In this document: positions 1-64,000 of the stretch, in pieces
Numbering within the stretch: the first letter of the stretch is position 1
How the letters are laid out: the number at the start of each line of letters is the position of its first letter
Assembly (NCBI GenBank): GCA_024734495.1
Contig: JALMQS010000257.1
Location: forward strand, 124,001 to 188,000
DNA length: 64,000 nucleotides
DNA from: Forficula auricularia
Lineage: Eukaryota > Arthropoda > Insecta > Dermaptera > Forficulidae
Direction: 5' to 3'
Made by a program: the position numbers and the translations under genes
The notes under the pieces: model-generated
The model's database searches: none
Told to the model about the DNA's origin: nothing
The model's input: only the letters and a program-made list of their open reading frames with translations

Positions 1-75
1 TATCATGAACTGTTTTTCAGTAAAAGAAAATTTGGAACAACAATTATCTGTAGGTACCTAGGTGAAAATTAAATA

Positions 76-153
76 CAGGGTTAGCAAAAAAATAAGTTGC
101 CCACTTTAGAAGGCCGCCTTCTGAAGTGGGCAACTTATTTTCTACTAACACTG
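76..153. mobile_element. 78-bp foldback MITE
   Basis: The whole unit is a self-complementary hairpin with its axis near 113. Termini read CAGGGTTAG on the left and CTAACACTG on the right, and both sides are flanked by TA (74-75 and 154-155), the target duplication expected for Tc1/mariner-type transposition. No coding capacity. The superfamily is inferred from the TA only. Confidence 0.7.
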
Positions 154-479
154 TATTTTTACAATTTTAAAGTATATTACTTTTCATACTTTTTAGTGAA
201 ATAAACCATTAATAAAAGGATTTTTTGTTTTTGAAAAAAAGCTGCAGTTGCGTATTATTTTTCTTCGTTCAAAATAAAAAGGGTGAAATTAATATGGATG
301 TTACTAGTTAAAACTGAAAATTAGTTTTTTTCCCACAAAAGATTTGTCTCTACCCTAGTTTAAATCCACCAAGTTTTATGAAAATATCAGATGTAGTTTC
401 GAGATTATTAAAAAAAAAAAAAAAACATTTTTCAAAAAAAAAATCTTTATCACACTGTATATCAAAAATAAATCAAAAA
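154..479. other. AT-rich spacer, nothing recognised
   Basis: Poly-A and poly-T runs dominate. Open frames here are low-complexity Lys/Phe strings and are not credible genes. Confidence 0.6.
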
Positions 480-1213
480 TGGACCTTGCATTATATGGAA
501 CTTTTTTGTCTTAAAATCATACACAGTAGGCGCTCTTTTATTTTGAATATTTTTGAATTTTTACGCTGACAGGGGTGCATATGATTCGAAATAAATAAAA
601 AAGATATCCCCCAAGTTTCAACCCCCTATCTCAATTTTAACCTAGCTCTACCCAGCGATTAAGTTTCCCATATAAATAAAATGGGTTTTTGGAATTGTAG
701 ATTCTGGCCAAAGTAATGTTTCAAAAATTTGACACTCGTTAACTTTATACTTATAATAGTAGCTATCCCTCAGAATTTTTACAGATTTTTTGCTATTATA
801 ATTTTGGAGTCTATAACTTACTAATCCTAAGATATAGCAGTATTTTATCTAGCTGTAACTCCAAAATTGTAATAGCTAAAAAATTGTAAAAATTCTGAAG
901 GATAGCTACTATTATAAGGATAAAACATAAAGAGTTTCAACTTTTTTGAACCATTATTTTGGCCAGAATAAAAAATTGATCGTTCAATGCCAAAAATCCC
1001 ATGTTATTTAGATGGGAAACTTGCATCGCTGTTTCGGCACAGGTTAAAATTGAGATAGGGACTTGAAACTTGGGGGATACATATTTTTTTATTTATTTCG
1101 AACCATATGAGCTTCAGTCAGCGTAAAAATTCGAAAATACCCAAAATAAGGAGCACCCTAATATACAGCTTAACCTTTTTCAATCTTGACATATTATAGT
1201 GAAACACCCTGTA
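480..1213. mobile_element. Long palindromic element, about 365-bp arms
   Basis: The sequence from about 480 to 832 is repeated in reverse complement from about 848 to 1213, with scattered mismatches. Easily checked arm pairs are the segments at 640-720 and 955-1040, and 802-826 and 852-878. The right end finishes in ACCCTGTATA, like many TA-targeting insect elements; the left terminus has decayed. No coding potential. The folded transcript would be a long imperfect hairpin. Confidence 0.65.
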
Positions 1214-1360
1214 TATATATATATACTATTTTTGCTCATTAGATTAGATTAATAATAATATATTATTAAATCTTAGTTGTTTCAATTAATTAATATTATT
1301 TTCATATATTTCGTTACTACTTATCTTCTTATATACTATTAAAAGATAAAAGTAAATAAA

Positions 1361-1905
1361 TGTTACTGGCCGTCGCCATGAGCGAGAGCGGGCCACTACA
1401 CTCACACCCTTTCTTTCTTGGGTGATTGCCGATTACCGACTAAGTCAGCCGGGCAAGGCTCTATCCACCTAGCTGGCGGGTCAAGAGGCTGCTTGCTTTG
1501 CAATCACGTCGGGCGGTCACCAGTATTGTTAGGGCTCTCTTGAGGTGAGTGCTGTGTGGCGCTTGTGCCGCGCCCCCCATCAAGTCGATGGGGTCCTAAC
1601 AATCTTGCGGGTGCTGAGTTGTAGGTTGCGTGTTCATATAGGGTGTGTGCAGAGGAGGGGCTGCTGGATGGCGGTGGCCCCTCCAGATTTGCTTCTCCAG
1701 TCGAAATCGAGTCGCTTTAATTATAGCATGGCTGAATATATTTCACTTATGCAAAAGCGACGCAACGATCCAACTGAGTCATCTAGCGGCCGTGTCTCAA
1801 GGCTCTATCCACCTAGCTGGCGGGTCAAGAGGCTGCTTGCTTTGCAATCACGTCGGGGTCACCAGTGTTACTGGCCGTCGCCATGAGCGAGAGCGGGCCG
1901 CTACA
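1361..1905 (+). mobile_element. Solo LTR / rearranged LTR composite
   Basis: The unit begins TGTTACTGG and ends CGCTACA, and is flanked by TAAA at 1357-1360 and 1906-1909. A 40-bp terminal segment occurs twice (1361-1400 and 1866-1905), as does a 57-bp segment (1457-1513 and 1801-1857). From 1527 the sequence matches the repeat at 7123-7443. GC content is far above the surroundings. TG...CA ends and a 4-5 bp duplication suggest an LTR; which superfamily is unknown. Short open frames inside it are not supported as genes. Confidence 0.55.
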
Positions 1906-1997
1906 TAAATATTATATGAAATATTCATTTACTATGAGTTAAGGATTCTAGGCCACTTGTTGTTATTAAAACTAAAAAAAATAAAAGATGTAAATTT

Positions 1998-2040
1998 TTT
2001 CAATATATATATTTCGGGCTGTAAGCCCATCTTCAGGAAA
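1998..2040 (-). ncRNA. Hammerhead-like ribozyme motif (AT-rich stem III)
   Basis: On the minus strand CTGAAGA (2036-2030) is followed by one T, the stem GGGC/GCCC with loop TTACA, then GAAA (2015-2012) and an alternating AT run able to form stem III. TTTC just before the core can pair with GAAA just after the AT run as stem I. The core agrees with CUGANGA...GAAA apart from the extra base after A9 that all copies in this window share. Activity is not known. Confidence 0.5.
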
Positions 2041-2145
2041 GTACAGAATAATAACTGTGTGTAATAAGTGACCTAGAATCCTTAACTCGTAGTAAATGAA
2101 TATTGTATATAATATTTATTTACTTTTAACTTTATTAAATATGTT

Positions 2146-2800
2146 TCGCCTTGCACCAACACCACAATCTCTACTAATTATTATATACTATTGGCGAAAA
2201 TCACGATAGTCGTAACATCTCTTCGAAATATAGCATATATAATTAATAATTATGGTCATGCTATTGTAATAACGAATTCATCTCTCCTGACATCTAGAGG
2301 CAGAAAGTTAAACTATGTTCTCTAATAAGAATAATACATTTACTTGCCCGTTTACTAGGGCTTATGATTTTGGTCAATACCCGGTGTAGATATTAATCAA
2401 TAAAATTTTTAAGAAAAAAATATAAAAACTAAGTAAATATCTAACATTTGAAAATAATAATAATTAAATAAATCAATAATAATACTTATGGATGATGATT
2501 GGTTGCAAGTTTAACGTCAACGCCTAATGTATATGCAACCATACTCGTCGCTTCAATGAAAACTTTGTCTACCTTGTTTTTAAAATGTATCTATTTACTT
2601 ATTACTTTCATTCCGTAATTGATTAAATTCTTTAACTTTTACTTTATTTTTTAATTATTTTTATATGTTTTTACATTTTATTATGCCTTTGAGAAAGATT
2701 TCTAAATAATAAAAATAACAGCGTTCATTTTTAATACGTAGTAAAAGTAAAGAGAGTGGATAGGGGAAGAAACATATTTTTCCTGTTTTACCTTCAATAT
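2146..2800. other. AT-rich region without recognised features
   Basis: No open frame above background, no repeat shared with the rest of the window and no palindrome longer than a few bases was noticed here. Confidence 0.5.
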
Positions 2801-2810
2801 AAACTTATAA

Positions 2811-2962
2811 ATCAAAAATAATTTAATTTTGTGGTCAAAATCTAAGAAATTAGTAGAGAATTTGTCGTCCCCTCAGGAATCGAACCCAAGCGCTAACTTG
2901 CTTTCCGCGCAATGTAACACTAATTTCTTAGATTTTGACCTTAAAATTAAATTATTTTTGAT
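2811..2962. mobile_element. Foldback with tRNA-like loop
   Basis: Arms of about 44 bp (2811-2854 and 2919-2962) are nearly perfect inverted repeats. The loop, read on the minus strand, contains GGGTTCGATTCC (2887-2876), a canonical RNA polymerase III B box, followed by a GAGGGG segment. The same module lies in foldbacks with unrelated arms at 45490-45968 and 49852-50313, and a weaker version at 25268-25440. Confidence 0.65.
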
Positions 2963-3049
2963 ATATATATATATTCAATAATTGTGGTCGCTTTTCCTGG
3001 GTCTTTGCATTAAATATAAATCAATTTTTTCTTTTTTGAAAATTTTTAT

Positions 3050-3262
3050 TTTTTAGACGGAAATTGAAACTTTTGAAGGCAGAAACATTAGTACTTTTTT
3101 GTTTTTTCTAAATAATAATAGTTATAGAAAATAACTTAACCAATTTTGCTGAAATTCAATATTCTACTTAAGTACACTGAGCACCGTTATATAATGTTTT
3201 CAGTAAAATTATATTTTAAAGTACTTTAACATTGCATAAGATGATACTTTTTTAAAAAATTT
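3050..3262. repeat. Fragment of dispersed family D
   Basis: This segment resembles the right part of the repeat at 12148-12733 and 21328-21983, including the ATTAGTACTTT and TAAAGTACTTTA motifs. It is truncated on both sides. Confidence 0.55.
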
Positions 3263-3290
3263 GTTCATTTGATCGGTTTAATATATACTA

Positions 3291-3840
3291 CCTGCCCAGC
3301 GAGCGATGCTCGGTAAATTTTTGCTTCAGTTAATAGCTATAACTCGATTTTTAATAAATTAAATTTTATATGAATTAATGTAACATTGTATTTGAGCTTC
3401 GACTTCGGAGATTACTTCTCCACCATCGACTATCCTTGATCATCTTTTTAGTCCTTGTTTTTAATAAGAAGAAAAAACTAATTAAATAAACAAAACTCTT
3501 TTCCGATCTTCATTCAATCAATTAAATTGCCCAATTTTGAATATATAATAATAATTGTAATAATCTTATTGTGTGATATAAAATTAAAAAACCAATTATT
3601 TATTAAAAGGAAATTGAATAAAAATGTAAATAAACATTTTTATCGAGACAACCGCCTCTGAATAATTATTTCAATTAACAAAAAACCCATCAAAAACAAC
3701 TTAGCCGAAGATGAGACCGTGACAGATCAAATGTCCAACACAAAACCTTCCTAACCAGTGAATTTCATCCAAATCGTTAGAGCCCTTTTCGAAAACACGA
3801 CCGGATATATACATATATATATATATGTTGTTCATTTAAT
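3291..3840. repeat. Dispersed repeat E, copy 1
   Basis: Starts near CCCAGCGAGCGATGCTCGG and ends near a TA-rich tract. The same sequence recurs at 26083-26820, interrupted there by a C-rich stretch. The terminal part (ATCCAAATCGTTAGAGCC and following) is of a type often seen at the ends of insect DNA transposons and Helitrons; the class is not decided. Confidence 0.6.
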
Positions 3841-4041
3841 ATGATAAGATATACTAGTTCAAAAAAAAAATACAAATCTTTTAAAAAACAATCTTAAGAA
3901 CGTTTTTTAATCCAAAAGTTTCGGGAGAAATTCTCCATTTATGAATGGAAATTTTTTTAAATTGAGAAAAAAAAGTTGTTTTCTCTAATGTTTAGAAAGC
4001 ATCCCTATTTAAATTTATACGTGTTTCGGGGTTTGGTTTAT

Positions 4042-4119
4042 GGAAGAGCGGACTTGAATCTGAAAACCGAAATACTAAGCGTATAGGACAGCTCTGACCC
4101 TCTTGAGCTGCTACCTCTA
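4042..4119 (-). ncRNA. tRNA-derived sequence (SINE head or tRNA relic)
   Basis: Read on the minus strand it carries an A-box-like TAGCAGCTCAAGAG near the 5' end and a B-box-like GATTCAAGTCC near the 3' end at tRNA-like spacing. The arms do not fold into a convincing intact tRNA, so a SINE head or pseudo-tRNA is more likely than a functional gene. Confidence 0.4.
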
Positions 4120-4590
4120 TACAAATCATTCAGCCGATTTCAAGAAGGGATGCAGCTTCTCCATTCTTCATTGAGACTTTGAAAACCGAACCCTTAGATT
4201 ACGTCGTAGAAGAGTATTGGATATCTATCTATTATTAAAATCCCTTAAATGATTAGGACATCTCTTTTATTTATTTAATTAATTCAATTAATTAATTTTC
4301 AACAGCAAGAACCTTAACAAGTTGGTTACAAATACAAATATTATCCACACTTCAACGAAACATAATAGATAATATGGCAATTGAAATTACATATTATTTG
4401 TTTTTCTGACAAAGCAACATTTAGTATTAAGGGAGGATTAAACGGCCCAAACCATGGCTTTTGGGACACAGAAAATATTTATTTATTTTTAGAATTGAAA
4501 GTTTTTGAGCCGAGGGTAGCAGAATTTTAATATCTTGAAGGAGACAATAAAAGAGTGTGTCTTCTGCTGGAATTTTAAATTTTATTTATT

Positions 4591-5450
4591 AGGTCATTCA
4601 ATAAGTCCGTAGGATGACACATAGATGGCGTTACTAGGATGTTTCACATATGATTTTTTATTTAGTACTAACCTTCAAACGATACGTGTATAAATTTGAC
4701 AGCAATCTGACTATTGATTCGTGAGTTAGGGCACTTTTGTTATTGAAAAAGTGTATTTCGAGTTTTAATAAAGCGTTGGATTTTGATGAAAAAAATACAG
4801 TGGAAACCTATCAGTGAGCATGATAAACATTGTCGAACTCACTCCGTAAACGAGACAAATGGTAGAGAAGTCGGATTGCATGAATTTAAACGTGGTCGTA
4901 CCAGCACAAATGATTCCAGAGCGCAGTGAACGCCCAAATGAGGCTCTTATTCCAGAAAACATAAAAAAATCCACAAATTGGTTATGAACGATCGCAAATT
5001 GAAGGTGCACGAGCTAGCTGACATTGTAAAGATATCAGATCGTAGTGTTTTTACCATTTTACACGAACATTTGGGAATGCTGCAAAGTGGGTGCCGCGTG
5101 AGCTCACAGTCGACCAAAAACAACAACGAATCGATGCTTCAGAGAGTGTTGGCGCTGTTAAACCGCAATAAAATGGAAATTCTATTGTCGATATGTGACA
5201 ATGGATGAGACATGGCTTCACTATTACACACCAGAATCCAAAAAAGAAGTCCAATGATGAAGTAATCGCTTAAACCGAGAGCCTATTTTGACGAGAAAGA
5301 GAAATCGTACTATAAAAGTGGTATTGAAAAGTTGGAAAATCGCTATACTTGTTGTATCGCCCTCGAAGGCAACTATGTTGAATAATAAAATCGAGTTTTG
5401 TCAAAATTTTGTTTTCTTCTTACTTATCCTACGGACTTATTGAATGACCT
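4591..5450 (+). mobile_element. mariner-like transposon relic
   Basis: Inverted ends AGGTCATTCAATAAGTCCGT (4591) and its complement (to 5450) match over about 25 bp, with weak similarity continuing. At about 860 bp the unit is shorter than a complete mariner (about 1.3 kb). Coding relics of the transposase are present between the ends. A TA duplication is not clear, probably because the target is itself TA-rich. Confidence 0.85.
4800..5400 (+). pseudogene. mariner transposase, internally deleted and frameshifted
   Basis: The relic would have encoded the DDE transposase that cuts and rejoins the element at TA. Residues readable from 4978 include DRKLKVHELADIVKIS and SVFTILHEHLGM, the second helix-turn-helix region of mariner transposases. 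A shift near 5190 leads to VTMDETWLHYYTPESKK, which carries the first catalytic Asp of the D,D34D triad. The sequence then jumps to a C-terminal piece ending CIALEGNYVE and a stop (about 5345-5385). The segment with the other two catalytic Asp residues is missing and at least two frame changes separate the pieces, so no active enzyme can be made. The N-terminal HTH half (about 4800-4977) is readable only with frame changes. Family assignment is confident; the subfamily was not determined. Confidence 0.85.
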
Positions 5451-5608
5451 GTTATATCGAGGGCTTTGCGCTCTTCATCAGTCTATTACAATTGATTCAC
5501 AGGAATTAATGCATGAATGATGAACAGGGCAAACTATAGTCTCGAAATAAATAAAATTTATAATTCCAGCAGAAGACACACTCTTTTATTGTCTCCTTCA
5601 ATTTATTT

Positions 5609-6055
5609 ATGACTTGAATAGCTTCACTAGCTAGCACTAAATTCCATCATATATAAGCCAGGGACAAATAACTAGAGTATTTTTTTAGTGACATACTACC
5701 TCCAATTAATGATGCTGTATGCTCCAGTTACCTTCTCTGCTCTTGACTTATTCCAACTTAAAAGTTGAATAACCTTCAATAATAAATTACATTTTATCTC
5801 TTCAAATGGAATTGATTTCTTTCTATCAATGACTGAGAAAACCTTGAGCGAGAAAATAAAAAAGAAAAAAAAACAATTTCAATTTGATTGGTAATTTGCT
5901 CTTGAATCGTTTCTAATGCTTCAATTCAATATCTGGTTGAATTTCGACTTCAATGATGATGAACCAGTGAAAACCTTCAAGATCCACCCTCATTTAAAAC
6001 CATTTGAAAAGTCTAAAAAATACCTACGCTTTTTTAAATTTATTCTACAAAAACA
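5609..6055. other. No recognised gene or repeat
   Basis: Moderately complex AT-rich sequence. The open frame starting at 5916 runs into the family B repeat and has no recognisable domain. Confidence 0.45.
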
Positions 6056-6752
6056 AAATAAGCTGACGTGTTCTGATGTGGCCATCCACTTGACTTTACC
6101 ATACAACCTGGCCCCTAAAATTATTTATAATCATGTAGGGGGGGGGTAATTTTTGCATTTTATACTTCTGGTGTCCCATTGATTATGTATAGAAAATTTG
6201 GTTGAGTTTGGTAAATGGCCAAGATTTTCATTTTTTTAACCCAAACTCCCCCCCCCATTTCGGGCGATTAGTTTTTGCATTTTTATACTTCTGGAGGTCC
6301 ACTGATTATGTATACAAAATTTGGTTGAGTTTGCTCAAACGGCCTAGATTTTTAATTTTTAACCCCCCCCCCTCCACCCCCTTAATTTTAGGTCGATATG
6401 CACCATAATCTAATCAGCTCTTAGTCTCAATGGACCAAAACTACGTGTGAAATTTGGTTTCGATATTCAAACTAGCTTTTGAGCTAGCTCGTCCACAATA
6501 ATTTGGTAACGCACAGACTAACTAACTAACAAACATTTTGACAAAACAATTATTATCTCAAAAAATACAATTTTTTGGATGTTCACTTAATAGGCTTTTT
6601 TGTAGACCGAAATGCCAGGGTTTCGCTCAATTTTTTTAATCAAAATACTTTCAGCTGTTTTCGAGATATTTCGAAAAAAAGAAGGAAAAAAACACTTTTT
6701 TCATGCACGATTACAATAGTTGACCATACCCTGTATGGTAAAGTAAAAAAAT
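6056..6752 (+). repeat. Family B repeat, copy 1
   Basis: Begins near AATAAGCTGACGTGTTCTGA and ends near CATACCCTGTATGGTAAAG. In between are about two units of a 115-bp module running from TTTTTGCATTT through GTATACAAAATTTGGTTGAG to a C-run. Downstream comes a conserved block ending in short CTAACTAACAAACA repeats and a TTTTTTCATGCACGATTAC segment. Other copies: 9437-10262, 17322-17913, 55199-56843. No coding capacity seen. Confidence 0.75.
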
Positions 6753-7122
6753 TATCTGGCCAATATCACATATCGAAGGTTCTGTACCTTATAACTAGGA
6801 TGTTGAAAGCCCAAAAAAGTCATTCTTTTTCTGAAAAAAAGTCGCCTGAAAAGTCTCGTTTTTTTTTTTTGTATAAATAGCCCGCAAAAAGTGTTTTGAG
6901 CAAAAAAAAGTCTTGTAGATAAAAAGTTTCTGAATAACCTTTGACAGGAAAAAAGTATTTATACGTATTCAATTCTATGTATGTTGATACATAAAAATGT
7001 TGATTAAAAACAGCTGCTCTCTTCTAAAATACTGATATAATCAATTTTATTATAATAAGCTTATTCTTATTTAGCACATTTCATTGTAAATATTACTTTT
7101 AAATAACATATTTTATAATAGC
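6753..7122. other. AT-rich spacer
   Basis: Poly-A tracts and short AT-rich repeats only; no gene or shared repeat recognised. Confidence 0.5.
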
Positions 7123-7443
7123 TGTTAGGGCTCTCGTGAGGTGAGTGCTGTGTGGCGCTTGTGCGCCCCATCAAGTCGATGGGGTCCTAACAATCTGTTG
7201 AGTGCAGGTTGTAGGTTGCGTGTCTCATATAGGGTGTGTGCAGGGGAGGGGCTGCTGGTTGGCATTTGGCCCCTCCAGATTCGCGTGTCCGAATCCGTTC
7301 GCTACCTCAGTCGAATCGAGTCGCTTTAATTATAGCATGGGTGAATATATTTCACTCATGCAAAAGCGACTCAACGATCCGACTGAGTCATCTAGCGGCC
7401 GTGGCTCAAGGCTCGTCGCCATGCGCAAGAGCGGGCCGCTACA
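7123..7443 (+). mobile_element. Solo LTR related to 1527-1905
   Basis: Starts TGTTAGGGCTCTC and ends GCCGCTACA, so it has TG...CA ends. Flanking pentamers are ATAGC and ATGGC (four of five match). Compared with the copy at 1527-1905 it lacks the 57-bp segment present there. High GC marks it off from its surroundings. No internal region or second LTR is adjacent. Confidence 0.6.
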
Positions 7444-8012
7444 ATGGCTTTCTCAGTTTTGTAGATAGAAGCGTTAAAATAATAAAATTTATATAAATTT
7501 CAAGTTAAGTGGTGAAAATTAGTGGTTCTCAATTTTTTTTCAATAACTATCTTAAAAAGTATTTAATTTCAACCGAAAATACTTCTTTTGGGTGAATCGC
7601 TGAGATCGTTATAGTTAGTTTATTCGTTAGAGCAGTTTAAAGAATTTCCATTCGAAATAATGTCTCGGAAAAAGATTTTGATTCGAAAAAAAAGACTACG
7701 AATTAGCTGAAAATTGGAATATCATTAACAGCGAGTTTTATAATTATTATAGACGATATAAAAATTAAGATTCGGAAAAAGAAAATATGAAAAAATGGCA
7801 AAAAAAAGTCCCAAAAAGTCTTGGAAGTCTAAAAAAGTCCGTAAAAAAGGTTTTTTTTTAAATTTCCAAATGTGTTTTATTTTTTTAGATCAGTGGATAA
7901 TTCAAAAAAAAAAAATTGAAAAGTTCCAAAATTGAAAAAAAAGGCGAAATACTTTTTTGTGCTCTCTACTTACTAATAACTCTCAAAATATTTGAAATAT
8001 CAAATTTATTCT
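7444..8012. other. AT-rich spacer
   Basis: Rich in poly-A and GTCxAAAAAGTC-type simple repeats near 7800-7860; no recognised gene. Confidence 0.5.
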
Positions 8013-8126
8013 TCACAAAGAGAAACAAAAAGGTAGTCCTCTGCTTGATGCATCAAGTGAAGACAACCTCTTTGTTTCTCTTTGTGAATCAACAACTCTG
8101 CTACTCTCTGCAAAACAAAAACTACT
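8013..8126. mobile_element. Family X-prime foldback
   Basis: Arms of 38 bp meet at 8050/8051 (GCTTGATG then CATCAAG). The right side continues into ACTCTGCTACTCTCTGC, the same one-sided tail seen in family X and in the larger hairpin at 57002-57245. Confidence 0.75.
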
Positions 8127-8757
8127 AATATTATATACATAATTACATAAAATCGCAGTTTACTTCAAATTAATAGCATTTATCGAAGTTTCACTTCCAA
8201 TTTAAATTGACATTTCGAATATTTTTGAAATGATAATTTATTAATTCTAATATATATTATAATAATTTTTAAGGATAGGTAATATTGAAAATATTATAAA
8301 TAAATAAATATATTTAAACTCTTCTACGGCACACGAGCAGATTGAATGGTATTAGATAACGAACAAAGTTTGTTAAATATATACTTGGAATAGAATATGA
8401 GGAAATTTGATCGATAAAGTAAACACATGGGGGCCTTGAACAGTTAATATAAACATCATTATACTTGATTACGAGAGATAATTGAAAGTCATCTGGTATG
8501 CACACAAAGTGTTTGCTTTTAAACAAAAATTGGTGAAACTTTACTTCAATGGTATAGTAATTGCTCGTATTTCAAGATTTATATGTAGAATTCTGTGATT
8601 TTAATGAAGAATTGGAGAAAAAACAGAAACTTTTGCAAGACTTGATATTGATAGAATGAGAAGAAGTTGCACCAAAAGTACAAGTAAAAATCTCCATGGC
8701 ATTCTCTTTGACTCGAATACCCTGAAGAAGTGTGACAGGGTGTCCATACTGGGCGCT
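8127..8757. other. Mostly unique sequence, no confident gene
   Basis: Several frames on both strands are open for 50-70 codons near 8314-8526 and 8572-8760, but none shows a recognised domain and they overlap one another. A short coding relic of a lost element or host exon is possible but cannot be assigned to a strand. Confidence 0.35.
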
Positions 8758-8955
8758 CAGGGCCGGTTGTATGTCGCAAAGTAAATGCTTTTTACCACTA
8801 ACACAGGGTAGATGGTAAATGGAGGGGCTGGGATGGCCAATCAGATGCCAGGCATTGACAGTGCCTGGCATCTGATTGGCCATCCTAACCCTCCGTTTCC
8901 ATCTACCCTGTGTTAGTGGTAAAAAGCAGTTACTTTGCGACATACAACCGGCCCT
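8758..8955. mobile_element. Foldback element with CAGGGCCGG ends
   Basis: Nearly perfect palindrome of about 98-bp arms around 8857. The ends CAGGGCCGGTTGT and its complement resemble hAT termini, but I could not identify an 8-bp target duplication. The long minus-strand open frame across it is a by-product of the palindrome. Confidence 0.75.
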
Positions 8956-9111
8956 CAGTCGCGTCTAACCTATTACAAGGAATAAACAGATTTTCCCTGT
9001 GGTGAAATCTGTATCATGGAAAATTGGCTTCTTATTCAGGTCTGGGCGAATTTTGACACGTTACAGACATTTTCAACACAAAAAATGTTTCCTCATTAAT
9101 TTTATACTAGT

Positions 9112-9213
9112 CTTGCCCAGCAGGCAGTAAACCCCTTAATCAGTGTTTTACATCGTTAGAGCCATTTTGAAAACCACGGATTGGGGGATTTTCTACCTGC
9201 TGGGCAAAACAAG
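9112..9213. repeat. Small inverted repeat related to family E
   Basis: CTTGCCCAGCAGG (9112) and CCTGCTGGGCAAAACAAG (to 9213) face each other around a segment containing CATCGTTAGAGCC, which is also present in family E. Confidence 0.55.
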
Positions 9214-9436
9214 TCCCCTGATTTTTGCATTTCTAATTCTCTAAGATTCTACAGATGAAAAATTTGGTTAACTTTGGTCCAAAGGCGTAGAATTTTAATT
9301 TTGACCTTCCCTCCCATTTTGCATGTTTATTTTTGAGTCTAGAAATAAATGTAGTCCTGGTAAGAACATTTCTATACATATTACGATAGATACAAGATGG
9401 GGAAAATTTGGGCTTTCGTTTGGGCGTCTATAGTAA

Positions 9437-10262
9437 ACAAATAAGCTGACGTGTTCTGATGTGGCCATCCACTTGACTTTACCGTACAACCTGGCCCCTC
9501 ACTTATATTTGATATTTGATAAAATTTATAATCCATGTAGGGGGTGGGGGGGTAGTTTTTGCATTTTTAGACTCCTGGGACCCACTGATTATGTATACAA
9601 AATTTGGTTGAGTTTGGTAAATGGAAAAGATTTTCATTTTTTGACCCCCCCCTCCATTTTGGGCTGTTAGTTTTTGCATTTTTAGACTTCTGGGGACCCA
9701 CTGATTATGTATATAAAATTTGGTTGAGTTTGGTAAATGGCCAAAATTTTCATTTTTGACCCTCCGCCCCCCCCCCCCCATTTTGGGCGGTTATATTTTG
9801 CATTTTTAGACTTCTGGGGGTCCACTGATTATGTATACAAAAATTTGGTTGAGTTTGCTCAAACGACCTATATTTTCAATTTTTAACCCCCTCGATCCCT
9901 TAATTTTGGGTCGATATACACCAAAATCTAATCAGCTCCTAATATCAATGGACCAAAACTACGTGTGAAATTTGGTTTCGATATTCACACTAGTTTTTGA
10001 GCTAACTCGTTCACAACTTTGGTAACGCACAGACTAACTAACAGTCATTTTGACAAAACAATTATTATCTCGAAAAATATAATTTTTTCGATTTTCAGTT
10101 ATTAGAGCTTTTTTGTTGACCGAAATGCCATGGTTTTGCTCAATTTTTTTAATCGAAATAGTTTCAGCAGTTTTTTAGATATTTTGAAAAAAAGAAGGAA
10201 AAAACCACTTTTTTCATGCACGATTACAATACTTGACCATACCCTGTATGGTAAAGTAAAAA
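9437..10262 (+). repeat. Family B repeat, copy 2
   Basis: Same ends as copy 1, but with about three internal 115-bp units (near 9555, 9665 and 9785), each closed by a C-run. A related single unit precedes the copy at 9218-9330. Confidence 0.75.
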
Positions 10263-10350
10263 ATCTGCAGACAGATGGACAAAAATCACATTTTAACAAA
10301 GAGATTATATTTCATAAATAATTTGTGAGAGTTAAATTTGTATAAATTAT

Positions 10351-10402
10351 ATCAATATTTTGTTTTAAATTTAATCAATATAGAATTTAAAACAAAATAT
10401 TG
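10351..10402. repeat. Short perfect inverted repeat
   Basis: TCAATATTTTGTTTTAAAT (from 10351) and its complement (to 10402) can form a 20-bp stem. Confidence 0.65.
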
Positions 10403-10479
10403 ATAAATTGATTGTTGATCATTCGTATCAGGAATAGCAAGGAATAAATTGGACAAAATTAAAAACCCGGTTTTTTATT

Positions 10480-10530
10480 AAATGGGCCAGACGTTTCGTC
10501 AATTTATTTCGATTTCCTCACTGACCTATT
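10480..10530 (-). ncRNA. Hammerhead-like motif, core-mutated
   Basis: The minus strand has TTGACGAAACGTC with the 3' stem I sequence TGGCCCATTT. The core reads GTGAGGA in place of CTGANGA, so essential C3 is lost and the 5' stem I strand is also altered. Predicted inactive. Confidence 0.5.
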
Positions 10531-10704
10531 TTATCACTCTTTGTCAAAAAACAATTTCACTGTGTACCACAAAATCATTAATCTTTTTTATCAAATATTC
10601 CTGGCTCAAATTAATCAACAACCTTGGACTTTTCTTTAACAATTTAAAAAATATTCTTTGATGTTTTGTCGAATAGTGAAATTGTTTTTTGACAAAGAGT
10701 GATA

Positions 10705-10756
10705 AAATGGGCCACTTAGGAAGTCAAAATGAATTGACGAAACGTCTGGCCCATTT
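10705..10756 (+). ncRNA. Hammerhead-like motif, core-mutated, perfect stem I
   Basis: AAATGGGCCA (10705-10714) pairs perfectly with TGGCCCATTT (10747-10756) as a 10-bp stem I. Stem II is GTCAA/TTGAC. GAAA (10739-10742) is followed by CGTC with predicted cleavage after 10746. The core is CTTAGGA, so G5 is changed to T; since G5 is essential in hammerheads this copy is probably dead although the fold is kept. Confidence 0.65.
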
Positions 10757-10920
10757 AATAAAAACTCTGTGTTTTTAATTTTGTCAATTCCTTACTATTC
10801 CTTTTACAAATTAATAAAATTTTAAAATTTTTTACTTGAGATAGTAGATTCTACAGTATAATTGTAGTAGGTTTATTAATTTACGTCATCCATATGTAAA
10901 GAAAGAATCTATTTTCATTA

Positions 10921-10986
10921 AATGGATTTATGGTGTTCCACATGGTCTCATTATTGGATTTATGGTGTTCCACATGGTCTCATTAT
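10921..10986 (+). repeat. Two tandem 32-bp units
   Basis: GGATTTATGGTGTTCCACAT followed by GGTCTCATTATT occurs twice back to back without change, implying a recent duplication. Confidence 0.85.
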
Positions 10987-11016
10987 TGACAGAACGATAA
11001 AACTCCACACACTACC

Positions 11017-11256
11017 ATGAGACTTATTGGACTTACGTTTCATAAAAGTTTTATAAGAGTTCCTCAAGTAATAATAACTTCTATAATACAACAACAAAAC
11101 TTAACAGTTACTCTAGCTAACATTGCAACTAATTTGCTATTTGAGAGAGTTATAGAAGAAATTAATATTGATGAAATTGACATTTTAAATTATTATCTGT
11201 CAAATAAGGAAATTATAAATAGTATGAAGCCATGGCGCAGTTTCCTAACAGACTAA
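11017..11256 (+). CDS. Hypothetical 79-aa open frame
   Basis: The frame starts at an ATG and ends at a TAA. The composition is less biased than random AT-rich frames, including an acidic stretch EINIDEIDIL and a C-terminal MKPWRSFL. No domain, signal peptide or membrane segment is recognised. It follows the 32-bp tandem duplication and lies between two palindromic elements, so it may be a relic of a transposon protein, a host exon or chance. I cannot assign a function. Confidence 0.2.
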   Translation: MRLIGLTFHKSFIRVPQVIITSIIQQQNLTVTLANIATNLLFERVIEEINIDEIDILNYYLSNKEIINSMKPWRSFLTD

Positions 11257-11713
11257 TATTGGGTCTAAACTTACGCAGTTTAATGGAGAGATTTCGGAAA
11301 ATAAATAATTAAGAAAGATCAATTATTATTTTTAGAAAATAAATATTTTTTATATTTGACGAAAGTATAAGTAAAAAATCATGTTTATTTAGCTATTTAT
11401 TTATCAAGAATCAATAATTTTGTAATTCATCAAAACATCATTCACAGCTTGGTTTCTAGATTCTCTGATGTTATTCATCCAATTAAAAACGGATTTGAAT
11501 GAATAATTATTTGATAATGTCAAAACAAATGTGTATTGTTATTAATAATACTAAAGTCATGTTAAATCATGCTTTCTAAATCTAGCCTTATTAAATGAGC
11601 AAAAATGATTTCTATAATATATTTGTGTGACATTTGTTCAAGAACAAAGCAACGAACGATCTGACCAAGTCTAAACTTTGAGAAAACTCAATTTAATATT
11701 ATTTTTTTTTTTC
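11257..11713. other. AT-rich spacer
   Basis: No recognised gene, repeat or palindrome. Confidence 0.5.
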
Positions 11714-11868
11714 AAATTGAAAGTTTTTTTGCCGAGAGTAGCAGAATTTTTATATACTGAAGGAGACAATAAAAGAGTGTGTCTTCTGCTGGATGCTTTA
11801 TAACGTTATAAATAAATAAAATTTATAATTCCAGCAGAAGACACACTCTTTTATTGTCTCCTTCAATT
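11714..11868. mobile_element. Family X foldback, compact
   Basis: Tail GCCGAGAGTAGCAGA on the left, then arms built on AGGAGACAATAAAAGAGTG and its complement, with a short AT-rich loop and no hammerhead motif. Confidence 0.8.
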
Positions 11869-11984
11869 ATTTTTTTCGACTAATTAAGCCCGTTGGGTTA
11901 AAATAAACAAAACAGGTTGGTAATCATAAAAAAATCGGTGTGTGGAATATTAATACAAAATAATTTTCAACTTTATGCACAGAA

Positions 11985-12026
11985 ATTGCATGAATAATGG
12001 CCAGAACGGATCGAAACGTTGGCAAT
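11985..12026 (+). ncRNA. Degenerate hammerhead-like motif
   Basis: ATTGC (11985-11989) pairs with GCAAT (12022-12026) as stem I. GGCC and GGATC can form part of stem II, and GAAACGTT follows. The 5' core (ATGAATA) has diverged from CTGANGA. AATAAA follows directly, as in other copies. Confidence 0.35.
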
Positions 12027-12147
12027 AAAATAAATTAACTTTTATTTCAATTTTATTTAATCCTTGCAATTCAGAGGCGAGCTATTAGTCTAATAGGCTA
12101 CAACATTAACTAGCCCTCTCGATGCTCTCTGGCCTATTAAAGAGCAC

Positions 12148-12733
12148 TTTTTACTTTATCCAATGCGAAGCATGGGTAAAGTATTGTAATCGGTCTGGCG
12201 GCAAGCGCGACTTCAAAGGGTCCTCATCAGGTGAAGACTACGGAACCCATGGACTCAATTAATGTCACAAATTGTAGTATTCAATTAGATTGAATTTTAG
12301 CATGTGACGATTTTGACAAAAATTACCTGGGGTCTCGTCGAGAGGCCAAAAAGCGCCATTTTTTTTTGGAAGTGCGTGCGGATAGATGGATGTATGTTAT
12401 CGTTTTTTTCGTCCACGATTTTGTCCACACCGTTGCACCAATTGAAATGAAAATGAAAACCTAACATTATTTTAACAAAATGAAGCGCTGATTAGTTTTT
12501 GGTACATATCGGTCCACAAACATTAGTACTTTATTTCGGTACTTTTTTAGTTTTTCTAAATATCTTGAAAATGACTTAACCAATTTTGATGAAATTTAAT
12601 ATTGTAATTGAGTACCTTGGGGACCGCAAAAATGGTCATATAAATTTTTTTTTAAATTATATTTTAAAGTACTTTACCCTAGACTACGATAGTTCATTGG
12701 ATAAAGTTTAGCAACGATCCGTTGCAGTTTATT
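12148..12733. repeat. Dispersed family D, copy 1
   Basis: The left end contains TTACTTTATCCAATG and the right end CATTGGATAAAGTTTAGCAA, giving inverted termini of about 13 bp. The interior includes a CACGATTTTGTCCACACCGT segment also seen in copy 2 (21328-21983). Fragments occur at 3050-3262 and 24346-24460. No coding capacity. Confidence 0.7.
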
Positions 12734-13104
12734 TCTGATTATGAACTGTTTTTTCTGATTATGTATTAATATAAATAATTCCCTCTAAAGCCTCGAAAAC
12801 ATGATTTTAAAAAATTCAACACTTCTTCGCTATTAAATTAGATACCTACTAACCGAAAAACACATTTGACAACACGTTTATCTCTATGACTTCTAGAGAC
12901 TGAAACTCTTCTCTTAGGGCGTCATATAAGCTTCAATTTTTCAAGAACTGCATCCACAGCTACCATAAACTCCGGCCCAATACCTGAAATGCCTTCTTTT
13001 CACGACTTCCACTTCTGAATACTGAGGTTGCAACTTTTTGCCACATCATCCTCTTGCATCAATATCATTATAATATAAAAAAATTAATTCCATTTTAGTT
13101 CAAT
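12734..13104. other. No recognised feature
   Basis: AT-rich, slightly more complex sequence from 12890 to 13060; no convincing open frame. Confidence 0.45.
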
Positions 13105-13196
13105 AGTCATCTTTAACAGAATTTAATTATCATCTTAATAGGTTATCAATTATAATTTTAATTAATTAAAAGTTTTAATTTAAATCCTGCAAATAT
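13105..13196. repeat. Family A half copy
   Basis: Contains the family core (AACAGAATTTAA then GGTTATCAATTATAAT) and the terminal TTTTAATT...TCCTGCAAATA. Only one arm is present. Confidence 0.5.
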
Positions 13197-14154
13197 AAAG
13201 AATTAAAACATTGAAAATGACAGATACATATAGGTATATATGTTAATAAATATTCTTGCAAAAATGTTAAAAAGTTGAAACCTTGGGTAATTGTCCCAAA
13301 TTGTTTATTTTTTTAATTCCAAAAAAGTTTTTTTTTTTTAACCTTGTTTTTGACCTTTAAACTACTGGTTTTTATAAGAAAACGTGTTTTGTTTCTTATT
13401 CCTTACGCAAACAAATGCAAATTTTACAAAATAACTAACATAATATTATAATACATTTCAGTTAACACATTCACATTATTATGTTTTCTTAAGAGTTTAA
13501 CTACCTTTTAATTCATTCGTAATTCATCATTCATTCATTTATTCATCTATTTTTTAATTAATTTTTTTAATTGTTCACTTAGCTATGGTTGATAAATAAT
13601 TAATATACTTCTATATAAGAATTGTCAATGAATAAAGTCAAATAAAATTTAGATATTATATAAAATAAAGTAAAAAAAAAAATAGATTTAGGGTTCCGTT
13701 CAAAAATAAAACGAGTCCTATTAGGGTCACTACAATCTCTGCAATAGCTCGTAAACTAAATAAAGATACAACCATGAAATTTACTATTTATTTTTTTTTA
13801 ATCAAAAATCATATTGAAATTATAATCAAATGATTATTTTGAAGATTGTTGGAGCTAAAATTTTGAAAAATACTCACAAATTTAATTATTCTTTTTTTTA
13901 CCATCGTAAATAAGTACACATTTGATATCTCATATATTTTGGAATATATAGTATATCCGGGTCATATTTGACCGGCTTATTATAAAGTAATTCCGATTGT
14001 GAAATTGGAATTAGTATCTAAAATGCCAAAGATTTTGGTATTGTATTATTACCGATTGAATTTCAAATCTAATCACAATAATTTTAACGAGATAATTAAA
14101 TAAATCCTTGTTTAATTATTTATTATTTTTCAAATCCCACTATAAGATATATAT
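13197..14154. other. AT-rich region without gene
   Basis: Contains GGGTTCCGTTCAAAA near 13690, a motif recurring in variant form at 34905 and 49405. Otherwise only homopolymer-rich sequence was seen. Confidence 0.45.
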
Positions 14155-14231
14155 CAGAAGTGGCCATAACGTGGCTCGCGAGCCACAAGCGGCTCTTGAA
14201 CCCTCTTGAATAATAGTGATTTTAAAAAGTA

Positions 14232-14791
14232 CAGGTTGGGGCATAAAGATCTACCACATTTTGAAGAGTTATAAAAAAAATGAAAAAAATTAACTAGTAA
14301 AAAACTGAATATATTTTTGAAAAGAAGATAAAATAATTTTTTTTAATGTATTTTAAACATTATCAGACAAAGGGGGGGGGGGTCAAAAATGAAAATTCTA
14401 GCCCTTTCTACCAAACTCAACCAAATTTTGTAAACATATTCTGTGGGCCCCATAAAGGCTAGAAATTCAAAAACTAACCACCCAAAATGGGGGGAGGGTC
14501 AAAAATAAAAATTCTAGCCCTTTCGACCAAACTATGTATACAAAATTTGGTTAGTTTTTGCATTTCTAGCCTTCTGGGGATTCACAGAATATGTATACAA
14601 AATTTGGTTGAGTTTGGTCAAAAGGGCTAGAATTTTTTTGACCCTCCCCCCTTTTTTTTTTGTCTGATAATATTTAAAATACATTTAAAAAAAAATTATT
14701 TTATTTTCAAAAATATATTTAGTTTTTTCTACTTAAATTTTTCATTTTTTATATCTCTTCAAAATCTGGTAGATCTTTATGCCCCACCCTG
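14232..14791. mobile_element. Family C palindrome, copy 1
   Basis: Ends CAGGTTGGGGCATAAAGATC and its complement, flanked by TA (14230-14231, 14792-14793). The arms of about 280 bp each contain the module GTATACAAAATTTGGTTGAG plus a G- or C-run, which is the same module found in family B. Inserted inside the hAT at 14155-15343. The second copy is at 33698-34376. Confidence 0.8.
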
Positions 14792-14931
14792 TATAATAAT
14801 TTAATTAAAATAATAATACAAAAATTAAATTAATTTGTAATTTGTAATGTTATATGTAAGTAGAGCAAAAAATATATGTTACTTCATTTATATTTTATAA
14901 AATAAAAAAATGTGTCTTTTTTTAATAAACC

Positions 14932-15252
14932 TGTGGGGAACATATTCACCCACAATAAGATTTCAAGAGAGCGCGGGAGTTCCCGTCAACACTCCAGCGC
15001 CACCAAGCCGGCGGAAGCCGCGCGCATAGCATCGGTACTAGACCAGCGTCCATCCGGCCAGACATCAAAGTCTCCCATCTGGTGAATACAGTTATCCAGT
15101 TATCAGTCATCAGTTACCAGAGAGGCACCAGTATCGCTTCGAACAACTTGTACATATTTCTTAACTTTTGTAAATAAAGATATTATTAAAGGAAGCTTTG
15201 TTTGAGAATTATTTCGCCCCGAAATATCCCTCCAGCTCACGGAGATCCTTCA
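14932..15252 (+). mobile_element. Solo LTR with 4-bp target duplication
   Basis: Begins TGTGGGGAACATATTCA and ends CCTTCA, flanked by AACC at 14928-14931 and 15253-15256. It contains AATAAAG near 15174, a plausible polyadenylation signal. TG...CA ends and a 4-bp duplication fit a Ty3/Gypsy-type LTR. Higher GC than its surroundings. Confidence 0.75.
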
Positions 15253-15486
15253 AACCATTAATTAATCTTCAAACAATGTGGCTCGCTTTGAAACAGTTTT
15301 ATAAATTTGCGGCTCCCAAAGTTAAGGTTAGTGGCCACCCCTGATATATATGGTAGTAGAAAAAGCGAATATTATTTAGGAAAATTAAATTGTTTTTATA
15401 TCTTGTTCAAGACTATAGAGAGAGGTATTATATGTCATTTCTTTTAGACCTTTTCAATCAATTCATGAATGATTTTAAAATTCTTT

Positions 15487-15730
15487 AACTTTGCGCGTTT
15501 TTAATCAAAGATCATAATTAATTAATTAAATTTATTTGTATTTTTATATTCTAATTAACAATTTGTTAATAGATGACACTTGTAATTTAATTAAATTTCT
15601 TTGCTAATTATGCCTAATCTGAAAAAAATAATGGAATTAAATTTTAATTCCATAAACTTGCGAGTTTCTAATGAGAGATTATGAATACCTAATAAATTAA
15701 TTAAATTTATTTCTATTTTTGGATTAGGTC
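15487..15730. repeat. Family A copies, rearranged
   Basis: Two left-arm-like segments (from TTTGCGCGTTTTTAATCAAAG and CTTGCGAGTTTCTAATGAG) flank the core, so this is a partial tandem of family A. Confidence 0.5.
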
Positions 15731-16319
15731 ACGTGGTCTTGAAAGGGACAGTGAGTGATTTCAGTGGGGTCAACTCGACCTTTCTTTCGGTTTGGTAACC
15801 CGGTCAACACTCACACACCAACCATTAACTGCGACACTCTCTAAAAAGTCAGCCTGAGTAATGGCAGACCCAGGAACTAAGCTAAAATAATATTTTACCA
15901 CATACATATATATCTATGTCAGTTTTCCTTATAATATTTTTTTCGAAAGTGAAGGTTAAATTTTCGCTTCGTGTCTTCTTTTCTGGATTACCCACAGCGT
16001 GGCTTTTTTCTCCAACCTTTTCTAACCCCTGCCCTGGTAGTAAACAGAGTTCGTTCGTTCCTTTCTCGTTGGCAATAGATGAAATTTCAGATAAAATTCT
16101 TGGCTAGAAATTATTATTAAACTATTTCCTATTTTTTGAACTTTTCACTTATATTTTCTAGTTATTATAATTTATAATTATTTTTATGAACTATTTTTTT
16201 AGATTAGACATAATTATCAACTAAATTAAATTCTCTAGTTCTCACAAGCAGAGATTAGCTGAGGTAGAGAAGGTCATACCATCCTTGTTAAGATTTTGAC
16301 CAGGTTTCCTTAACAACTT
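15731..16319. other. No assigned feature
   Basis: The segment 15725-15900 has raised GC (GTCACGTGGTCTTGAAAGG and on) but no recognised class. The open frame at 15916 has no domain. Confidence 0.4.
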
Positions 16320-16616
16320 ATGGCAAATGCCGGGATGGCTAATGCGCCGCTTGCTCCTGGTATCGGGTTTTTACGCGGAATTTGTAAATTACTTTTTGTC
16401 TTTTGATGAAAATCTATGGTCATGTTATTTGTTAATGAGCATACATTTCTATTTTTTTTGTACTTGTTTATTATTTGTTAAATTGTTGTAGTTAATTTGT
16501 ATTGATGTTTGTTAATGTATTGTAGCTAGATTGCATTGATATTTGGAGGAACTAGCCACCGAGGACTTGTGTCTCTAAGCAGATCGAGGAATAAAGATTT
16601 ATTTATTTATTTATTT
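16320..16616 (+). mobile_element. 3' end of a non-LTR retrotransposon
   Basis: GC-richer sequence from about 16320 leads to CGAGGAATAAAGATTTATTT, followed by tandem TTTA units. A simple-repeat tail after an AATAAA signal is typical of a 5'-truncated LINE copy. No coding part is retained, so the clade is unknown. A similar tail is seen at 43560-43590. Confidence 0.5.
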
Positions 16617-16836
16617 AAATTATAAGTGACATCTTTAACAAGTTACTAATTATAATTTAAAAATACTAATAAATTTACATAACTGATTATTGAATATTTT
16701 AAAATCTCTGATTAAAAAAAACCACAAAATAAACTTTAAACTAAAATTTAATTTTTTAGATCAGACACAATTAGCAAACAAATTTAATTAAATTACAAGG
16801 GTCATCTTTTAACAAATTGTTAATTAGAATCTAGCA
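16617..16836. repeat. Family A, two adjacent partial copies
   Basis: CATCTTTAACAAGTTACTAA and a second TCATCTTTTAACAAATTGTT core lie about 160 bp apart, with TTAAAATCTCTGATTAAAAA between them. Confidence 0.55.
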
Positions 16837-17321
16837 ACACATTTTTTGTCTTTTAGACAATTGTCCATGGACTAGAAATTTTGAAAAAAAAAACTCTTTA
16901 AAATACTCTATGTTAGAATCGTAGTTAACGGATTGTAAATATAATCGTGAGGAGGTTAAACGAATCGTGAATATTGATTTATGGACACCTTAAAAAATAA
17001 ATAAATAACGAAGACGAAAGTGAAAAGCAAGAGAAAGGATTCACGATTAATGAATGATTGATATATAGGCTAGAGATCGATAGAGAAATGCTTAACACCA
17101 TTTGTGGGTTAATGTCTCAGTTGCGATTTAATTAGCTGCCTACTAAATAATGACCACGTACCTATACCTAAAGAACGTACGTTCGAAAACCTGAGAGACT
17201 CAAGTCAGGGTTATGTTGTTGTCTCATTTCATATAGGGACGTTTATAGGGCCACATTTGAAGAAAAAAATTCTCTCGGACCGCGGATAAAATATTATAAT
17301 TGTATTAATATGTATTATTCA
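16837..17321. other. No recognised feature
   Basis: Mixed AT-rich sequence; no repeat shared with the window and no credible open frame. Confidence 0.45.
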
Positions 17322-17913
17322 AATAAGCTGACATGTTCTGATGTGGCCATCCACTTGACTTTATCTGGCCCCTCACTTATATTTAATATTTAATAAAATT
17401 ATTTATAATCATGTAGGGGAGGGGGTTAGTTTTGCATTTTTATACTTCTGGGGTCCTACTGATTATGTATACAAAATTTGGTTGAGTTTGGTCAAATGGC
17501 TTAGATTTTTAATTTTCAACCCCCATCCCCTTAATTTTGGGTCGATATGCACCAAAATCTAATCAGCTCTTAATCTCAATGGACCAAAACTACCTGTGAA
17601 ATTTGGTTTCGATATTCACACTAGTTTTTGAGCTAGCTCGTCCACAAAAATTTGGTAACGCACAGACTAACAACCAGACAACCAGACAGACGAACAGACA
17701 TTTTGACAAAACAATTGTTATCTCGAAAAATATAATTTTTTCGATGCTCACTTATAAGAGCTTTTTTGTAGACCGAAATGCCATGGTTTCGCTCAATTTT
17801 TTTAATCAAAATTTTTCCTACCGTTTTTGAGATATTTCGAAAAAAAGAAGGGAAAAACACTTTTTTCATGAACGATTACAATACTTGACCATACCCTGTA
17901 TTGTAAAGTAAAA
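17322..17913 (+). repeat. Family B repeat, copy 3 (single internal unit)
   Basis: Same termini as the other copies but with only one 115-bp unit. The block near 17680 has a short CAGACAACCAGACAGACGAA expansion in place of the usual AACTAACAGACA. Confidence 0.75.
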
Positions 17914-18218
17914 AGATAGTTAATAATGTAGAAATCGAATGGGGTTAAAGAAGGATATGAGAAATGATAACTTATTTTCGAAAAGGATACGGATATAACA
18001 ATCCCTGACTATCCATTATCTATTGACATGTAATAACGTGCAAAGTTCAAAAAGACAAGTCCTGACAAGTTTTAGTCCAGGGGAGAAATTATCAATTAAT
18101 TGTGATTGTTCTAGAAAAACCCAATTCCTGTACAAATATACATTCATATTTCGAAAAAGGAAATAAACATATCTCTACATATAAATCTCAATCTTTTAAG
18201 GAAGTTTATTGTGATTTT
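17914..18218. other. No recognised feature
   Basis: Non-repetitive within this window; no gene evident. Confidence 0.4.
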
Positions 18219-18230
18219 ATGTTGGGGCAC

Positions 18231-18429
18231 GGGGAGTAGGGTTAGCCGAGCTGGCCCCACTTCAGCATCGATGACGACGATTTTAGAGCGGAAGGCCGGG
18301 GCTCGATCCTAGTTAGCATATAAAAATTTCTACCGGCTAAAAACTCGGCTCCCTCACTAACCCTACTAACACTTTCCTGATGTGCTGTCTAAAATGGGCT
18401 TTGTTCCCGACGACAATAAATAAATAAAA
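18231..18429 (+). mobile_element. tRNA-derived SINE with 12-bp target duplication
   Basis: The insertion is flanked by ATGTTGGGGCAC at 18219-18230 and 18430-18441. The head has a pol III A box TTAGCCGAGCTGG (18242-18254) and a B-box-like GGGCTCGATCC (18299-18309). The body ends with AAAATGGGCTTTGTTCCCG and an AATAAATAAATAAA tail. The 3' part matches the end of the insertion at 24729-25063, suggesting that both use the same LINE machinery. Confidence 0.85.
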
Positions 18430-18441
18430 ATGTTGGGGCAC

Positions 18442-18499
18442 ACTCATTGCGGTGATAGGCCGCATGAGGCCCGCGGGCCACGGGTTGGACAGCCCTCTG
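18442..18499. mobile_element. hAT terminus remnant
   Basis: GGCCCGCGGGCCACGGGTTG followed by GACAGCCCTCTG resembles, on the minus strand, a hAT end starting CAGAGGGCTGTCCAACC. The SINE at 18231-18429 may have split it; the other end was not found. Confidence 0.45.
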
Positions 18500-18598
18500 G
18501 TCTAATATATTTTCTCAAAATTGAGAAATTGTAGAGTTTCAATAAATATATTATAACAATTTAATTCAAATTTGATACTCAAAGAAATAATGTTTTTA

Positions 18599-18790
18599 AC
18601 AAATTTGCGGGATTTTATTCAGAGATAATAATTAATTCATTATTTAAATTTGTTTTTTAAATTATAATTCGCAACCAGTTAATGATGACATCAACTGTGT
18701 TTATATTTATATACCAAGTTATCAAATATAATTAAATTGAAATAAGTAAATAATTAATTAAAATCTTTTAATAAAACCCCACATATTTAA
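18599..18790. repeat. Family A copy
   Basis: AAATTTGCGGGATTTTATTC at the left, a CAACCAGTTAATGATGACA core and AAAATCTTTTAATAAAACCC at the right. Confidence 0.7.
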
Positions 18791-19082
18791 AGAAAATTTA
18801 ATTTTCAATCGATTTTTATACATATTATAATGTTCTAAATTCCATACATTTAGCTTTTTAGACAACTAAGATCTTAAGTTAAGAATCTTGAAATCGGTGG
18901 CGAATCATTTATCTAAATCGATTATAGATTATGATAACATTAAGCGAAAAATCACAGACTGTAAAATTATCTTTAAACTTGTCAATTCTATCTCCATCTT
19001 ATAATATTTATATTTATTTAAAAACTATAAGTAGAATTGATATAGAAAATTGGAATATATATTTAATATTATGTCATTTAAA

Positions 19083-19280
19083 GCTTATGGGTTTTTAATC
19101 AGAAATTTATTTGAATTATTTAAATTAATTTTAAATAGTTTTAAGAAATTTGGTGTTGGTACTTGCTGAAACATTTTTTAAAATTATTTTTAGTTTTATA
19201 ATTATAATTGGCAACCTGTTAAAAAAACATTTGTTCATCTTTAACAGGTAGCTAATTATAGTTTAGAAAATAATTTTTAG
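19083..19280. repeat. Family A copy with small insertion
   Basis: GGGTTTTTAATCAGAAAT on the left and the GGCAACCTGTTAAA / TTTAACAGGTAGC core on the right are separated by extra sequence around 19150. Confidence 0.6.
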
Positions 19281-19672
19281 AAAAAAAAAAACTGCAACAA
19301 ATAAAATAATAAGAACTCAAAAATCAAATAAAATGCACTAAAAGATATAAAATAATTATCTAATTTAGTTACAACTAAACGATGAAATTGTTACATGAAA
19401 TCGCTTTTTGAAGTCGGTGCCAAACAAACTATATAAGCGAGCTTACGCGCTATTGTCTTCATTACACGCCAAACGTACTAAGTAAGATTCGAGTACGATT
19501 CATAAAATTTATGTTTGGCACCGACTTCAAAAAGTGATTTCATGTAACAATTTCGTGGATTAGTTGTAACTAAATAAGATAATTATTTTATACCTTTTAG
19601 TGCATTTTATTTGATTTTGAGTTCTTATTATTTTATTTGTTGGATTTAATTTTTTTTAAAGTCGGTTTTTTT
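19281..19672. mobile_element. Foldback element, 150-bp arms
   Basis: Left arm 19281-19431 and right arm 19511-19655 are near complements, sharing GGCACCGACTTCAAAAAG and ATTTCATGTAACAATTTC. The loop (19432-19510) is unique. The end AAAGTCGGTTTTTTTT resembles ends often seen in insect non-autonomous elements. Confidence 0.75.
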
Positions 19673-19706
19673 TTCTAATAATTATTTATTTTTAAATTTC
19701 CAGTCA

Positions 19707-19901
19707 CCGGGCAAAGTGGCCATTTGGGTAATTTTTCTAAATTTAATTTTTTCAGCTGCTTAACATATTCCTAAAGTGGTTGAAAATTTATTTTCGGTAC
19801 AAGGATAGTTGAAGTATATACCCACTAATTTTGATGACTATAGTTCAATTGCAAATCAGTTTAAAAAATCAGCAAAGCTTAAGCATGGCCACTTTGCCCG
19901 G
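19707..19901. mobile_element. MITE with 17-bp perfect TIRs
   Basis: CCGGGCAAAGTGGCCAT (19707-19723) is mirrored exactly by ATGGCCACTTTGCCCGG (19885-19901). The interior is AT-rich with no coding capacity. A target duplication was not obvious. Confidence 0.8.
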
Positions 19902-20629
19902 CTCTCCCTAAGTGTTTATATTTTATTCATTTTAATTAAAGTTTTTAAGAATCACTTTGCGTCTATAGGGGAGGCGGGGGAGGGGATGGGCAGTTGCTCT
20001 CCCTGACCATATTTAGATCCACCCATATGACCCCTAGTACCTATGATCTTCAGAATATTCCCATGCATTCTCTTTCTATAAATTTATATATATTTTACTC
20101 TTTCACTTATTCTGGTTTCTATTTACTTTTCTTGAAAATTTCTGTAAATAAATATGTACTACTACTACTAATACAATTTTTTTTTCCAATAGGGAGATAT
20201 TATTTTTGATATTTATTTTAATTACTTATTTCCTGAAAGTGTTTTTATTTTATTTTTTACTTTCGTCTTCCTTATTTCCTTTTAACACTATCATCAGAAA
20301 ACCATTTAGAATAAAAAAAAAAATGAATAAATAAATGTTAAAATATATGTACAATATTGGCACCTCCGATATGACATCAGCGCCATTCAGGTGTTGACTA
20401 TATTAACTTAACTTATTACTCACCTTTCGTCTTTCTACTCGAGTCAATGTAACATACTATATATTACTTTTTCCTCATGTACTATTCTATTATATTGTAA
20501 TATGTGCAACCTCAATAAATCGCTTTATATATTTTATCTATAAAATTATCTATCATTGTGATATTCCGCTATCCACACTTTTTATACCTCTTAACATTGA
20601 AATTTGAAACATTAAATAATAATTTGCAA
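19902..20629. other. No recognised gene
   Basis: Includes a short G-rich patch (GGGGAGGCGGGGGAGGGG near 19970) and otherwise AT-rich unique sequence. Confidence 0.45.
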
Positions 20630-21060
20630 ACGTCATTTGAGTGAGCAGCTAAAGTGTCGAAAATTGAAATTTAAAAGGAAAAAACAACAACAACAACAAC
20701 AAGTAGGTGGAAGTAGGAGCGTTGAAGTGTTACGTAACTGTTTTTTGTTTTTGTTATGCTGGCTGAGGAGGGGAGAAAAAGCCGGTAGCTGTCTGTGTCT
20801 GTCTGTCTGTCCCTCTGTGGTCTCTCGGAAGTTGCAATAAAGTTGCAAGCTGGAAACGGGGCCGCATTCCATCGAAAGGAAATGGCTTAGATTAGCTTAA
20901 GAGCTCGGCCTAGGCCTCGGCTTCGGCTGCCTTTTACTTTCTTCCGGAGCGAGATGAGAAGATGTTGCTGCAGTCATTGAGGGCGGACCGCTCTCAATTT
21001 ATTTCTGCAGAGGAGAAGGGAGAACATTTCAACCCACAACCTCATGCCCTACTAGCAATT
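20630..21060. other. GC-richer island of unique sequence
   Basis: A CAACAACAACAACAAC run (20685) is followed by a CTGTCTGTCTGTCTGTCC run (about 20792) and a CTCGGCCTAGGCCTCGG block (20905). It shows no similarity to the repeats elsewhere in the window. Open frames on both strands are low complexity. It could be a promoter or untranslated exon of a host gene, but no start site or splice signal can be fixed. Confidence 0.3.
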
Positions 21061-21327
21061 TCACTTTCAAAACTTTAAACTTGCTTAATAGATGGCCAAT
21101 TATTCTATTTCCTATACAAGATCTGTACCTAACATTATGAATAAATAAAACTTATTCAGGTCTACTCTCTAAAAACAGACGTTAAAATTTAACATCTTCA
21201 ATTGGGGGTTAAAAAGTAAAGTAATAACACTAGCGTTAAAAAATGCTATTCTCTAAACCAAGTTTTAACGAAAGAAAATCAAGTACCGTTTTCTTCTTTA
21301 TTAATTCATTCTTTGTTCCATAAATAG

Positions 21328-21983
21328 TTTTTTACTTTATCCAATGCAAAGCATGGGTAAAGTATTGTAATCGGTCTCGCGGCAAGCGCGACTTCAAAAG
21401 CTCCTCAGGTAAAGACTACGGAACCCATAGTCTCAATTAAAGTCACAAATTGTAGTATTCAATTAGGTTGAATTTTAGCACGTGAAATTTTTGCGTCGAG
21501 AGCCCAAAAAGTGCGATTTTTTTTAGGAAGTGCGTGCGGATGGATGTATGTTATCGTTTTTTTCGTCCACGATTTTTTCCACATCGTTGAACCGATTGAA
21601 AAGCTACCATTATTTTAACAAAATGAAGCGCTGATTAGTTTTTGGTACATATCGGCCCCCAATCATTAGTACTTTATTTCAGTACTTTTTTAGTTTTTTC
21701 TAAATATCTTGAAAATGACTTGACTAATTTTGATGAAATTTAATATGCTAATTAAGTACCTTGGAGACTACAAAAAAGGTTAAATGAAGTTTTTAGTAAA
21801 ATTATATTTTAAAGTACTTTACTCTAGAGTAAGATAGTACTTTTTTAAAATTCTTTATTATTTTATTTTAAATATGGACCGCAAATATGCAGTGATATAT
21901 GATTAGTAATAAAGGAATAAAAATATTGATATTTCAAATGACTTTGGATAAAGTTTACCAACGATCTGTTGCAGTTTATTTTT
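21328..21983. repeat. Dispersed family D, copy 2
   Basis: Collinear with 12148-12733 from TTTTACTTTATCCAATGC to TTTGGATAAAGTTTACCAAC, with small indels. Nested in the 21157-23226 element. Confidence 0.75.
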
Positions 21984-22134
21984 TAACATTAAACGTAATA
22001 TTTCTGTCTATTATATTAATCTCTTTCTGTTAATTGAATTCTTTGCGTAAATTAAATTTCTTGGGTATAGGATGCAATGTCAAGTGTATTATTCAGATGT
22101 ATAGTCTGGCGTAGGTGTGATGTTTTCGCTAGTT

Positions 22135-22400
22135 TTAAGAACCCTCACCGTGTGGAGCGAATGCGCCGGGTTGAAGGGTTGCCCGGACGACAGGCATATT
22201 AGGGATCTCCAGCATTCGAGATAATATCGCTTGACTGTGCATCAGATACCCGAGAGATAGGTCATAGACTATATTAGAAAGACGAAAGACTATATTAGAA
22301 AAGTCTTTAATTTGGAAACCGATCATATGATCCTAGTCGGTAGAGAAACGGGTGAGATTCTTGGACAAGCAGCATGTTAGGGTTTCGATTAGGTACATAT
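22135..22400. other. Unclassified higher-GC segment inside the 2-kb element
   Basis: The minus strand is open for 63 codons (ending 22135) with a non-repetitive composition, e.g. MLEIPNMPVVRATLQPGAF. GACTATATTAGAAA is duplicated at about 22265 and 22287. It could be a decayed fragment of a transposon ORF; no domain was recognised. Confidence 0.25.
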
Positions 22401-22855
22401 GTTCGGTCGATAGGGTTTCTTTTTTTCAGCATACATACTGTGGACCTTGATACTATTCTCCCTATTCTCTAAACCAAGTTTTAACACCAACCTTAACATT
22501 TTATTTTTAAACACTAGGTGCTAAAGATCCATTATGAAGATAGCTACGTTTTCTGCTTGTTATTTTTACACTCCTCGATAGCGCGCGATAGTTTGATTTG
22601 TTATTCTCAATCTAGTATCTCAACTATTTTTAATAAAAAAAGAACAGCTAAAAAAAGAAAATTCACCAAAAATACCCACATACCTAGTCTAGTTAGCAAT
22701 TCAATTATTTTTTTGGCCGCATCAAATGATAATTCTGTTTTTTCTATCTATTATTTTTAAATATTTAAATATAATTTATTTTGTATAATAAAAAACTTTT
22801 AAATATGTTATATATTTTATCCAAACAAATTTATTTTATAAACCATAATTAAATA

Positions 22856-22859
<4 letters not shown>

Positions 22860-22908
<49 letters not shown>
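22860..22908. repeat. (TA)n microsatellite
   Basis: About 48 bases of uninterrupted alternating TA. Confidence 0.95.
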
Positions 22909-22909
<1 letters not shown>

Positions 22910-23419
22910 ATAAAGTTTATTTATCATTCTGGTATTAATGTTTCTGTCACAGATCAATTAGATCTGAAATGTATTGCTTTTAACTCAAAGCTGTCGAAAT
23001 CATAGCCTTACTTTTTGGTTTTTAGGTTAAAGACTACATGTTATTTTTTAAATATGGAGTTAAAATTTTAACTGCACCCTCTGACATGGCTTTAATTTTT
23101 AACACTGGCTAAATATTAACGTTTTTGTTTATATAGAATAGAAATTTTAGTGAAGGAGGTGTTAAAATGAGTTAACGCTGAAGTCGGATGTTAAAAGTTA
23201 ACGTTTTTGCTTAGAGAATAGACCTGATTCTATGGTTGATATAGTAAAAGCCTTCTGGCCACAATATTTTATTAAATATAATATTTTGGTGGTGAAATTT
23301 GGAAGCTTTGAGAAACAATTTTAAAATTCTTTGTAAATAATGTAGTGAACACCAACAATAATATCAGTATTTTTAATGTTTGACCTTGATCATCATCAAA
23401 AAGTTCATTTTTTTAAGTT

Positions 23420-23591
23420 CATAGTGTTTTTAATCAGAGATTAATTTAATTAAGAGATTATTTAAATTTATTTTTATTTTTATAATTATAATTGGCAACC
23501 TGTTGATCACATTTGTCATTTTTAACATGTAGTTAATTATAATCTAAAATGATTAAATTTATATAATTAGTTAATTAAAAATACGCAAATT
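23420..23591. repeat. Family A copy
   Basis: GTTTTTAATCAGAGATTAAT, GGCAACCTGTTGATCACA and TAGTTAATTAAAAATACGC mark the left arm, the core and the right arm. Confidence 0.65.
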
Positions 23592-23699
23592 GAAACGAAT
23601 TCAATATGTAAAAGTTTAGATTATGTATATTTTATATGATATTTTTGGTGTTGAGATTTGATAATTTGGCAAACAAAGGCTGACACCCTAACTTCAATT

Positions 23700-23785
23700 T
23701 TATTTATTATTAGCTTCAAGGCCCGCCTTCGGCGAACCTTTTGCTAGCCAGGGGGCATCGCCCCCTGGACCCCCACATGGCTGTT
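23700..23785. repeat. GC-rich repeat fragment (GGGGGCATCGCCCCC)
   Basis: A sharply GC-rich patch with a GGGGGCATCGCCCCC hairpin and TTGCTAGCCAG, related to the end of the G-rich block at 29190-29240 in opposite orientation. Confidence 0.55.
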
Positions 23786-24091
23786 TTATTGATGTTTTAT
23801 TAGTTACAGAGAATAAATATAATTGTTTTATTATAAAATCTTAAATAGATATAATTTGATATTCTATTTAACTGCAATATACACTCATAACAAATAAGAT
23901 GAAACAAATATTTAAAATGTATTAAAAATCCACTTGTTATCATTAACGGGAAAATAAAAAAAGTTATATTATATGTAGGTATTATTATAGATAAGAAGAC
24001 TTGAAAATTACAATTATTATTCATTTTGATAGATACAAAATTATATACAATCTATTTATAAAAAAATTCTCTTATTCTCAAGCTTGAGTTG

Positions 24092-24330
24092 TTTATTGAT
24101 TTTAAGTCGATTCTTCCACGTTTTCAGTAGAGGTTTCCATTAATAGTCAAAACATCAAAAATGGAATGCAATAAGGTTATTCCTCTAGTATTAGATAAGA
24201 ATCGATCGTTATTTTTGATTTTAAGTCTATTTCTCCATGTCTCAGCAATGGTTACCAATAAAAACCGAAACATCAAAAATCGAATGTAGAATGGTTATTC
24301 CTCGACTGTTAAAAGAGAATCGATCATTAT
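24092..24330. repeat. Diverged 117-bp tandem duplication
   Basis: TTGATTTTAAGTC starts units at about 24096 and 24215, each containing AAAACATC or GAAACATC with AAAAAT and GGTTATTCCTC. A third partial start lies at 24330. Confidence 0.7.
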
Positions 24331-24345
24331 TTTTGAATTAAAGTC

Positions 24346-24460
24346 AATATGAACTGCAAATTGCAAGTGATATCTGATTAATAATAAAGAAATAAACATA
24401 TTAATATTTCAAATGAATTTGGATAAAGTTTAGCAACGATCCGTTGCAGTTTATTTTTTT
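24346..24460. repeat. Family D right-end fragment
   Basis: Matches the end of family D from TGATTAATAATAAAG to GCAACGATCCGTTGCAG. Confidence 0.6.
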
Positions 24461-24728
24461 AATTTTTGTTTTTAAATGTACTTTAAAAAAATAGATTGAT
24501 TAAATCTTTGTTGCTTTATTAAATTCTTTTTCAACGATAATGTAGTTAGAACTATTGAGAATGAATGACACTCAAAAATCTGACAAACAGAGCCGCCAAC
24601 ACTTGTTTTTTTGCTCGTTTAGGTCTTTTATTGTCTGGCAAGCTATGTTGGCTAACCTGATTTTTTTTTAGTTTTTCCTGAATTTTCCGGGCAACTTTTC
24701 CAATTTTTTTTACGTATTAACCTGAATT

Positions 24729-25063
24729 AACCATGCCCTTCTTGGGTGTGGGTTGTCTCGACGAAAAATATACCGATTTTAAGACAGGGTTCGGGGAAAT
24801 ATCCAGTTCCCTACAAATGCGCAGATATTACTTGCCTGCATATCTGAAGGGGAGAACTAGGGAAACTGGTTCTTCAATTCCTTATATCACTGGGCTGTGA
24901 TATTTTTTGATGAGTTTTTAGGTTGCTATTTATTGTTTTATTTTTTTATTTTTTATTTTTTATTTTTTTTTTTAAATTTGTTGTTTGTTTTTGTAGAGTT
25001 AATGTGAATATATTGGCTGGCAAAATGGGTTTGTGCCCGATGCCAATAAATAATATAAAAAAA
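24729..25063 (+). mobile_element. Retroposed insertion with 10-bp target duplication
   Basis: Flanked by AACCTGAATT at 24719-24728 and 25064-25073. The 3' end has GGCTGGCAAAATGGGTTTG, AATAAATAA and an A-rich tail, matching the 3' end of the SINE at 18231-18429. The 5' part does not resemble the SINE head and shows no clear A box, so it may be a 5'-truncated LINE or a different SINE. It interrupts an older repeat whose right part (near 25090-25170) is of a type common in insects. Confidence 0.7.
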
Positions 25064-25267
25064 AACCTGAATTGGACTATTACCAACATTTAAAAAAAAA
25101 TTAGCCAAATCGGTCCAGGCATTTGAGAGATCTGCGCTTACGAAGAAACAGAAATTCATTTTTATAATATAGATAAACCAAAGAAACAACTATCCAGCAC
25201 TTTTGTATAAAAGTTTATCATTATATTCTCAAAAATCAACTCGCGATATTTAATCAATTTATTAAGG

Positions 25268-25440
25268 AAAATGAATTTAGGTCGAATCAAAGATTTTAAT
25301 AGAAATGTTTATATTGCATGTAGGAGGGTCTTGCCCCCTCGGGAGTTGAATCGAAGAACTAGTTTGCAAGGGACAGGAGCTTCCTACATCCGATATAAAC
25401 ATATCTATTAAAATCTATGATTCGACCTAAATTCATTTTT
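25268..25440. mobile_element. Foldback with tRNA-like loop (diverged)
   Basis: Arms of about 58 bp (25268-25325 and 25382-25440) face each other. The loop on the minus strand has CGATTCAACTCCCGAGGGGG, a decayed version of the B-box module in the foldbacks at 2811, 45490 and 49852. Confidence 0.65.
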
Positions 25441-25619
25441 GTTTAAGAATTTTAAATTTTAGATAGCCAAGTTCATGAATCAAATTTATTTCCTATAATT
25501 GAAAATATTTTGTTTGTAATGTGACCACCTTGCTATTAAAACAAAACGAATTTATCTATATCTAACCGGCTATTTGAACCCATAAGAAATAACCGATAAA
25601 ATAATTCTCGTTAAAAAGA

Positions 25620-25660
25620 GTGGATGAAGATTAAACGTTCGAAACTATAGTCTCTAACAA
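25620..25660 (+). ncRNA. Degenerate hammerhead-like motif
   Basis: GGATGAAGATT, a GTTC arm and GAAACTATAGTCTC resemble the family X motif at 60363-60402, whose 3' half reads GAAACTATAGTCTCG. The 5' core has diverged to TGGATGA. It abuts the 60-bp tandem array. Confidence 0.35.
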
Positions 25661-25950
25661 ACGATATAGTATTTAAATTATATCTTGTTTTTTTTATATG
25701 TATTTAATAGTCTCTAACAAACGATATAGTATTTAAATTATATCTTGTTTTTTTATATGTATTTAATAGTCTCTAACAAACGATATAGTATTTAAATTAT
25801 ATCTTGTTTTTTTTTATATGTATTTAATAGTCTCTAACAAACGATATAGTATTTAAATTATATCTTGTTTTTTATGTATTTAATAGTCTCTAACAAACGA
25901 TATAGTATTTAAATTATATCTTGTTTTTTTTATATGTATTTAATATTAAA
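25649..25950 (+). repeat. Five tandem 56-61-bp units
   Basis: Units start with TCTCTAACAAACG at 25651, 25711, 25770, 25831 and 25887. They are identical except for the length of a T tract. Each contains GATATA...TATATC, a short inverted repeat. The first unit overlaps the 3' half of the hammerhead-like motif just before it. Confidence 0.9.
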
Positions 25951-26082
25951 AAATTTTTATTGATTATTTTGAGTATAAATAAATATAATTCTTTTATAAA
26001 AAACAACCTGAAAACGTTTATTTAAAATCTAAACGTTTTAGGAGAAATTCTACCTTTACTATACATATATATATATATATAG

Positions 26083-26820
26083 TACCTGGCCACTGAGCGA
26101 TGCTCGGTAAATTTTTGTTTCAGTTAATAGCTATATATTAATCCCCGAAACACCCCTCGCCCCCGGACCCCCACCACTTCACCCTACCTCCTGCAACCTC
26201 CCATCCCACTCCACACCTACACCCCCACCCTTACTCAGCCCAGAATCCCCGTGCCTCCCCTCACCAGCACTGCACCCCACCTCTTGCACCCCCACATCTA
26301 CCCCTGCCCCCGCCCACGCACCCAGTTTTTGGATTTCTAGCCTTCAGTTGTCCACAGATTATGTGTATATAGGTATATAAATAAATACGGTATAATTATT
26401 TTCTTTTAATTAAATAACACTTTTTGAAATCATCAATTATATTGTCAAATTATTATTTGTGAGATTTAAATCTCGATTTTTAATCAATAAAATTGCCCAA
26501 TTTATAATAATAATTGTAATAATCTTATTGTGGGATAAAAAATTAAAAAACCAATTATTTATTAAAAGAAATTGAATAAAAATATAAATAAACATTTTTA
26601 TCGAGACAACCAACTGTGAATAATTATTTCAATTAACAAAAAACCCATCAAAACAACTTAGCCGAAGATGAGACCGTGACAGATCGAATCGCCAACACAA
26701 AACCCTCTTAACCCGTGAATTTCATCCAAATCGTTAGAGCCGTTTTCGAGAACCCGATTGGATATATATGTATATACAATTTTTGCTCGTTTAATAAGAG
26801 TAGATAGATAGATATATAGG
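26083..26820. repeat. Dispersed repeat E, copy 2, with C-rich insertion
   Basis: The left end (GAGCGATGCTCGGTAAATTT) and the part from about 26470 match copy 1 at 3291-3840. Between them lies a C-rich stretch (about 26140-26330) and one partial family B/C unit (TTTCTAGCCTTC near 26335). Confidence 0.65.
26140..26330. repeat. Strongly C-skewed tract
   Basis: Nearly every CCC-rich segment has C on the plus strand (G on the minus strand), so the minus strand could form G-quadruplexes. The mirror-image G-rich tract is at 28865-29230. Confidence 0.75.
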
Positions 26821-27129
26821 CATTCAACCAATAAAAACTGCATGCCACTGGAATATAAATACAGTATTTTAAAACAAAAGATACAATTTATTCAGGGTCA
26901 TAGTCGCCTGGCCTCTACGCAGCTAATCAATCATCTGAGGTAAGGGTTTGCCTACCCTAAGGGCGCTCTCAAATAATTTTCGAATGCAAATAGGATAAAG
27001 TTGATTGAAATAAAACTTTGAAAAAAAAAATAGTTGCTTTAAGAAAGGATAAAACAACTATAAACAAATAAATATTTTAAAAATATACAATGATATGTCA
27101 AAAATATTTAGAGATAAATATTTTTTCGT
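26821..27129. other. No recognised feature
   Basis: AT-rich; one patch near 26895-26970 has higher complexity but no assignable class. Confidence 0.4.
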
Positions 27130-28020
27130 AAATAGTATATTTTTCGATTAGATGCTACTATATTTATTTATTTTTTTGTAAAATATAGTATGTTTATTAA
27201 GCAACGAGCTTTTCGTGCGTGCCTTCGGCACGCCCTCGAAGCTCGGCCCTCCGGGCTGGTGCCCTGGCGGGCGGCGTCTCGGTCCAAAATATTTTATTCC
27301 TCTTAAAAAACCACACTCTAAATGTATACCTGTAAACTCCCGAAAATACATAGTTTCTTAAAAGTTTCGCCTCATTTTCTTCCTGACACAGCTACAGAAA
27401 TGAGGCTCTAGATATGAATCTGGAAGTATTTTTTTTCTATAAACTACAGCATTGTGATATTTTTTGTGTGGAAATAGATTTATTTAAATAAGTGGTATCG
27501 TTTGAGGAGGAGAATTATATTATATCATTTTTTTAAAATTTGGGATCGATAATCGATATAAAGGCTCCAAATATTTAAAAGAGATCAGGTGTTGTTTGTA
27601 TGACAGGCTGCTCCATCCAGTATTGCCATGAGAAACTCATATGGGCATGCGTGTCGTTTAATTTTGTAAAAATCAAAAAATAAGAATAACAAAATTTAGA
27701 TTTTTAAAAAATTATAAAAAAGTGGCAAATTATTAAAAAATAAACAAATAATATAAAAATCAAATAAGATGTGATTGATTTCTTTTTCTGTGCGCAAAGA
27801 AAAGCGAATTGAATATTTAATTTTTGAGTGGTTAGGAGGGGGTGGGAGGAATAATTATCAATATATTTAATGTTTCTTAATTATCATCTTAAAATCAATT
27901 GGAGTCTTTCATTTCAAAATTCGAGTCCAAATTTACGATTATATTTCAAATTTGCCGCAAATATACCGATGGCGCTCCCTATCGGGAGCATTACGTCAGC
28001 GTTGCGGCAAATTAATCTAG
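27130..28020. repeat. Dispersed repeat F, copy 1
   Basis: The GC-rich block CTCGGCCCTCCGGGCTGG (27241) plus its flank (AACCACACTCTAAATGTATA) and a distal part with TAATGTTTCTTAATT recur in reverse orientation at 58800-59290. The GC-rich block alone occurs at 43845-43900. Copy 1 contains additional sequence near 27400-27830. Confidence 0.65.
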
Positions 28021-28214
28021 GCAAATATATATAATATATTTAAAAATAATCAGTTTTTTTTAACTCTACGTAGAGTCTTCTTACTCATTCTACTCATATA
28101 AAAAAAGTTTGTTCTAATTTAAAGAACGTTGTTAGTTTTCTAAAATGTCCTAGTCATTTGAGCTAGAAGTGTTATGTTACTCCAAAAAACTGCTTTAAAT
28201 ACTATCTGTTCTAA

Positions 28215-28530
28215 TTCAGATTGAAAAAAATTATAAAATATGTAGTTTTAAAGTTTTCCATTAAATTTGTAGGTTTTTTTATCAGAGATTTTAATTTATT
28301 TTTTAAATTATAATTAGCAACAGGTTAAATAAAAACAGTTTTCATCTTTTTTAACAGGTTGCCAATTATCATGTAGAAAATTTTTAAATTTGATTTATTA
28401 ATTCATTAAACAATTTGATTTAAAAACCCGCAAATTTATATTGGAAATAGAACATACTGAAAATTAAATATCCTGAAACAATTGAAGATATAAAATTTTA
28501 TTTTTATTAAATTCTTTTAAATTTTAATAG
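28215..28530. repeat. Family A, extended copy
   Basis: Besides the family A core (28262-28442) the flanks match, in inverted orientation, those of the copy at 29850-30165, e.g. AAATATCCTGAAACAATTGA and ATGTAGTTTTAAAGTTTTC. The two form an inverted pair 1.3 kb apart. Confidence 0.75.
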
Positions 28531-28599
28531 GAGTTTTTAATTAAGTATTCCAATTTATTTATTTTTTGACTAAAATTAGTTAACTGTTATATATTTATA

Positions 28600-29240
28600 T
28601 AGTATATCTAAAATTAAGGTTTTGTCTGTACATTGCTCCAAATCACGCAAAATTTTGCTTGCACACGTTTCAAGCAAAGTTATCAACGAAAACACCCTCA
28701 ACAAAATTCATGTTTGTTTGTCTGTCTGTATGTTTCCGTGATTTTCGCGAAAAGTTGCTCACGATTCACGTAAAAACGGCTGAAAGGATTATTATGAAAT
28801 TTCATATTTGAAACAGATGCCTTCTAACTTACGTTTATAGCTATATAACGTTTTGATATCTTGATCCCAAAAGGGGGTTTGGGGGGAGGGGGCACGAATG
28901 AAAATTATCAAATAACTCCTAAACTAATAACCCTGAGGCAAATTTTATTATAAGCAAAGTTGTACGGGATGCTATTTCTGACAAGGGGGTATGAGGGCCC
29001 GGGGATGGAATGGAGGGAGGGTGGGTCCATGGGGCTAGGCGGGGATGTAGTGGGCGGGGGTGGAAGGCACGGGGGGTGCGGGGTGAAGTGGGTGGTGTTG
29101 TGGGGGCGGAGGTTGGACACGGGTGCATGGTGGGGGTGCTAGGTGGGTTTCAGGGGTATGATGGTGGGTTTTGTGGGCTGGGGGTCCAGGGGGCGTGCCT
29201 TCTGGCTAGCAAGAGGGCCGCCGAAGCAGAGCCTTGCAGC
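28600..29240. repeat. Repeat with strongly G-skewed tract
   Basis: The first part (GTTTGTCTGTCTGTATG and following) resembles terminal regions of insect DNA transposons. From 28865 the plus strand is G-rich for about 360 bp with many GGGG runs, ending in GCTAGCAAGAGGGCCGCCG. Proline- or glycine-rich open frames here are composition artefacts. Confidence 0.6.
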
Positions 29241-29342
29241 TAGTCGTACATATTTAGATTTAGAACTGGAATGTTATTAAGTCCTATAGGTGAACCTTCA
29301 ATGACAGTAAATTAAGTTAATTGGGGTTTATCGTACTGTAAA

Positions 29343-29645
29343 ATGGGCTTTAAAATTTTGGAAAGCTATTTTAATGTTTTTCGAAATAGACTCTATTTTG
29401 TGATCCACATAAATAGAGAAGACCTAGAACCTCCAAAAGCAAGACCTTATAAGCATGTCTTGTTTCAAATACGTGATCAAGCCAATACATGGGGAGTTTC
29501 TTTTTTCCTTTTATATTTTCTGATGATTAGAAAGAAGCAAATCAAATTGAATGACAACGATTATGCAAAAATCTTAAACCACTTTCAAATAAATCACTTG
29601 ATACTTGAAAAAGAAGTTTTATTTATTTATTTATTTTTTATTTGA
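29343..29645 (+). CDS. Hypothetical 100-aa open frame
   Basis: An ATG-initiated frame of 100 codons whose first half (NRLYFVIHINREDLEPPKAR and on) is less biased than random AT-rich frames. The middle has a hydrophobic stretch (FFLLYFLMI) that might be a membrane segment, and the end degenerates to repeats of TTTA. No domain is recognised and neighbours are repeats, so it may be a retroelement fragment, a host exon or chance. The start codon is simply the first ATG. Confidence 0.2.
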   Translation: MGFKILESYFNVFRNRLYFVIHINREDLEPPKARPYKHVLFQIRDQANTWGVSFFLLYFLMIRKKQIKLNDNDYAKILNHFQINHLILEKEVLFIYLFFI

Positions 29646-29739
29646 ATGTAAAAGCAAAAGCGATGAGGGGGCGGGCAGCATTTCATGTTCCGTCAAGTGG
29701 AAATCGACCAAGGCTTATTCTTCCATTCAACAAATATAT

Positions 29740-30260
29740 TTATTTATTATATACTAATCCTGAACAATTCTTGTATATATATATATATATATATAATCGA
29801 TTTCTCTAAAACGTATGTAATGATTTCGATGAAAATCACAGATTAAATTTTAAAAGGATTTAATGTTTTCCTGGATATAAAATTTTACATCTTCAATTGT
29901 TTCAGGATATTTAATTTTCTGCATATTTTATTTCCAATATAAATTTACGGGTTTTTAAATCAAAGTTTTTAATGAATTAATGAATCAAATTTAATCATTT
30001 TCTAGATGATAATTGGCAACCTGTTAAAAAAGATGATAAATATTTTTATATTATAACAGGTTGCTAATTATAATTTAAAAAATAAATTAAAATCTCTGAT
30101 TAAAAATCTACAAATTTAATGGAAAAACTTTAAAACTACATACTTTATAATTTTTTAAATTTATTATATACTAATCCTGAACAATTCTTGTATATATATA
30201 TACTCGATTTCCCTAAAACGACTGTAACGATTTCGATAAAAATTACAGATTAGCGAGTTT
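29740..30260. repeat. 95-bp direct repeats flanking an extended family A copy
   Basis: TATATACTAATCCTGAACAA through a TA run to a CACAGATTA or TACAGATTA segment occurs at about 29741-29845 and again at 30161-30250. The family A copy (29850-30165) lies between them. Confidence 0.7.
29850..30165. repeat. Family A, extended copy (inverted relative to 28215-28530)
   Basis: Core GGCAACCTGTTAAAAAAGAT / ATAACAGGTTGC, with ends AAATTTACGGGTTTTTAA and TCTGATTAAAAATC. The flanks match 28215-28530 in reverse complement. Confidence 0.75.
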
Positions 30261-31124
30261 TTGTGTCGAGAAAGCCTCATTCTCGGGCAAATTTAAATTG
30301 ATAGATTTGTCCTTGATTAAATTAATAATTCACAAGAGTGTCAATAAATATTTTATTAAACAAACTTTATTAATCATTTTCGAGGAAAATGTATCGATCT
30401 ATTCAGGTCTCAAATTTAGAAAAAGTCATTTTGGTAGGTTTTTTTAATTAATTTTCACCCCGAACGAATGCTAATTTTGTGTTTTTAAAAGGTTATCTTT
30501 CATTTTGTATTCACGTAGATTAGGACATTTTTAAATAAAAAATAAGCTATCGAAACTCAGTGTTTCAGGTGGTTTATTTACTAATTCATAAACGTTCTCT
30601 GCTCGTTCTCGTGAATAATTCTAATTAATTCAATAGCATTGCCCTTGGGCTACACGGAAATGCCAAATTCTCAACTCATCATTAATATTATAAATTCCGT
30701 TTACGTTTTACCCAAGAGATTCGCAAATATCATCACTAACGATGAGTACAAAACACACACACACATATATATATATATATAATACAGTGGAGAAAATTGA
30801 AATCAATAACATATTAAGGATCAAATAGAGAAAGATAATTATTGAGGATGATTTCCTGTAAGAAACTAACTGGGAAGAAGGATCCTTTGTACTAGGTAGC
30901 TATAGATGTCTCGGTTGGTTCATTTAGGCGAAACGAAACCACTAATAGAGAAATAATAAAGGATCTAGTTGAAAGAGATTCCAATTAGACACGCAGTTAC
31001 TTTAGTTATATAACAATACATCTCAATCAGATGAATGATGACACTAATTTAAATGCAATACACCCTATGATAAATACAATTTAAAATAATGAAATTCTTA
31101 ACAAATTAGTAGAGATAATAATAG
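30261..31124. other. No recognised gene
   Basis: Unique-looking AT-rich sequence with one (CA)n/(TA)n tract near 30752-30782. Confidence 0.45.
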
Positions 31125-31386
31125 TCTATATTATTGTCCATTTGGATAACTTTGAGTATATTATTATTATTGATAAGTTTGCTCAAAAGGATTTTTGATT
31201 TTATTTGATTAATTAATTATCGTTAAATAAATTTGTTTTTAAATTTTAATTAGCAATCAGTTAAAGAGGATCTAATGTTTATAACAGGTTGCTAATTATA
31301 ATATAAAAAATAATTAAATTTAAATAATATTAATTAATTAAATCCTTTTATTAAAATCTCACAAATTTACAAAATATTGTCTAGTA
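31125..31386. repeat. Family A copy i (direct duplicate of copy j)
   Basis: From TCTATATTATTG to TTGTCTAGTA it parallels 32095-32355. The core is AGCAATCAGTTAAAGAGGAT / ATAACAGGTTGC. Copy i ends exactly where a hAT element begins. Confidence 0.75.
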
Positions 31387-31598
31387 CAGTTCTTCCCAAC
31401 CTGGGGTCCCCGGGGTTTTCCGAGAAAATTTTCAATAGAAAGTACAAATAATTATTTATGAACAAAATAAGAACAAACCCTGCCTTTCCACGGAGCCTTT
31501 GGAAGATTCCTTGCGAGTTAGCATTTCTGTAATTGAACCAGATATTGATTTGTTGTGTAAAAACATGCAACCGCAACTATCTCAATTAATTATTATTA

Positions 31599-31662
31599 TT
31601 ATTGTTGTTGTAGAATGTTGAGGTATTTCGAAATACCTCAACATTCTACAACAACAATAATA
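31599..31662. repeat. 64-bp perfect palindrome
   Basis: Two 32-bp arms meet at 31630/31631 (GGTATTTC then GAAATACC) with no loop or mismatch. It lies inside the hAT. Confidence 0.9.
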
Positions 31663-31776
31663 CATACAAACGGAAACTTTGGCTACAAGATCACTGTGGA
31701 CCTTTCCACGAGTCTCCATTAACTTATTATCTATATTAAATTGTTTTGTGGGCTTTATGCTATGTATAGTTTTTCT

Positions 31777-31923
31777 CGAGGGTGAACCGCGACCTAATAT
31801 CGTGTACACCCAGTTCCACTTTCATTTCCAAGTAGAAGATAATAGATTAAGGGGCATTATCATAAAAATACCACATAATTCCAAAGACGTGTACACCTAA
31901 TTCCGATCGCGGTTAACACCTCG
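31777..31923. mobile_element. MITE G, copy 1
   Basis: Inverted ends CGAGGGTGAACCGCGA and TCGCGGTTAACACCTCG. The interior has CGTGTACACC on both sides. Other copies: 44718-44862 and the truncated 53564-53692. Confidence 0.75.
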
Positions 31924-32094
31924 GTTTTTTATATTTTATTTTTAAAAACTGTTTGTAAGTATTGTTTGTGATAAAATATAAACATGTGAAATAAAAATTT
32001 TGACGACTGAAATATCTTTTTTTTTTCGGGGGACCGCAGATTATTTTTTCAGATTTAGGGGGCATCGTGGCATGAGAAAGGTTAGGAAGCACTG

Positions 32095-32355
32095 GTCTAT
32101 ATTATTGTATGTACATTATTTTGGATATTAATGAGAAGATTACTCAAAAGGATTTTTATTTTATAAATTATTTATTTTTTAAATAAACTTTTTTTTTAAA
32201 TTTTAATTAGCAATCTGTTAAAGAGAATCTAATGTGTATATTTTTATAACAAGGTTGATAATTACAATCTAAAGAATAATTAAATTTAAATAATTAATTA
32301 ATTAAATTCTTTTAATAAAAATCCCACAAATTTACAAACTATTGCCTAGTATACA
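32095..32355. repeat. Family A copy j
   Basis: Collinear with copy i over about 260 bp, including the flanking CTCAAAAGGATTTTT and TTGCCTAGTAT segments. Confidence 0.75.
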
Positions 32356-32404
32356 TATAATAATATAAAATAAAGACATTTTCTATATTAAATAACTGAA
32401 TTTT

Positions 32405-32760
32405 AATATTTCAATTTCTTTACTTTACCATATACAGGGTATTGTCAAGTAATGTACAGTAATCATGTAAAAGTGTTGTTTTTTACTTTGTTTTTTCAAA
32501 ATACTTAAAAAACGGCTCAAACTATTTTGATAAAAAAAAATTGAGTGCAACCACGCCCCTTTTGGTCTTCAAGATACCCTTCCTTATAGAGTGAACATCA
32601 AAAAAATTATATTTTAGCAGATATTAATTAATTTTCCAACTTGTCGGTTACAAATATTTTGTACACGCTTCCTCAAAAGCTAGTGTGAATATCAAAACGA
32701 AATTTCACATGTATTTATTTTTTATTGAGATTAAGAACTGATTAGATGTTGGTTGAAATT
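32405..32760 (-). repeat. Diverged relative of family B (reverse orientation)
   Basis: Starts TTTACTTTACCATATACAGG, the complement of the family B right end, and continues through CATCAAAAAAATTATATTTT to TAAGAACTGATTAGATGTTGG. The C-run units are absent. Confidence 0.6.
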
Positions 32761-33695
32761 GAACCCATGAACACTGATTAGTGAAGTTAAGTTTTGACTC
32801 AAATCCCTACAAAAACCGTTTATTTTTTCTGAAATCCACTTTTATATCTTAAGGACATCGTTGATTTGGAGAAAGATCACTTCGAAAATTGACCTTCCCG
32901 AAAATTAATCTAATATAAATAAATTATCAATCAAAGATGAAACTGACTTACGTATCATAAACATTGTTAGTGTTGTTGTTGTTGTCTGTTTTGGTTGTTT
33001 AATTTCCATGGTCAAACTCAAACAAATAACATCCACACACTAAGACCCATGTGTACATTAAATACTACTGATCAGGGCAAAGAACACTCTATAAATACTA
33101 AGAGAAGTGAATCGATTTCAACAGAATAATGGATTGAATCAGATTATTGAGATTATTTCTCCTTCTCCTAGTCTTTGTTTATGAATCATTCAACAAGAGC
33201 GTAAGGCATTTATCGCTCATCTCTTATTCATCATGTTTTGATTTTTTATTATTTTTTTATCTATATTTATAACGACTTCGAGTCATTTACGTCCAGATAC
33301 TGCAAATGAAGTCAAAATGTCATCCGATAAAATTATGCGTCAATTGGTTTTTTAATCTTTAGTCAAAAAATTATAATCTTTACAAAGGCAATGCATGAAT
33401 GGTCTGAGTCACTCAGTACTAATCAAAACAGTGGAAAAACTATGGTCGAGATAAGGAGCGAAACATTTGGCCGGGTTTCCTTCGGAATGAGTCAGAAAAA
33501 GAGACGGATTCTTATGCAGTAAAAACTCTTAAAATATGCAACAAAAATATCCAGCAAAAATGTTAAAATATGCAATAAAATAGCCTGAATATGCAATTGT
33601 TTTTAAGTATATTTAATGTATTACAAAAAAGCCATAATATGAAAAATAAATAAAATAAAAATATTTTTTTTTCCAAAAATATAATAGTTAAGTAA
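32761..33695. other. Mostly unique sequence, no gene model
   Basis: The stretch 33050-33480 is less repetitive than average and could be host intergenic or regulatory DNA. No open frame, splice pair or known motif was recognised. Confidence 0.35.
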
Positions 33696-33697
33696 TA

Positions 33698-34376
33698 CAG
33701 GGAGGGTCATAAAGATCTACCACATTTTGAAGAGGTATAAAAAAATGAAAAAATTTAACTAGAAAAAAACTGAATATAATTTTAAAAAGAACATAAAATA
33801 ATTTTTTTTAATGTGTTTTAAACATTATCAGACAAAGGGGGAGGGGCGGTCAAAAATGAAAATTCTATCCCTTTTGACCAAACTCAACCAAATTTTGTAT
33901 ACATATTCTGTGGACCCGCAGAAGGCTATAAATGCAAAATCTGACCACCCAAAATCGGGGGAGAATCAAAAATGAAAATTCTAGCCCTTTTCGCCAAACT
34001 CAACCAAATTATGTATACATATTCTATAAACCCCAGAAGGCTATAAATGGAAAAACTATCCAAAATGTGTTTACATAGTTTGGTAAAAAGGGCTAGAATT
34101 TTCATTTTTGACCCTCCCCTCCCTTTGGGTGATTAGTTTTTGCATTTTTAGCCTTCTGCGGGTCCACAGAATGTGTATACAAAATTTGGTTGAGTTTGGT
34201 CAAAAGGGCTAGAATTTTCATTTTTGATCCCCCCCCTTTTTTGTCTGATAATATTTAAAACACATTAAAAAAAATATTTTATGTTCTTTTCAAAAATATA
34301 TTCAGTTTTTTCTAGCTCAATTTTTTCATTTTTTTATACCTCTTCAAAATGTGGGAGATCTTTATGCTCCACCCTG
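33698..34376. mobile_element. Family C palindrome, copy 2
   Basis: Flanked by TA (33696-33697 and 34377-34378), with ends CAGGGAGGGTCATAAAGATC and its near complement. Both arms carry family B/C units with G- or C-runs. Similar to 14232-14791. Confidence 0.8.
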
Positions 34377-35006
34377 TATAATACTTAAAATAATGAGTTT
34401 TTAAGATAAATAAAAAATAAAGGTAAAAAAATTGTTATGTGCATGAAACAAGTATAATTAATAATTATATAAAAATAAAGAGACATTAAAAAAATTTCTC
34501 CCCCAGGTATTTATTCGTAAATTAAAATTTATTTAAATCATAAATATTAAAAAAAAAATCAAATCAAAAAATATATAGTTTTTATCAAAATATTCAAATA
34601 TATTCATTTACTTATCCTGAAACATGTAAAAATGACAAAATATAAATGGGTTTTAATTGCGTCTAACATTTAGATGTAGTGTAGTAATTCGGAAAGATCG
34701 ACTGCTCAACAAAAGCAGACAAACTATAATTCAATTTCATACAAGTCCAGTTTCTACAGTCAAAAGATCACAAGTAGACATTAAGAGAAATTTCGACTCT
34801 GATAATATTATTTAATTATCATTAAAATAATCTTTATTAACGCTATAAGAGAGAGAACATTGTTCAAGGGCTCTAAAAAAGTTTATTTTTATGACTTTTG
34901 TAAGGGTTCCGTTCTGTTTAATTAACGCTAACAAAGCAGTCTTACTAAAAATATAATAAAACAATTCATCTCTAATCTGAAATGAATAATTTAAAATAAA
35001 ATAATT
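34377..35006. other. No recognised gene
   Basis: AT-rich; GGGTTCCGTTCTG near 34908 recalls a motif at 13690. Confidence 0.45.
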
Positions 35007-35191
35007 AAATTTACGGGATTTTATAATAAGATATTATAATTAAATTAATTAATTTTTTATATTATAATTAACTACCTGTTAAAGATGACATATGAATTTA
35101 TATTTTTATTCTAATAATCTTTTGATAATTAAAATTAAAAAAATAATAATTAATTAAAATCTCTGATTAAAAACCCTCAAATTTAAAAGAA
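35007..35191. repeat. Family A copy
   Basis: AATTTACGGGATTTTATAAT, ACTACCTGTTAAAGATGACA and AAAATCTCTGATTAAAAACC mark left arm, core and right arm. Confidence 0.7.
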
Positions 35192-35341
35192 TAGAGTTTT
35201 ATGAATTATGTAGGTACATAAATATATGAAATATATGGTATATCTCTTAATTGAATGTAATGGAAGGCAGCCCAGAGGTAGTGAGGAAAGAAAAAATTAA
35301 CACATATCAAATAAGGTGTAATTTATTGGAAACTCCTTCTT

Positions 35342-35396
35342 CCTTTCAAACCGACGTTTCGGAGGATTTTTCCCTCCTTCTTCAGGGTTTCAAGGG
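35342..35396 (-). ncRNA. Hammerhead-like ribozyme motif
   Basis: Minus-strand CTGAAGA (35385-35379), stem II GGAGG/CCTCC, then GAAACGTC (35360-35353). The stem I strands are CCTTGAAACC and GGTTTGAAAGG. The core matches CUGANGA...GAAA. Confidence 0.7.
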
Positions 35397-35464
35397 TCAA
35401 TGAATGAAACAAATAAAATGTTTCATTTAACACATATCAAATAAGGTGTAATTTATTAGAATCT

Positions 35465-35521
35465 TCCTTCATATCCTTTCAAACCGACGTTTCGGAGGAT
35501 TTTTCCTCTCCTTCATTCAGG
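35465..35521 (-). ncRNA. Hammerhead-like motif with inserted base
   Basis: Same family as its neighbours, but the core reads CTGAATGA, one base longer, and stem II has an extra pair of bases. Probably inactive. Confidence 0.5.
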
Positions 35522-35603
35522 GTTTCAAAGGTCAATGAATGAAACAAATAAAATGTTTCCTTGGAGAGAAGAAGGAAACATTTTATTTGTTTCATTCATT
35601 GAC

Positions 35604-35657
35604 CCTTTGAAACCCTGAAGAAGGAGGAAAAATCCTCCGAAACGTCGGTTTGAAAGG
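35604..35657 (+). ncRNA. Hammerhead-like ribozyme motif, best-preserved copy
   Basis: CTGAAGA (35615-35621), one A, stem II GGAGGA/TCCTCC (35623-35628 and 35633-35638), GAAA (35639-35642), then CGTC with predicted cleavage after 35646. Stem I pairs 35604-35614 (CCTTTGAAACC) with 35647-35657 (GGTTTGAAAGG) at 10 of 11 positions. Stem III is only A-C/G-U without a loop, so a working fold would need two molecules joined through ACGU. Known relatives are small hammerhead variants of Penelope-like elements. Activity here is inferred. Confidence 0.75.
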
Positions 35658-35951
35658 AAAGAGGAAGGATTCCAATAAATTACACCTTATTTGATATGTG
35701 TTAGTTTTTTCTTTCCTCACTACCTCTGGGCTGCCTTCCATTGCATTCAATTAAAAGATATACCAGTCCGTCTCTCCAGAGAAAATTTTGTTGCAAAAAA
35801 AATATCTCTTAATATTTAAATTTTCAAGGTTGACATTTATCTCAGAACCTTTGGCGCAAGCACAGTATAAATTTACATGAAGCTACAATTCTTATTTTTG
35901 ACAAGGCTAGGTTCAATCACATATGTGTACCGCATTTTGTGTATAACTCCC

Positions 35952-35997
35952 AATTAACCGAAGATGGCCAAATAAATTCAGGTCGAAACGTTTTATT
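35952..35997 (+). ncRNA. Degenerate hammerhead-like motif
   Basis: CCGAAGA, stem II GGCC/GGTC (with one G-U), then GAAACGTT and an AT-rich possible stem I. U4 of the core is changed to C. No surrounding palindrome was recognised. Confidence 0.4.
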
Positions 35998-36088
35998 CAG
36001 GGTGTTTTATTGAATCCGCCGCATCCAACTTTGGCTGATGCCCCCTTCATTTATTACAGTTCCATCACAGCACCGAACTCTAACAACT

Positions 36089-36373
36089 TTATTTCATAAA
36101 ATACAATTGGTTCAATGAATTTTTTTGGGTTTGGACTCTTGGGATCACGCAAAGCTTGATGACTCTTTCTGGTTCGACCTTCCACGCCTCTATCTTTTTT
36201 CGGAACGTGTTATCGAGTCCCATGGTCAGGCTATGTAATTTTCCTGGCCGGATGAGTGTGTTGATGTTAAAGGTGCCCAGGTATGTATGGATTTTTGGCG
36301 TTATTCTTCCATTGTTTCTTACTTGATTTCGTGATGGTCCGGGTCCCCCAGAAACTGAATGCCCGGTTGCCAC
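36089..36373 (-). pseudogene. Truncated LINE endonuclease N-terminus
   Basis: The 94-codon frame contains YLGTFNINTLIRPGKLHSLT. This resembles the first strand of the endonuclease/exonuclease/phosphatase fold that starts the EN domain of many non-LTR retrotransposons, whose role is to nick target DNA for target-primed reverse transcription. The catalytic residues further along the domain are absent: after about residue 50 the sequence is no longer recognisable, and it ends at an AATAAA-containing tail. The upstream frame has a Gly/Pro/Ser-rich start (MATGHSVSGGPGPS). Identification rests on this short motif only. Confidence 0.5.
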
Positions 36374-36544
36374 TCGAGGGTGGGTAGATTGGTTACCACC
36401 TGGGGTAATCTTGTATTTTCCTCTCAGGATTCATGGTTGCTTGTTATGAAATTTTGTCCTGCTGCATGCGTGAGGTTTTATAGAACCAGAGATTGTCAGT
36501 TTCTGGAGCCAAGGGGCCGGTTTTTTATTATTTTTAAATAAATT

Positions 36545-36653
36545 GACTTTGCGTCTTGCCGGGATCGAACTGATGAAGTCTAGGTTGATGTTCTCCTAAT
36601 CGGATTAGAAAAGTTGGTGATTTAACCGATTGCGCTACCGACCCCTCTTGAAT
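36545..36653 (-). ncRNA. tRNA-like head with A and B boxes
   Basis: Minus-strand A box TAGCGCAATCGG (36637-36626) and B box AGTTCGATCCC (36571-36561) match the pol III consensus closely. The gap between them is about 55 bases, longer than in most tRNAs. No intact cloverleaf was built, so a SINE-type promoter is preferred over a tRNA gene. Confidence 0.6.
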
Positions 36654-37010
36654 TTATTATTATTATTATTATTATTAGGGGTTTCTTAGCTTTAGAACTT
36701 TACTTTCAAATATGTAGATAACATTTTTCGAATGATTTTATTGATATTTTGAGCCGATTGTTATAATATAGGCATAAATGATCAATTTATTTTATGTTTA
36801 TGATTTATTATTAATTCCTTTTAAGAGCGTCTCTAGTGTAACTAAGTTTATTATTATTTATTTTTTTATTTAATAAATTTGCAGGTGAGTAATTCTTTCA
36901 TTAGAATCTAATCGAGGAAATAGGGCGCGGATAGAAGGATCTCTTTCCGTTTAGAGTTAAGACAAGTAAGGATGGAAAATATAAGTCAAAACCTGTTTCA
37001 GACAAGAAGA
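36654..37010. other. (ATT)n tract and unique sequence
   Basis: An (ATT)n run of about 25 bases (36653-36677) precedes AT-rich sequence; no gene recognised. Confidence 0.5.
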
Positions 37011-37200
37011 GATTAATTTTTAAATTTCTATTATTCTAGGAACGGCCTTAAGGTAAGAAAATATTAAATTGAAATCAATATCAGATTTTAAATATTTATC
37101 ATTTAATATTATTAAATCTACAAAACTCCAAACAGCGAAACAGGAGTCTTGAAAATTTTTCTCTTTATCCTCCAATTTTTCTTTTTTTCATTGTAGGTAT
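37011..37200 (+). repeat. Splice-site-like segment duplicated at 43020-43176
   Basis: TTATTCTAGGAACGGCCTT, a donor-like AAGGTAAGAAAATATTAAAT and a pyrimidine-rich TTTTTTTCATTGTAG parallel the sequence at 43020-43176 on the far side of the BEL/Pao element. The upstream part is not open in a useful frame, so this copy looks like a decayed duplicate. Confidence 0.5.
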
Positions 37201-37204
37201 TGGT

Positions 37205-37380
37205 ATTATTATTTTTATAATACCAATTTTCGAAATCTTTTATCTCTGTATCTGGATAGCTTTTTACGGAGTGAGGTTTTTTCACCAGCACTACCAACCC
37301 TTTTTAGTCGCCTTCTACGACAAGCAGGGGATACTGTGAACCTATTCTACCCCCGGTCACAGGGACCAATTTATATTTTA
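37205..37380. repeat. Dispersed repeat with AGTCGCCTTCTACGACAAGC
   Basis: The AGTCGCCTTCTACGACAAGC segment followed by AGGGGATACTG recurs, truncated, at 59636-59700. Similar motifs are common in insect retroposons; the class is not resolved. Confidence 0.5.
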
Positions 37381-37396
37381 TTAATAATATTACATA

Positions 37397-38604
37397 TGTT
37401 CGGACCAACTGATAGTCAGGGTAGAAAAAAGTTAGAAAAATTCAAAGTTCAACAAAATTAAAAAAAATATGCTAGGATTAAAATAATAACAGTGACTCCA
37501 AAAAGTTTTTCAGTTGCTCAGCGCACTTAAACTTTTATGTTAGTTTTAATGTGATTAAATTATCACCATATTATGAAATTGAATTTAAATTAGAAGGTTC
37601 TTGCTTACCTCTGAAAGTCGAGAATAAATAAAAAATATAACAAGAAAATTATCTGAGAAAAAATTGCAAAGTCCAATTGAATTGTGAATATGAATTATGA
37701 TTAGAAATTATCACTTTATTTTTATTATTATTAACAGGGTAAATTATAAGTTAATTAAACAGAAAGTATTTGAGACAAATAAACGAATGAATTTTAAAAT
37801 TAATTAATTAAATCTAATTAACAATTTTTCAATTAAAGTTAGTAGTAGTAACAGGATTAAAAATGTTTAATTAAAATTAATATTAGAACTAATTAGCCAT
37901 TGACAAGGCGGCCATATTTATTTATAAAATAAATATAATAGGTAAATGGATTTGAGAAATTATTTGCGTAGAAGAGATGAAGTGTTCAAAAACAAATGGA
38001 TTGTATTCAATAAGAAGGGTGAGAGTTTTTCAGTTAGAATGAATTGTAAAAAAGTGTAATAAAATTGGATAAGGTTAAATGGTTTCACTTAGCAGTTTGT
38101 TGAGAAGGTTTGACGAATCCGTTGAATGTGAGAATTTCTTCCAGGCCAATCTGTACCAAAAATAAGACGAATGTGTATTTCCTTCCAATGAAGTCGATAC
38201 TGAGAGAGAGAGAAGATGGTACAGCTACCAGGAAGCAGAAGTTTAGAAGTCCAGTTGTGATGTTCGGAAATTAAATATCAACTCACTAGCTGATATTCTA
38301 TCAATACACAATTGATATGGGGAAGAAAGAACATCAACAAATAAAAATATGAGAGTAAAATGGGAGACTGGACTCTGATTAGCAGAACATGATCTGCACA
38401 GATTCGTTGATTCCACAAGAATGAGAAAAAATTAATTATATAAATAAACATAAATTTGTTTATGGCTGTTCCCAGAGCGAGCGCCTCCCTCGCGCTGTTC
38501 TATCGAGTTGACGAACACTGCCCTAGAGATATTTTTTCTGCACAAAAATCGTAAAAACGATGATCACACATGCAATAAGCTCACGGTTGCGATTGGCGCA
38601 ACCA
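37397..38604 (-). repeat. 3' LTR of the BEL/Pao element
   Basis: On the minus strand it begins TGGTTGCGCCAATCG and ends GGTCCGAACA. It is collinear with 41527-42831 but with many small indels, so the copy is old or was rearranged after insertion. Confidence 0.75.
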
Positions 38605-38987
38605 TACCGGGAGCCCGGTGAACGAAGTTCGCAATATGTACATCTGTAATGTAAGCTATGTGAGAATCTGGTATGTGGATCTTGTTTGTTGCGGTTGTGT
38701 TCTTCCTTGGTTGTGTGTGTTCTTCTCTGTTGGTTGTAATGTTCTTCATTGTAAGAGTGTGCTGTGTAGAGTAAATGTGAGAAGAACTGAAAGGAGTGAT
38801 CCCTAGCCCTCGTTGCCTAATGGCATCGGGATCGGAAGAACTGCTGATCGAGAGTGATCGATAGAAAAGATGAAAGAGAAGGAGTCTGACACAAGAAAGT
38901 GGAAGTAATGTCAGCACTCAGCTCAGAAAACCCCGTGGTTGCCATCCACGTACTCATAAGGTATGAGCTCCTGAGGTTGGGTGAAGT

Positions 38988-40070
38988 CTACGTAGATTTA
39001 GATCTACTCTTCCGTTTGTATTCCTCTGGCGAAATACTTCTTTGTGGATTAAACCTGAGAGTACCTGTGGACCAGGTTGAGCGCCAAGGCTTCTTGTTTG
39101 TGGACCTCCGATTACCAATCTCGGACGGCCTGTTTGTCCTTGACAGGTTGTTAGTTTGTGATGTAAAACTCTGGAAATTGCGAGAAGTCTGGTCTGGTTT
39201 GAGTGAATTGGTAGTGAGCACAAAAATACTCTTGGTTGCTTCATTTGTTTGTTTGTTTCCCAATTCACTTGGTAGAGGTTCTCTTGGTAATGCTGGTGCA
39301 GAGCCTAGCAACACCCATCCGAATTCTGTATTGAACATTGCTAAGTTACTGTTGGGAACATTGAACTTCTCTCCTGTGAAAATCTTGGCACATACAGTTG
39401 CTCCCAATATTCCGTGTATTGGAGCTGAAGTGTGGAAGTATGGGTCTGCCAGTGGTTTGTCTTGGATAAAAGCGACCAAGGCTGGGTCGACAGGCCTGGT
39501 TGGTAATGTGAGTTCAATTTTGTCCACTATATGGAACTCATACGGTTGGTAGTTCGTGTCACTGTAGCACGATGAAATATGGATCAGAGTCGTATGTGTG
39601 GATTCCATTTTGTTTGCGGTGCCCAATCCTTCTATATGAATCGGATCTGGTTTTCTTCTGGTACCCAGAGTGCGTGCCAACTGTTTGGATATGATGGAAA
39701 CCTCACTTGCTGAATCAAGTAGGAATCTCGCTGGATGTATGGTACCATTATTATGTAAGAGATGGATTCTGACTGTGGAGAGTAATGGCACCTGTTTAAG
39801 TCCCTGTTTCCTGGTTTTGTTAGGGCCACTACAAGTCTTCCGGGTGGGAGTATTTAGTCCTGGGCTGGCTTCTGTCTTGAGATCCAGATTGATCCGAATT
39901 AGAGGAAGTAAGAAAGGTCGCGAGACTAGATTGAGGAGAGGAACTGACGCTAGAACGTGCGGAATTGATTTAGTGTAGTTTCTCTGTTTTTCATGTAAGA
40001 ATAAAGTTACGGTGGTGTAATTTGCCGCAAAGAAAACATGGCCTAAATGTGCAATTAGTTCGTCAGCCAT
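38988..40070 (-). CDS. BEL/Pao Gag-protease fragment (360 aa)
   Basis: The only long intact frame in the window. An aspartic protease processes the Gag-Pol polyprotein in virus-like particles. The frame contains ARFLLDSASEVSIISKQLA (catalytic region about residue 117), where the usual D-S/T-G triad reads D-S-A, then IEGLG and, near residue 250, FNTEFGWVLLGS, a hallmark of BEL/Pao proteases. Just upstream, in another frame, CFLCGKLHH looks like the Gag zinc knuckle (about 40048-40020), implying a frameshift near the start; the first Met is therefore not the real start. The C-terminal 100 residues are Ser/Thr/Arg-rich and unrecognised. Reverse transcriptase should follow but the 3' LTR comes instead. 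The Gly-to-Ala change probably weakens or abolishes proteolysis. Confidence 0.8.
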   Translation of the reverse strand: MADELIAHLGHVFFAANYTTVTLFLHEKQRNYTKSIPHVLASVPLLNLVSRPFLLPLIRINLDLKTEASPGLNTPTRKTCSGPNKTRKQGLKQVPLLSTVRIHLLHNNGTIHPARFLLDSASEVSIISKQLARTLGTRRKPDPIHIEGLGTANKMESTHTTLIHISSCYSDTNYQPYEFHIVDKIELTLPTRPVDPALVAFIQDKPLADPYFHTSAPIHGILGATVCAKIFTGEKFNVPNSNLAMFNTEFGWVLLGSAPALPREPLPSELGNKQTNEATKSIFVLTTNSLKPDQTSRNFQSFTSQTNNLSRTNRPSEIGNRRSTNKKPWRSTWSTGTLRFNPQRSISPEEYKRKSRSKST

Positions 40071-41526
40071 GTGTGGGTGAAGAAGCGAGAATGTTCACCG
40101 TTTGTGGTCTTCATGATGTTTTGTATCAGATCTGGTTCGGATAAGGTCAAGAACTGCTGGCATTTCTCTTCCAGATTCCGTGACTCGATCAAGTTTTGAC
40201 GGAATCGGACATGTGCTGTTTGTAATGGTGAGCAGGTATATGTTTTGGCTGTTCCTACTCTTTTTGGAGAATTATATTAGTGGTTGTCTGATGTTTGTTC
40301 TAGGTGTTTGATTAGTTTTATATTGTGTCTCACATAGCCCCTGGGACCTGAGTAAGTACTAGATGTTTGAGGAGAGTATCGAGAGTTCGGCGCTTCATCT
40401 ACCACTTGTGTATCAGCCAGCATCACGCTTTCATAATGAGTGCGAAGTCAAATCTTTGTGATGATGATCCTTGTTATGATAAGCATTACAGAGCTAGTTA
40501 GGTCTAAACCTGAGTGTTTTCACGACTGTTGTGGCGATGTCTCTTACTGAGATGTTAAACTGAAACTAGAGGGAGTCTTTGGTTCGGATAGTAGTTACAC
40601 GAAGGTAAGAGGTCAAGGAGCTTGTCTATGAATGAGAATATCAGGACCTCTCATACTTGGAGTCATAAACTGGAGACTTAAAGTGAGATCCAAAGCATCA
40701 ATGGCTGTAATTTTCGTCTGTAATGCCAGGGAGACCATGCCTGAACCAGACCAAGTGCTGTACCAGGACCTAAAAGGCTCCCCCTGAGGTATCGTCAAAT
40801 TTTTGGGCTTTAGTGATGTGTTTTATTTTGATCCTATTCGTAAGCAGAGGAATAAAGAAATCCAAAAACGATTCCAGTTCTCATAATTCACCTGAGAACT
40901 TCAGGAAAGATTCAAATTAGTGGGTGAATGAACCTGGAGACTAGATGTATGGAGTTGGTGTTGAGGTCCTGGGTAAGTGCTAGAGGGGGCTAGTTCGTCA
41001 GTTCAAAATAGATTTGGCTTCTCTTAGTATATTTATAAGAGAATCATAATGTGCGGTGATTGGCCCATCTGAGATCATCCCCCTCCTGCTAGGGCAAATA
41101 AGTCAATGTTGCTGATGCTTTCTTGATCAGATATTCTTAATGTCATCACCTCACAAGTTTTTCCGCACGTTCTAAAGTATCTGAAGCCAACTGCAGCTAA
41201 CTGATAAGGGTTCTCTTCACAGTCAGCAAAAGGGTTTCATCAAAGGCATCCACGAGTCCGCGACCCTGAGCTCACTATATCTGCCTTTGACTTGTTCTAG
41301 TGTCGATTTGGGTGGCATTGTGAAAGATTATGACTAAATACAATGAGTAGAGGCTCATTTGTATAATTACAACCCAAAAATAAATCGGGAATATAATGTA
41401 AAAATAAAAATAAAGCCATATGATAAATTTCAATAAAATTATTTGCACTTTGTTTGGCAGATGACTCTACAGTACAGCCATGATTCAGCAGTTTAGGATC
41501 ACGTCCGGAATGCCATAAAATTTAAA
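40071..41526 (-). pseudogene. Decayed BEL/Pao gag region
   Basis: Between the presumed primer-binding site and the protease frame the minus strand has only short open pieces, interrupted by stops. It lies where gag should be (capsid-like protein packaging the RNA). I recognise no capsid motif, so the call depends on position. A zinc-knuckle-like CFLCGKLHH occurs at its 3' end. Confidence 0.45.
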
Positions 41527-42831
41527 TGGATTAGAGCCAACTGAGTAGTCAGGGTAGAGAAAAAGTTAAGAAAAATTCAAAAAGTTCAACAAGAAGTCAA
41601 AAATATAGCTAGGATTAGAAGTAACAGTGGCTCAAAAAGTTTTTCAGTTGCTCAGCGCACTTAAAAGCTTATTTCATCGTTAAGTTTCGTAATGTGATTA
41701 GCGATTATCACACATATTCTGAGAATTGAGATTTAAATTAGAAGGTTCCTGCTTACCTCTGAAGAAGTCGAGAATAAATGAAAAATATAACGAAGAAAAT
41801 TATCTAGAGAAAAATTGCAAAGTCGATTGGTGCGAATAATGGATTGTGAGTTAGAAATTATCACTTTATTTTTTATTGTTATTCTCGGAGGTAAAGTGCC
41901 AGTTCAATTAAACAGAAAGTATTTGGGACAAATAAACGAGATGGATTTTAAAGAATTAATTGGTTAAGTCTAATTAACGATTTTCAGATTCAAGTTCAGT
42001 CAGTCCAGTAACAGGAGTTCAAAATGTTTAGAATTAAAATTAAATATTAGAGCTAATTCAGCCAATTCGACAGAGGCAGGCCACTATTTGTGTATAAGAT
42101 AAATGTAAATAGGTAAATCGGATTTGAGAAATTATTTAGTGAAGAAGCGATACGTATTCAAAAACAAATAGGATTGTGGTAATTCAAATAAGAAGGGTTG
42201 AGAGTTTTTCAAGTTAGAATTCGGAAGATGTAAAATATGTGTAATAAGATATGGATCAAGGTCAAGTGGTTTCACTTCACGCAGTTTGTTCGAAAAGGTT
42301 TGACGAATCCGTTGAATGTGAAGATTTCTTCCAAGACGCCAAGCTGCTACCAAAGAATAAGACAAGTGTAAATATTATTTCCAACTCCATTGAAGTCGAT
42401 TACTGAGAGAGAGAGATGGTACAGCTTCCAGGAAGCAGAAGTTTAAGAAGTCAAGTTGTGATGTTCGGAAATTAAACCATCAGCTCCACTAGCGTGATGT
42501 TCTAATCCAATACACAATTGATATGGGGAAGAGAGAACATCAACAGGTAAAAATATTAGAAGAAGTCAAAATGGGAGACCTAGGACTCCTGATGCGCCGT
42601 TCCTTGATCCTGCACAGATTCGTTGATTCCACAAGAATGAAACAAACTTACGTCAATCCTAAAATAACATAAATTGTAATTGTAGCTGGTTTCCAGAGAG
42701 CTCGAGCTTGCCTGCCCTCGCGCTGTTCTATCGAGTTGACGAACACTGCCCTAGAATATTTTCATGCACAAAAATCGCCAAAAGCGATGGTCACACATGC
42801 AATAAGCTCACGGTTACGATTGGCGCAACCA
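41527..42831 (-). repeat. 5' LTR of the BEL/Pao element
   Basis: Collinear with 37397-38604; for example TTTTTCAGTTGCTCAGCGCA occurs in both. It would hold the promoter and drive leftward transcription. Confidence 0.75.
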
Positions 42832-42833
42832 CC

Positions 42834-43063
42834 ATATAATGAATCAAAATTTTATAAAAATGGCACTAGTAAGGGAGAAATTTCTTCGATTGAAGAAAGC
42901 ATATTAGACGATCTTACATATTTGAAAAATAATAATTATCTCGAAAAAAAAATTATCCTAATTAGCTTTTTTTTCAAGAACTTGTCTTCGCAAAAAGTTC
43001 GTTCTAGTGCCAAAGTAGAAATTAATTTTTATTATTCTAAGAACAGGGCCTTTTTACTCTCAG
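42834..43063 (+). CDS. Candidate host exon interrupted upstream by the BEL/Pao LTR
   Basis: Immediately right of the LTR a frame stays open for about 230 bases (YNESKFYKNGTSKGEISSIE, then a Lys/Asn-rich part and NRAFLLS) up to a donor-like CAG/GTAAGA at 43061-43069. The exon ends in phase 1. The next strong acceptor at 43657 has the complementary phase. No domain is recognised. The true 5' part of the exon would lie beyond the inserted element and was not found on its left, although the left flank (37011-37200) is a diverged duplicate of this junction. It could be a host pseudogene or part of another repeat. Confidence 0.3.
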
Positions 43064-43176
43064 GTAAGAAAATATTAAATCGAAATGAATGTCAGATTTA
43101 AAATGAAACTGCAAGCAGCATACCGAGTCTAGAAAAAGTTTCACTTTTTCCTCCAATTTCATTTTAGAAGGTAAAC
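43020..43176 (+). repeat. Right-hand copy of the segment at 37011-37200
   Basis: TTATTCTAAGAACAGGGCC, GGTAAGAAAATATTAAAT and TCCTCCAATTTCATTTTAG correspond to the left-hand copy. The two lie outside opposite ends of the BEL/Pao element. Confidence 0.55.
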
Positions 43177-43389
43177 AATTGTTTGGACACTTCTCGGAGG
43201 GCTGAAGACACGCCCGTAACAGGTGGTAGTAAATAAAAATATCCATTCTAAAGCTATTATTTAGCGAGTTTGTATTATATATAGAGGAAATAATTTAAAT
43301 CAATGATATTTAATATCAATTCATTTAATTTAAAATGTAATTTTTTCCTTGATGCTGATATTAATCGCTAAGTGTGTGTGTGTGTGTTG

Positions 43390-43592
43390 AGCAGGGCATT
43401 TATTTCCTTATGCCGATGACATAATAGTTAGTATAACTTCAGCAACTCCAGTCAGCCAGCCAGCACACCAACCAACTCTCCCTATTCTATTTCAGTTTTC
43501 TTCTTTCACTTAAGCCGATTTTTCTTAATAAAGAATGCATCTGTGCGATCGCTAATAGGATAAATCTTTATTTATTTATTTATTTATTTTTT
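43390..43592 (+). mobile_element. Possible LINE remnant (YADD motif and TTTA tail)
   Basis: Translation of about 43395-43455 gives HLFPYADDIIVSITSA, resembling the catalytic F-x-YADD region of non-LTR reverse transcriptases. About 120 bases later GGATAAATCTTTATTTATTT begins a simple tail like that at 16590-16616. The rest of the RT is missing. The motif is short, so chance is possible. Confidence 0.35.
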
Positions 43593-43657
43593 CAAAAGCG
43601 GAAATAAAAAAATCATCCTAGAATTTTATTCTATTTTTTTTTTCATTTTCTTTACAG

Positions 43658-43818
43658 CCTCAAATGGTGGTATAATAAAAAAAAATAATCTTAAATCTGA
43701 TGAAGATAAATTAGAATTTCACAAAAATGATTCTTATCTGTACATTCCATTACCAAAATTGGATTTTTTTTTATTTTTTATACATATTTATATGAAGATT
43801 AGCTGGGAATGTCCCTGA
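43658..43818 (+). CDS. Candidate terminal exon of the same model
   Basis: A strong acceptor (pyrimidine-rich run ending TTTCTTTACAG at 43657) opens a frame of 52 codons to a TGA at 43816-43818, reading SNGGIIKKNNLKSDEDKLEF, then HKNDSYLYIPLPKLDFF, a hydrophobic run FFLFFIHIY and a short end. Joined to the exon ending at 43063 the phase is preserved (G plus CC gives Ala). The hydrophobic run may be read-through into non-coding sequence. No known family; function unknown. The 594-base intron holds LINE-like sequence. Confidence 0.3.
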
Positions 43819-43839
43819 ATATATACAGACAAGCAGTAC

Positions 43840-43905
43840 CTGGCGTGCCTGGCACCGCTCGGCCCTCCGGGCTGGTGGCCCTGGCGGGCAGCGTCTCGAG
43901 ATGTG
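43840..43905. repeat. GC-rich block of family F
   Basis: GCTCGGCCCTCCGGGCTGGT and GCGTCTCGAGA match 27240-27285 and, reversed, 59205-59250. Confidence 0.65.
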
Positions 43906-44245
43906 ATTATTAGCTGTCCGTTTATATGTTTTGAAAAAATATTTTTTTGAATAATGAATATTGACCAAAGAAAGATGAAAAAATATCATTAAATGCTTTA
44001 TAAATACTTTATTAGAGCATGCAACCATTTCTCTCAAAGTTCCTGATCGGTTGGAAACCTATTTCTATTTTAATAATACATTTCAATATTTAAATTTATC
44101 TAAAAAGTGTCTCTAAATTAATTATATATAATAATTTTAAAATTAATTTATCTACTAAAATTTCAAATGACCCGCGCAGTAATAAATTAAGAATTAATCT
44201 CATTATCCCATTAAATCATATCTCATTAAAACTTATATTATAAAT

Positions 44246-44279
<34 letters not shown>

Positions 44280-44717
44280 AAAATTAATTTGTCTACTAAA
44301 ATTTTAAGAATTTATATTTTTCTTACATTCAAAAAAAAAATAATAATTTTCTCGGTATGAATTATTTCCAAAAAATTAAATATATATTAATATATAATAT
44401 ATTTAAAATTAATAAATTTGTCTACTAAAATTTCAAATGAGAAATCTAATATTCTAAGCTATATAGAGGAATATATTAATATATAGAGATATTATAGATA
44501 TATAATATAGAGAATAGAGATGTTTTATTTGTAAAATTTGACAATATAACAACTGTCATTGAATATTAGTTGCTTTTTCTCCCACATGTTCACCTTGCCG
44601 CGCCACGAGTACTGTCTGACAATGGCTTTTATATATATAGATATACATCGAATTGATCGTGCTTTCAAAAATACGTTTTCCGGTATATTTTAACAAATAA
44701 TTAATAAGAGGGGATGC
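43906..44717. other. AT-rich sequence with internal repeats
   Basis: TTTGTCTACTAAAATTT occurs at about 44290 and 44418, with a related TTTATCTACTAAAATTT at 44147 and (TA)n tracts near 44250 and 44390. No gene. Confidence 0.5.
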
Positions 44718-44862
44718 CGAGGGGTGAACCGTGACCTAATATCGTGTACACCTACTTCCACTTCCACTTTCATTTCCAAGTAGAAAACAATAGATTATCT
44801 ATTGAATTCCACATAATTCCAAAGACGGTGTACAGCTAATTCCAATCGCGGTTCACCCCTCG
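44718..44862. mobile_element. MITE G, copy 2
   Basis: Ends CGAGGGGTGAACCGTGA and TCGCGGTTCACCCCTCG; 145 bp, no coding capacity. Confidence 0.8.
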
Positions 44863-44924
44863 GGGGATATATTAGAAAACCCAAGACCACTCTCTGCAGC
44901 TAAAACATATAGACTCTTTTAATC

Positions 44925-45020
44925 TAAATTGTTTCAAAATTTGTCATCTTTTACAGGATGCCAAATATACGTGGTTTAAAAAATAATTAATTATTTTATG
45001 TTGATTAATGTCTATTATAA
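44925..45020. repeat. Family A half copy
   Basis: TTTGTCATCTTTTACAGGAT and the following GATTAAT stretch represent one arm. Confidence 0.4.
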
Positions 45021-45265
45021 TTATTAGATTAAAAATTCACAGTTCATTGGACAATGTTTTTTTGATACATCAATCTAGAAAGAAAAAATTCTACTATGTC
45101 TCAAATTATTTTTATCGTTATCTCAACCAATGTTGCTCTAACCAATTGAGTGCTTGAAAAAAGTCTCGAGAGAGACGAAACGTTGTACAAAAATTGAATA
45201 AGAGCTTCAATAAAAAAACATTGTCCAATGAACTGTGAATTTTTAATCTAATAATTAATTATTTA
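45015..45265. mobile_element. TIR element with hammerhead-like motif
   Basis: Inverted ends of about 45 bp: CACAGTTCATTGGACAATG (near 45038) and its complement (near 45223). The interior is not palindromic and carries one plus-strand motif at 45150-45188. Confidence 0.65.
45150..45188 (+). ncRNA. Hammerhead-like motif, core-mutated
   Basis: Stem I GTGC/GTAC (one G-U), stem II GTCTC/GAGAC with loop GAGA, then GAAACGTT. The 5' core reads TTGAAAA instead of CTGANGA, so it is predicted inactive. Confidence 0.5.
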
Positions 45266-45489
45266 AAATCTTGGAATAACACTAAAATATAGAAGTAATA
45301 TAAAATAATAAATATCCTGAAACACTCTATTAACTCTGGAACGCATAATCCAGCCCCGGTCACACCTTTCCTTTCAGAAAAAGTGGTTCCATAAATTACA
45401 AGTTTTTAATATTCCTTCATTAATACATAATAAAAGTATTTTTTAAGATAAAAGATATTAGTTTGCCGATGGTAATAGATTCAAATTTA

Positions 45490-45968
45490 CAAGAAATCAT
45501 AAGTTGGTGTCATCTATTAAATTTGATGGAATGGAATATTTTTAATTATATGTCAGAGGGGTTGTTTTTCACCCCCTCGGGAATCGAACCCAAGTGCCAG
45601 TAACAGCAATCCTGGCCACCTGGCTCACCTGCAGGATGCGAACCTCTCTGACATATGAACACGCGTAAAATATTTTACTCAAAGATTGTTATCTTAATTT
45701 GTTAAATTATATGGCATGGCTACATGTTTAAATTTAGAATCACTATATCGCGAAATTTTACAAATTAAGATAATCTTTGAGTAAAATATTTTACGCGTGT
45801 TCAAATGTCAGAGAGGTTCGCATCCTGCAGGTGAGCCAGGTGGCCCGGATTGCTGTTAATGGCACTAGGGTTCGATTCCCGAGGGGTGAAAAACAACCCC
45901 TCTGACATATAATTAAAAATATTCCATTCCATCGGATTGAATAGATGACACCAACTTATGATTTCTTG
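45490..45968. mobile_element. Palindrome with a tRNA-like module in each arm
   Basis: Arms of about 200 bp (45490-45705 and 45760-45968) are near-perfect inverted repeats. The module in the right arm is on the plus strand, that in the left arm on the minus strand. Ends read CAAGAAATCATAAGTTGG and its complement. Confidence 0.8.
45825..45892 (+). ncRNA. tRNA-like pol III module
   Basis: GTGAGCCAGGTGGCCCGG as a possible A box, then the exact B box GGTTCGATTCC (45869-45879) inside a GGG...CCC hairpin and GAGGGG. A mirror copy lies at about 45566-45640 on the minus strand. No full cloverleaf was recognised. Confidence 0.5.
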
Positions 45969-46089
45969 CTATTTTTTAAGGATTTTTCTATATAAAAAAA
46001 ATTATATACCTAATTTTTTCTTGGGACCATTTTACAAACACAAAGTCACAAGATGGGCCTCCCAGACCCGTGTTTTTCTGTGTATTAAA

Positions 46090-46440
46090 ACAGTAAAAAC
46101 AGTAAAAAATATTGAAATATTATTTATTTTTATCAATCTTGATATAAATTAATAAATAAAATAAATATAAATATTTAAAAATGAATTATAAACCAATAAA
46201 CCTCTATTGGCCTTAACAGGCCCGGCTCGTGACTATGTGTGAAATTTTTCTTTTTTTTTTTTAAATTTAGATCGAAATATAGTAAAAAAAAGTATTGATT
46301 TATTATTTATTTTTATAAATCTTGTTATAAATTAATAGAAAAACATGAATATAAAAATTGAAAAATGTGTTATAAACCAATTAAACAAATTAGTGGGCCT
46401 GACAAGCCCGGCTCGCAACTTTGTGCTTGAGAAAAAGTTT
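46090..46440. repeat. Diverged 180-bp tandem duplication
   Basis: GGCCTTAACAGGCCCGGCTC (about 46210) and GGGCCTGACAAGCCCGGCTC (46395) each follow TTATAAACCAATTAAAC-like sequence. Confidence 0.6.
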
Positions 46441-46513
46441 GTGCGTTCTAGGTTTAAATCTGTAAAATAAAATTTCATCTTAAAAATGGCATTTAGAATG
46501 TTCAATTCTATTA

Positions 46514-46695
46514 AATTAGCGAGTTTCTATTCAGAGACTTTAATTAATTAATTATTTAAAATTTTATTTTTAAATTATAATTAGCAACTACCTGTTATCT
46601 GTATGATATACCATATATATTTGTCATCTTTAGCTGGTTGTCAATTATAATTTCAAAAATTATTAACTATTAATTAAAAATCGTTTATTAAAATC
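46514..46695. repeat. Family A copy
   Basis: AAATTAGCGAGTTTCTATTC, AGCAACTACCTGTTA and AAAATCCCGTAAATAG mark left arm, core and right arm. Confidence 0.65.
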
Positions 46696-46867
46696 CCGTA
46701 AATAGATTAAAACAAAATAGGGTTTGTAAAATTTCAACTCTTCACTTTATATCTTTGAAGAATTCGACTTAACCAATGGTATTTATTTGTAATGTAGCCA
46801 ACCGTGCAGCCCTACTAAAATGTCCATGTTTATGATAATTAATTGTAATATAAATGTGTCATTATTT

Positions 46868-47620
46868 TAATCGAATGTTTTCTACATTTGATTCAATCGC
46901 GAATCAAATGTAGGTGATTTTTGTCAAATATTGAGTGAAAATAATATCTGAACTTATATATTTCTAACTTGAAATAATGATGTTAAATAAATTTATAATT
47001 TTTCTCATTAAAATATCAAAGAATAATTGATACGTCAACGAGAATTATTTTGACCGCGCTTATTTGAAAAATATATTTATCGCGAGACTACTGCGGATGA
47101 CGCTATTGGAGTCTGCGGAGTCTTAAGTCTGGACCAAGAGAGAAAAAGATGTGATCGATTTAGCTACAATCCAACGTCATTTCGCGTATAGCCCGCTAGA
47201 CATTCGGATGGATCACCAAGTGAATTTGAAATCTCAGATGTTATATATTCGATCTTCCAGTCCAGAGCTCTTGATCTATTAGCATGTATGTTAGATGCTT
47301 GCCATTAATTAATCGAATGTTTTCTACATTTGATTCAATCGCGAATCAAATGTAGGGAATTTTTGTCAAATATTGAATGAAAATAATATCTGAACTTATA
47401 TATTTCTAACTTGAAATAATGATGTTAAATAAATTTATAATTTTTCTCATTAATATATCAACTTAAGACTCCGCAGACTCCAATAGCGTCATCCGCAGTA
47501 GTCTCGCGATAAATATCTTTTTCAAATAAGCGCGGTCAAAATAATTCTCGTTCATGTATCAATTATTCTTTGATATATTAATGAGAAAAATTATAAATTT
47601 ATTTAACGTCATTATTTTAG
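46868..47620. repeat. Composite of direct and inverted repeats
   Basis: 46868-47025 recurs directly at 47312-47455, and 46955-47125 recurs inverted at 47455-47610. Each direct copy contains CTACATTTGATTCAATCGCG followed by its partial complement. The unpaired centre (47126-47310) is a unique, GC-richer stretch. Confidence 0.75.
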
Positions 47621-48047
47621 TACTACTGAAGATATTCTAGCAATGGTGACCGAAACTGTTTAGAAATGTATCAAAATAAATATTAAACATTTTTTCTGTT
47701 ATTTTATTTATTATTTCTGTGATTTAATAACCCTTGAAGAATTGAAGAAAATATAATATATTAACAACAAGTTTTTGGAAGAATAAATTAAAAAAATTAA
47801 GATGAATAAATTTTACCTTTAAGAACTCGATCGGAGAATTTTCGGAATATGAAAAAAATGTTAATTTTTCATCTGTATATATATGTGTGTGTGTGTGTGT
47901 GTGTTTGCGTTGGCAATCTTATATCATCACTGAGTAAATGCCACTAATAAGGGACACGAAATAACACATTCTCCGTGGCCTAGTCATCATCATCAAAAAC
48001 AAATCTACTCGGAAGTAGATTATACAACACCGGAAGAACATTTTGAC

Positions 48048-48101
<54 letters not shown>

Positions 48102-48180
48102 GGTATGTATAGACGTATACAGAGAGAGATAAATAAAAAACAGGTTGGTAATTGGATGTAAACACCTCACTCACTTTTTT
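47621..48180. other. Simple repeats
   Basis: (TG)n at about 47886-47903 and (TA)n at about 48053-48092. Open frames over them are repeat artefacts. A weak CTGAAGA...GAAAC pair near 47629-47656 has no convincing stem II. Confidence 0.6.
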
Positions 48181-48640
48181 ATTTATGGATGAAATAAAAT
48201 CAGAGAGAGTGACTGAGCTGAATGGCTGGCCACGAGATAGCTTACATTCCTCAGGGGAAGGTTAATCAAACGGCTAATTAAAATGGATTAAAGAGAACTA
48301 CGAAAAAGATTAGAACATTCCTTACAGAGCTACGGCACCGGACGATTTTGGAAGAACCCGGCCGAGTATTCAGGTCAATTAGGTTATTATTAGAATTGAA
48401 ATCTAAAATTGGAGAAAACCCCATTTTTTCATAGGGTTCCGATACCCATGATTACACTGATGAATAAAAAGTCGTAGTAAGTTCGTTCTGGTATCACAAT
48501 ATCGTAATTATAAAATAAAGCACCTAAGATTTTGGCCTTAACTTGCAATTCAAAAATGCATAAAATTAAAAAATCTCTGTGTCTCATCCATATAAATTCA
48601 CGAGAGAAGTGAAACTTCTCTAGCCAATTGCTACACTTGT
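48181..48640. other. No recognised gene
   Basis: The stretch 48200-48380 is unique and moderately GC-rich; a variant of the GGGTTCCG motif lies near 48436. Confidence 0.4.
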
Positions 48641-49110
48641 GTGATTTAAATAAAAATTCAAATTTTAATCAAAATAATCACAAAAATAAAAGCTTCAACA
48701 GCTTCATTTTACTAAATAGCTCTCTCACATTGTTCTTTTAAAGAGAGATAAATGTTATAAAAATTAAAGCTAATTTTACTTAAAAAGATTTTTACAGGGA
48801 TATCTATCTCATAGTCCAGGGGTTCCCAAACTTTTCCGAGTCGCGGCGCCCTTTTTCAATTAAAATTTTTTCATGGCGCCCCACTGTAAGCAAAAGCATA
48901 TCTAAAATTTGAATTTTTATTTAAATCACACATAATTTAATTATAATTATTTATTGAACACGGACAAATAATATCATATTCGTGTTCAATAAATAATTAC
49001 AATTAATTATGTATGATTTAAATAAAAATTCAAATTTTAATCAAATTAATCACAAAAATAAAAGCTTCAACGGCTTCATTATACTAAAAAGTATGTCTAA
49101 TCGTAAGTAA
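48641..49110. repeat. Inverted-repeat family with ATTGAACACG loop
   Basis: TGATTTAAATAAAAATTCAA and CACAAAAATAAAAGCTTCAA occur at 48642-48720 and 49014-49090. Together with 48905-48945 the second copy forms a hairpin. Related units are at 49598-49830 and 52168-52296. Confidence 0.65.
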
Positions 49111-49243
49111 GAGATAAAAATAAATAATAAATAAATTTTTAGCTTATCACTTTGTTGTCTAATTGGGTCAAATGTCTTGTTTCAATTAATTATGAAACTT
49201 CGCGGCGCACCTGTGAAGAGGCCGTAGCCCACAGTTTGGGAAC
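48817..49243. mobile_element. Decayed hAT-like element
   Basis: Left end CAGGGGTTCCCAAACTTTT; right side GCCCACAGTTTGGGAACA, whose last bases have decayed. GCGGCGCCC and CGCGGCGCACC patches are near the ends. An inverted-repeat unit is nested within it. No target duplication could be shown. Confidence 0.55.
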
Positions 49244-49597
49244 ATATGTAAAAAAATATTTTTTATTTTTAAGCCTAAAAAAATTCAATTCTCCACATAA
49301 ATCTATATAAAATTTCTTTCTAATTTTTATCTTAATTATTTTACAACCTGCAATGCTCTGATAGACGGTTAGACAGGTAGATATTAATAGTGTGCCGTTT
49401 TACTTTTGAACGGAACCCAAAAAATTATAAAAAATCACTAACATTTGCCGAAAAGGTACGCACTGTTTTTCACTTTTTTTTCCAATTTATTATATTATAA
49501 TATTAATTATTATTAATACCTATTATTATTAATTTTAGGAACATTATAAATTATATTATATATATTTATAATATTAACTTATCAAAATTTTATTAGT

Positions 49598-49830
49598 AAT
49601 GAAGCTGTTAAAGCTTTTATTTTTGTGATTAATTTGAATTTTTATTTAAATCACATATAATTAATTATAATTATTTATTTAAATCACACATAATTAAATA
49701 TAATTATTTATTGAACACGAATAAATAATACAATATAACTACCGTTATAACTACCAGTTATATTGTATTATTCGTTCGTGTTCAATAAATAATTATAATT
49801 AATTATGTGTGATTTAAATAAAAATTCAAA
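49598..49830. repeat. Palindromic unit of the ATTGAACACG family
   Basis: Centred near 49742, with GTTATATTGTATTATTCG on the right mirrored on the left. The left side carries an extra partial duplication. Confidence 0.65.
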
Positions 49831-49851
49831 TATCAAAATTTATTTTAAAAG

Positions 49852-50313
49852 AGAAAGAATTCAATCAATCTTTTTCGAACAATTCTAAGATTTTAGTAGA
49901 AATATTATTAAATTGCGATATCAGAGAGGATTCATCTCAAGTCGAACCTGAGAACTAACATGCTATTCAGGCAGTCAGCTCACACCCTCGAGACAAAAAC
50001 CTCTCTCTGAATCGCAATATATGATAGATATAAGCACAGAAATTTTTTACTCCATTCTTCTATAATGAAAATTTTAAAATTTAGCTTAATTTCCGATATA
50101 AGCACAGAAATTTTTTACTCCATTCTTCTATAACGGAAATTAAAAAGAGGTTTTTGTCTCGAGGGTGTGAGCTGACTGCCCGGATAGTATGTTAGTTCTC
50201 AGGTTCGACTCCTGAGGGGATGAATCCTCTCTGATATCGCAATTTAATAATATTTCTACTAAAATCTTCGAATTTGTCCGAAAAATATTGATTGAATTCT
50301 TTCTCTTTTGAAA
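49852..50313. mobile_element. Palindrome with a tRNA-like module in each arm
   Basis: Arms 49852-50014 and 50140-50313 share GAGGGTGTGAGCTGACTGCC and GTCTCGAGGG segments. The central spacer has the direct repeat GATATAAGCACAGAAATTTT. B-box modules are at 49936-49950 (minus) and 50200-50212 (plus). Confidence 0.8.
50165..50225 (+). ncRNA. tRNA-like pol III module
   Basis: GTGAGCTGACTGCCCGG, then CTCAGGTTCGACTCCTGAG (a canonical B box within a hairpin) and GGGG. Its layout parallels that at 45825-45892. Confidence 0.5.
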
Positions 50314-51519
50314 TACATCTTGGTTAATCTGAACCCGAGCTGATTTTTTGAAAAATCTTCCAACTATTTTCAAAAAAAAAAGATGCTCAAAACTTTAGTT
50401 TTATATCAAAATTTATATTAAAATATTATTTCATTGCAAGCTTTAGAAAAACTATTCTAAATAAATTCCTGCAAATAGTTCATGTTTTAACATACAATAA
50501 ATAAAGCTGAAAAGAAAATACATTTTATAATATTCGAATTTAAATGGTGATAAATCTTTGGAATCTCCATTTCTGCATCAATATGATACAATTTAATTTG
50601 ATTAAATTATATTACATGTGGGTAAAACCCTCAAATTCTGAATTCAATGAATTATATTCTATAAGATTTAATATTTTTTTATCAGTTATATTAAATCTGA
50701 AAGATTAAATAAAAATTAGAAGGTATTGGAAAATCTTTCTTTTGACCTAGAAAGAAATAAAGAGAGAGAGAGAGAGATTTTAAGTTAATTTCAAAGAATC
50801 AGATTAAAAGTAAAATCAGAAAAAACAACAACTGTTGTTAATCTTGAATTGTGATCAGAAGAAAAGGGACACCCCCCCCCCCCCTATTAAATTCAGTTAT
50901 TCATGACAAGAAAGGATTTCTTTTGGTTTTAGCCTGGGTAAAAAGCCATTCTCAAATTGGATTAAGAAATATAGTACCTAATATTTTCAAAACTCGGTAC
51001 ACACTTTTTTCTTTATATACAATTTCAAATAACATTTTCAATAGAGAAATAACTTTTTTTAATATCATTTTTTCTCACTCTAAACTAAATCTTAACTTGA
51101 AATTATAGTCCAGGCAAATTACGTGAAAAAAGGTCATTTACAGGAATTATCTCAAGTTAAAGATTTTATTGCTGGAATACCTTTATTGGTTCTCCAATAT
51201 TATTACCCTAAGTTTTCCCCCGAAATCTGAATAGTGGAATTTCCGCTGTGCGCCTCAAAATGAGCAAATTTCGCGGGGTTTTCAGTTTTTCTTGAATAGC
51301 TCTAAAACAACTTATCAAATCAAAAAGTTATCTATTGGATAAATTAAAGCTCTTTAAATTCCACGTAAAATAATAACAATTTCATTCGTTTCGATTCAGT
51401 AGAACCGGTACTGTCAAAAATACCACGTTTTCCTATTTTTTCAAAAATTGGTACTTTTTGTCTAAAAAATGGCTTTTCGGTGTGGACCCCATTTTTCATT
51501 GAAAATATTGTTGATTGAC
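50314..51519. other. No recognised gene
   Basis: Contains (GA)n near 50761-50778 and a C-run near 50872-50884. The stretch 51110-51480 is unique sequence with no supported open frame. Confidence 0.45.
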
Positions 51520-51763
51520 TCATAAAGAGAAATCATTGAGGTTGTCCTTTGCTTGATGCAAATCAGCGTATTATCCATATTTATACTATATATAATTTAT
51601 TTGTTTGAGGTTCTAGTATTGAAGGTTTGACCTACATCATCAGTCTGGATTCAAATACCCAATTGAATATAGAAAAATTCGTTTTGTTGTTATAGCAAGC
51701 CAATCGTTTGTTATGTGGATTGCTTGATATAACAATAAAACGAATTTTTCTATATTCAATGGG
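51520..51763. mobile_element. Foldback with 45-bp arms, preceded by a family X-prime fragment
   Basis: AATATAGAAAAATTCGTTTT (about 51670) and its complement (about 51735-51758) form the stem. GTCCTTTGCTTGATGCAAAT near 51545 is a family X-prime end. Confidence 0.6.
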
Positions 51764-52167
51764 ATAATTGAGCCCGCGAAAGATAACAGATAAAATATTC
51801 CTAATTAAAAATCAAACAAATAAATTCTATATATACATATTTATATTTGGTATAAATATGTATATTATACTGATTGTCGTTGATTTCTTTATATTATTTT
51901 TTACTCTAACTTACGATCTAAAGTCTGGGAGGTGTAAAAAGTTATAAAATAATAGCTTTTTTGTTCAGGGAGAATGTCGTTGGTTCGAGGTGAAACTATA
52001 TTTATAAAATAAAAAATTAAATTACTATAGGTAGGTTTCACAAATAAAATAAATATTTCTTATGAGTAAGACTCATTATATATTTCAGATAACGAGTCCA
52101 TCTTCAGGAATTTAAATCATATAGGTATATTAGCTAAGTATCCCTTAAAGCTTATTTGTGATTGAAT
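51764..52167. other. AT-rich; doubtful hammerhead-like motif
   Basis: Minus-strand CCTGAAGATGGACTCG followed by CTGAAAT near 52115-52085 recalls the motif at 1998-2040, but stem II pairs poorly. Nothing else was recognised. Confidence 0.3.
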
Positions 52168-52296
52168 TTATAGAAGGTTATATTTTAATTAAAATCACAC
52201 AACATTAATTATAACTAAAATATTTATTGAACACAACAATAAATAGTTATAAAATTAATGTTGTGTGATTTTAATTAAAATTTAACCTTCTCTATA
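52168..52296. repeat. Hairpin of the ATTGAACAC family
   Basis: Arms of about 60 bp (AAAATCACACAACATTAAT and its complement) around 52231. Confidence 0.75.
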
Positions 52297-52309
52297 ATAA
52301 TATATGAAA

Positions 52310-52679
52310 ACTACACGGAAAGGACACGGGTTAAGTCGTTTTTTATCAAGAATGAGTTTATAACGAATTCTAATGGCTAGCAATCGTCACTACAGGCAAA
52401 TTGAAATTACTTTCAAATAACACCACGGTAAATCACAGAGATACAGGGGGTTTTTATTTTTAATACAAACGGAAAGAACGTACCAAAGTCCTTGCCTTTT
52501 TCATAATTTAACTTTATATAGAACTTTATAAGAAGTAAATTTAGCATCATAATTATATTGCATTATATATCAATTAGAGTTGTTTTAAGTATTTATTTAT
52601 TTATTTTTTAATTGAAAGTTTAAATTTGCTCACCAGAAAAATTTACGAAATGTGACTTAGCCCGTTCTTTCCGTGTAGT
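52310..52679. mobile_element. 370-bp MITE with ACTACACGGAAAG ends
   Basis: Inverted ends ACTACACGGAAAGGAC and, on the other strand, ACTACACGGAAAGAAC, with similarity continuing to about 28 bp. No target duplication was evident. Confidence 0.65.
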
Positions 52680-53271
52680 CTTCTTATATAAGAATATCGG
52701 AATACTTAGATATGTTATTATTAGAGCACAAACTCTTAAAATGATGAAACCACAGATTCGTTTAAATGCCAGTAAAATAGGGCTTATTGCCAAAGAAAAT
52801 AAATAAATAAATAATTCATTGATGAGTTTATTCGATTTAGGTGACGTGATGATAAATTTGAATTGCTTTTGGCATGGCCTCGAGGCAAGGACGTTTGTCT
52901 GTCTGTCTGTTTGTCTGTTTGTCTCACTCGGCGCAGTCTAGTTAGCCAAACGTCACGTGACCAGTGTGGTTCATTTATTGCAACCACCAACATTGCAGCC
53001 TCTTTTATAAAAGGAACAAAATATTACCACAATCAATCAATATTATGGATCATTTACGATTTTACGTATATCGGTTCCTAGGTATATACAGGGTGATTCA
53101 CAACGAATACAAAACAATTTTCGGAAGATTATTTTAAGCAAAAAATGCATTTCTATTACATAAGTACAGTTTATCAAAAATTTTTTTAGTTGAGGGTGAA
53201 TAGTGGAATAGTCTTTCCCTGATTTCAAAAACTATTATTCGGAGACATTTATGGCAAGGAAAGGGTATCTG
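52680..53271. other. No recognised gene
   Basis: Includes a CTGTCTGTCTGT run at about 52898 and a TATACAGGGTGATTCA motif at about 53085 that resembles transposon ends, without a partner. Confidence 0.4.
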
Positions 53272-53512
53272 CTAGGGTTGCCAACGCTGTAGAAAGAAAT
53301 TCCGGGAGTTAGGCAAAAAAAGTAAAAAATTACCTGAAAATATTTTTTATTCGATAAAAATAACTGATAACAATACAACGCAGTATCAGTTTACATTTAA
53401 TAGTTTTGGCAAAGAATGTTAAACTAAAAATTGAGGGAGCTGGGGGACTTTCAAAATTTGGGGGGTAGATTCAGGGAGAATCCCGGAATTCCGGGAGGAT
53501 TGGCAACCCTAG
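53272..53512. mobile_element. MITE with 13-bp perfect TIRs
   Basis: CTAGGGTTGCCAA (53272-53284) and TTGGCAACCCTAG (53500-53512). Subterminal ATTCCGGGA / TCCCGGAATTCCGGGA motifs are also paired. 241 bp, no coding capacity. Confidence 0.75.
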
Positions 53513-53563
53513 TAACTACAATAATCAGGTTTTTTATGAACACCACTTGACTTAGTAAACTTC

Positions 53564-53692
53564 CGAGGGGTGATCCGCGATTGGAATTAGGTGTACACGT
53601 CTTTGGAATTATGTGGAATTATTTTGGAATTCATTAGATAATGCCCCTTCATCTATTGTCTTCTACTTGGAAATGAAAGTGGAAGTGGAAAT
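53564..53692. mobile_element. MITE G, truncated copy 3
   Basis: Begins CGAGGGGTGATCCGCGA and lacks the opposite end. Confidence 0.65.
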
Positions 53693-55198
53693 TATAAACC
53701 CACTATAAGATTAGATGAAATATTAATATATATTAAAATTAGATTACCGTGTACCTTAAATCAATTATAATAATTCAAATTTGTATCTAATTAATTCAAC
53801 CAAATGAATAATTAAAATAAATATTTATATAATTCATTTTTTTGAATATAGTAGATTCTACATCAAATGAATACACTCATCGTCTAGTCAGAAATACATA
53901 TTATTTATTATAAATAAAAAATATTAAAGCTTATTTAATTACGTATTATTCCATTTAAGTACCCAACTATTAAATTCAACTATTCCATTATTTTACTCAA
54001 ATAACAATATTTTCATAATTAACCTATTGGTGCTTGGTTAAATAGCGGCATCTTAACTATTAATATATCTAAAGTTGTTCCAAAAATATGAGAATACTTA
54101 AAATACGCATATCATTTATTATATATTTAGAAGAATTAGTGATTTAATAGTATAAAATTAGATAGATGAGATATATGTACCAAATATAAATCATGATTCA
54201 CAGCATCTTTTGATATATAAAATAGTGAAATTTTATTTTATTTTATTTCACACGGAAGAAGAGTTTAATTTTCGATTATATATTCACAGATAATAAAAGA
54301 ATTTATATCTATAAAGACTTATATATATATATTTCTTTTTTCTTTTTGAGTAACTTCTTACCTCACTCATTCGCTATCTTGTAAAAATGGAAAAAATCTT
54401 TGGAATTTCTCTTTTTCTCTGGAGAGGAAAGGAGAAAGTATTTACTTGCTCACTCACACACACACAGATAGTGGAGAAAAAAGCAGCACAAAACCCCTTT
54501 ATGAATCATTTTTTTTTTTTTTTTATCTTTCCCCTGAAAAATACATTCCTTTTGCAGCATTTTTATCAGATTTTGTAATGGATGACTAAAGCTCACTCTG
54601 AGAGAACATTCTCTCTCTTTTCGAACAAATTTAATTTATTTAAAAACATTTTTAACGCTCGATTGGATAATGAGTCTTAAAAAAAAGATTTTGTGTAAAT
54701 ACAATTAAAAAAAATAAATAAATAAAAAATATTTAATCTACGGGTATATATACACTACGGTGCAAAAATATCGACCCACTAATTAATTTTATTAAATATC
54801 AAATTATTTAAAATTTTTTTACAAATATTCATATAATGTGTGCCATTAACTCTTAAACTAACATATTCAATAAATATTGTTGATAATTTTTTGAATTAAA
54901 AAAAAAAAATAAGTAAAATTAAATTAATAGATACAATTACAAATTATCATACTTTTTCAATATCTATTTAATTTAAATAAAGTTTTAATAAAAGATCAAA
55001 TTCCATTTGAAATACATATCAATAAAATGAATAACTTTGAATTAAACATCATGGATAGAAAGATAAAATATACAAAATGGATTTTTCTGAAGTTCAAGCA
55101 ATTCAAATTGTGTGCCTAATTAATTAAGGGCTACGTCAACAACAAGTGGCAAGAACACTTGCAATAAGCAATAATTTCAATAATGTATGGTTCCTTAT
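53693..55198. other. Longest stretch without recognised mobile elements
   Basis: AT-rich. The stretch 54330-54640 contains a (CA)n tract and purine- and pyrimidine-rich segments, with no acceptable open frame. It may be host intergenic DNA. Confidence 0.4.
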
Positions 55199-55827
55199 AA
55201 AATAAGCTGACATGTTCTGATGTGGCCATCCACTTGACTTTACCATACAACCTGGCCCCTCACTTATATTTAATATTTAATAAAATTATTTATAATCATG
55301 TAGGAGGGGGGGGGTTGGTTTTTTACATTTTTAGACTCCTGGGACCCACTGATTATGTATACGAAATTTGGTTGAGTTTGGTAAATGGCAAAGATTTTCA
55401 TTTTTCGACCCTCCCCCTATTTCGGGCGGTTAGTTTTTGCATTTTTAGACTTCTTGAGTCCCACTGATTATGTATACAAAATTTGGTTTAGTTTGGTAAA
55501 TGGGCAAGATTTTCATTTTTTGACCCCCCCCCCCCCATTTCGGGTGGTTAGTTTTTGCATTTTTACACTTCTGGGGACCCACTGATTATGTATACAAAAT
55601 TTGGTTGATTTTGGTAAATGGCCAAGATTTTCATTTTTTGACCCTCCGCCCCCCCCCCATTTTGGGCGGTTAGATTTTGCATTTTTAGACTTCTGGGGGT
55701 CCATTGATTATGTATACAAAATTTGGTTGAGTTTGCTCAAACGACCTAGATTTTTAATTTTTAACCCCCCCCCCTCGAACCCTCTTAATTTTGGGTCGAT
55801 ATGCACCAAAATCTAATCAGCACTTAA

Positions 55828-56355
55828 TGTAGAAAAACTGAGACGACAGGGCATATTCTCCAGTCGTGTGGGAGGACGCACGATGGAAGGCTCAGGAGGC
55901 ATGATGCGGTGGTGAGACGTCTGGCTGATGAACTTATTAAAAAGGGAATGCGGGTCGAGCTCGAATATTTATATCAGAGCTCGGCCGGAAACAGGAAGCC
56001 AGACATCGTGGCGAAGGACGGGTCGGGGACGGTGTGGGTTCTGGATGTTCAGATAGTGTCAGCGCTCCTCGGACTGGGGGTTGCCCACAGAAACAAAATC
56101 AATTATTATAAGGGCAACTCCAGTCTGGTGAGCAACATTGCGGCAAGGTTTGGGGTGGGCTCGGGTTCTGTGAGAGTTGAAGCCATCACACTCTCGTGGA
56201 AGGGAGTGTGGTGGCATAAAGCGGTGCCTCCCCTTGTCGCCCTGGGAATTTCTCAGAGAACTTTATACGATATGACCTTCAGGGCGATGAGGGGTTCATT
56301 AATGAACTTTTACAGCTTCAACAGGAGAACTTATAGGGAAATCGCCATGCGATAG
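55828..56355 (+). pseudogene. R2-type ORF C-terminus: zinc knuckle and restriction-like endonuclease
   Basis: The surviving 175 codons would form the target-cutting end of an R2/R4/NeSL-type polyprotein. They open with C-x7-H-x4-C (Cys at 55828, then ETTGHILQSC), the second half of the CCHC zinc knuckle; truncation falls inside it. LRRHDAVV follows (the R/KH motif before the nuclease), then RKPDIVA, WVLDVQI and HRNKINYY. These correspond to the PD...D...K active site of the restriction-like endonuclease that nicks target DNA. The frame is uninterrupted to a stop at 56353-56355, so the copy is fairly young, but the reverse transcriptase is missing and the fragment cannot mobilise itself. Confidence 0.85.
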
Positions 56356-56527
56356 AAATTGTATATAAAAAAAGAAAAAGAAGAAAAAAGAAATTTTTTT
56401 TTTTGTAAATATATTATGTTAATATTCCTATAATCATGTAAATAATCCTGTAATTAAATTCACCCGATAATGTAAATATTTCTTGTTAGTGGAGGCCCCC
56501 ACCTGCGTGGCCCAATAAACGAAAAAT
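55828..56527 (+). mobile_element. 5'-truncated R2-type non-LTR retrotransposon
   Basis: A 3' coding end is followed by a UTR that finishes in CCCAATAAACGAAAAAT. The insertion lies inside family B rather than in 28S rDNA. The site, read from intact family B copies, lost about two bases and shows no clear duplication. Confidence 0.8.
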
Positions 56528-57001
56528 CAATGGACCAAAACTACGTGTGAAATTTGGTTTCGATATTCACACTAGTTTTTGAGATAGCTCGTCCACAAAT
56601 TTGGTAACGCAGACTAACTAACAGACATTTTGACATAACAATTATTATCTCAAAAAATATAATTTTTTCGATGTTCACTTATTAGGGCTTTTTTGTAGAA
56701 CGAAATGCCATGGTTTCGCTCAATTTTTTTTTAATCGAAATAGTTTCAGCAGTTTTTTAGATATTTTGAAAAAAGAAGGAAAAAAACACTTTTTTCATGC
56801 ACTATTACAATACTTGACCATACCCTGTATGGTAAAGTAAAAAATTAAAAAATGATTTACTACTTAATAAAGATTTTATTGGTGGGTCGATTTTTTGCAC
56901 TTCAATGTATAATATATATCAGTGGCGTGCGGTCCATGGATACGGCACATCCCTAAAATTTCAAACATTTAGAGTATTTTGATAAATATATAGATAAAGT
57001 C

Positions 57002-57245
57002 GAAAGAGAAACAAAGAGATTGTCTTCTGCTTGATGCAAATAAACATATACACATATATATCAAGATGATATATCTGTATATATATATTATTTATTTGTT
57101 TGATCAAACAAATAAATAATATATATATACAGATATATCATCTTGATATATATGTGTATATGTTTATTTGCATCAAGCAGAAGACAATCTCTTTGTTTCT
57201 CTTTGTGAATCAACAACTCTGCTACTCTTGGCAAAACAAAAACTT
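57002..57245. mobile_element. Family X-prime foldback, 102-bp arms
   Basis: Arms meet at 57103/57104 (TTTGATCAAA) and appear complementary over almost all of 102 positions. The right side continues into the tail CTCTGCTACTCTTGGC. The arms include TA-rich tracts that differ from the short X-prime at 8013-8126. Confidence 0.85.
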
Positions 57246-57675
57246 TTCAACTAGATAAAGTCAACTTTAAAATTTCAGGAGGATCTTTAAATTTTCAAAT
57301 TATTATCGGCTATTTCAAATATTTCTATATAGAAAACATTTTTTGTTTTGAAAAGTATATATAAGGCGCTCAGAGTGGATCAAGTCCATAAATGATAGTT
57401 TCAAGATAATCAAGTTTTGAAGTTTATTAACTCTATATGAATCCTAAAGTAATATAGAGGATAATTTGTTTTTTATTGTTGTAGTATGAAAACTAACTTA
57501 AATATGGGTCATAATTGAAAATTCAAAAATAATAATTAAGATGGCAATTTAATTTTAAATCATAATTTACTGGACTTGATCCACTTTGGCCCTGAAATGT
57601 TTATTTCATAATTAATCAAGTATGTTGGCAGGTATTTGGACAGGAAAGTATTAAATCAAAAATTTTCATTGATTT

Positions 57676-57716
57676 ACGCGACGTTTCGCCAATTTTATTT
57701 TGGCTTCATCAGGCGT
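57676..57716 (-). ncRNA. Hammerhead-like ribozyme motif, canonical core
   Basis: Minus-strand CTGATGA (57712-57706), one A, stem II GCCAA/TTGGC, GAAACGTC with predicted cleavage before 57679. Stem I ACGC/GCGT. Confidence 0.7.
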
Positions 57717-57822
57717 CTAAAAAAACATGCAAAAAACATAGTTTCAGAGAAATTAAAAAAGTTACATTTGTTTTGTGTATTTTATGTTTATTTCTCTGTT
57801 TTTTGAGTTGTTGTTTTTTCAA

Positions 57823-57863
57823 ACGCCTGATGAAGCCAAAATAAAATTGGCGAAACGTCGCGT
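57823..57863 (+). ncRNA. Hammerhead-like ribozyme motif, canonical core
   Basis: CTGATGA (57827-57833), one A, stem II GCCAA/TTGGC (57835-57839 and 57847-57851), GAAA (57852-57855), CGTC with predicted cleavage after 57859. Stem I is ACGC (57823-57826) with GCGT (57860-57863). It would need dimerisation through ACGU because stem III has no loop. Confidence 0.75.
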
Positions 57864-58334
57864 AAATCAATGAGAATTTTTTGATTTGCTACTTTCCTGT
57901 CTAAATACCTGCCAACATACTTGATTAATTAAATAATATGGATGCTATGGACTTTAATAATTTTATTACATAATGTTGGAATATTTTATTACTTTTTAAC
58001 ACCTGTATGATAAGATATTATAAAAATAATATTTAAATCTGGGTGAAGATACTTCTATACGTATTTTATTTTTCTACTATAATGGCTCTGATACGCTGGA
58101 AAAGAGTAAATATGTGATAATATAACGATATTTTGGGGTTGATCCAGTTTAGAGCGGAAATTTTATGAGAGTTTTACATGTCCAAAGACAAGTGCTGCCA
58201 TTTGTTAAAAATTATCAATAAGAGGGACTTAGTTCACTATGTTTCTGAAAATATAAACCATTAACAAGTATTAATCCGCAACAAACAAAATTTTTACAAT
58301 TTTGGACTTGATCCGCTTTAGCTCTGAGCGCTTC

Positions 58335-58660
58335 ATATAGTGGTTCTCGGAATGAAATAAAATTGTTGAATAGTTTCAAGGGGCAATTAAAATGAATGAT
58401 TTTTCTAAAAAGGGCGTTGATAGAAGGTTTCAAGTTCCTGCCTGTGGTAGATATATCTTCCAGTTCAAGCATGTCAAAGACAAGTCCAGACGAGTCGAAT
58501 AAAAATTGTTCTTGCTGAGGAACTATTAAAATAGAAATAATACAAAAAAGGAATCAATAAAGATGATTCAGGAATTTTTGGAATAATTCATTTCTAAGAA
58601 ATCTCAATATATAATAATACTATATATAAGAGCCTATATTAATTTGTAACAACGCTGAGA
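58335..58660. other. No recognised gene
   Basis: AT-rich unique sequence. The minus-strand frame ending at 58215 overlaps the TIR element and has no domain. Confidence 0.4.
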
Positions 58661-58675
58661 GAATTTTCTTTAAAA

Positions 58676-58756
58676 AAATTACCCTCTTGCCTATAATCGA
58701 ACCGACGAACTCTTGAACTAAGGGCATCAGCTCTAGCCATTACACCAATGCAACAT
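58676..58756 (-). ncRNA. tRNA-like sequence
   Basis: Minus strand: TTGGTGTAATGGCTAGAG (A box) and CGGTTCGATTAT (B box) at tRNA-like spacing. The 3' acceptor pairing is poor (GTTGCAT against AGAGGGT), so a SINE head or relic is favoured over a tRNA gene. Confidence 0.45.
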
Positions 58757-58799
58757 TAATATTTATATCTTGATTTCTGTTACTAAAACTATATATTTT

Positions 58800-59290
58800 T
58801 GATTTAGACTTTGTGTCGAGATAATATTATGTATTCATTTGAACTCGAATGAAAATGAAAAAACACCAATAGATTTTAAATTAAGAAACATTAAATATAT
58901 ATTAATTAACGAGGCAAATTTGAAATATAATTGTCAGCTCGGATTTTAAACTCATAGCTCCAATCGATTTTCATTAACCAGGCAAATTTGAAATATAATT
59001 GTAGTTTGCACTCGAATTTTGAAATGAAAGATTCCAATTCATTTTAAATTAAGAAACATTAAATATATTGATAATTATTCCTCGCCCCCTCCCCGCCCCT
59101 CGCCACTCAAAAATTAAAGAGGCGAAACTTTTAAGAGACGATGTATTTTCGGTAGTTTACGGGTATACATTTGGAGTGTGGTTTTTTAAGAGGAATACAA
59201 TTTTTGGACCGAGACGCTGCCCGCCAGGGCACAAGTCCGGAGGGCCGAGCTTCGAGGGCGTGCCGAAGGCACGCACGAAAAGCTCGTGAA
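58800..59290. repeat. Dispersed repeat F, copy 2 (reversed)
   Basis: Contains TATACATTTGGAGTGTGGTT, GGAGGGCCGAGCTTCGAGGG and AGGCACGCACGAAAAGCTCG, the complement of 27190-27330. The AAATTAAGAAACATTAAATA segment occurs twice (58878 and 59044). Confidence 0.65.
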
Positions 59291-59650
59291 TACATATTTG
59301 AATTCGGCAGCGAATTTTCATTCGGAATATAAAATAATAGTGAGGGTAAAAGTGGAAGAAATGCCTTATTTTTGTCTGATTAAAAATTACCAAAATTTAA
59401 ACTCCGGCTATAACTCAAAACTACGTTTTTTTATTGAAGGAGACAATAATAGAGTGTGTCTTCTGCTGGAATTATAAATGTTATTTATTTTCCAGCAGAA
59501 GACACACTCTTTTATTGTCTCCTTCAATATATAAAAATTCTGCTACCCTCTGCAAAAAAATTTCAATTTACGTTTTTATACTTTTAAATGTTCAAAAATT
59601 CATATCTGAGTCAAATTTTGTAATTTTTGGTTTTAGCTACCTTCTACGAC
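59284..59650. repeat. Inverted partial copy of MITE H, split by family X
   Basis: 59284-59430 is the reverse complement of about 59945-60105, sharing AATTTAAACTCCGGCTATAA against TTATAACTGGAGTTTAAAAT. A family X foldback (59432-59569) interrupts it. Confidence 0.6.
59432..59569. mobile_element. Family X foldback, compact
   Basis: Arms on AGGAGACAATAATAGAGTG and its complement meet across a short AT loop; the tail CTGCTACCCTCTGC is on the right. Confidence 0.8.
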
Positions 59651-59819
59651 AAGCAGGGACTGTGGACATATCCTACCCCGGTCCACAAAGGGGACAAAGT
59701 TAATTGTTATTTATATATTTAATTAATAAAAATTAAAAAAAAAATAGTCACTACTAAGGGATGAATTTTTTCTATTTTATAAGCATTTTAGACAATTTTT
59801 ATTTTATATATTATGTGAT

Positions 59820-60179
59820 ATGGTGTCACGGAAAAGGTCCCTTATCTTCACCTGGTTAAAATCGAGCTAATTTCTAGAGAAACAACTGGACAAAACGCTT
59901 TTTGCACCGCCCAAAAATTTCAAATATTGACTCAATTTTTGTATATTTCGAAGATAAAAACATAATTTTGAGTTATAACTGGAGTTTAAAATTTGGCAAT
60001 TTTTAAGCAGACAAAAATAGCGCATTTCTTCCATTTTTAGCCTCGCTAATATTCTATTCCGAATGAAAATTTGCTACCGAATTCAAATATGTAATTATAT
60101 CCATATTAAAGCTCATATTTTTGTCATTCCTAAAAAAAAACTGGTAGGTGAAGATAAGAGCCCTATTCCCTAACACCAT
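59820..60179. mobile_element. MITE H, about 40-bp imperfect TIRs
   Basis: ATGGTGTCACGGAAAAGG then CTTATCTTCACCT on the left; the complement of the right end reads ATGGTGTTAGGGAATAGG then CTTATCTTCACCT. Confidence 0.65.
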
Positions 60180-60297
60180 TATATATATATAGGAACAATT
60201 TCCCTATAGAAAATGAAAATTTTCAAAAAATAAAAAATTTAATTTTTTTACATTTTTGAGATTTTCAAAATTCTTGACCGACCTCTAGAAAAATTTA

Positions 60298-60547
60298 TTA
60301 AAGGAGACAACAAAAGAGTGTGTCTTCTGCTGGAATTATAAATTTTATTTATTTTTATTTATAACGAGACTATAGTTTCGAGGGCTTTGCCCTCTTCATC
60401 AGTCTATTACAATGTATTCACAGTAATTAATTTATGAATGAAAGTTTAAAATCTTTCATGTTAAATAATTCCAGCAGAAGACACACTCTTTTATTGTCTC
60501 CTTCAATATATAAAAATTCTGCTACTCTCGGCAAAAACTTTCAATTT
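60298..60547. mobile_element. Family X foldback with hammerhead motif in the loop
   Basis: Arms as in other family X copies; the right tail is CTGCTACTCTCGGC. The 125-bp loop carries a minus-strand motif at 60368-60402. Confidence 0.8.
60368..60402 (-). ncRNA. Hammerhead-like ribozyme motif with looped stem III
   Basis: Minus-strand CTGATGA (60402-60396), one A, stem II GAGGGC/GCCCTC with loop AAA, GAAA (60379-60376), then C-TATA-G-TC, so stem III has two pairs closed by a 4-base loop. Predicted cleavage follows the C at 60368. Stem I is weak (GA/TC plus a few pairs). Confidence 0.65.
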
Positions 60548-61130
60548 AATAGAAAAATTTAAATCGAACTAAAATTTCCAAGACGATTCTTAAAATATAA
60601 AATGTTAACAAATTTCATGCGATACTCAAAAAACTTAAGTAACATTATTATAAGTAGCTAATATAGTGAAAATAAAAAACACAAAGTAATAAAAATCTAC
60701 TTGCTGAGAGAGGAGAGGGGATAATTATTAAAACGCTCTATTGATAGAAATTTCATTCTAAATATTATTCTTATTAAAAATAATTTAAAGATTTATATAA
60801 TTCTCAATTATACATTAATATGCTGGTAAGCATTTGAAAGCTTAAATACACACACACATACACATACACATAATCATGAAATCTTAAACACACACTTCCT
60901 TCTTTAAAATTCTTTTTGCTTTTTCTCCTGTTTCAAGAAAACAATAAAAGTGAGAAGAGATTGATAATGGGAAAAAAAATAGAAATTGCAGAGGGCGCTT
61001 GCTATCTAGGTGTGTGTTCAATGATGCAATCAATTTCAAAATTTTCTTTACTATTTATCAAATAATTCTAAAAAAACATATCGTTAAGTGAGAATAACAT
61101 TCATATACCGAGAGTTTCATATCGAATAGA
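60548..61130. other. No recognised gene
   Basis: 60690-61030 is unique sequence with (CA)n and purine-rich segments; it may be host intergenic DNA. Confidence 0.4.
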
Positions 61131-61420
61131 TATGAAGTTTAATATTTATTTTTGTGATTATTTTTTAAGTTTTTATATATTTTATTGATTTGTATGTATT
61201 GTTTGATCTTATGTATGTTTGTATTATCTTTTTGTGATTATTTTTAAGTTTTTGTATATTATTGATTTGTATCACTTCACTTTTAATTATTATTTATTTA
61301 TTTTTATTTATTTTTGTGACTTTTGTAAAAAATTTCAATTATATTATTGTGTATAAGGACACTTTTGTCCGTTTATTGATTTAAAATAAAAAAATAAAAA
61401 ATATTTCATTATTCGTGTCC
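61131..61420 (+). mobile_element. Possible retroposon 3' end with internal duplication
   Basis: TTTTTGTGATTATTTTT and TATTGATTTGTAT each occur twice. The segment ends GGACACTTTTGTCCGTTTAT then AAAATAAAAAAATAAA, like a LINE/SINE tail. No coding sequence. Confidence 0.35.
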
Positions 61421-61498
61421 ATGATTAATAATTAAAGGAATCGTAGGGAGTTGGACAAGACTTTAAAATTAAATTAAATACAAGTTTTGATTAAATAT

Positions 61499-61538
61499 GC
61501 CATACGTTTCGTTGCTGTTTTGCAACTTCTTCAGTGGC
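61499..61538 (-). ncRNA. Hammerhead-like ribozyme motif, canonical core
   Basis: Mirror of the plus-strand motif: CTGAAGA (61534-61528), stem II GTTGC/GCAAC, GAAACGTA, stem I GCCA/TGGC. Confidence 0.7.
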
Positions 61539-61957
61539 TCATTTATTAAACTTATTTGTCAGGATTTTTTACTACGAGAAAAAACATTTCAAACAATATT
61601 CTTTTTTCTATCACAATTCATTCAATTCATCAACTAACATAAAATATAAACTTTTTAAACAAATTAATTGTTTTTTGTCAAAAAACTAAAAGAATCAAAT
61701 TGAACAAAGAAATTTTTTTTTTTTTTATTTATTTTAAGATGTCATTAAGAAGATTATTATGTACATAAAAAAAAAAAAAAAAAAAATTTCTTTGTTCAAT
61801 TTGATTCTTTTAGTTTTTTGACAAAAACAATTAATTTGTTTAAAAGTTTATATTTTATGTTAGTTGATGAATTGAATGAATTGTGATAGAAAAAGAATAC
61901 TGTTTGAAATGTTTTTTCTCGTAGTAAAAAATCCTGACAAATAAGTTTAATAAATGA

Positions 61958-61997
61958 GCCACTGAAGAAGTTGCAAAACAGCAACGAAACGTATGGC
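61958..61997 (+). ncRNA. Hammerhead-like ribozyme motif, canonical core
   Basis: CTGAAGA (61962-61968), one A, stem II GTTGC/GCAAC (61970-61974 and 61981-61985), GAAA (61986-61989), CGTA with predicted cleavage after 61993. Stem I is GCCA/TGGC (61958-61961 and 61994-61997) and can extend beyond one mismatch with ATG-type pairs. Confidence 0.75.
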
Positions 61998-62066
61998 ATA
62001 TTTAATCAAAACTTGTATTTAATTTAATTTAAAGTCTTGTCCAACTCCCTACGATTCCTTTAAATA

Positions 62067-62213
62067 ATGAAGTTTAATATTTTTTCCTCCAGCCATTTTG
62101 GGTAGTTGATTTTTGCAACATTAAAAATTTATATGTACAAATTGTGGTCCAAATGAAACAAAAATCCGAGAATCTTAATTTTTTGGATTTTAGTCCCTTT
62201 TATGGGGCCGTCC
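62067..62213. repeat. Diverged single family B/C unit
   Basis: CCATTTTGGGTAGTTGATTT then TGTACAAATTGTGGTCC follows the order of the 115-bp unit. Confidence 0.4.
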
Positions 62214-62522
62214 ATAAATTACGTCACACAGTAAGGGGGAAAATGGCATCTCAGATTTGTGACAAAATGTGACAGGGGGCTCTGGGGATCTAAAAAATCG
62301 TGATGTCAAAAAAAGTGAAATTAAAAATCTTTAAAAATTTTAAATGTATTTTTTAGATTTCAGATTTTATTATTATTCAAACCTGAATATGTTGCTAAAA
62401 TAAATCTAGACAAAAAATTGTAAGCAAGCAATAAGGCTATAAAAGTGATAGTGTGACGTCAAAATACAGGGGGGGGGTCTAAAAATTTTGAAATTCGTTT
62501 AACGTAATTTATGGAAGGCCCC
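62214..62522. mobile_element. 309-bp MITE with GGGGCCGTCCATAAATTACG end
   Basis: The right end, complemented, reads GGGGCCTTCCATAAATTACG. Flanked by TAT on both sides (62211-62213 and 62523-62525). Internal GTGACGTCA and G-run segments. Similar ends are common in insect MITEs. Confidence 0.75.
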
Positions 62523-62930
62523 TATGTTTTTCTAACTTAAAAAGTATAAAAAATACTACAAATTCACTCATTCTCTCTTTATCAATGACAAATAAGAACA
62601 AATTTTATATAGAAAAAGGTTTTAAAAAATAGAAGAGGCAAGTCCGACTCTCGCTTGGCCGGTTTATTTTTTCATTGAAAGATTTGAAATCTGAAACTTG
62701 GTATAAATGCGCAATTTATTAATATAAATTTGTATGCCAAATTCCGATTTTTTTCTGATTTTCTGCATTTTTCACCAGAAATGAGAAAGCACAAAATCTT
62801 ATCAACTACCTTACCGCACCTTTATGCCAAGTTTCAGCATTTCTACACGTAATTTTAAAACATTTGGGTACAAAATAATTGCCAAATTAACTAAATAGCC
62901 TCCAAAATATTTTCATTTTTTTTTTTTCAA
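62523..62930. other. AT-rich; no gene
   Basis: Contains GGCAAGTCCGACTCTCGC near 62638, a motif of unknown origin, and otherwise simple sequence. Confidence 0.45.
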
Positions 62931-64000
62931 ATTTTGATTGAAAATGAATCAAAAATAACATTTCGATCAATAATTTTGTTCCTCTTATATTTTATAGTAT
63001 TTTAGCATAATTAAAAAAACATGTTACTACTATTCATTAATCGGTTCATCATTTATACGTAGTTTAAAAAGTTTGACGAGAAAAATAATTACCAAAATAA
63101 CATTATATGTAGTTATGAATTATTTTAGCATAATTAAAAAAACATGTTACTACTATTCATTAATCGGTTCATCATTTATACGTAGTTTAAAAAGTTTGAC
63201 GAGAAAATAATTACCAAAATAACATTATATGTAGTTATGAAAAGGTTTTCATTTTTTTTACCTACTATTTTTAGTGAAAATAAATAAATAAAATTTCGAT
63301 CAATAATTTTGTGCCCTTTAGTTATAGAATTTTAGCATAATGAAAAAAAATTGTTATTTCTATTCATATGTTTAATGAAAAAAAATAACAAATAAAAAAT
63401 TAACGTTTCGATCAATAATTTTGTTCCTTTTATTTAGAATTTTAGCATAATTAAAAAAATTTTTTACTACTATTCTTTAATCATTTCAGCATTTAAGTAT
63501 ACGTAATTTAAAAAGTTTAGCGACAAAATAATTGCCAAAATAACAATATACTTAATTATGTCGTTTCGAAAATGCTTTCATTTTATTTTTCCTACAATTT
63601 TCAGTTAAAATAAATAAATAAATAAATAAAATTTCGATCAATAATTTTGTGCTAGTTAGATAGACTTTTAGCATAATGAAAAAAAAATTGTTATTTCTAT
63701 TCATATGTTTAATGAAAAAAATAATAAATAAATAAAAAACGTTTCGATCAATAATTTTGTTCCTTTTATATAGTATTTTGGTATAATTAAAAAAATTGTT
63801 ACTATTATTCATTAATAGTTTAAGCATAAATACGTAGTTTAAAAAGTTCAGCGACAACATAATTGCCAAAATAATATAATAGTTTCGAAAAAGTTTTGAT
63901 TTTGTTTTCCTACAATTTACATTTCGTTCAATAATTTTGTGCCCGTTAGATCGACTTTTGAATAAAAAAATTGTTATTTCTATTGATATCTTCTTCTTCT
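62931..64000. repeat. Higher-order tandem repeat, continues past the window
   Basis: Two alternating unit types share TTCGATCAATAATTTTGT. Type A (followed by TCC) starts near 62963, 63404 and 63741; type B (followed by GC) near 63294, 63633 and 63918. The composite period is about 338 bp. An exact-looking local duplication of about 121 bp lies at 62998-63119 and 63120-63240. Confidence 0.85.

Follow-up and report, generated by a model that had tools for sequence, protein, structure and literature searches.

Motifs of the form CTGANGA, short hairpin and GAAA recur through a 64,000-nucleotide stretch of the Forficula auricularia genome (the whole of it is hereafter the window), and they raise three linked questions: whether they are self-cutting RNAs, what kind of repeat carries them, and whether they cut in living cells. 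The motifs contain a CUGANGA...GAAA core, an intervening stem II and an NUH triplet, which are the features of type I hammerheads, and the nucleotides before the predicted cut are GTC, GTA, GTT or ATT. An additional nucleotide after A9 gives the best fit of stem II in every listed descriptor match and, with ties counted in favour, in 61 of 62 genome copies. Stem III is a loop-less palindrome, which points to probable activity as dimers; we thus regard the motifs as probable minimal type I hammerhead ribozymes for which dimer action is predicted.

The original prediction listed such motifs at a series of coordinates, and reading the sequence at each of them recovered most. A strict descriptor (CTGANGA/GAAA core, stems I and II both of at least 4 bp) matched 8 distinct window positions, against a mean of 0.07 and a maximum of 2 per shuffle in 200 dinucleotide shuffles. 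Most motifs form outward-facing pairs within palindromic elements. The inverted element of family A (61429..62066; stem III ACGT, cleavage triplet GTA) has intact cores with stems I and II at 61503-61534 (-) and 61962-61993 (+), and a direct-repeat search of its flanks gave no convincing target duplication (score 7). The inverted element of family B (10421..10811), whose arm is homologous to family A, carries decayed hammerheads at 10484-10527 (-), where C3 is altered in the motif at 10484, and at 10709-10752 (+), where the strict-descriptor motif (10715-10746) has one core change. Intact cores with both stems are also found in the inverted elements of family C (57601..57936), at 57680-57712 (-) and 57827-57859 (+), and family D (35252..35801), at 35353-35385 (-) and 35615-35646 (+). 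The family D element has a third hammerhead at about 35480-35486 (-), damaged by a 1-base core insertion, as well as a tandem duplication in its left arm, a one-sided tail starting at about 35766 and direct repeats ATATCTCTTAAT at 35240-35251 and 35802-35813.

The family E element (1902..2122) has a single intact hammerhead with both stems at 2002-2036 (-), with stem III ATATATATAT. Family F is represented by an element at 60295..60510, whose motif (60368-60402, -) combines an intact core with a longer palindromic stem III, ACTATAGT, and by inverted copies at 5457..5606, with both hammerheads broken, and 11758..11867, whose right arm begins at +1 from the predicted cleavage site. Family G (45018..45257) has 46-bp identical terminal arms and a degenerate hammerhead at 45148-45190 (+), the motif at 45148 showing core changes and an insertion. 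Among the sites first rated as weak, 35952 (+) shows one core change and 5457-5492 (-, family F) retains the core without GAAA; the motif at 25620 is degenerate, and no hammerhead core was read at 11985.

The endonuclease of Penelope-like elements (PLEs) is of the GIY-YIG type, and loci with this domain are abundant in this genome: all 150 scored candidates, of 3,423 first-look candidates, lie above the Pfam cut-off. A hammerhead occurs near 15 of the 20 GIY-YIG loci examined, window family F in two of them, and the family F element at 60295..60510 is homologous to a PLE locus (L158) that adjoins a GIY-YIG domain. In another family, P1, the hammerhead lies between the tandem units of locus L163, where the open frame measures 858 aa, and flanks an open frame of 864 aa on either side at L164; these frames and the GIY-YIG domain, the one domain covered by the scan, may mark autonomous members. 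By sequence, families P1, F and G1 are linked to GIY-YIG genes, and the hammerhead sits in the pseudo-LTR (pLTR), a PLE hallmark. No coding member was found for families A-E, which would be relatives of the same kind of PLE. The original prediction had seen no Penelope coding region in the window, and indeed none of 30 window ORFs tested matched RT or GIY-YIG. Two protein searches returned 2 and 11 hits, of which a mosquito protein at 28% identity was the single one with a name. The prediction's suggestion of PLE-type small hammerheads in non-autonomous relatives gains support from the hammerheads beside GIY-YIG genes and from the PLE insertion anatomy described below. Its phrase "unrelated repeat families" was too strong, as the repeats look like many families of one kind.

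Our new observation is that the cDNA 5' ends of family P1 pile up at the predicted ribozyme cut. The window holds one complete minimal P1 insertion (57002..57251), with arms running from 57103 to 57002 (-) and from 57104 to 57251 (+). Its head-to-head junction, GTTTGA meeting TCAAAC, is a perfect palindrome with no loop and falls exactly at the predicted cleavage nucleotide; each arm aligns with L163 starting at position 0. The insertion is flanked by an 11-bp target-site duplication, TAGATAAAGTC (56991..57001 and 57252..57262), which occurs just twice in the window. A diverged P1 copy at 51812..51865 (+) also has its 5' end exactly at the predicted site. Genome-wide, 33 of 100 arm ends fall at position 0 and 3 of 100 lie 1-11 nt upstream, in 50 listed junctions of 217 sites, a set that includes some sites that are not P1 and in which the +2/+3 counts are inflated by the search anchor. 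In family F, one arm ends at 0 and another at +1 relative to the family's ribozyme, as seen in two copies. The near-full-length P1 loci gave 8 usable 5' ends, from 5 of 8 loci fetched, and none is at 0. None of 36 family D matches (stem III ACGT) ends at the cut; their arm ends are scattered on both sides of the ribozyme with no fixed point found, and no arm ends at 0 in the other ACGT families examined. Some arm-end counts, as well as the covariation counts below, include overlapping loci (L117/L118/L141, L119/L120/L142, L124/L165, L129/L170, L133/L171 and L138/L173); a recount without them leaves P1 and F unchanged and gives the 36 matches for family D instead of 46. That many P1 copies begin exactly at the cleavage nucleotide suggests that the RNA is cut in living cells and that cutting fixes the start of new copies.

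Two other explanations of this pile-up were weighed. The P1 start at 0 could be a transcription start that matches the hammerhead cut by accident, which we judge improbable. The Inr consensus is TCA, with +1 at the A. An Inr-type start would predict +2, a position poorly resolved here owing to the search anchor, whereas the P1 end is the very nucleotide set by the ribozyme register, and the two family F arms end at or next to the same point of their own ribozyme. Genomic copies alone do not separate a capped from a cleaved 5' end, and PLE pseudo-LTRs are reported to contain motifs resembling promoters (PMC3846280). A somewhat less probable reading is that reverse transcriptase halts at the folded hammerhead of uncut RNA. 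The junction does lie at the 3' edge of the motif, and stable RNA structure can stop reverse transcriptase; however, none of the family D matches stops there although the stem II of that family is strong (GGAGG/CCTCC), and several P1 arms enter or cross the hammerhead, ending at -12, -48, -161 and -184.

The insertion anatomy of the host repeats is that of PLEs: their arms are inverted and meet head to head, a tail is present on one side, and direct repeats flank the insert. In the first 100 places listed, 21 neighbour pairs lie within 500 bp of each other, 17 of them -/+, 3 +/- and 1 on the same strand. The tail measures about 45-47 nt in families D and P1. Family D 3' ends are bimodal, at 108-116 in 16 of 36 and at 150-159 in 16 of 36, and in all 13 P1 insertions examined one outer arm measures 91-106 nt and the other 145-155 nt. 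The target duplication is 10-13 bp in all 12 testable P1 insertions, against a null maximum of 8; the 12 P1 sites fetched had been chosen for an arm ending at 0 by exact parse. A direct-repeat score of at least 12 was reached by 12 of 21 elements, and by 4% of 404 mismatched flank pairs; the other 9 elements did not reach it. Flanks are shared on one side in families A (2 loci), C (2) and K (3), and tandem pLTRs are also present in P1. Tandem direct repeats of the retrozyme kind were not found, as the one same-strand pair among the 21 comes from two different families; a single tandem duplication was noted, inside the family D element of the window.

A reading as TIR DNA transposons (MITEs) carrying hammerheads by accident was considered first, since long inverted arms flank a short centre, and was dropped because genome copies carry the one-sided tail. 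Symmetrical termini with a fixed-length TSD were not found. The two 3' end sites, the long direct repeats, the variable arm 5' ends and the fact that copies of F and P1 are homologous to GIY-YIG loci also contradict it for families D, F and P1, and we consider it very unlikely.

The ribozyme assignment itself rests on several comparisons. As the original prediction held, stem II varies between families and still pairs, and stem I pairs as well: in a comparison of 13 stem families, pairing holds at 50 of 52 positions in stem II (permuted mean 30.4, maximum 43) and at 38 of 52 in stem I (permuted mean 22.1), and none of 20,000 permutations reached such pairing, so the covariation exceeds chance. 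A covariance model for which the 5 training sequences all came from families A, C and D recovered four held-out families, with matches at 10709 (5.7e-9), 10484 (9.7e-6), 45148 (7e-4), 35952 (0.002) and 60369 (0.004); family E at 2002 was not listed in its window search. Rfam hammerhead models found nothing across the window as a whole (E ≤ 5) and nothing in three short stretches searched at E ≤ 10, and the Rfam matches obtained were to palindrome and other non-hammerhead types only; the missing stem III hairpin is the presumed cause. The proposed covariance-model support came from our own model and not from the Rfam models. Across the genome (1.06 Gb), exact CTGANGA...GAAACGT matches number 58,829, against 321 for the reversed pattern. 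Motif scans of IMG/VR returned 87 and 27 stretches; none of the 87 has a stem II of at least 6 bp, the one at 5 bp lacks a stem I pair, and a scan for the family F terminal repeat gave no match. That the motifs are chance or DNA-level protein-binding motifs, as the Rfam silence might suggest, is scarcely credible given the shuffle, reversed-pattern, held-out model and covariation tests. The motifs appear to be genuine small self-cleaving RNAs that belong to Penelope-type elements.

Ribozyme architecture, covariation, inverted arrangement, tail and target duplication can all be read from the sequence. Taken together, we think it likely that PLEs of an AT-rich genome carry these motifs as minimal type I hammerheads, and that what the window contains are short, non-coding insertions of such elements with arms joined head to head. 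Two cDNAs would be primed, as we infer, at both ends of the cut target, and would start at two internal RT sites that serve as alternatives and are separated by about 47 nt, leaving one arm with a tail and the other without. They would then be joined head to head and flanked by the target duplication (10-13 bp in P1). In P1, and perhaps in F, the ribozyme would cut the transcript before reverse transcription, so that the cut end would be both the start of the template and the meeting point of the arms. With somewhat less confidence, we favour the view that the hammerhead cut sets the 5' end of the Penelope RT template in living cells, that two cDNAs, one per RT start site, are joined at ribozyme-made ends to leave a non-coding footprint of about 250 bp with a 10-13 bp duplication, and that families with stem III shrunk to ACGT lost this step and still spread by the thousand. 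Copies starting at the cleavage nucleotide would record in the genome that the RNA was cut before it was reverse-transcribed, and any genome that contains PLEs of this sort could be read for them. The P1 copies offer a clean view of PLE integration, with two RT start sites, one per arm (13 of 13 examined), and hint at the nature of many minimal hammerheads found "dispersed" in animal genomes.

Known systems share parts of this picture. Metazoan retrozymes also carry type I hammerheads in small non-coding repeats, but those described are tandem, yield circRNA and have canonical loop contacts (PMC7229834), whereas the repeats here are inverted PLE copies. Poseidon of Anolis carolinensis (PAc) is likewise described as cutting and extending both target strands, with its tail explained by a pair of adjacent internal RT start sites, and with a hammerhead near the ORF start (PMC11167929). 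That account also reports that insertion in vitro did not require the hammerhead and that RNA-seq showed no ends at its cut, which counts against the cleavage reading for P1. Penelope of Adineta vaga has similar inverted head-to-head pLTRs, junction palindromes and a one-sided tail, reported as an optional 31 bp on one inverted pLTR, with a TSD of 8-10 bp (PMC3846280); the P1 insertions examined differ in that they span only about 250 bp, are non-coding and have their junction where the ribozyme would cut; their duplications measure 10-13 bp and their tail about 47 nt. The minimal type I hammerheads described in PLEs (Cervera and de la Peña, 2014; Lünse et al., 2017) are alike in their reduced or absent stem III, thousands of dispersed copies, PLE linkage and expected dimeric action. 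Those are tandem, whereas the motifs here occur mostly as outward inverted pairs, and one family has its cDNA ends at the cut.

Hammerhead-like motifs are frequent in the window. We searched with a descriptor that combines stem I of at least 4 bp, CTGANGA (one change tolerated), an optional extra base, stem II of at least 4 bp, GAAA, a palindromic stem III and NUH. Eight distinct positions satisfy it, compared with a mean of 0.07 and a maximum of 2 in 200 dinucleotide shuffles. This result, and inspection of every coordinate in the original prediction, bears out its claim of many such motifs. The stems were compared across six repeat families: A (61.5/62.0 kb), B (10.5/10.7 kb), C (57.7/57.8 kb), D (35.3-35.6 kb), E (2.0 kb) and F (60.4 kb). 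Stem II pairs are intact in 30/30 cases and stem I pairs in 22/24. When the true assignment is counted among all 720 permutations, one reaches the stem II value and two reach the stem I value. The best fit of stem II has one extra base after A9; a viroid hammerhead with an extra core nucleotide was reportedly described by De la Pena and Flores in 2001. Covariance-model support, which had been proposed as a check, was divided: a model trained on families A, C and D alone retrieves B, G, the 35.95-kb copy and F at E<=0.004 in the window, while E was missed and the Rfam hammerhead models did not match the window motifs. A degenerate hammerhead-like stretch resembling family E (CTGAAGATGG...GAAATATATA) lies at 52083-52107 (-), a locus that had not been listed before. 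The left arm of family D contains a tandem duplication (35307-35560) with hammerheads 133 bp apart on the minus strand, the sole direct-repeat arrangement of the motif seen in the window.

The motif is abundant throughout the 1.06-Gb assembly, of which the window is a part. Exact matches to CTGANGAN{8,24}GAAACGT number 29,466 + 29,363, and the backward-read control gives 159 + 162. Among the first 100 places listed, 21 neighbouring pairs are less than 500 bp apart (17 -/+, 3 +/- and one same-strand); 16 of the 17 -/+ pairs unite a single family by listed sequence, and the other four pairs unite different families. We clustered 110 motif copies into 13 stem families; the copies came from genome loci, some of which overlap, and from the window. 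Stem II pairs in 50/52 comparisons (permuted mean 30.4, maximum 43) and stem I in 38/52 (permuted mean 22.1, maximum 36), and none of 20,000 permutations equals either value. The covariation between families that had been suspected from the window alone is upheld in these copies.

Candidate autonomous Penelope-like elements (PLEs) are well represented in the same assembly. The PF01541 profile for their GIY-YIG endonuclease gave 3,423 first-look candidates, and all 150 of those scored exceed the Pfam cut-off; several of them are contained in open frames 825-864 aa long. Contig C563 carries three matches in tandem at a spacing of ~2.9 kb (frames of 858, 858 and 427 aa). A hammerhead motif occurs within the roughly 3.2 kb examined at 15 of 20 GIY-YIG loci. 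Family F adjoins GIY-YIG matches at two genomic stretches, L156 and L158, its window copy aligning to the latter over 169 bp at 91% identity, and the hammerhead of a further PLE family, P1, is situated between tandem units (L163, L164). No coding member of families A, B, C, D or E was found. None of 30 window ORFs tested matched RT or GIY-YIG, and the window copies thus appear non-autonomous, in agreement with the earlier suggestion of relatives without a coding region.

Other ORFs were observed in the window. That at 38988-40091 (-) has a weak gag-type aspartyl protease match and one named relative, a mosquito protein (28% identity). The 175-aa ORF at 55828-56352 (+) looks retroelement-like by eye; its 11 relatives are all unnamed, and ten of these are ENA entries with 62-80% identity. 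The ORF at 4942-5205 (+), within the inverted-repeat span 4529-5607, has a weak helix-turn-helix match and may, by its likeness, be a mariner-type remnant. A strong palindrome without a hammerhead (GGCCAATCAGATG...) at 8810-8904 recurs in other stretches of the genome (L117, L138, L141); its below-threshold Rfam matches are miRNA precursors.

Families A-G all sit in inverted-repeat elements, whose spans make up 22.5% of the window; four weaker motif loci (35.95, 25.6, 12.0 and 52.1 kb) lie outside them. Symmetrical transposons were rejected as an explanation because genome copies from 20 regions are extended at one end only. In family D this one-sided extension has 22 anchor matches listed, some due to chance, and a common flank of the same kind occurs in two A, two C and three K loci. 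Among 36 non-overlapping D matches, the 3' ends fall 108-116 nt after the predicted cut in 16, 150-159 nt in 16 and elsewhere in four. Tail and arm are flanked by direct repeats. With one mixed-family pair left out, 12 of 21 elements score at least 12, a level reached by 4% of the 404 mismatched pairs of flanks used as a control; window elements score 12 (D), 10 (C) and 7 (A).

In P1, many insertion ends coincide with the predicted cut. The P1 ribozyme ends in GAAACTATAGTC, so its 3' product would start with TCAAAC, whose first base we number 0. The window copy at 57002-57251 is a palindrome without a loop, and its centre, GTTTGA|TCAAAC, joins two P1 copies that start exactly at the cut base. 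Across 274,292 bp surveyed without overlaps, 39 P1 matches were retained and 22 had a 5' break inside the reference. Five breaks lie exactly at 0 (window 57103, 57104 and 51812, and L140 twice), the remaining 17 at +6 to +82, and none from -86 to -1. At around 2420-2800, L140 has two same-orientation arms starting exactly at the cut, beside a third copy in opposite orientation.

Genome-wide, a head-to-head junction pattern, which detects ends from +3 to about -12 or beyond with a gap of at most 30, found 217 sites (reversed control, 11). Arm ends were parsed by exact match at the 50 sites listed of these 217: 33 of 100 are at 0, six at +1, three in total at -1 to -11, and seven at -12 to -16, where arms enter the ribozyme. 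The counts at +2 (23) and +3 (28) are too high, owing to the anchor and to non-P1 sites. At least one arm is at 0 in 26 of the 50 sites, and both arms in seven. Twelve of the 50 were retrieved for having an arm at 0, and with the window copy all 13 insertions have outer arms of 91-106 nt and 145-155 nt (median difference 47). Direct-repeat scores are 10-13 in all 12 testable insertions, with a maximum of 8 in 132 mismatched pairs; L186, which holds two extra partial P1 copies between its arms, extends past the retrieved stretch and was outside this test. L194 starts at +1/+2 by BLAST, not at 0. The P1 insertion at L184 (G000:C60:10898950-10899450) has its target-site duplication (TSD) within a hammerhead that belongs to a different PLE copy.

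Near-full-length P1 copies speak against ends set by the cut. Five of eight such loci yielded eight usable 5' ends, located at -184, -161, -48, -12, +96, +215, +251 and +353, none at 0; the remaining loci gave a stretch boundary or no match. The 39 matches of family F include an arm that ends at 0 and another at +1; many of the 39 are cross-matches of the ribozyme itself. No arm end at 0 was found in families D, A, B, C, K, O and others tested. Position 0 could instead mark a promoter start in P1, which we consider improbable. That reverse transcriptase simply stops there is less probable still.

If, as is likely, cleavage sets the P1 ends, the hammerhead would cleave a PLE transcript that contains the ribozyme unit. 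We infer that it probably acts as a dimer, held together by the ACUAUAGU or ACGU palindrome; for most motifs the predicted dimer offers little advantage over two monomers, with a larger gain for E and P1. The 3' product would begin at position 0. Reverse transcription would begin at about +101 or +150, with priming from both target ends suggested here by the anatomy, and would proceed to the RNA 5' end, after which the two cDNAs would be joined. Copies from uncut or otherwise truncated templates, as in D and the other ACGT types examined, would meet at other, variable places.

The ribozyme class, its abundance and its link to PLEs are already described in earlier reports (PMC7761336, PMC7229834, PMC6466107). 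Literature searches not aimed directly at the point found no report of insertion ends at the hammerhead cut; if these are already in print, our finding is a known one. For Poseidon of Anolis carolinensis, priming from both target ends has been shown in vitro, and the tail is the stretch separating two RT start sites (PMC11167929). Published PLE insertions consist of inverted pseudo-LTRs with a palindromic junction, an optional 31-bp tail on one pseudo-LTR and a TSD (PMC3846280). The host repeats share these inverted pseudo-LTRs, palindromic junction, one-sided tail and TSD, and their anatomy matches the published PLE pattern.
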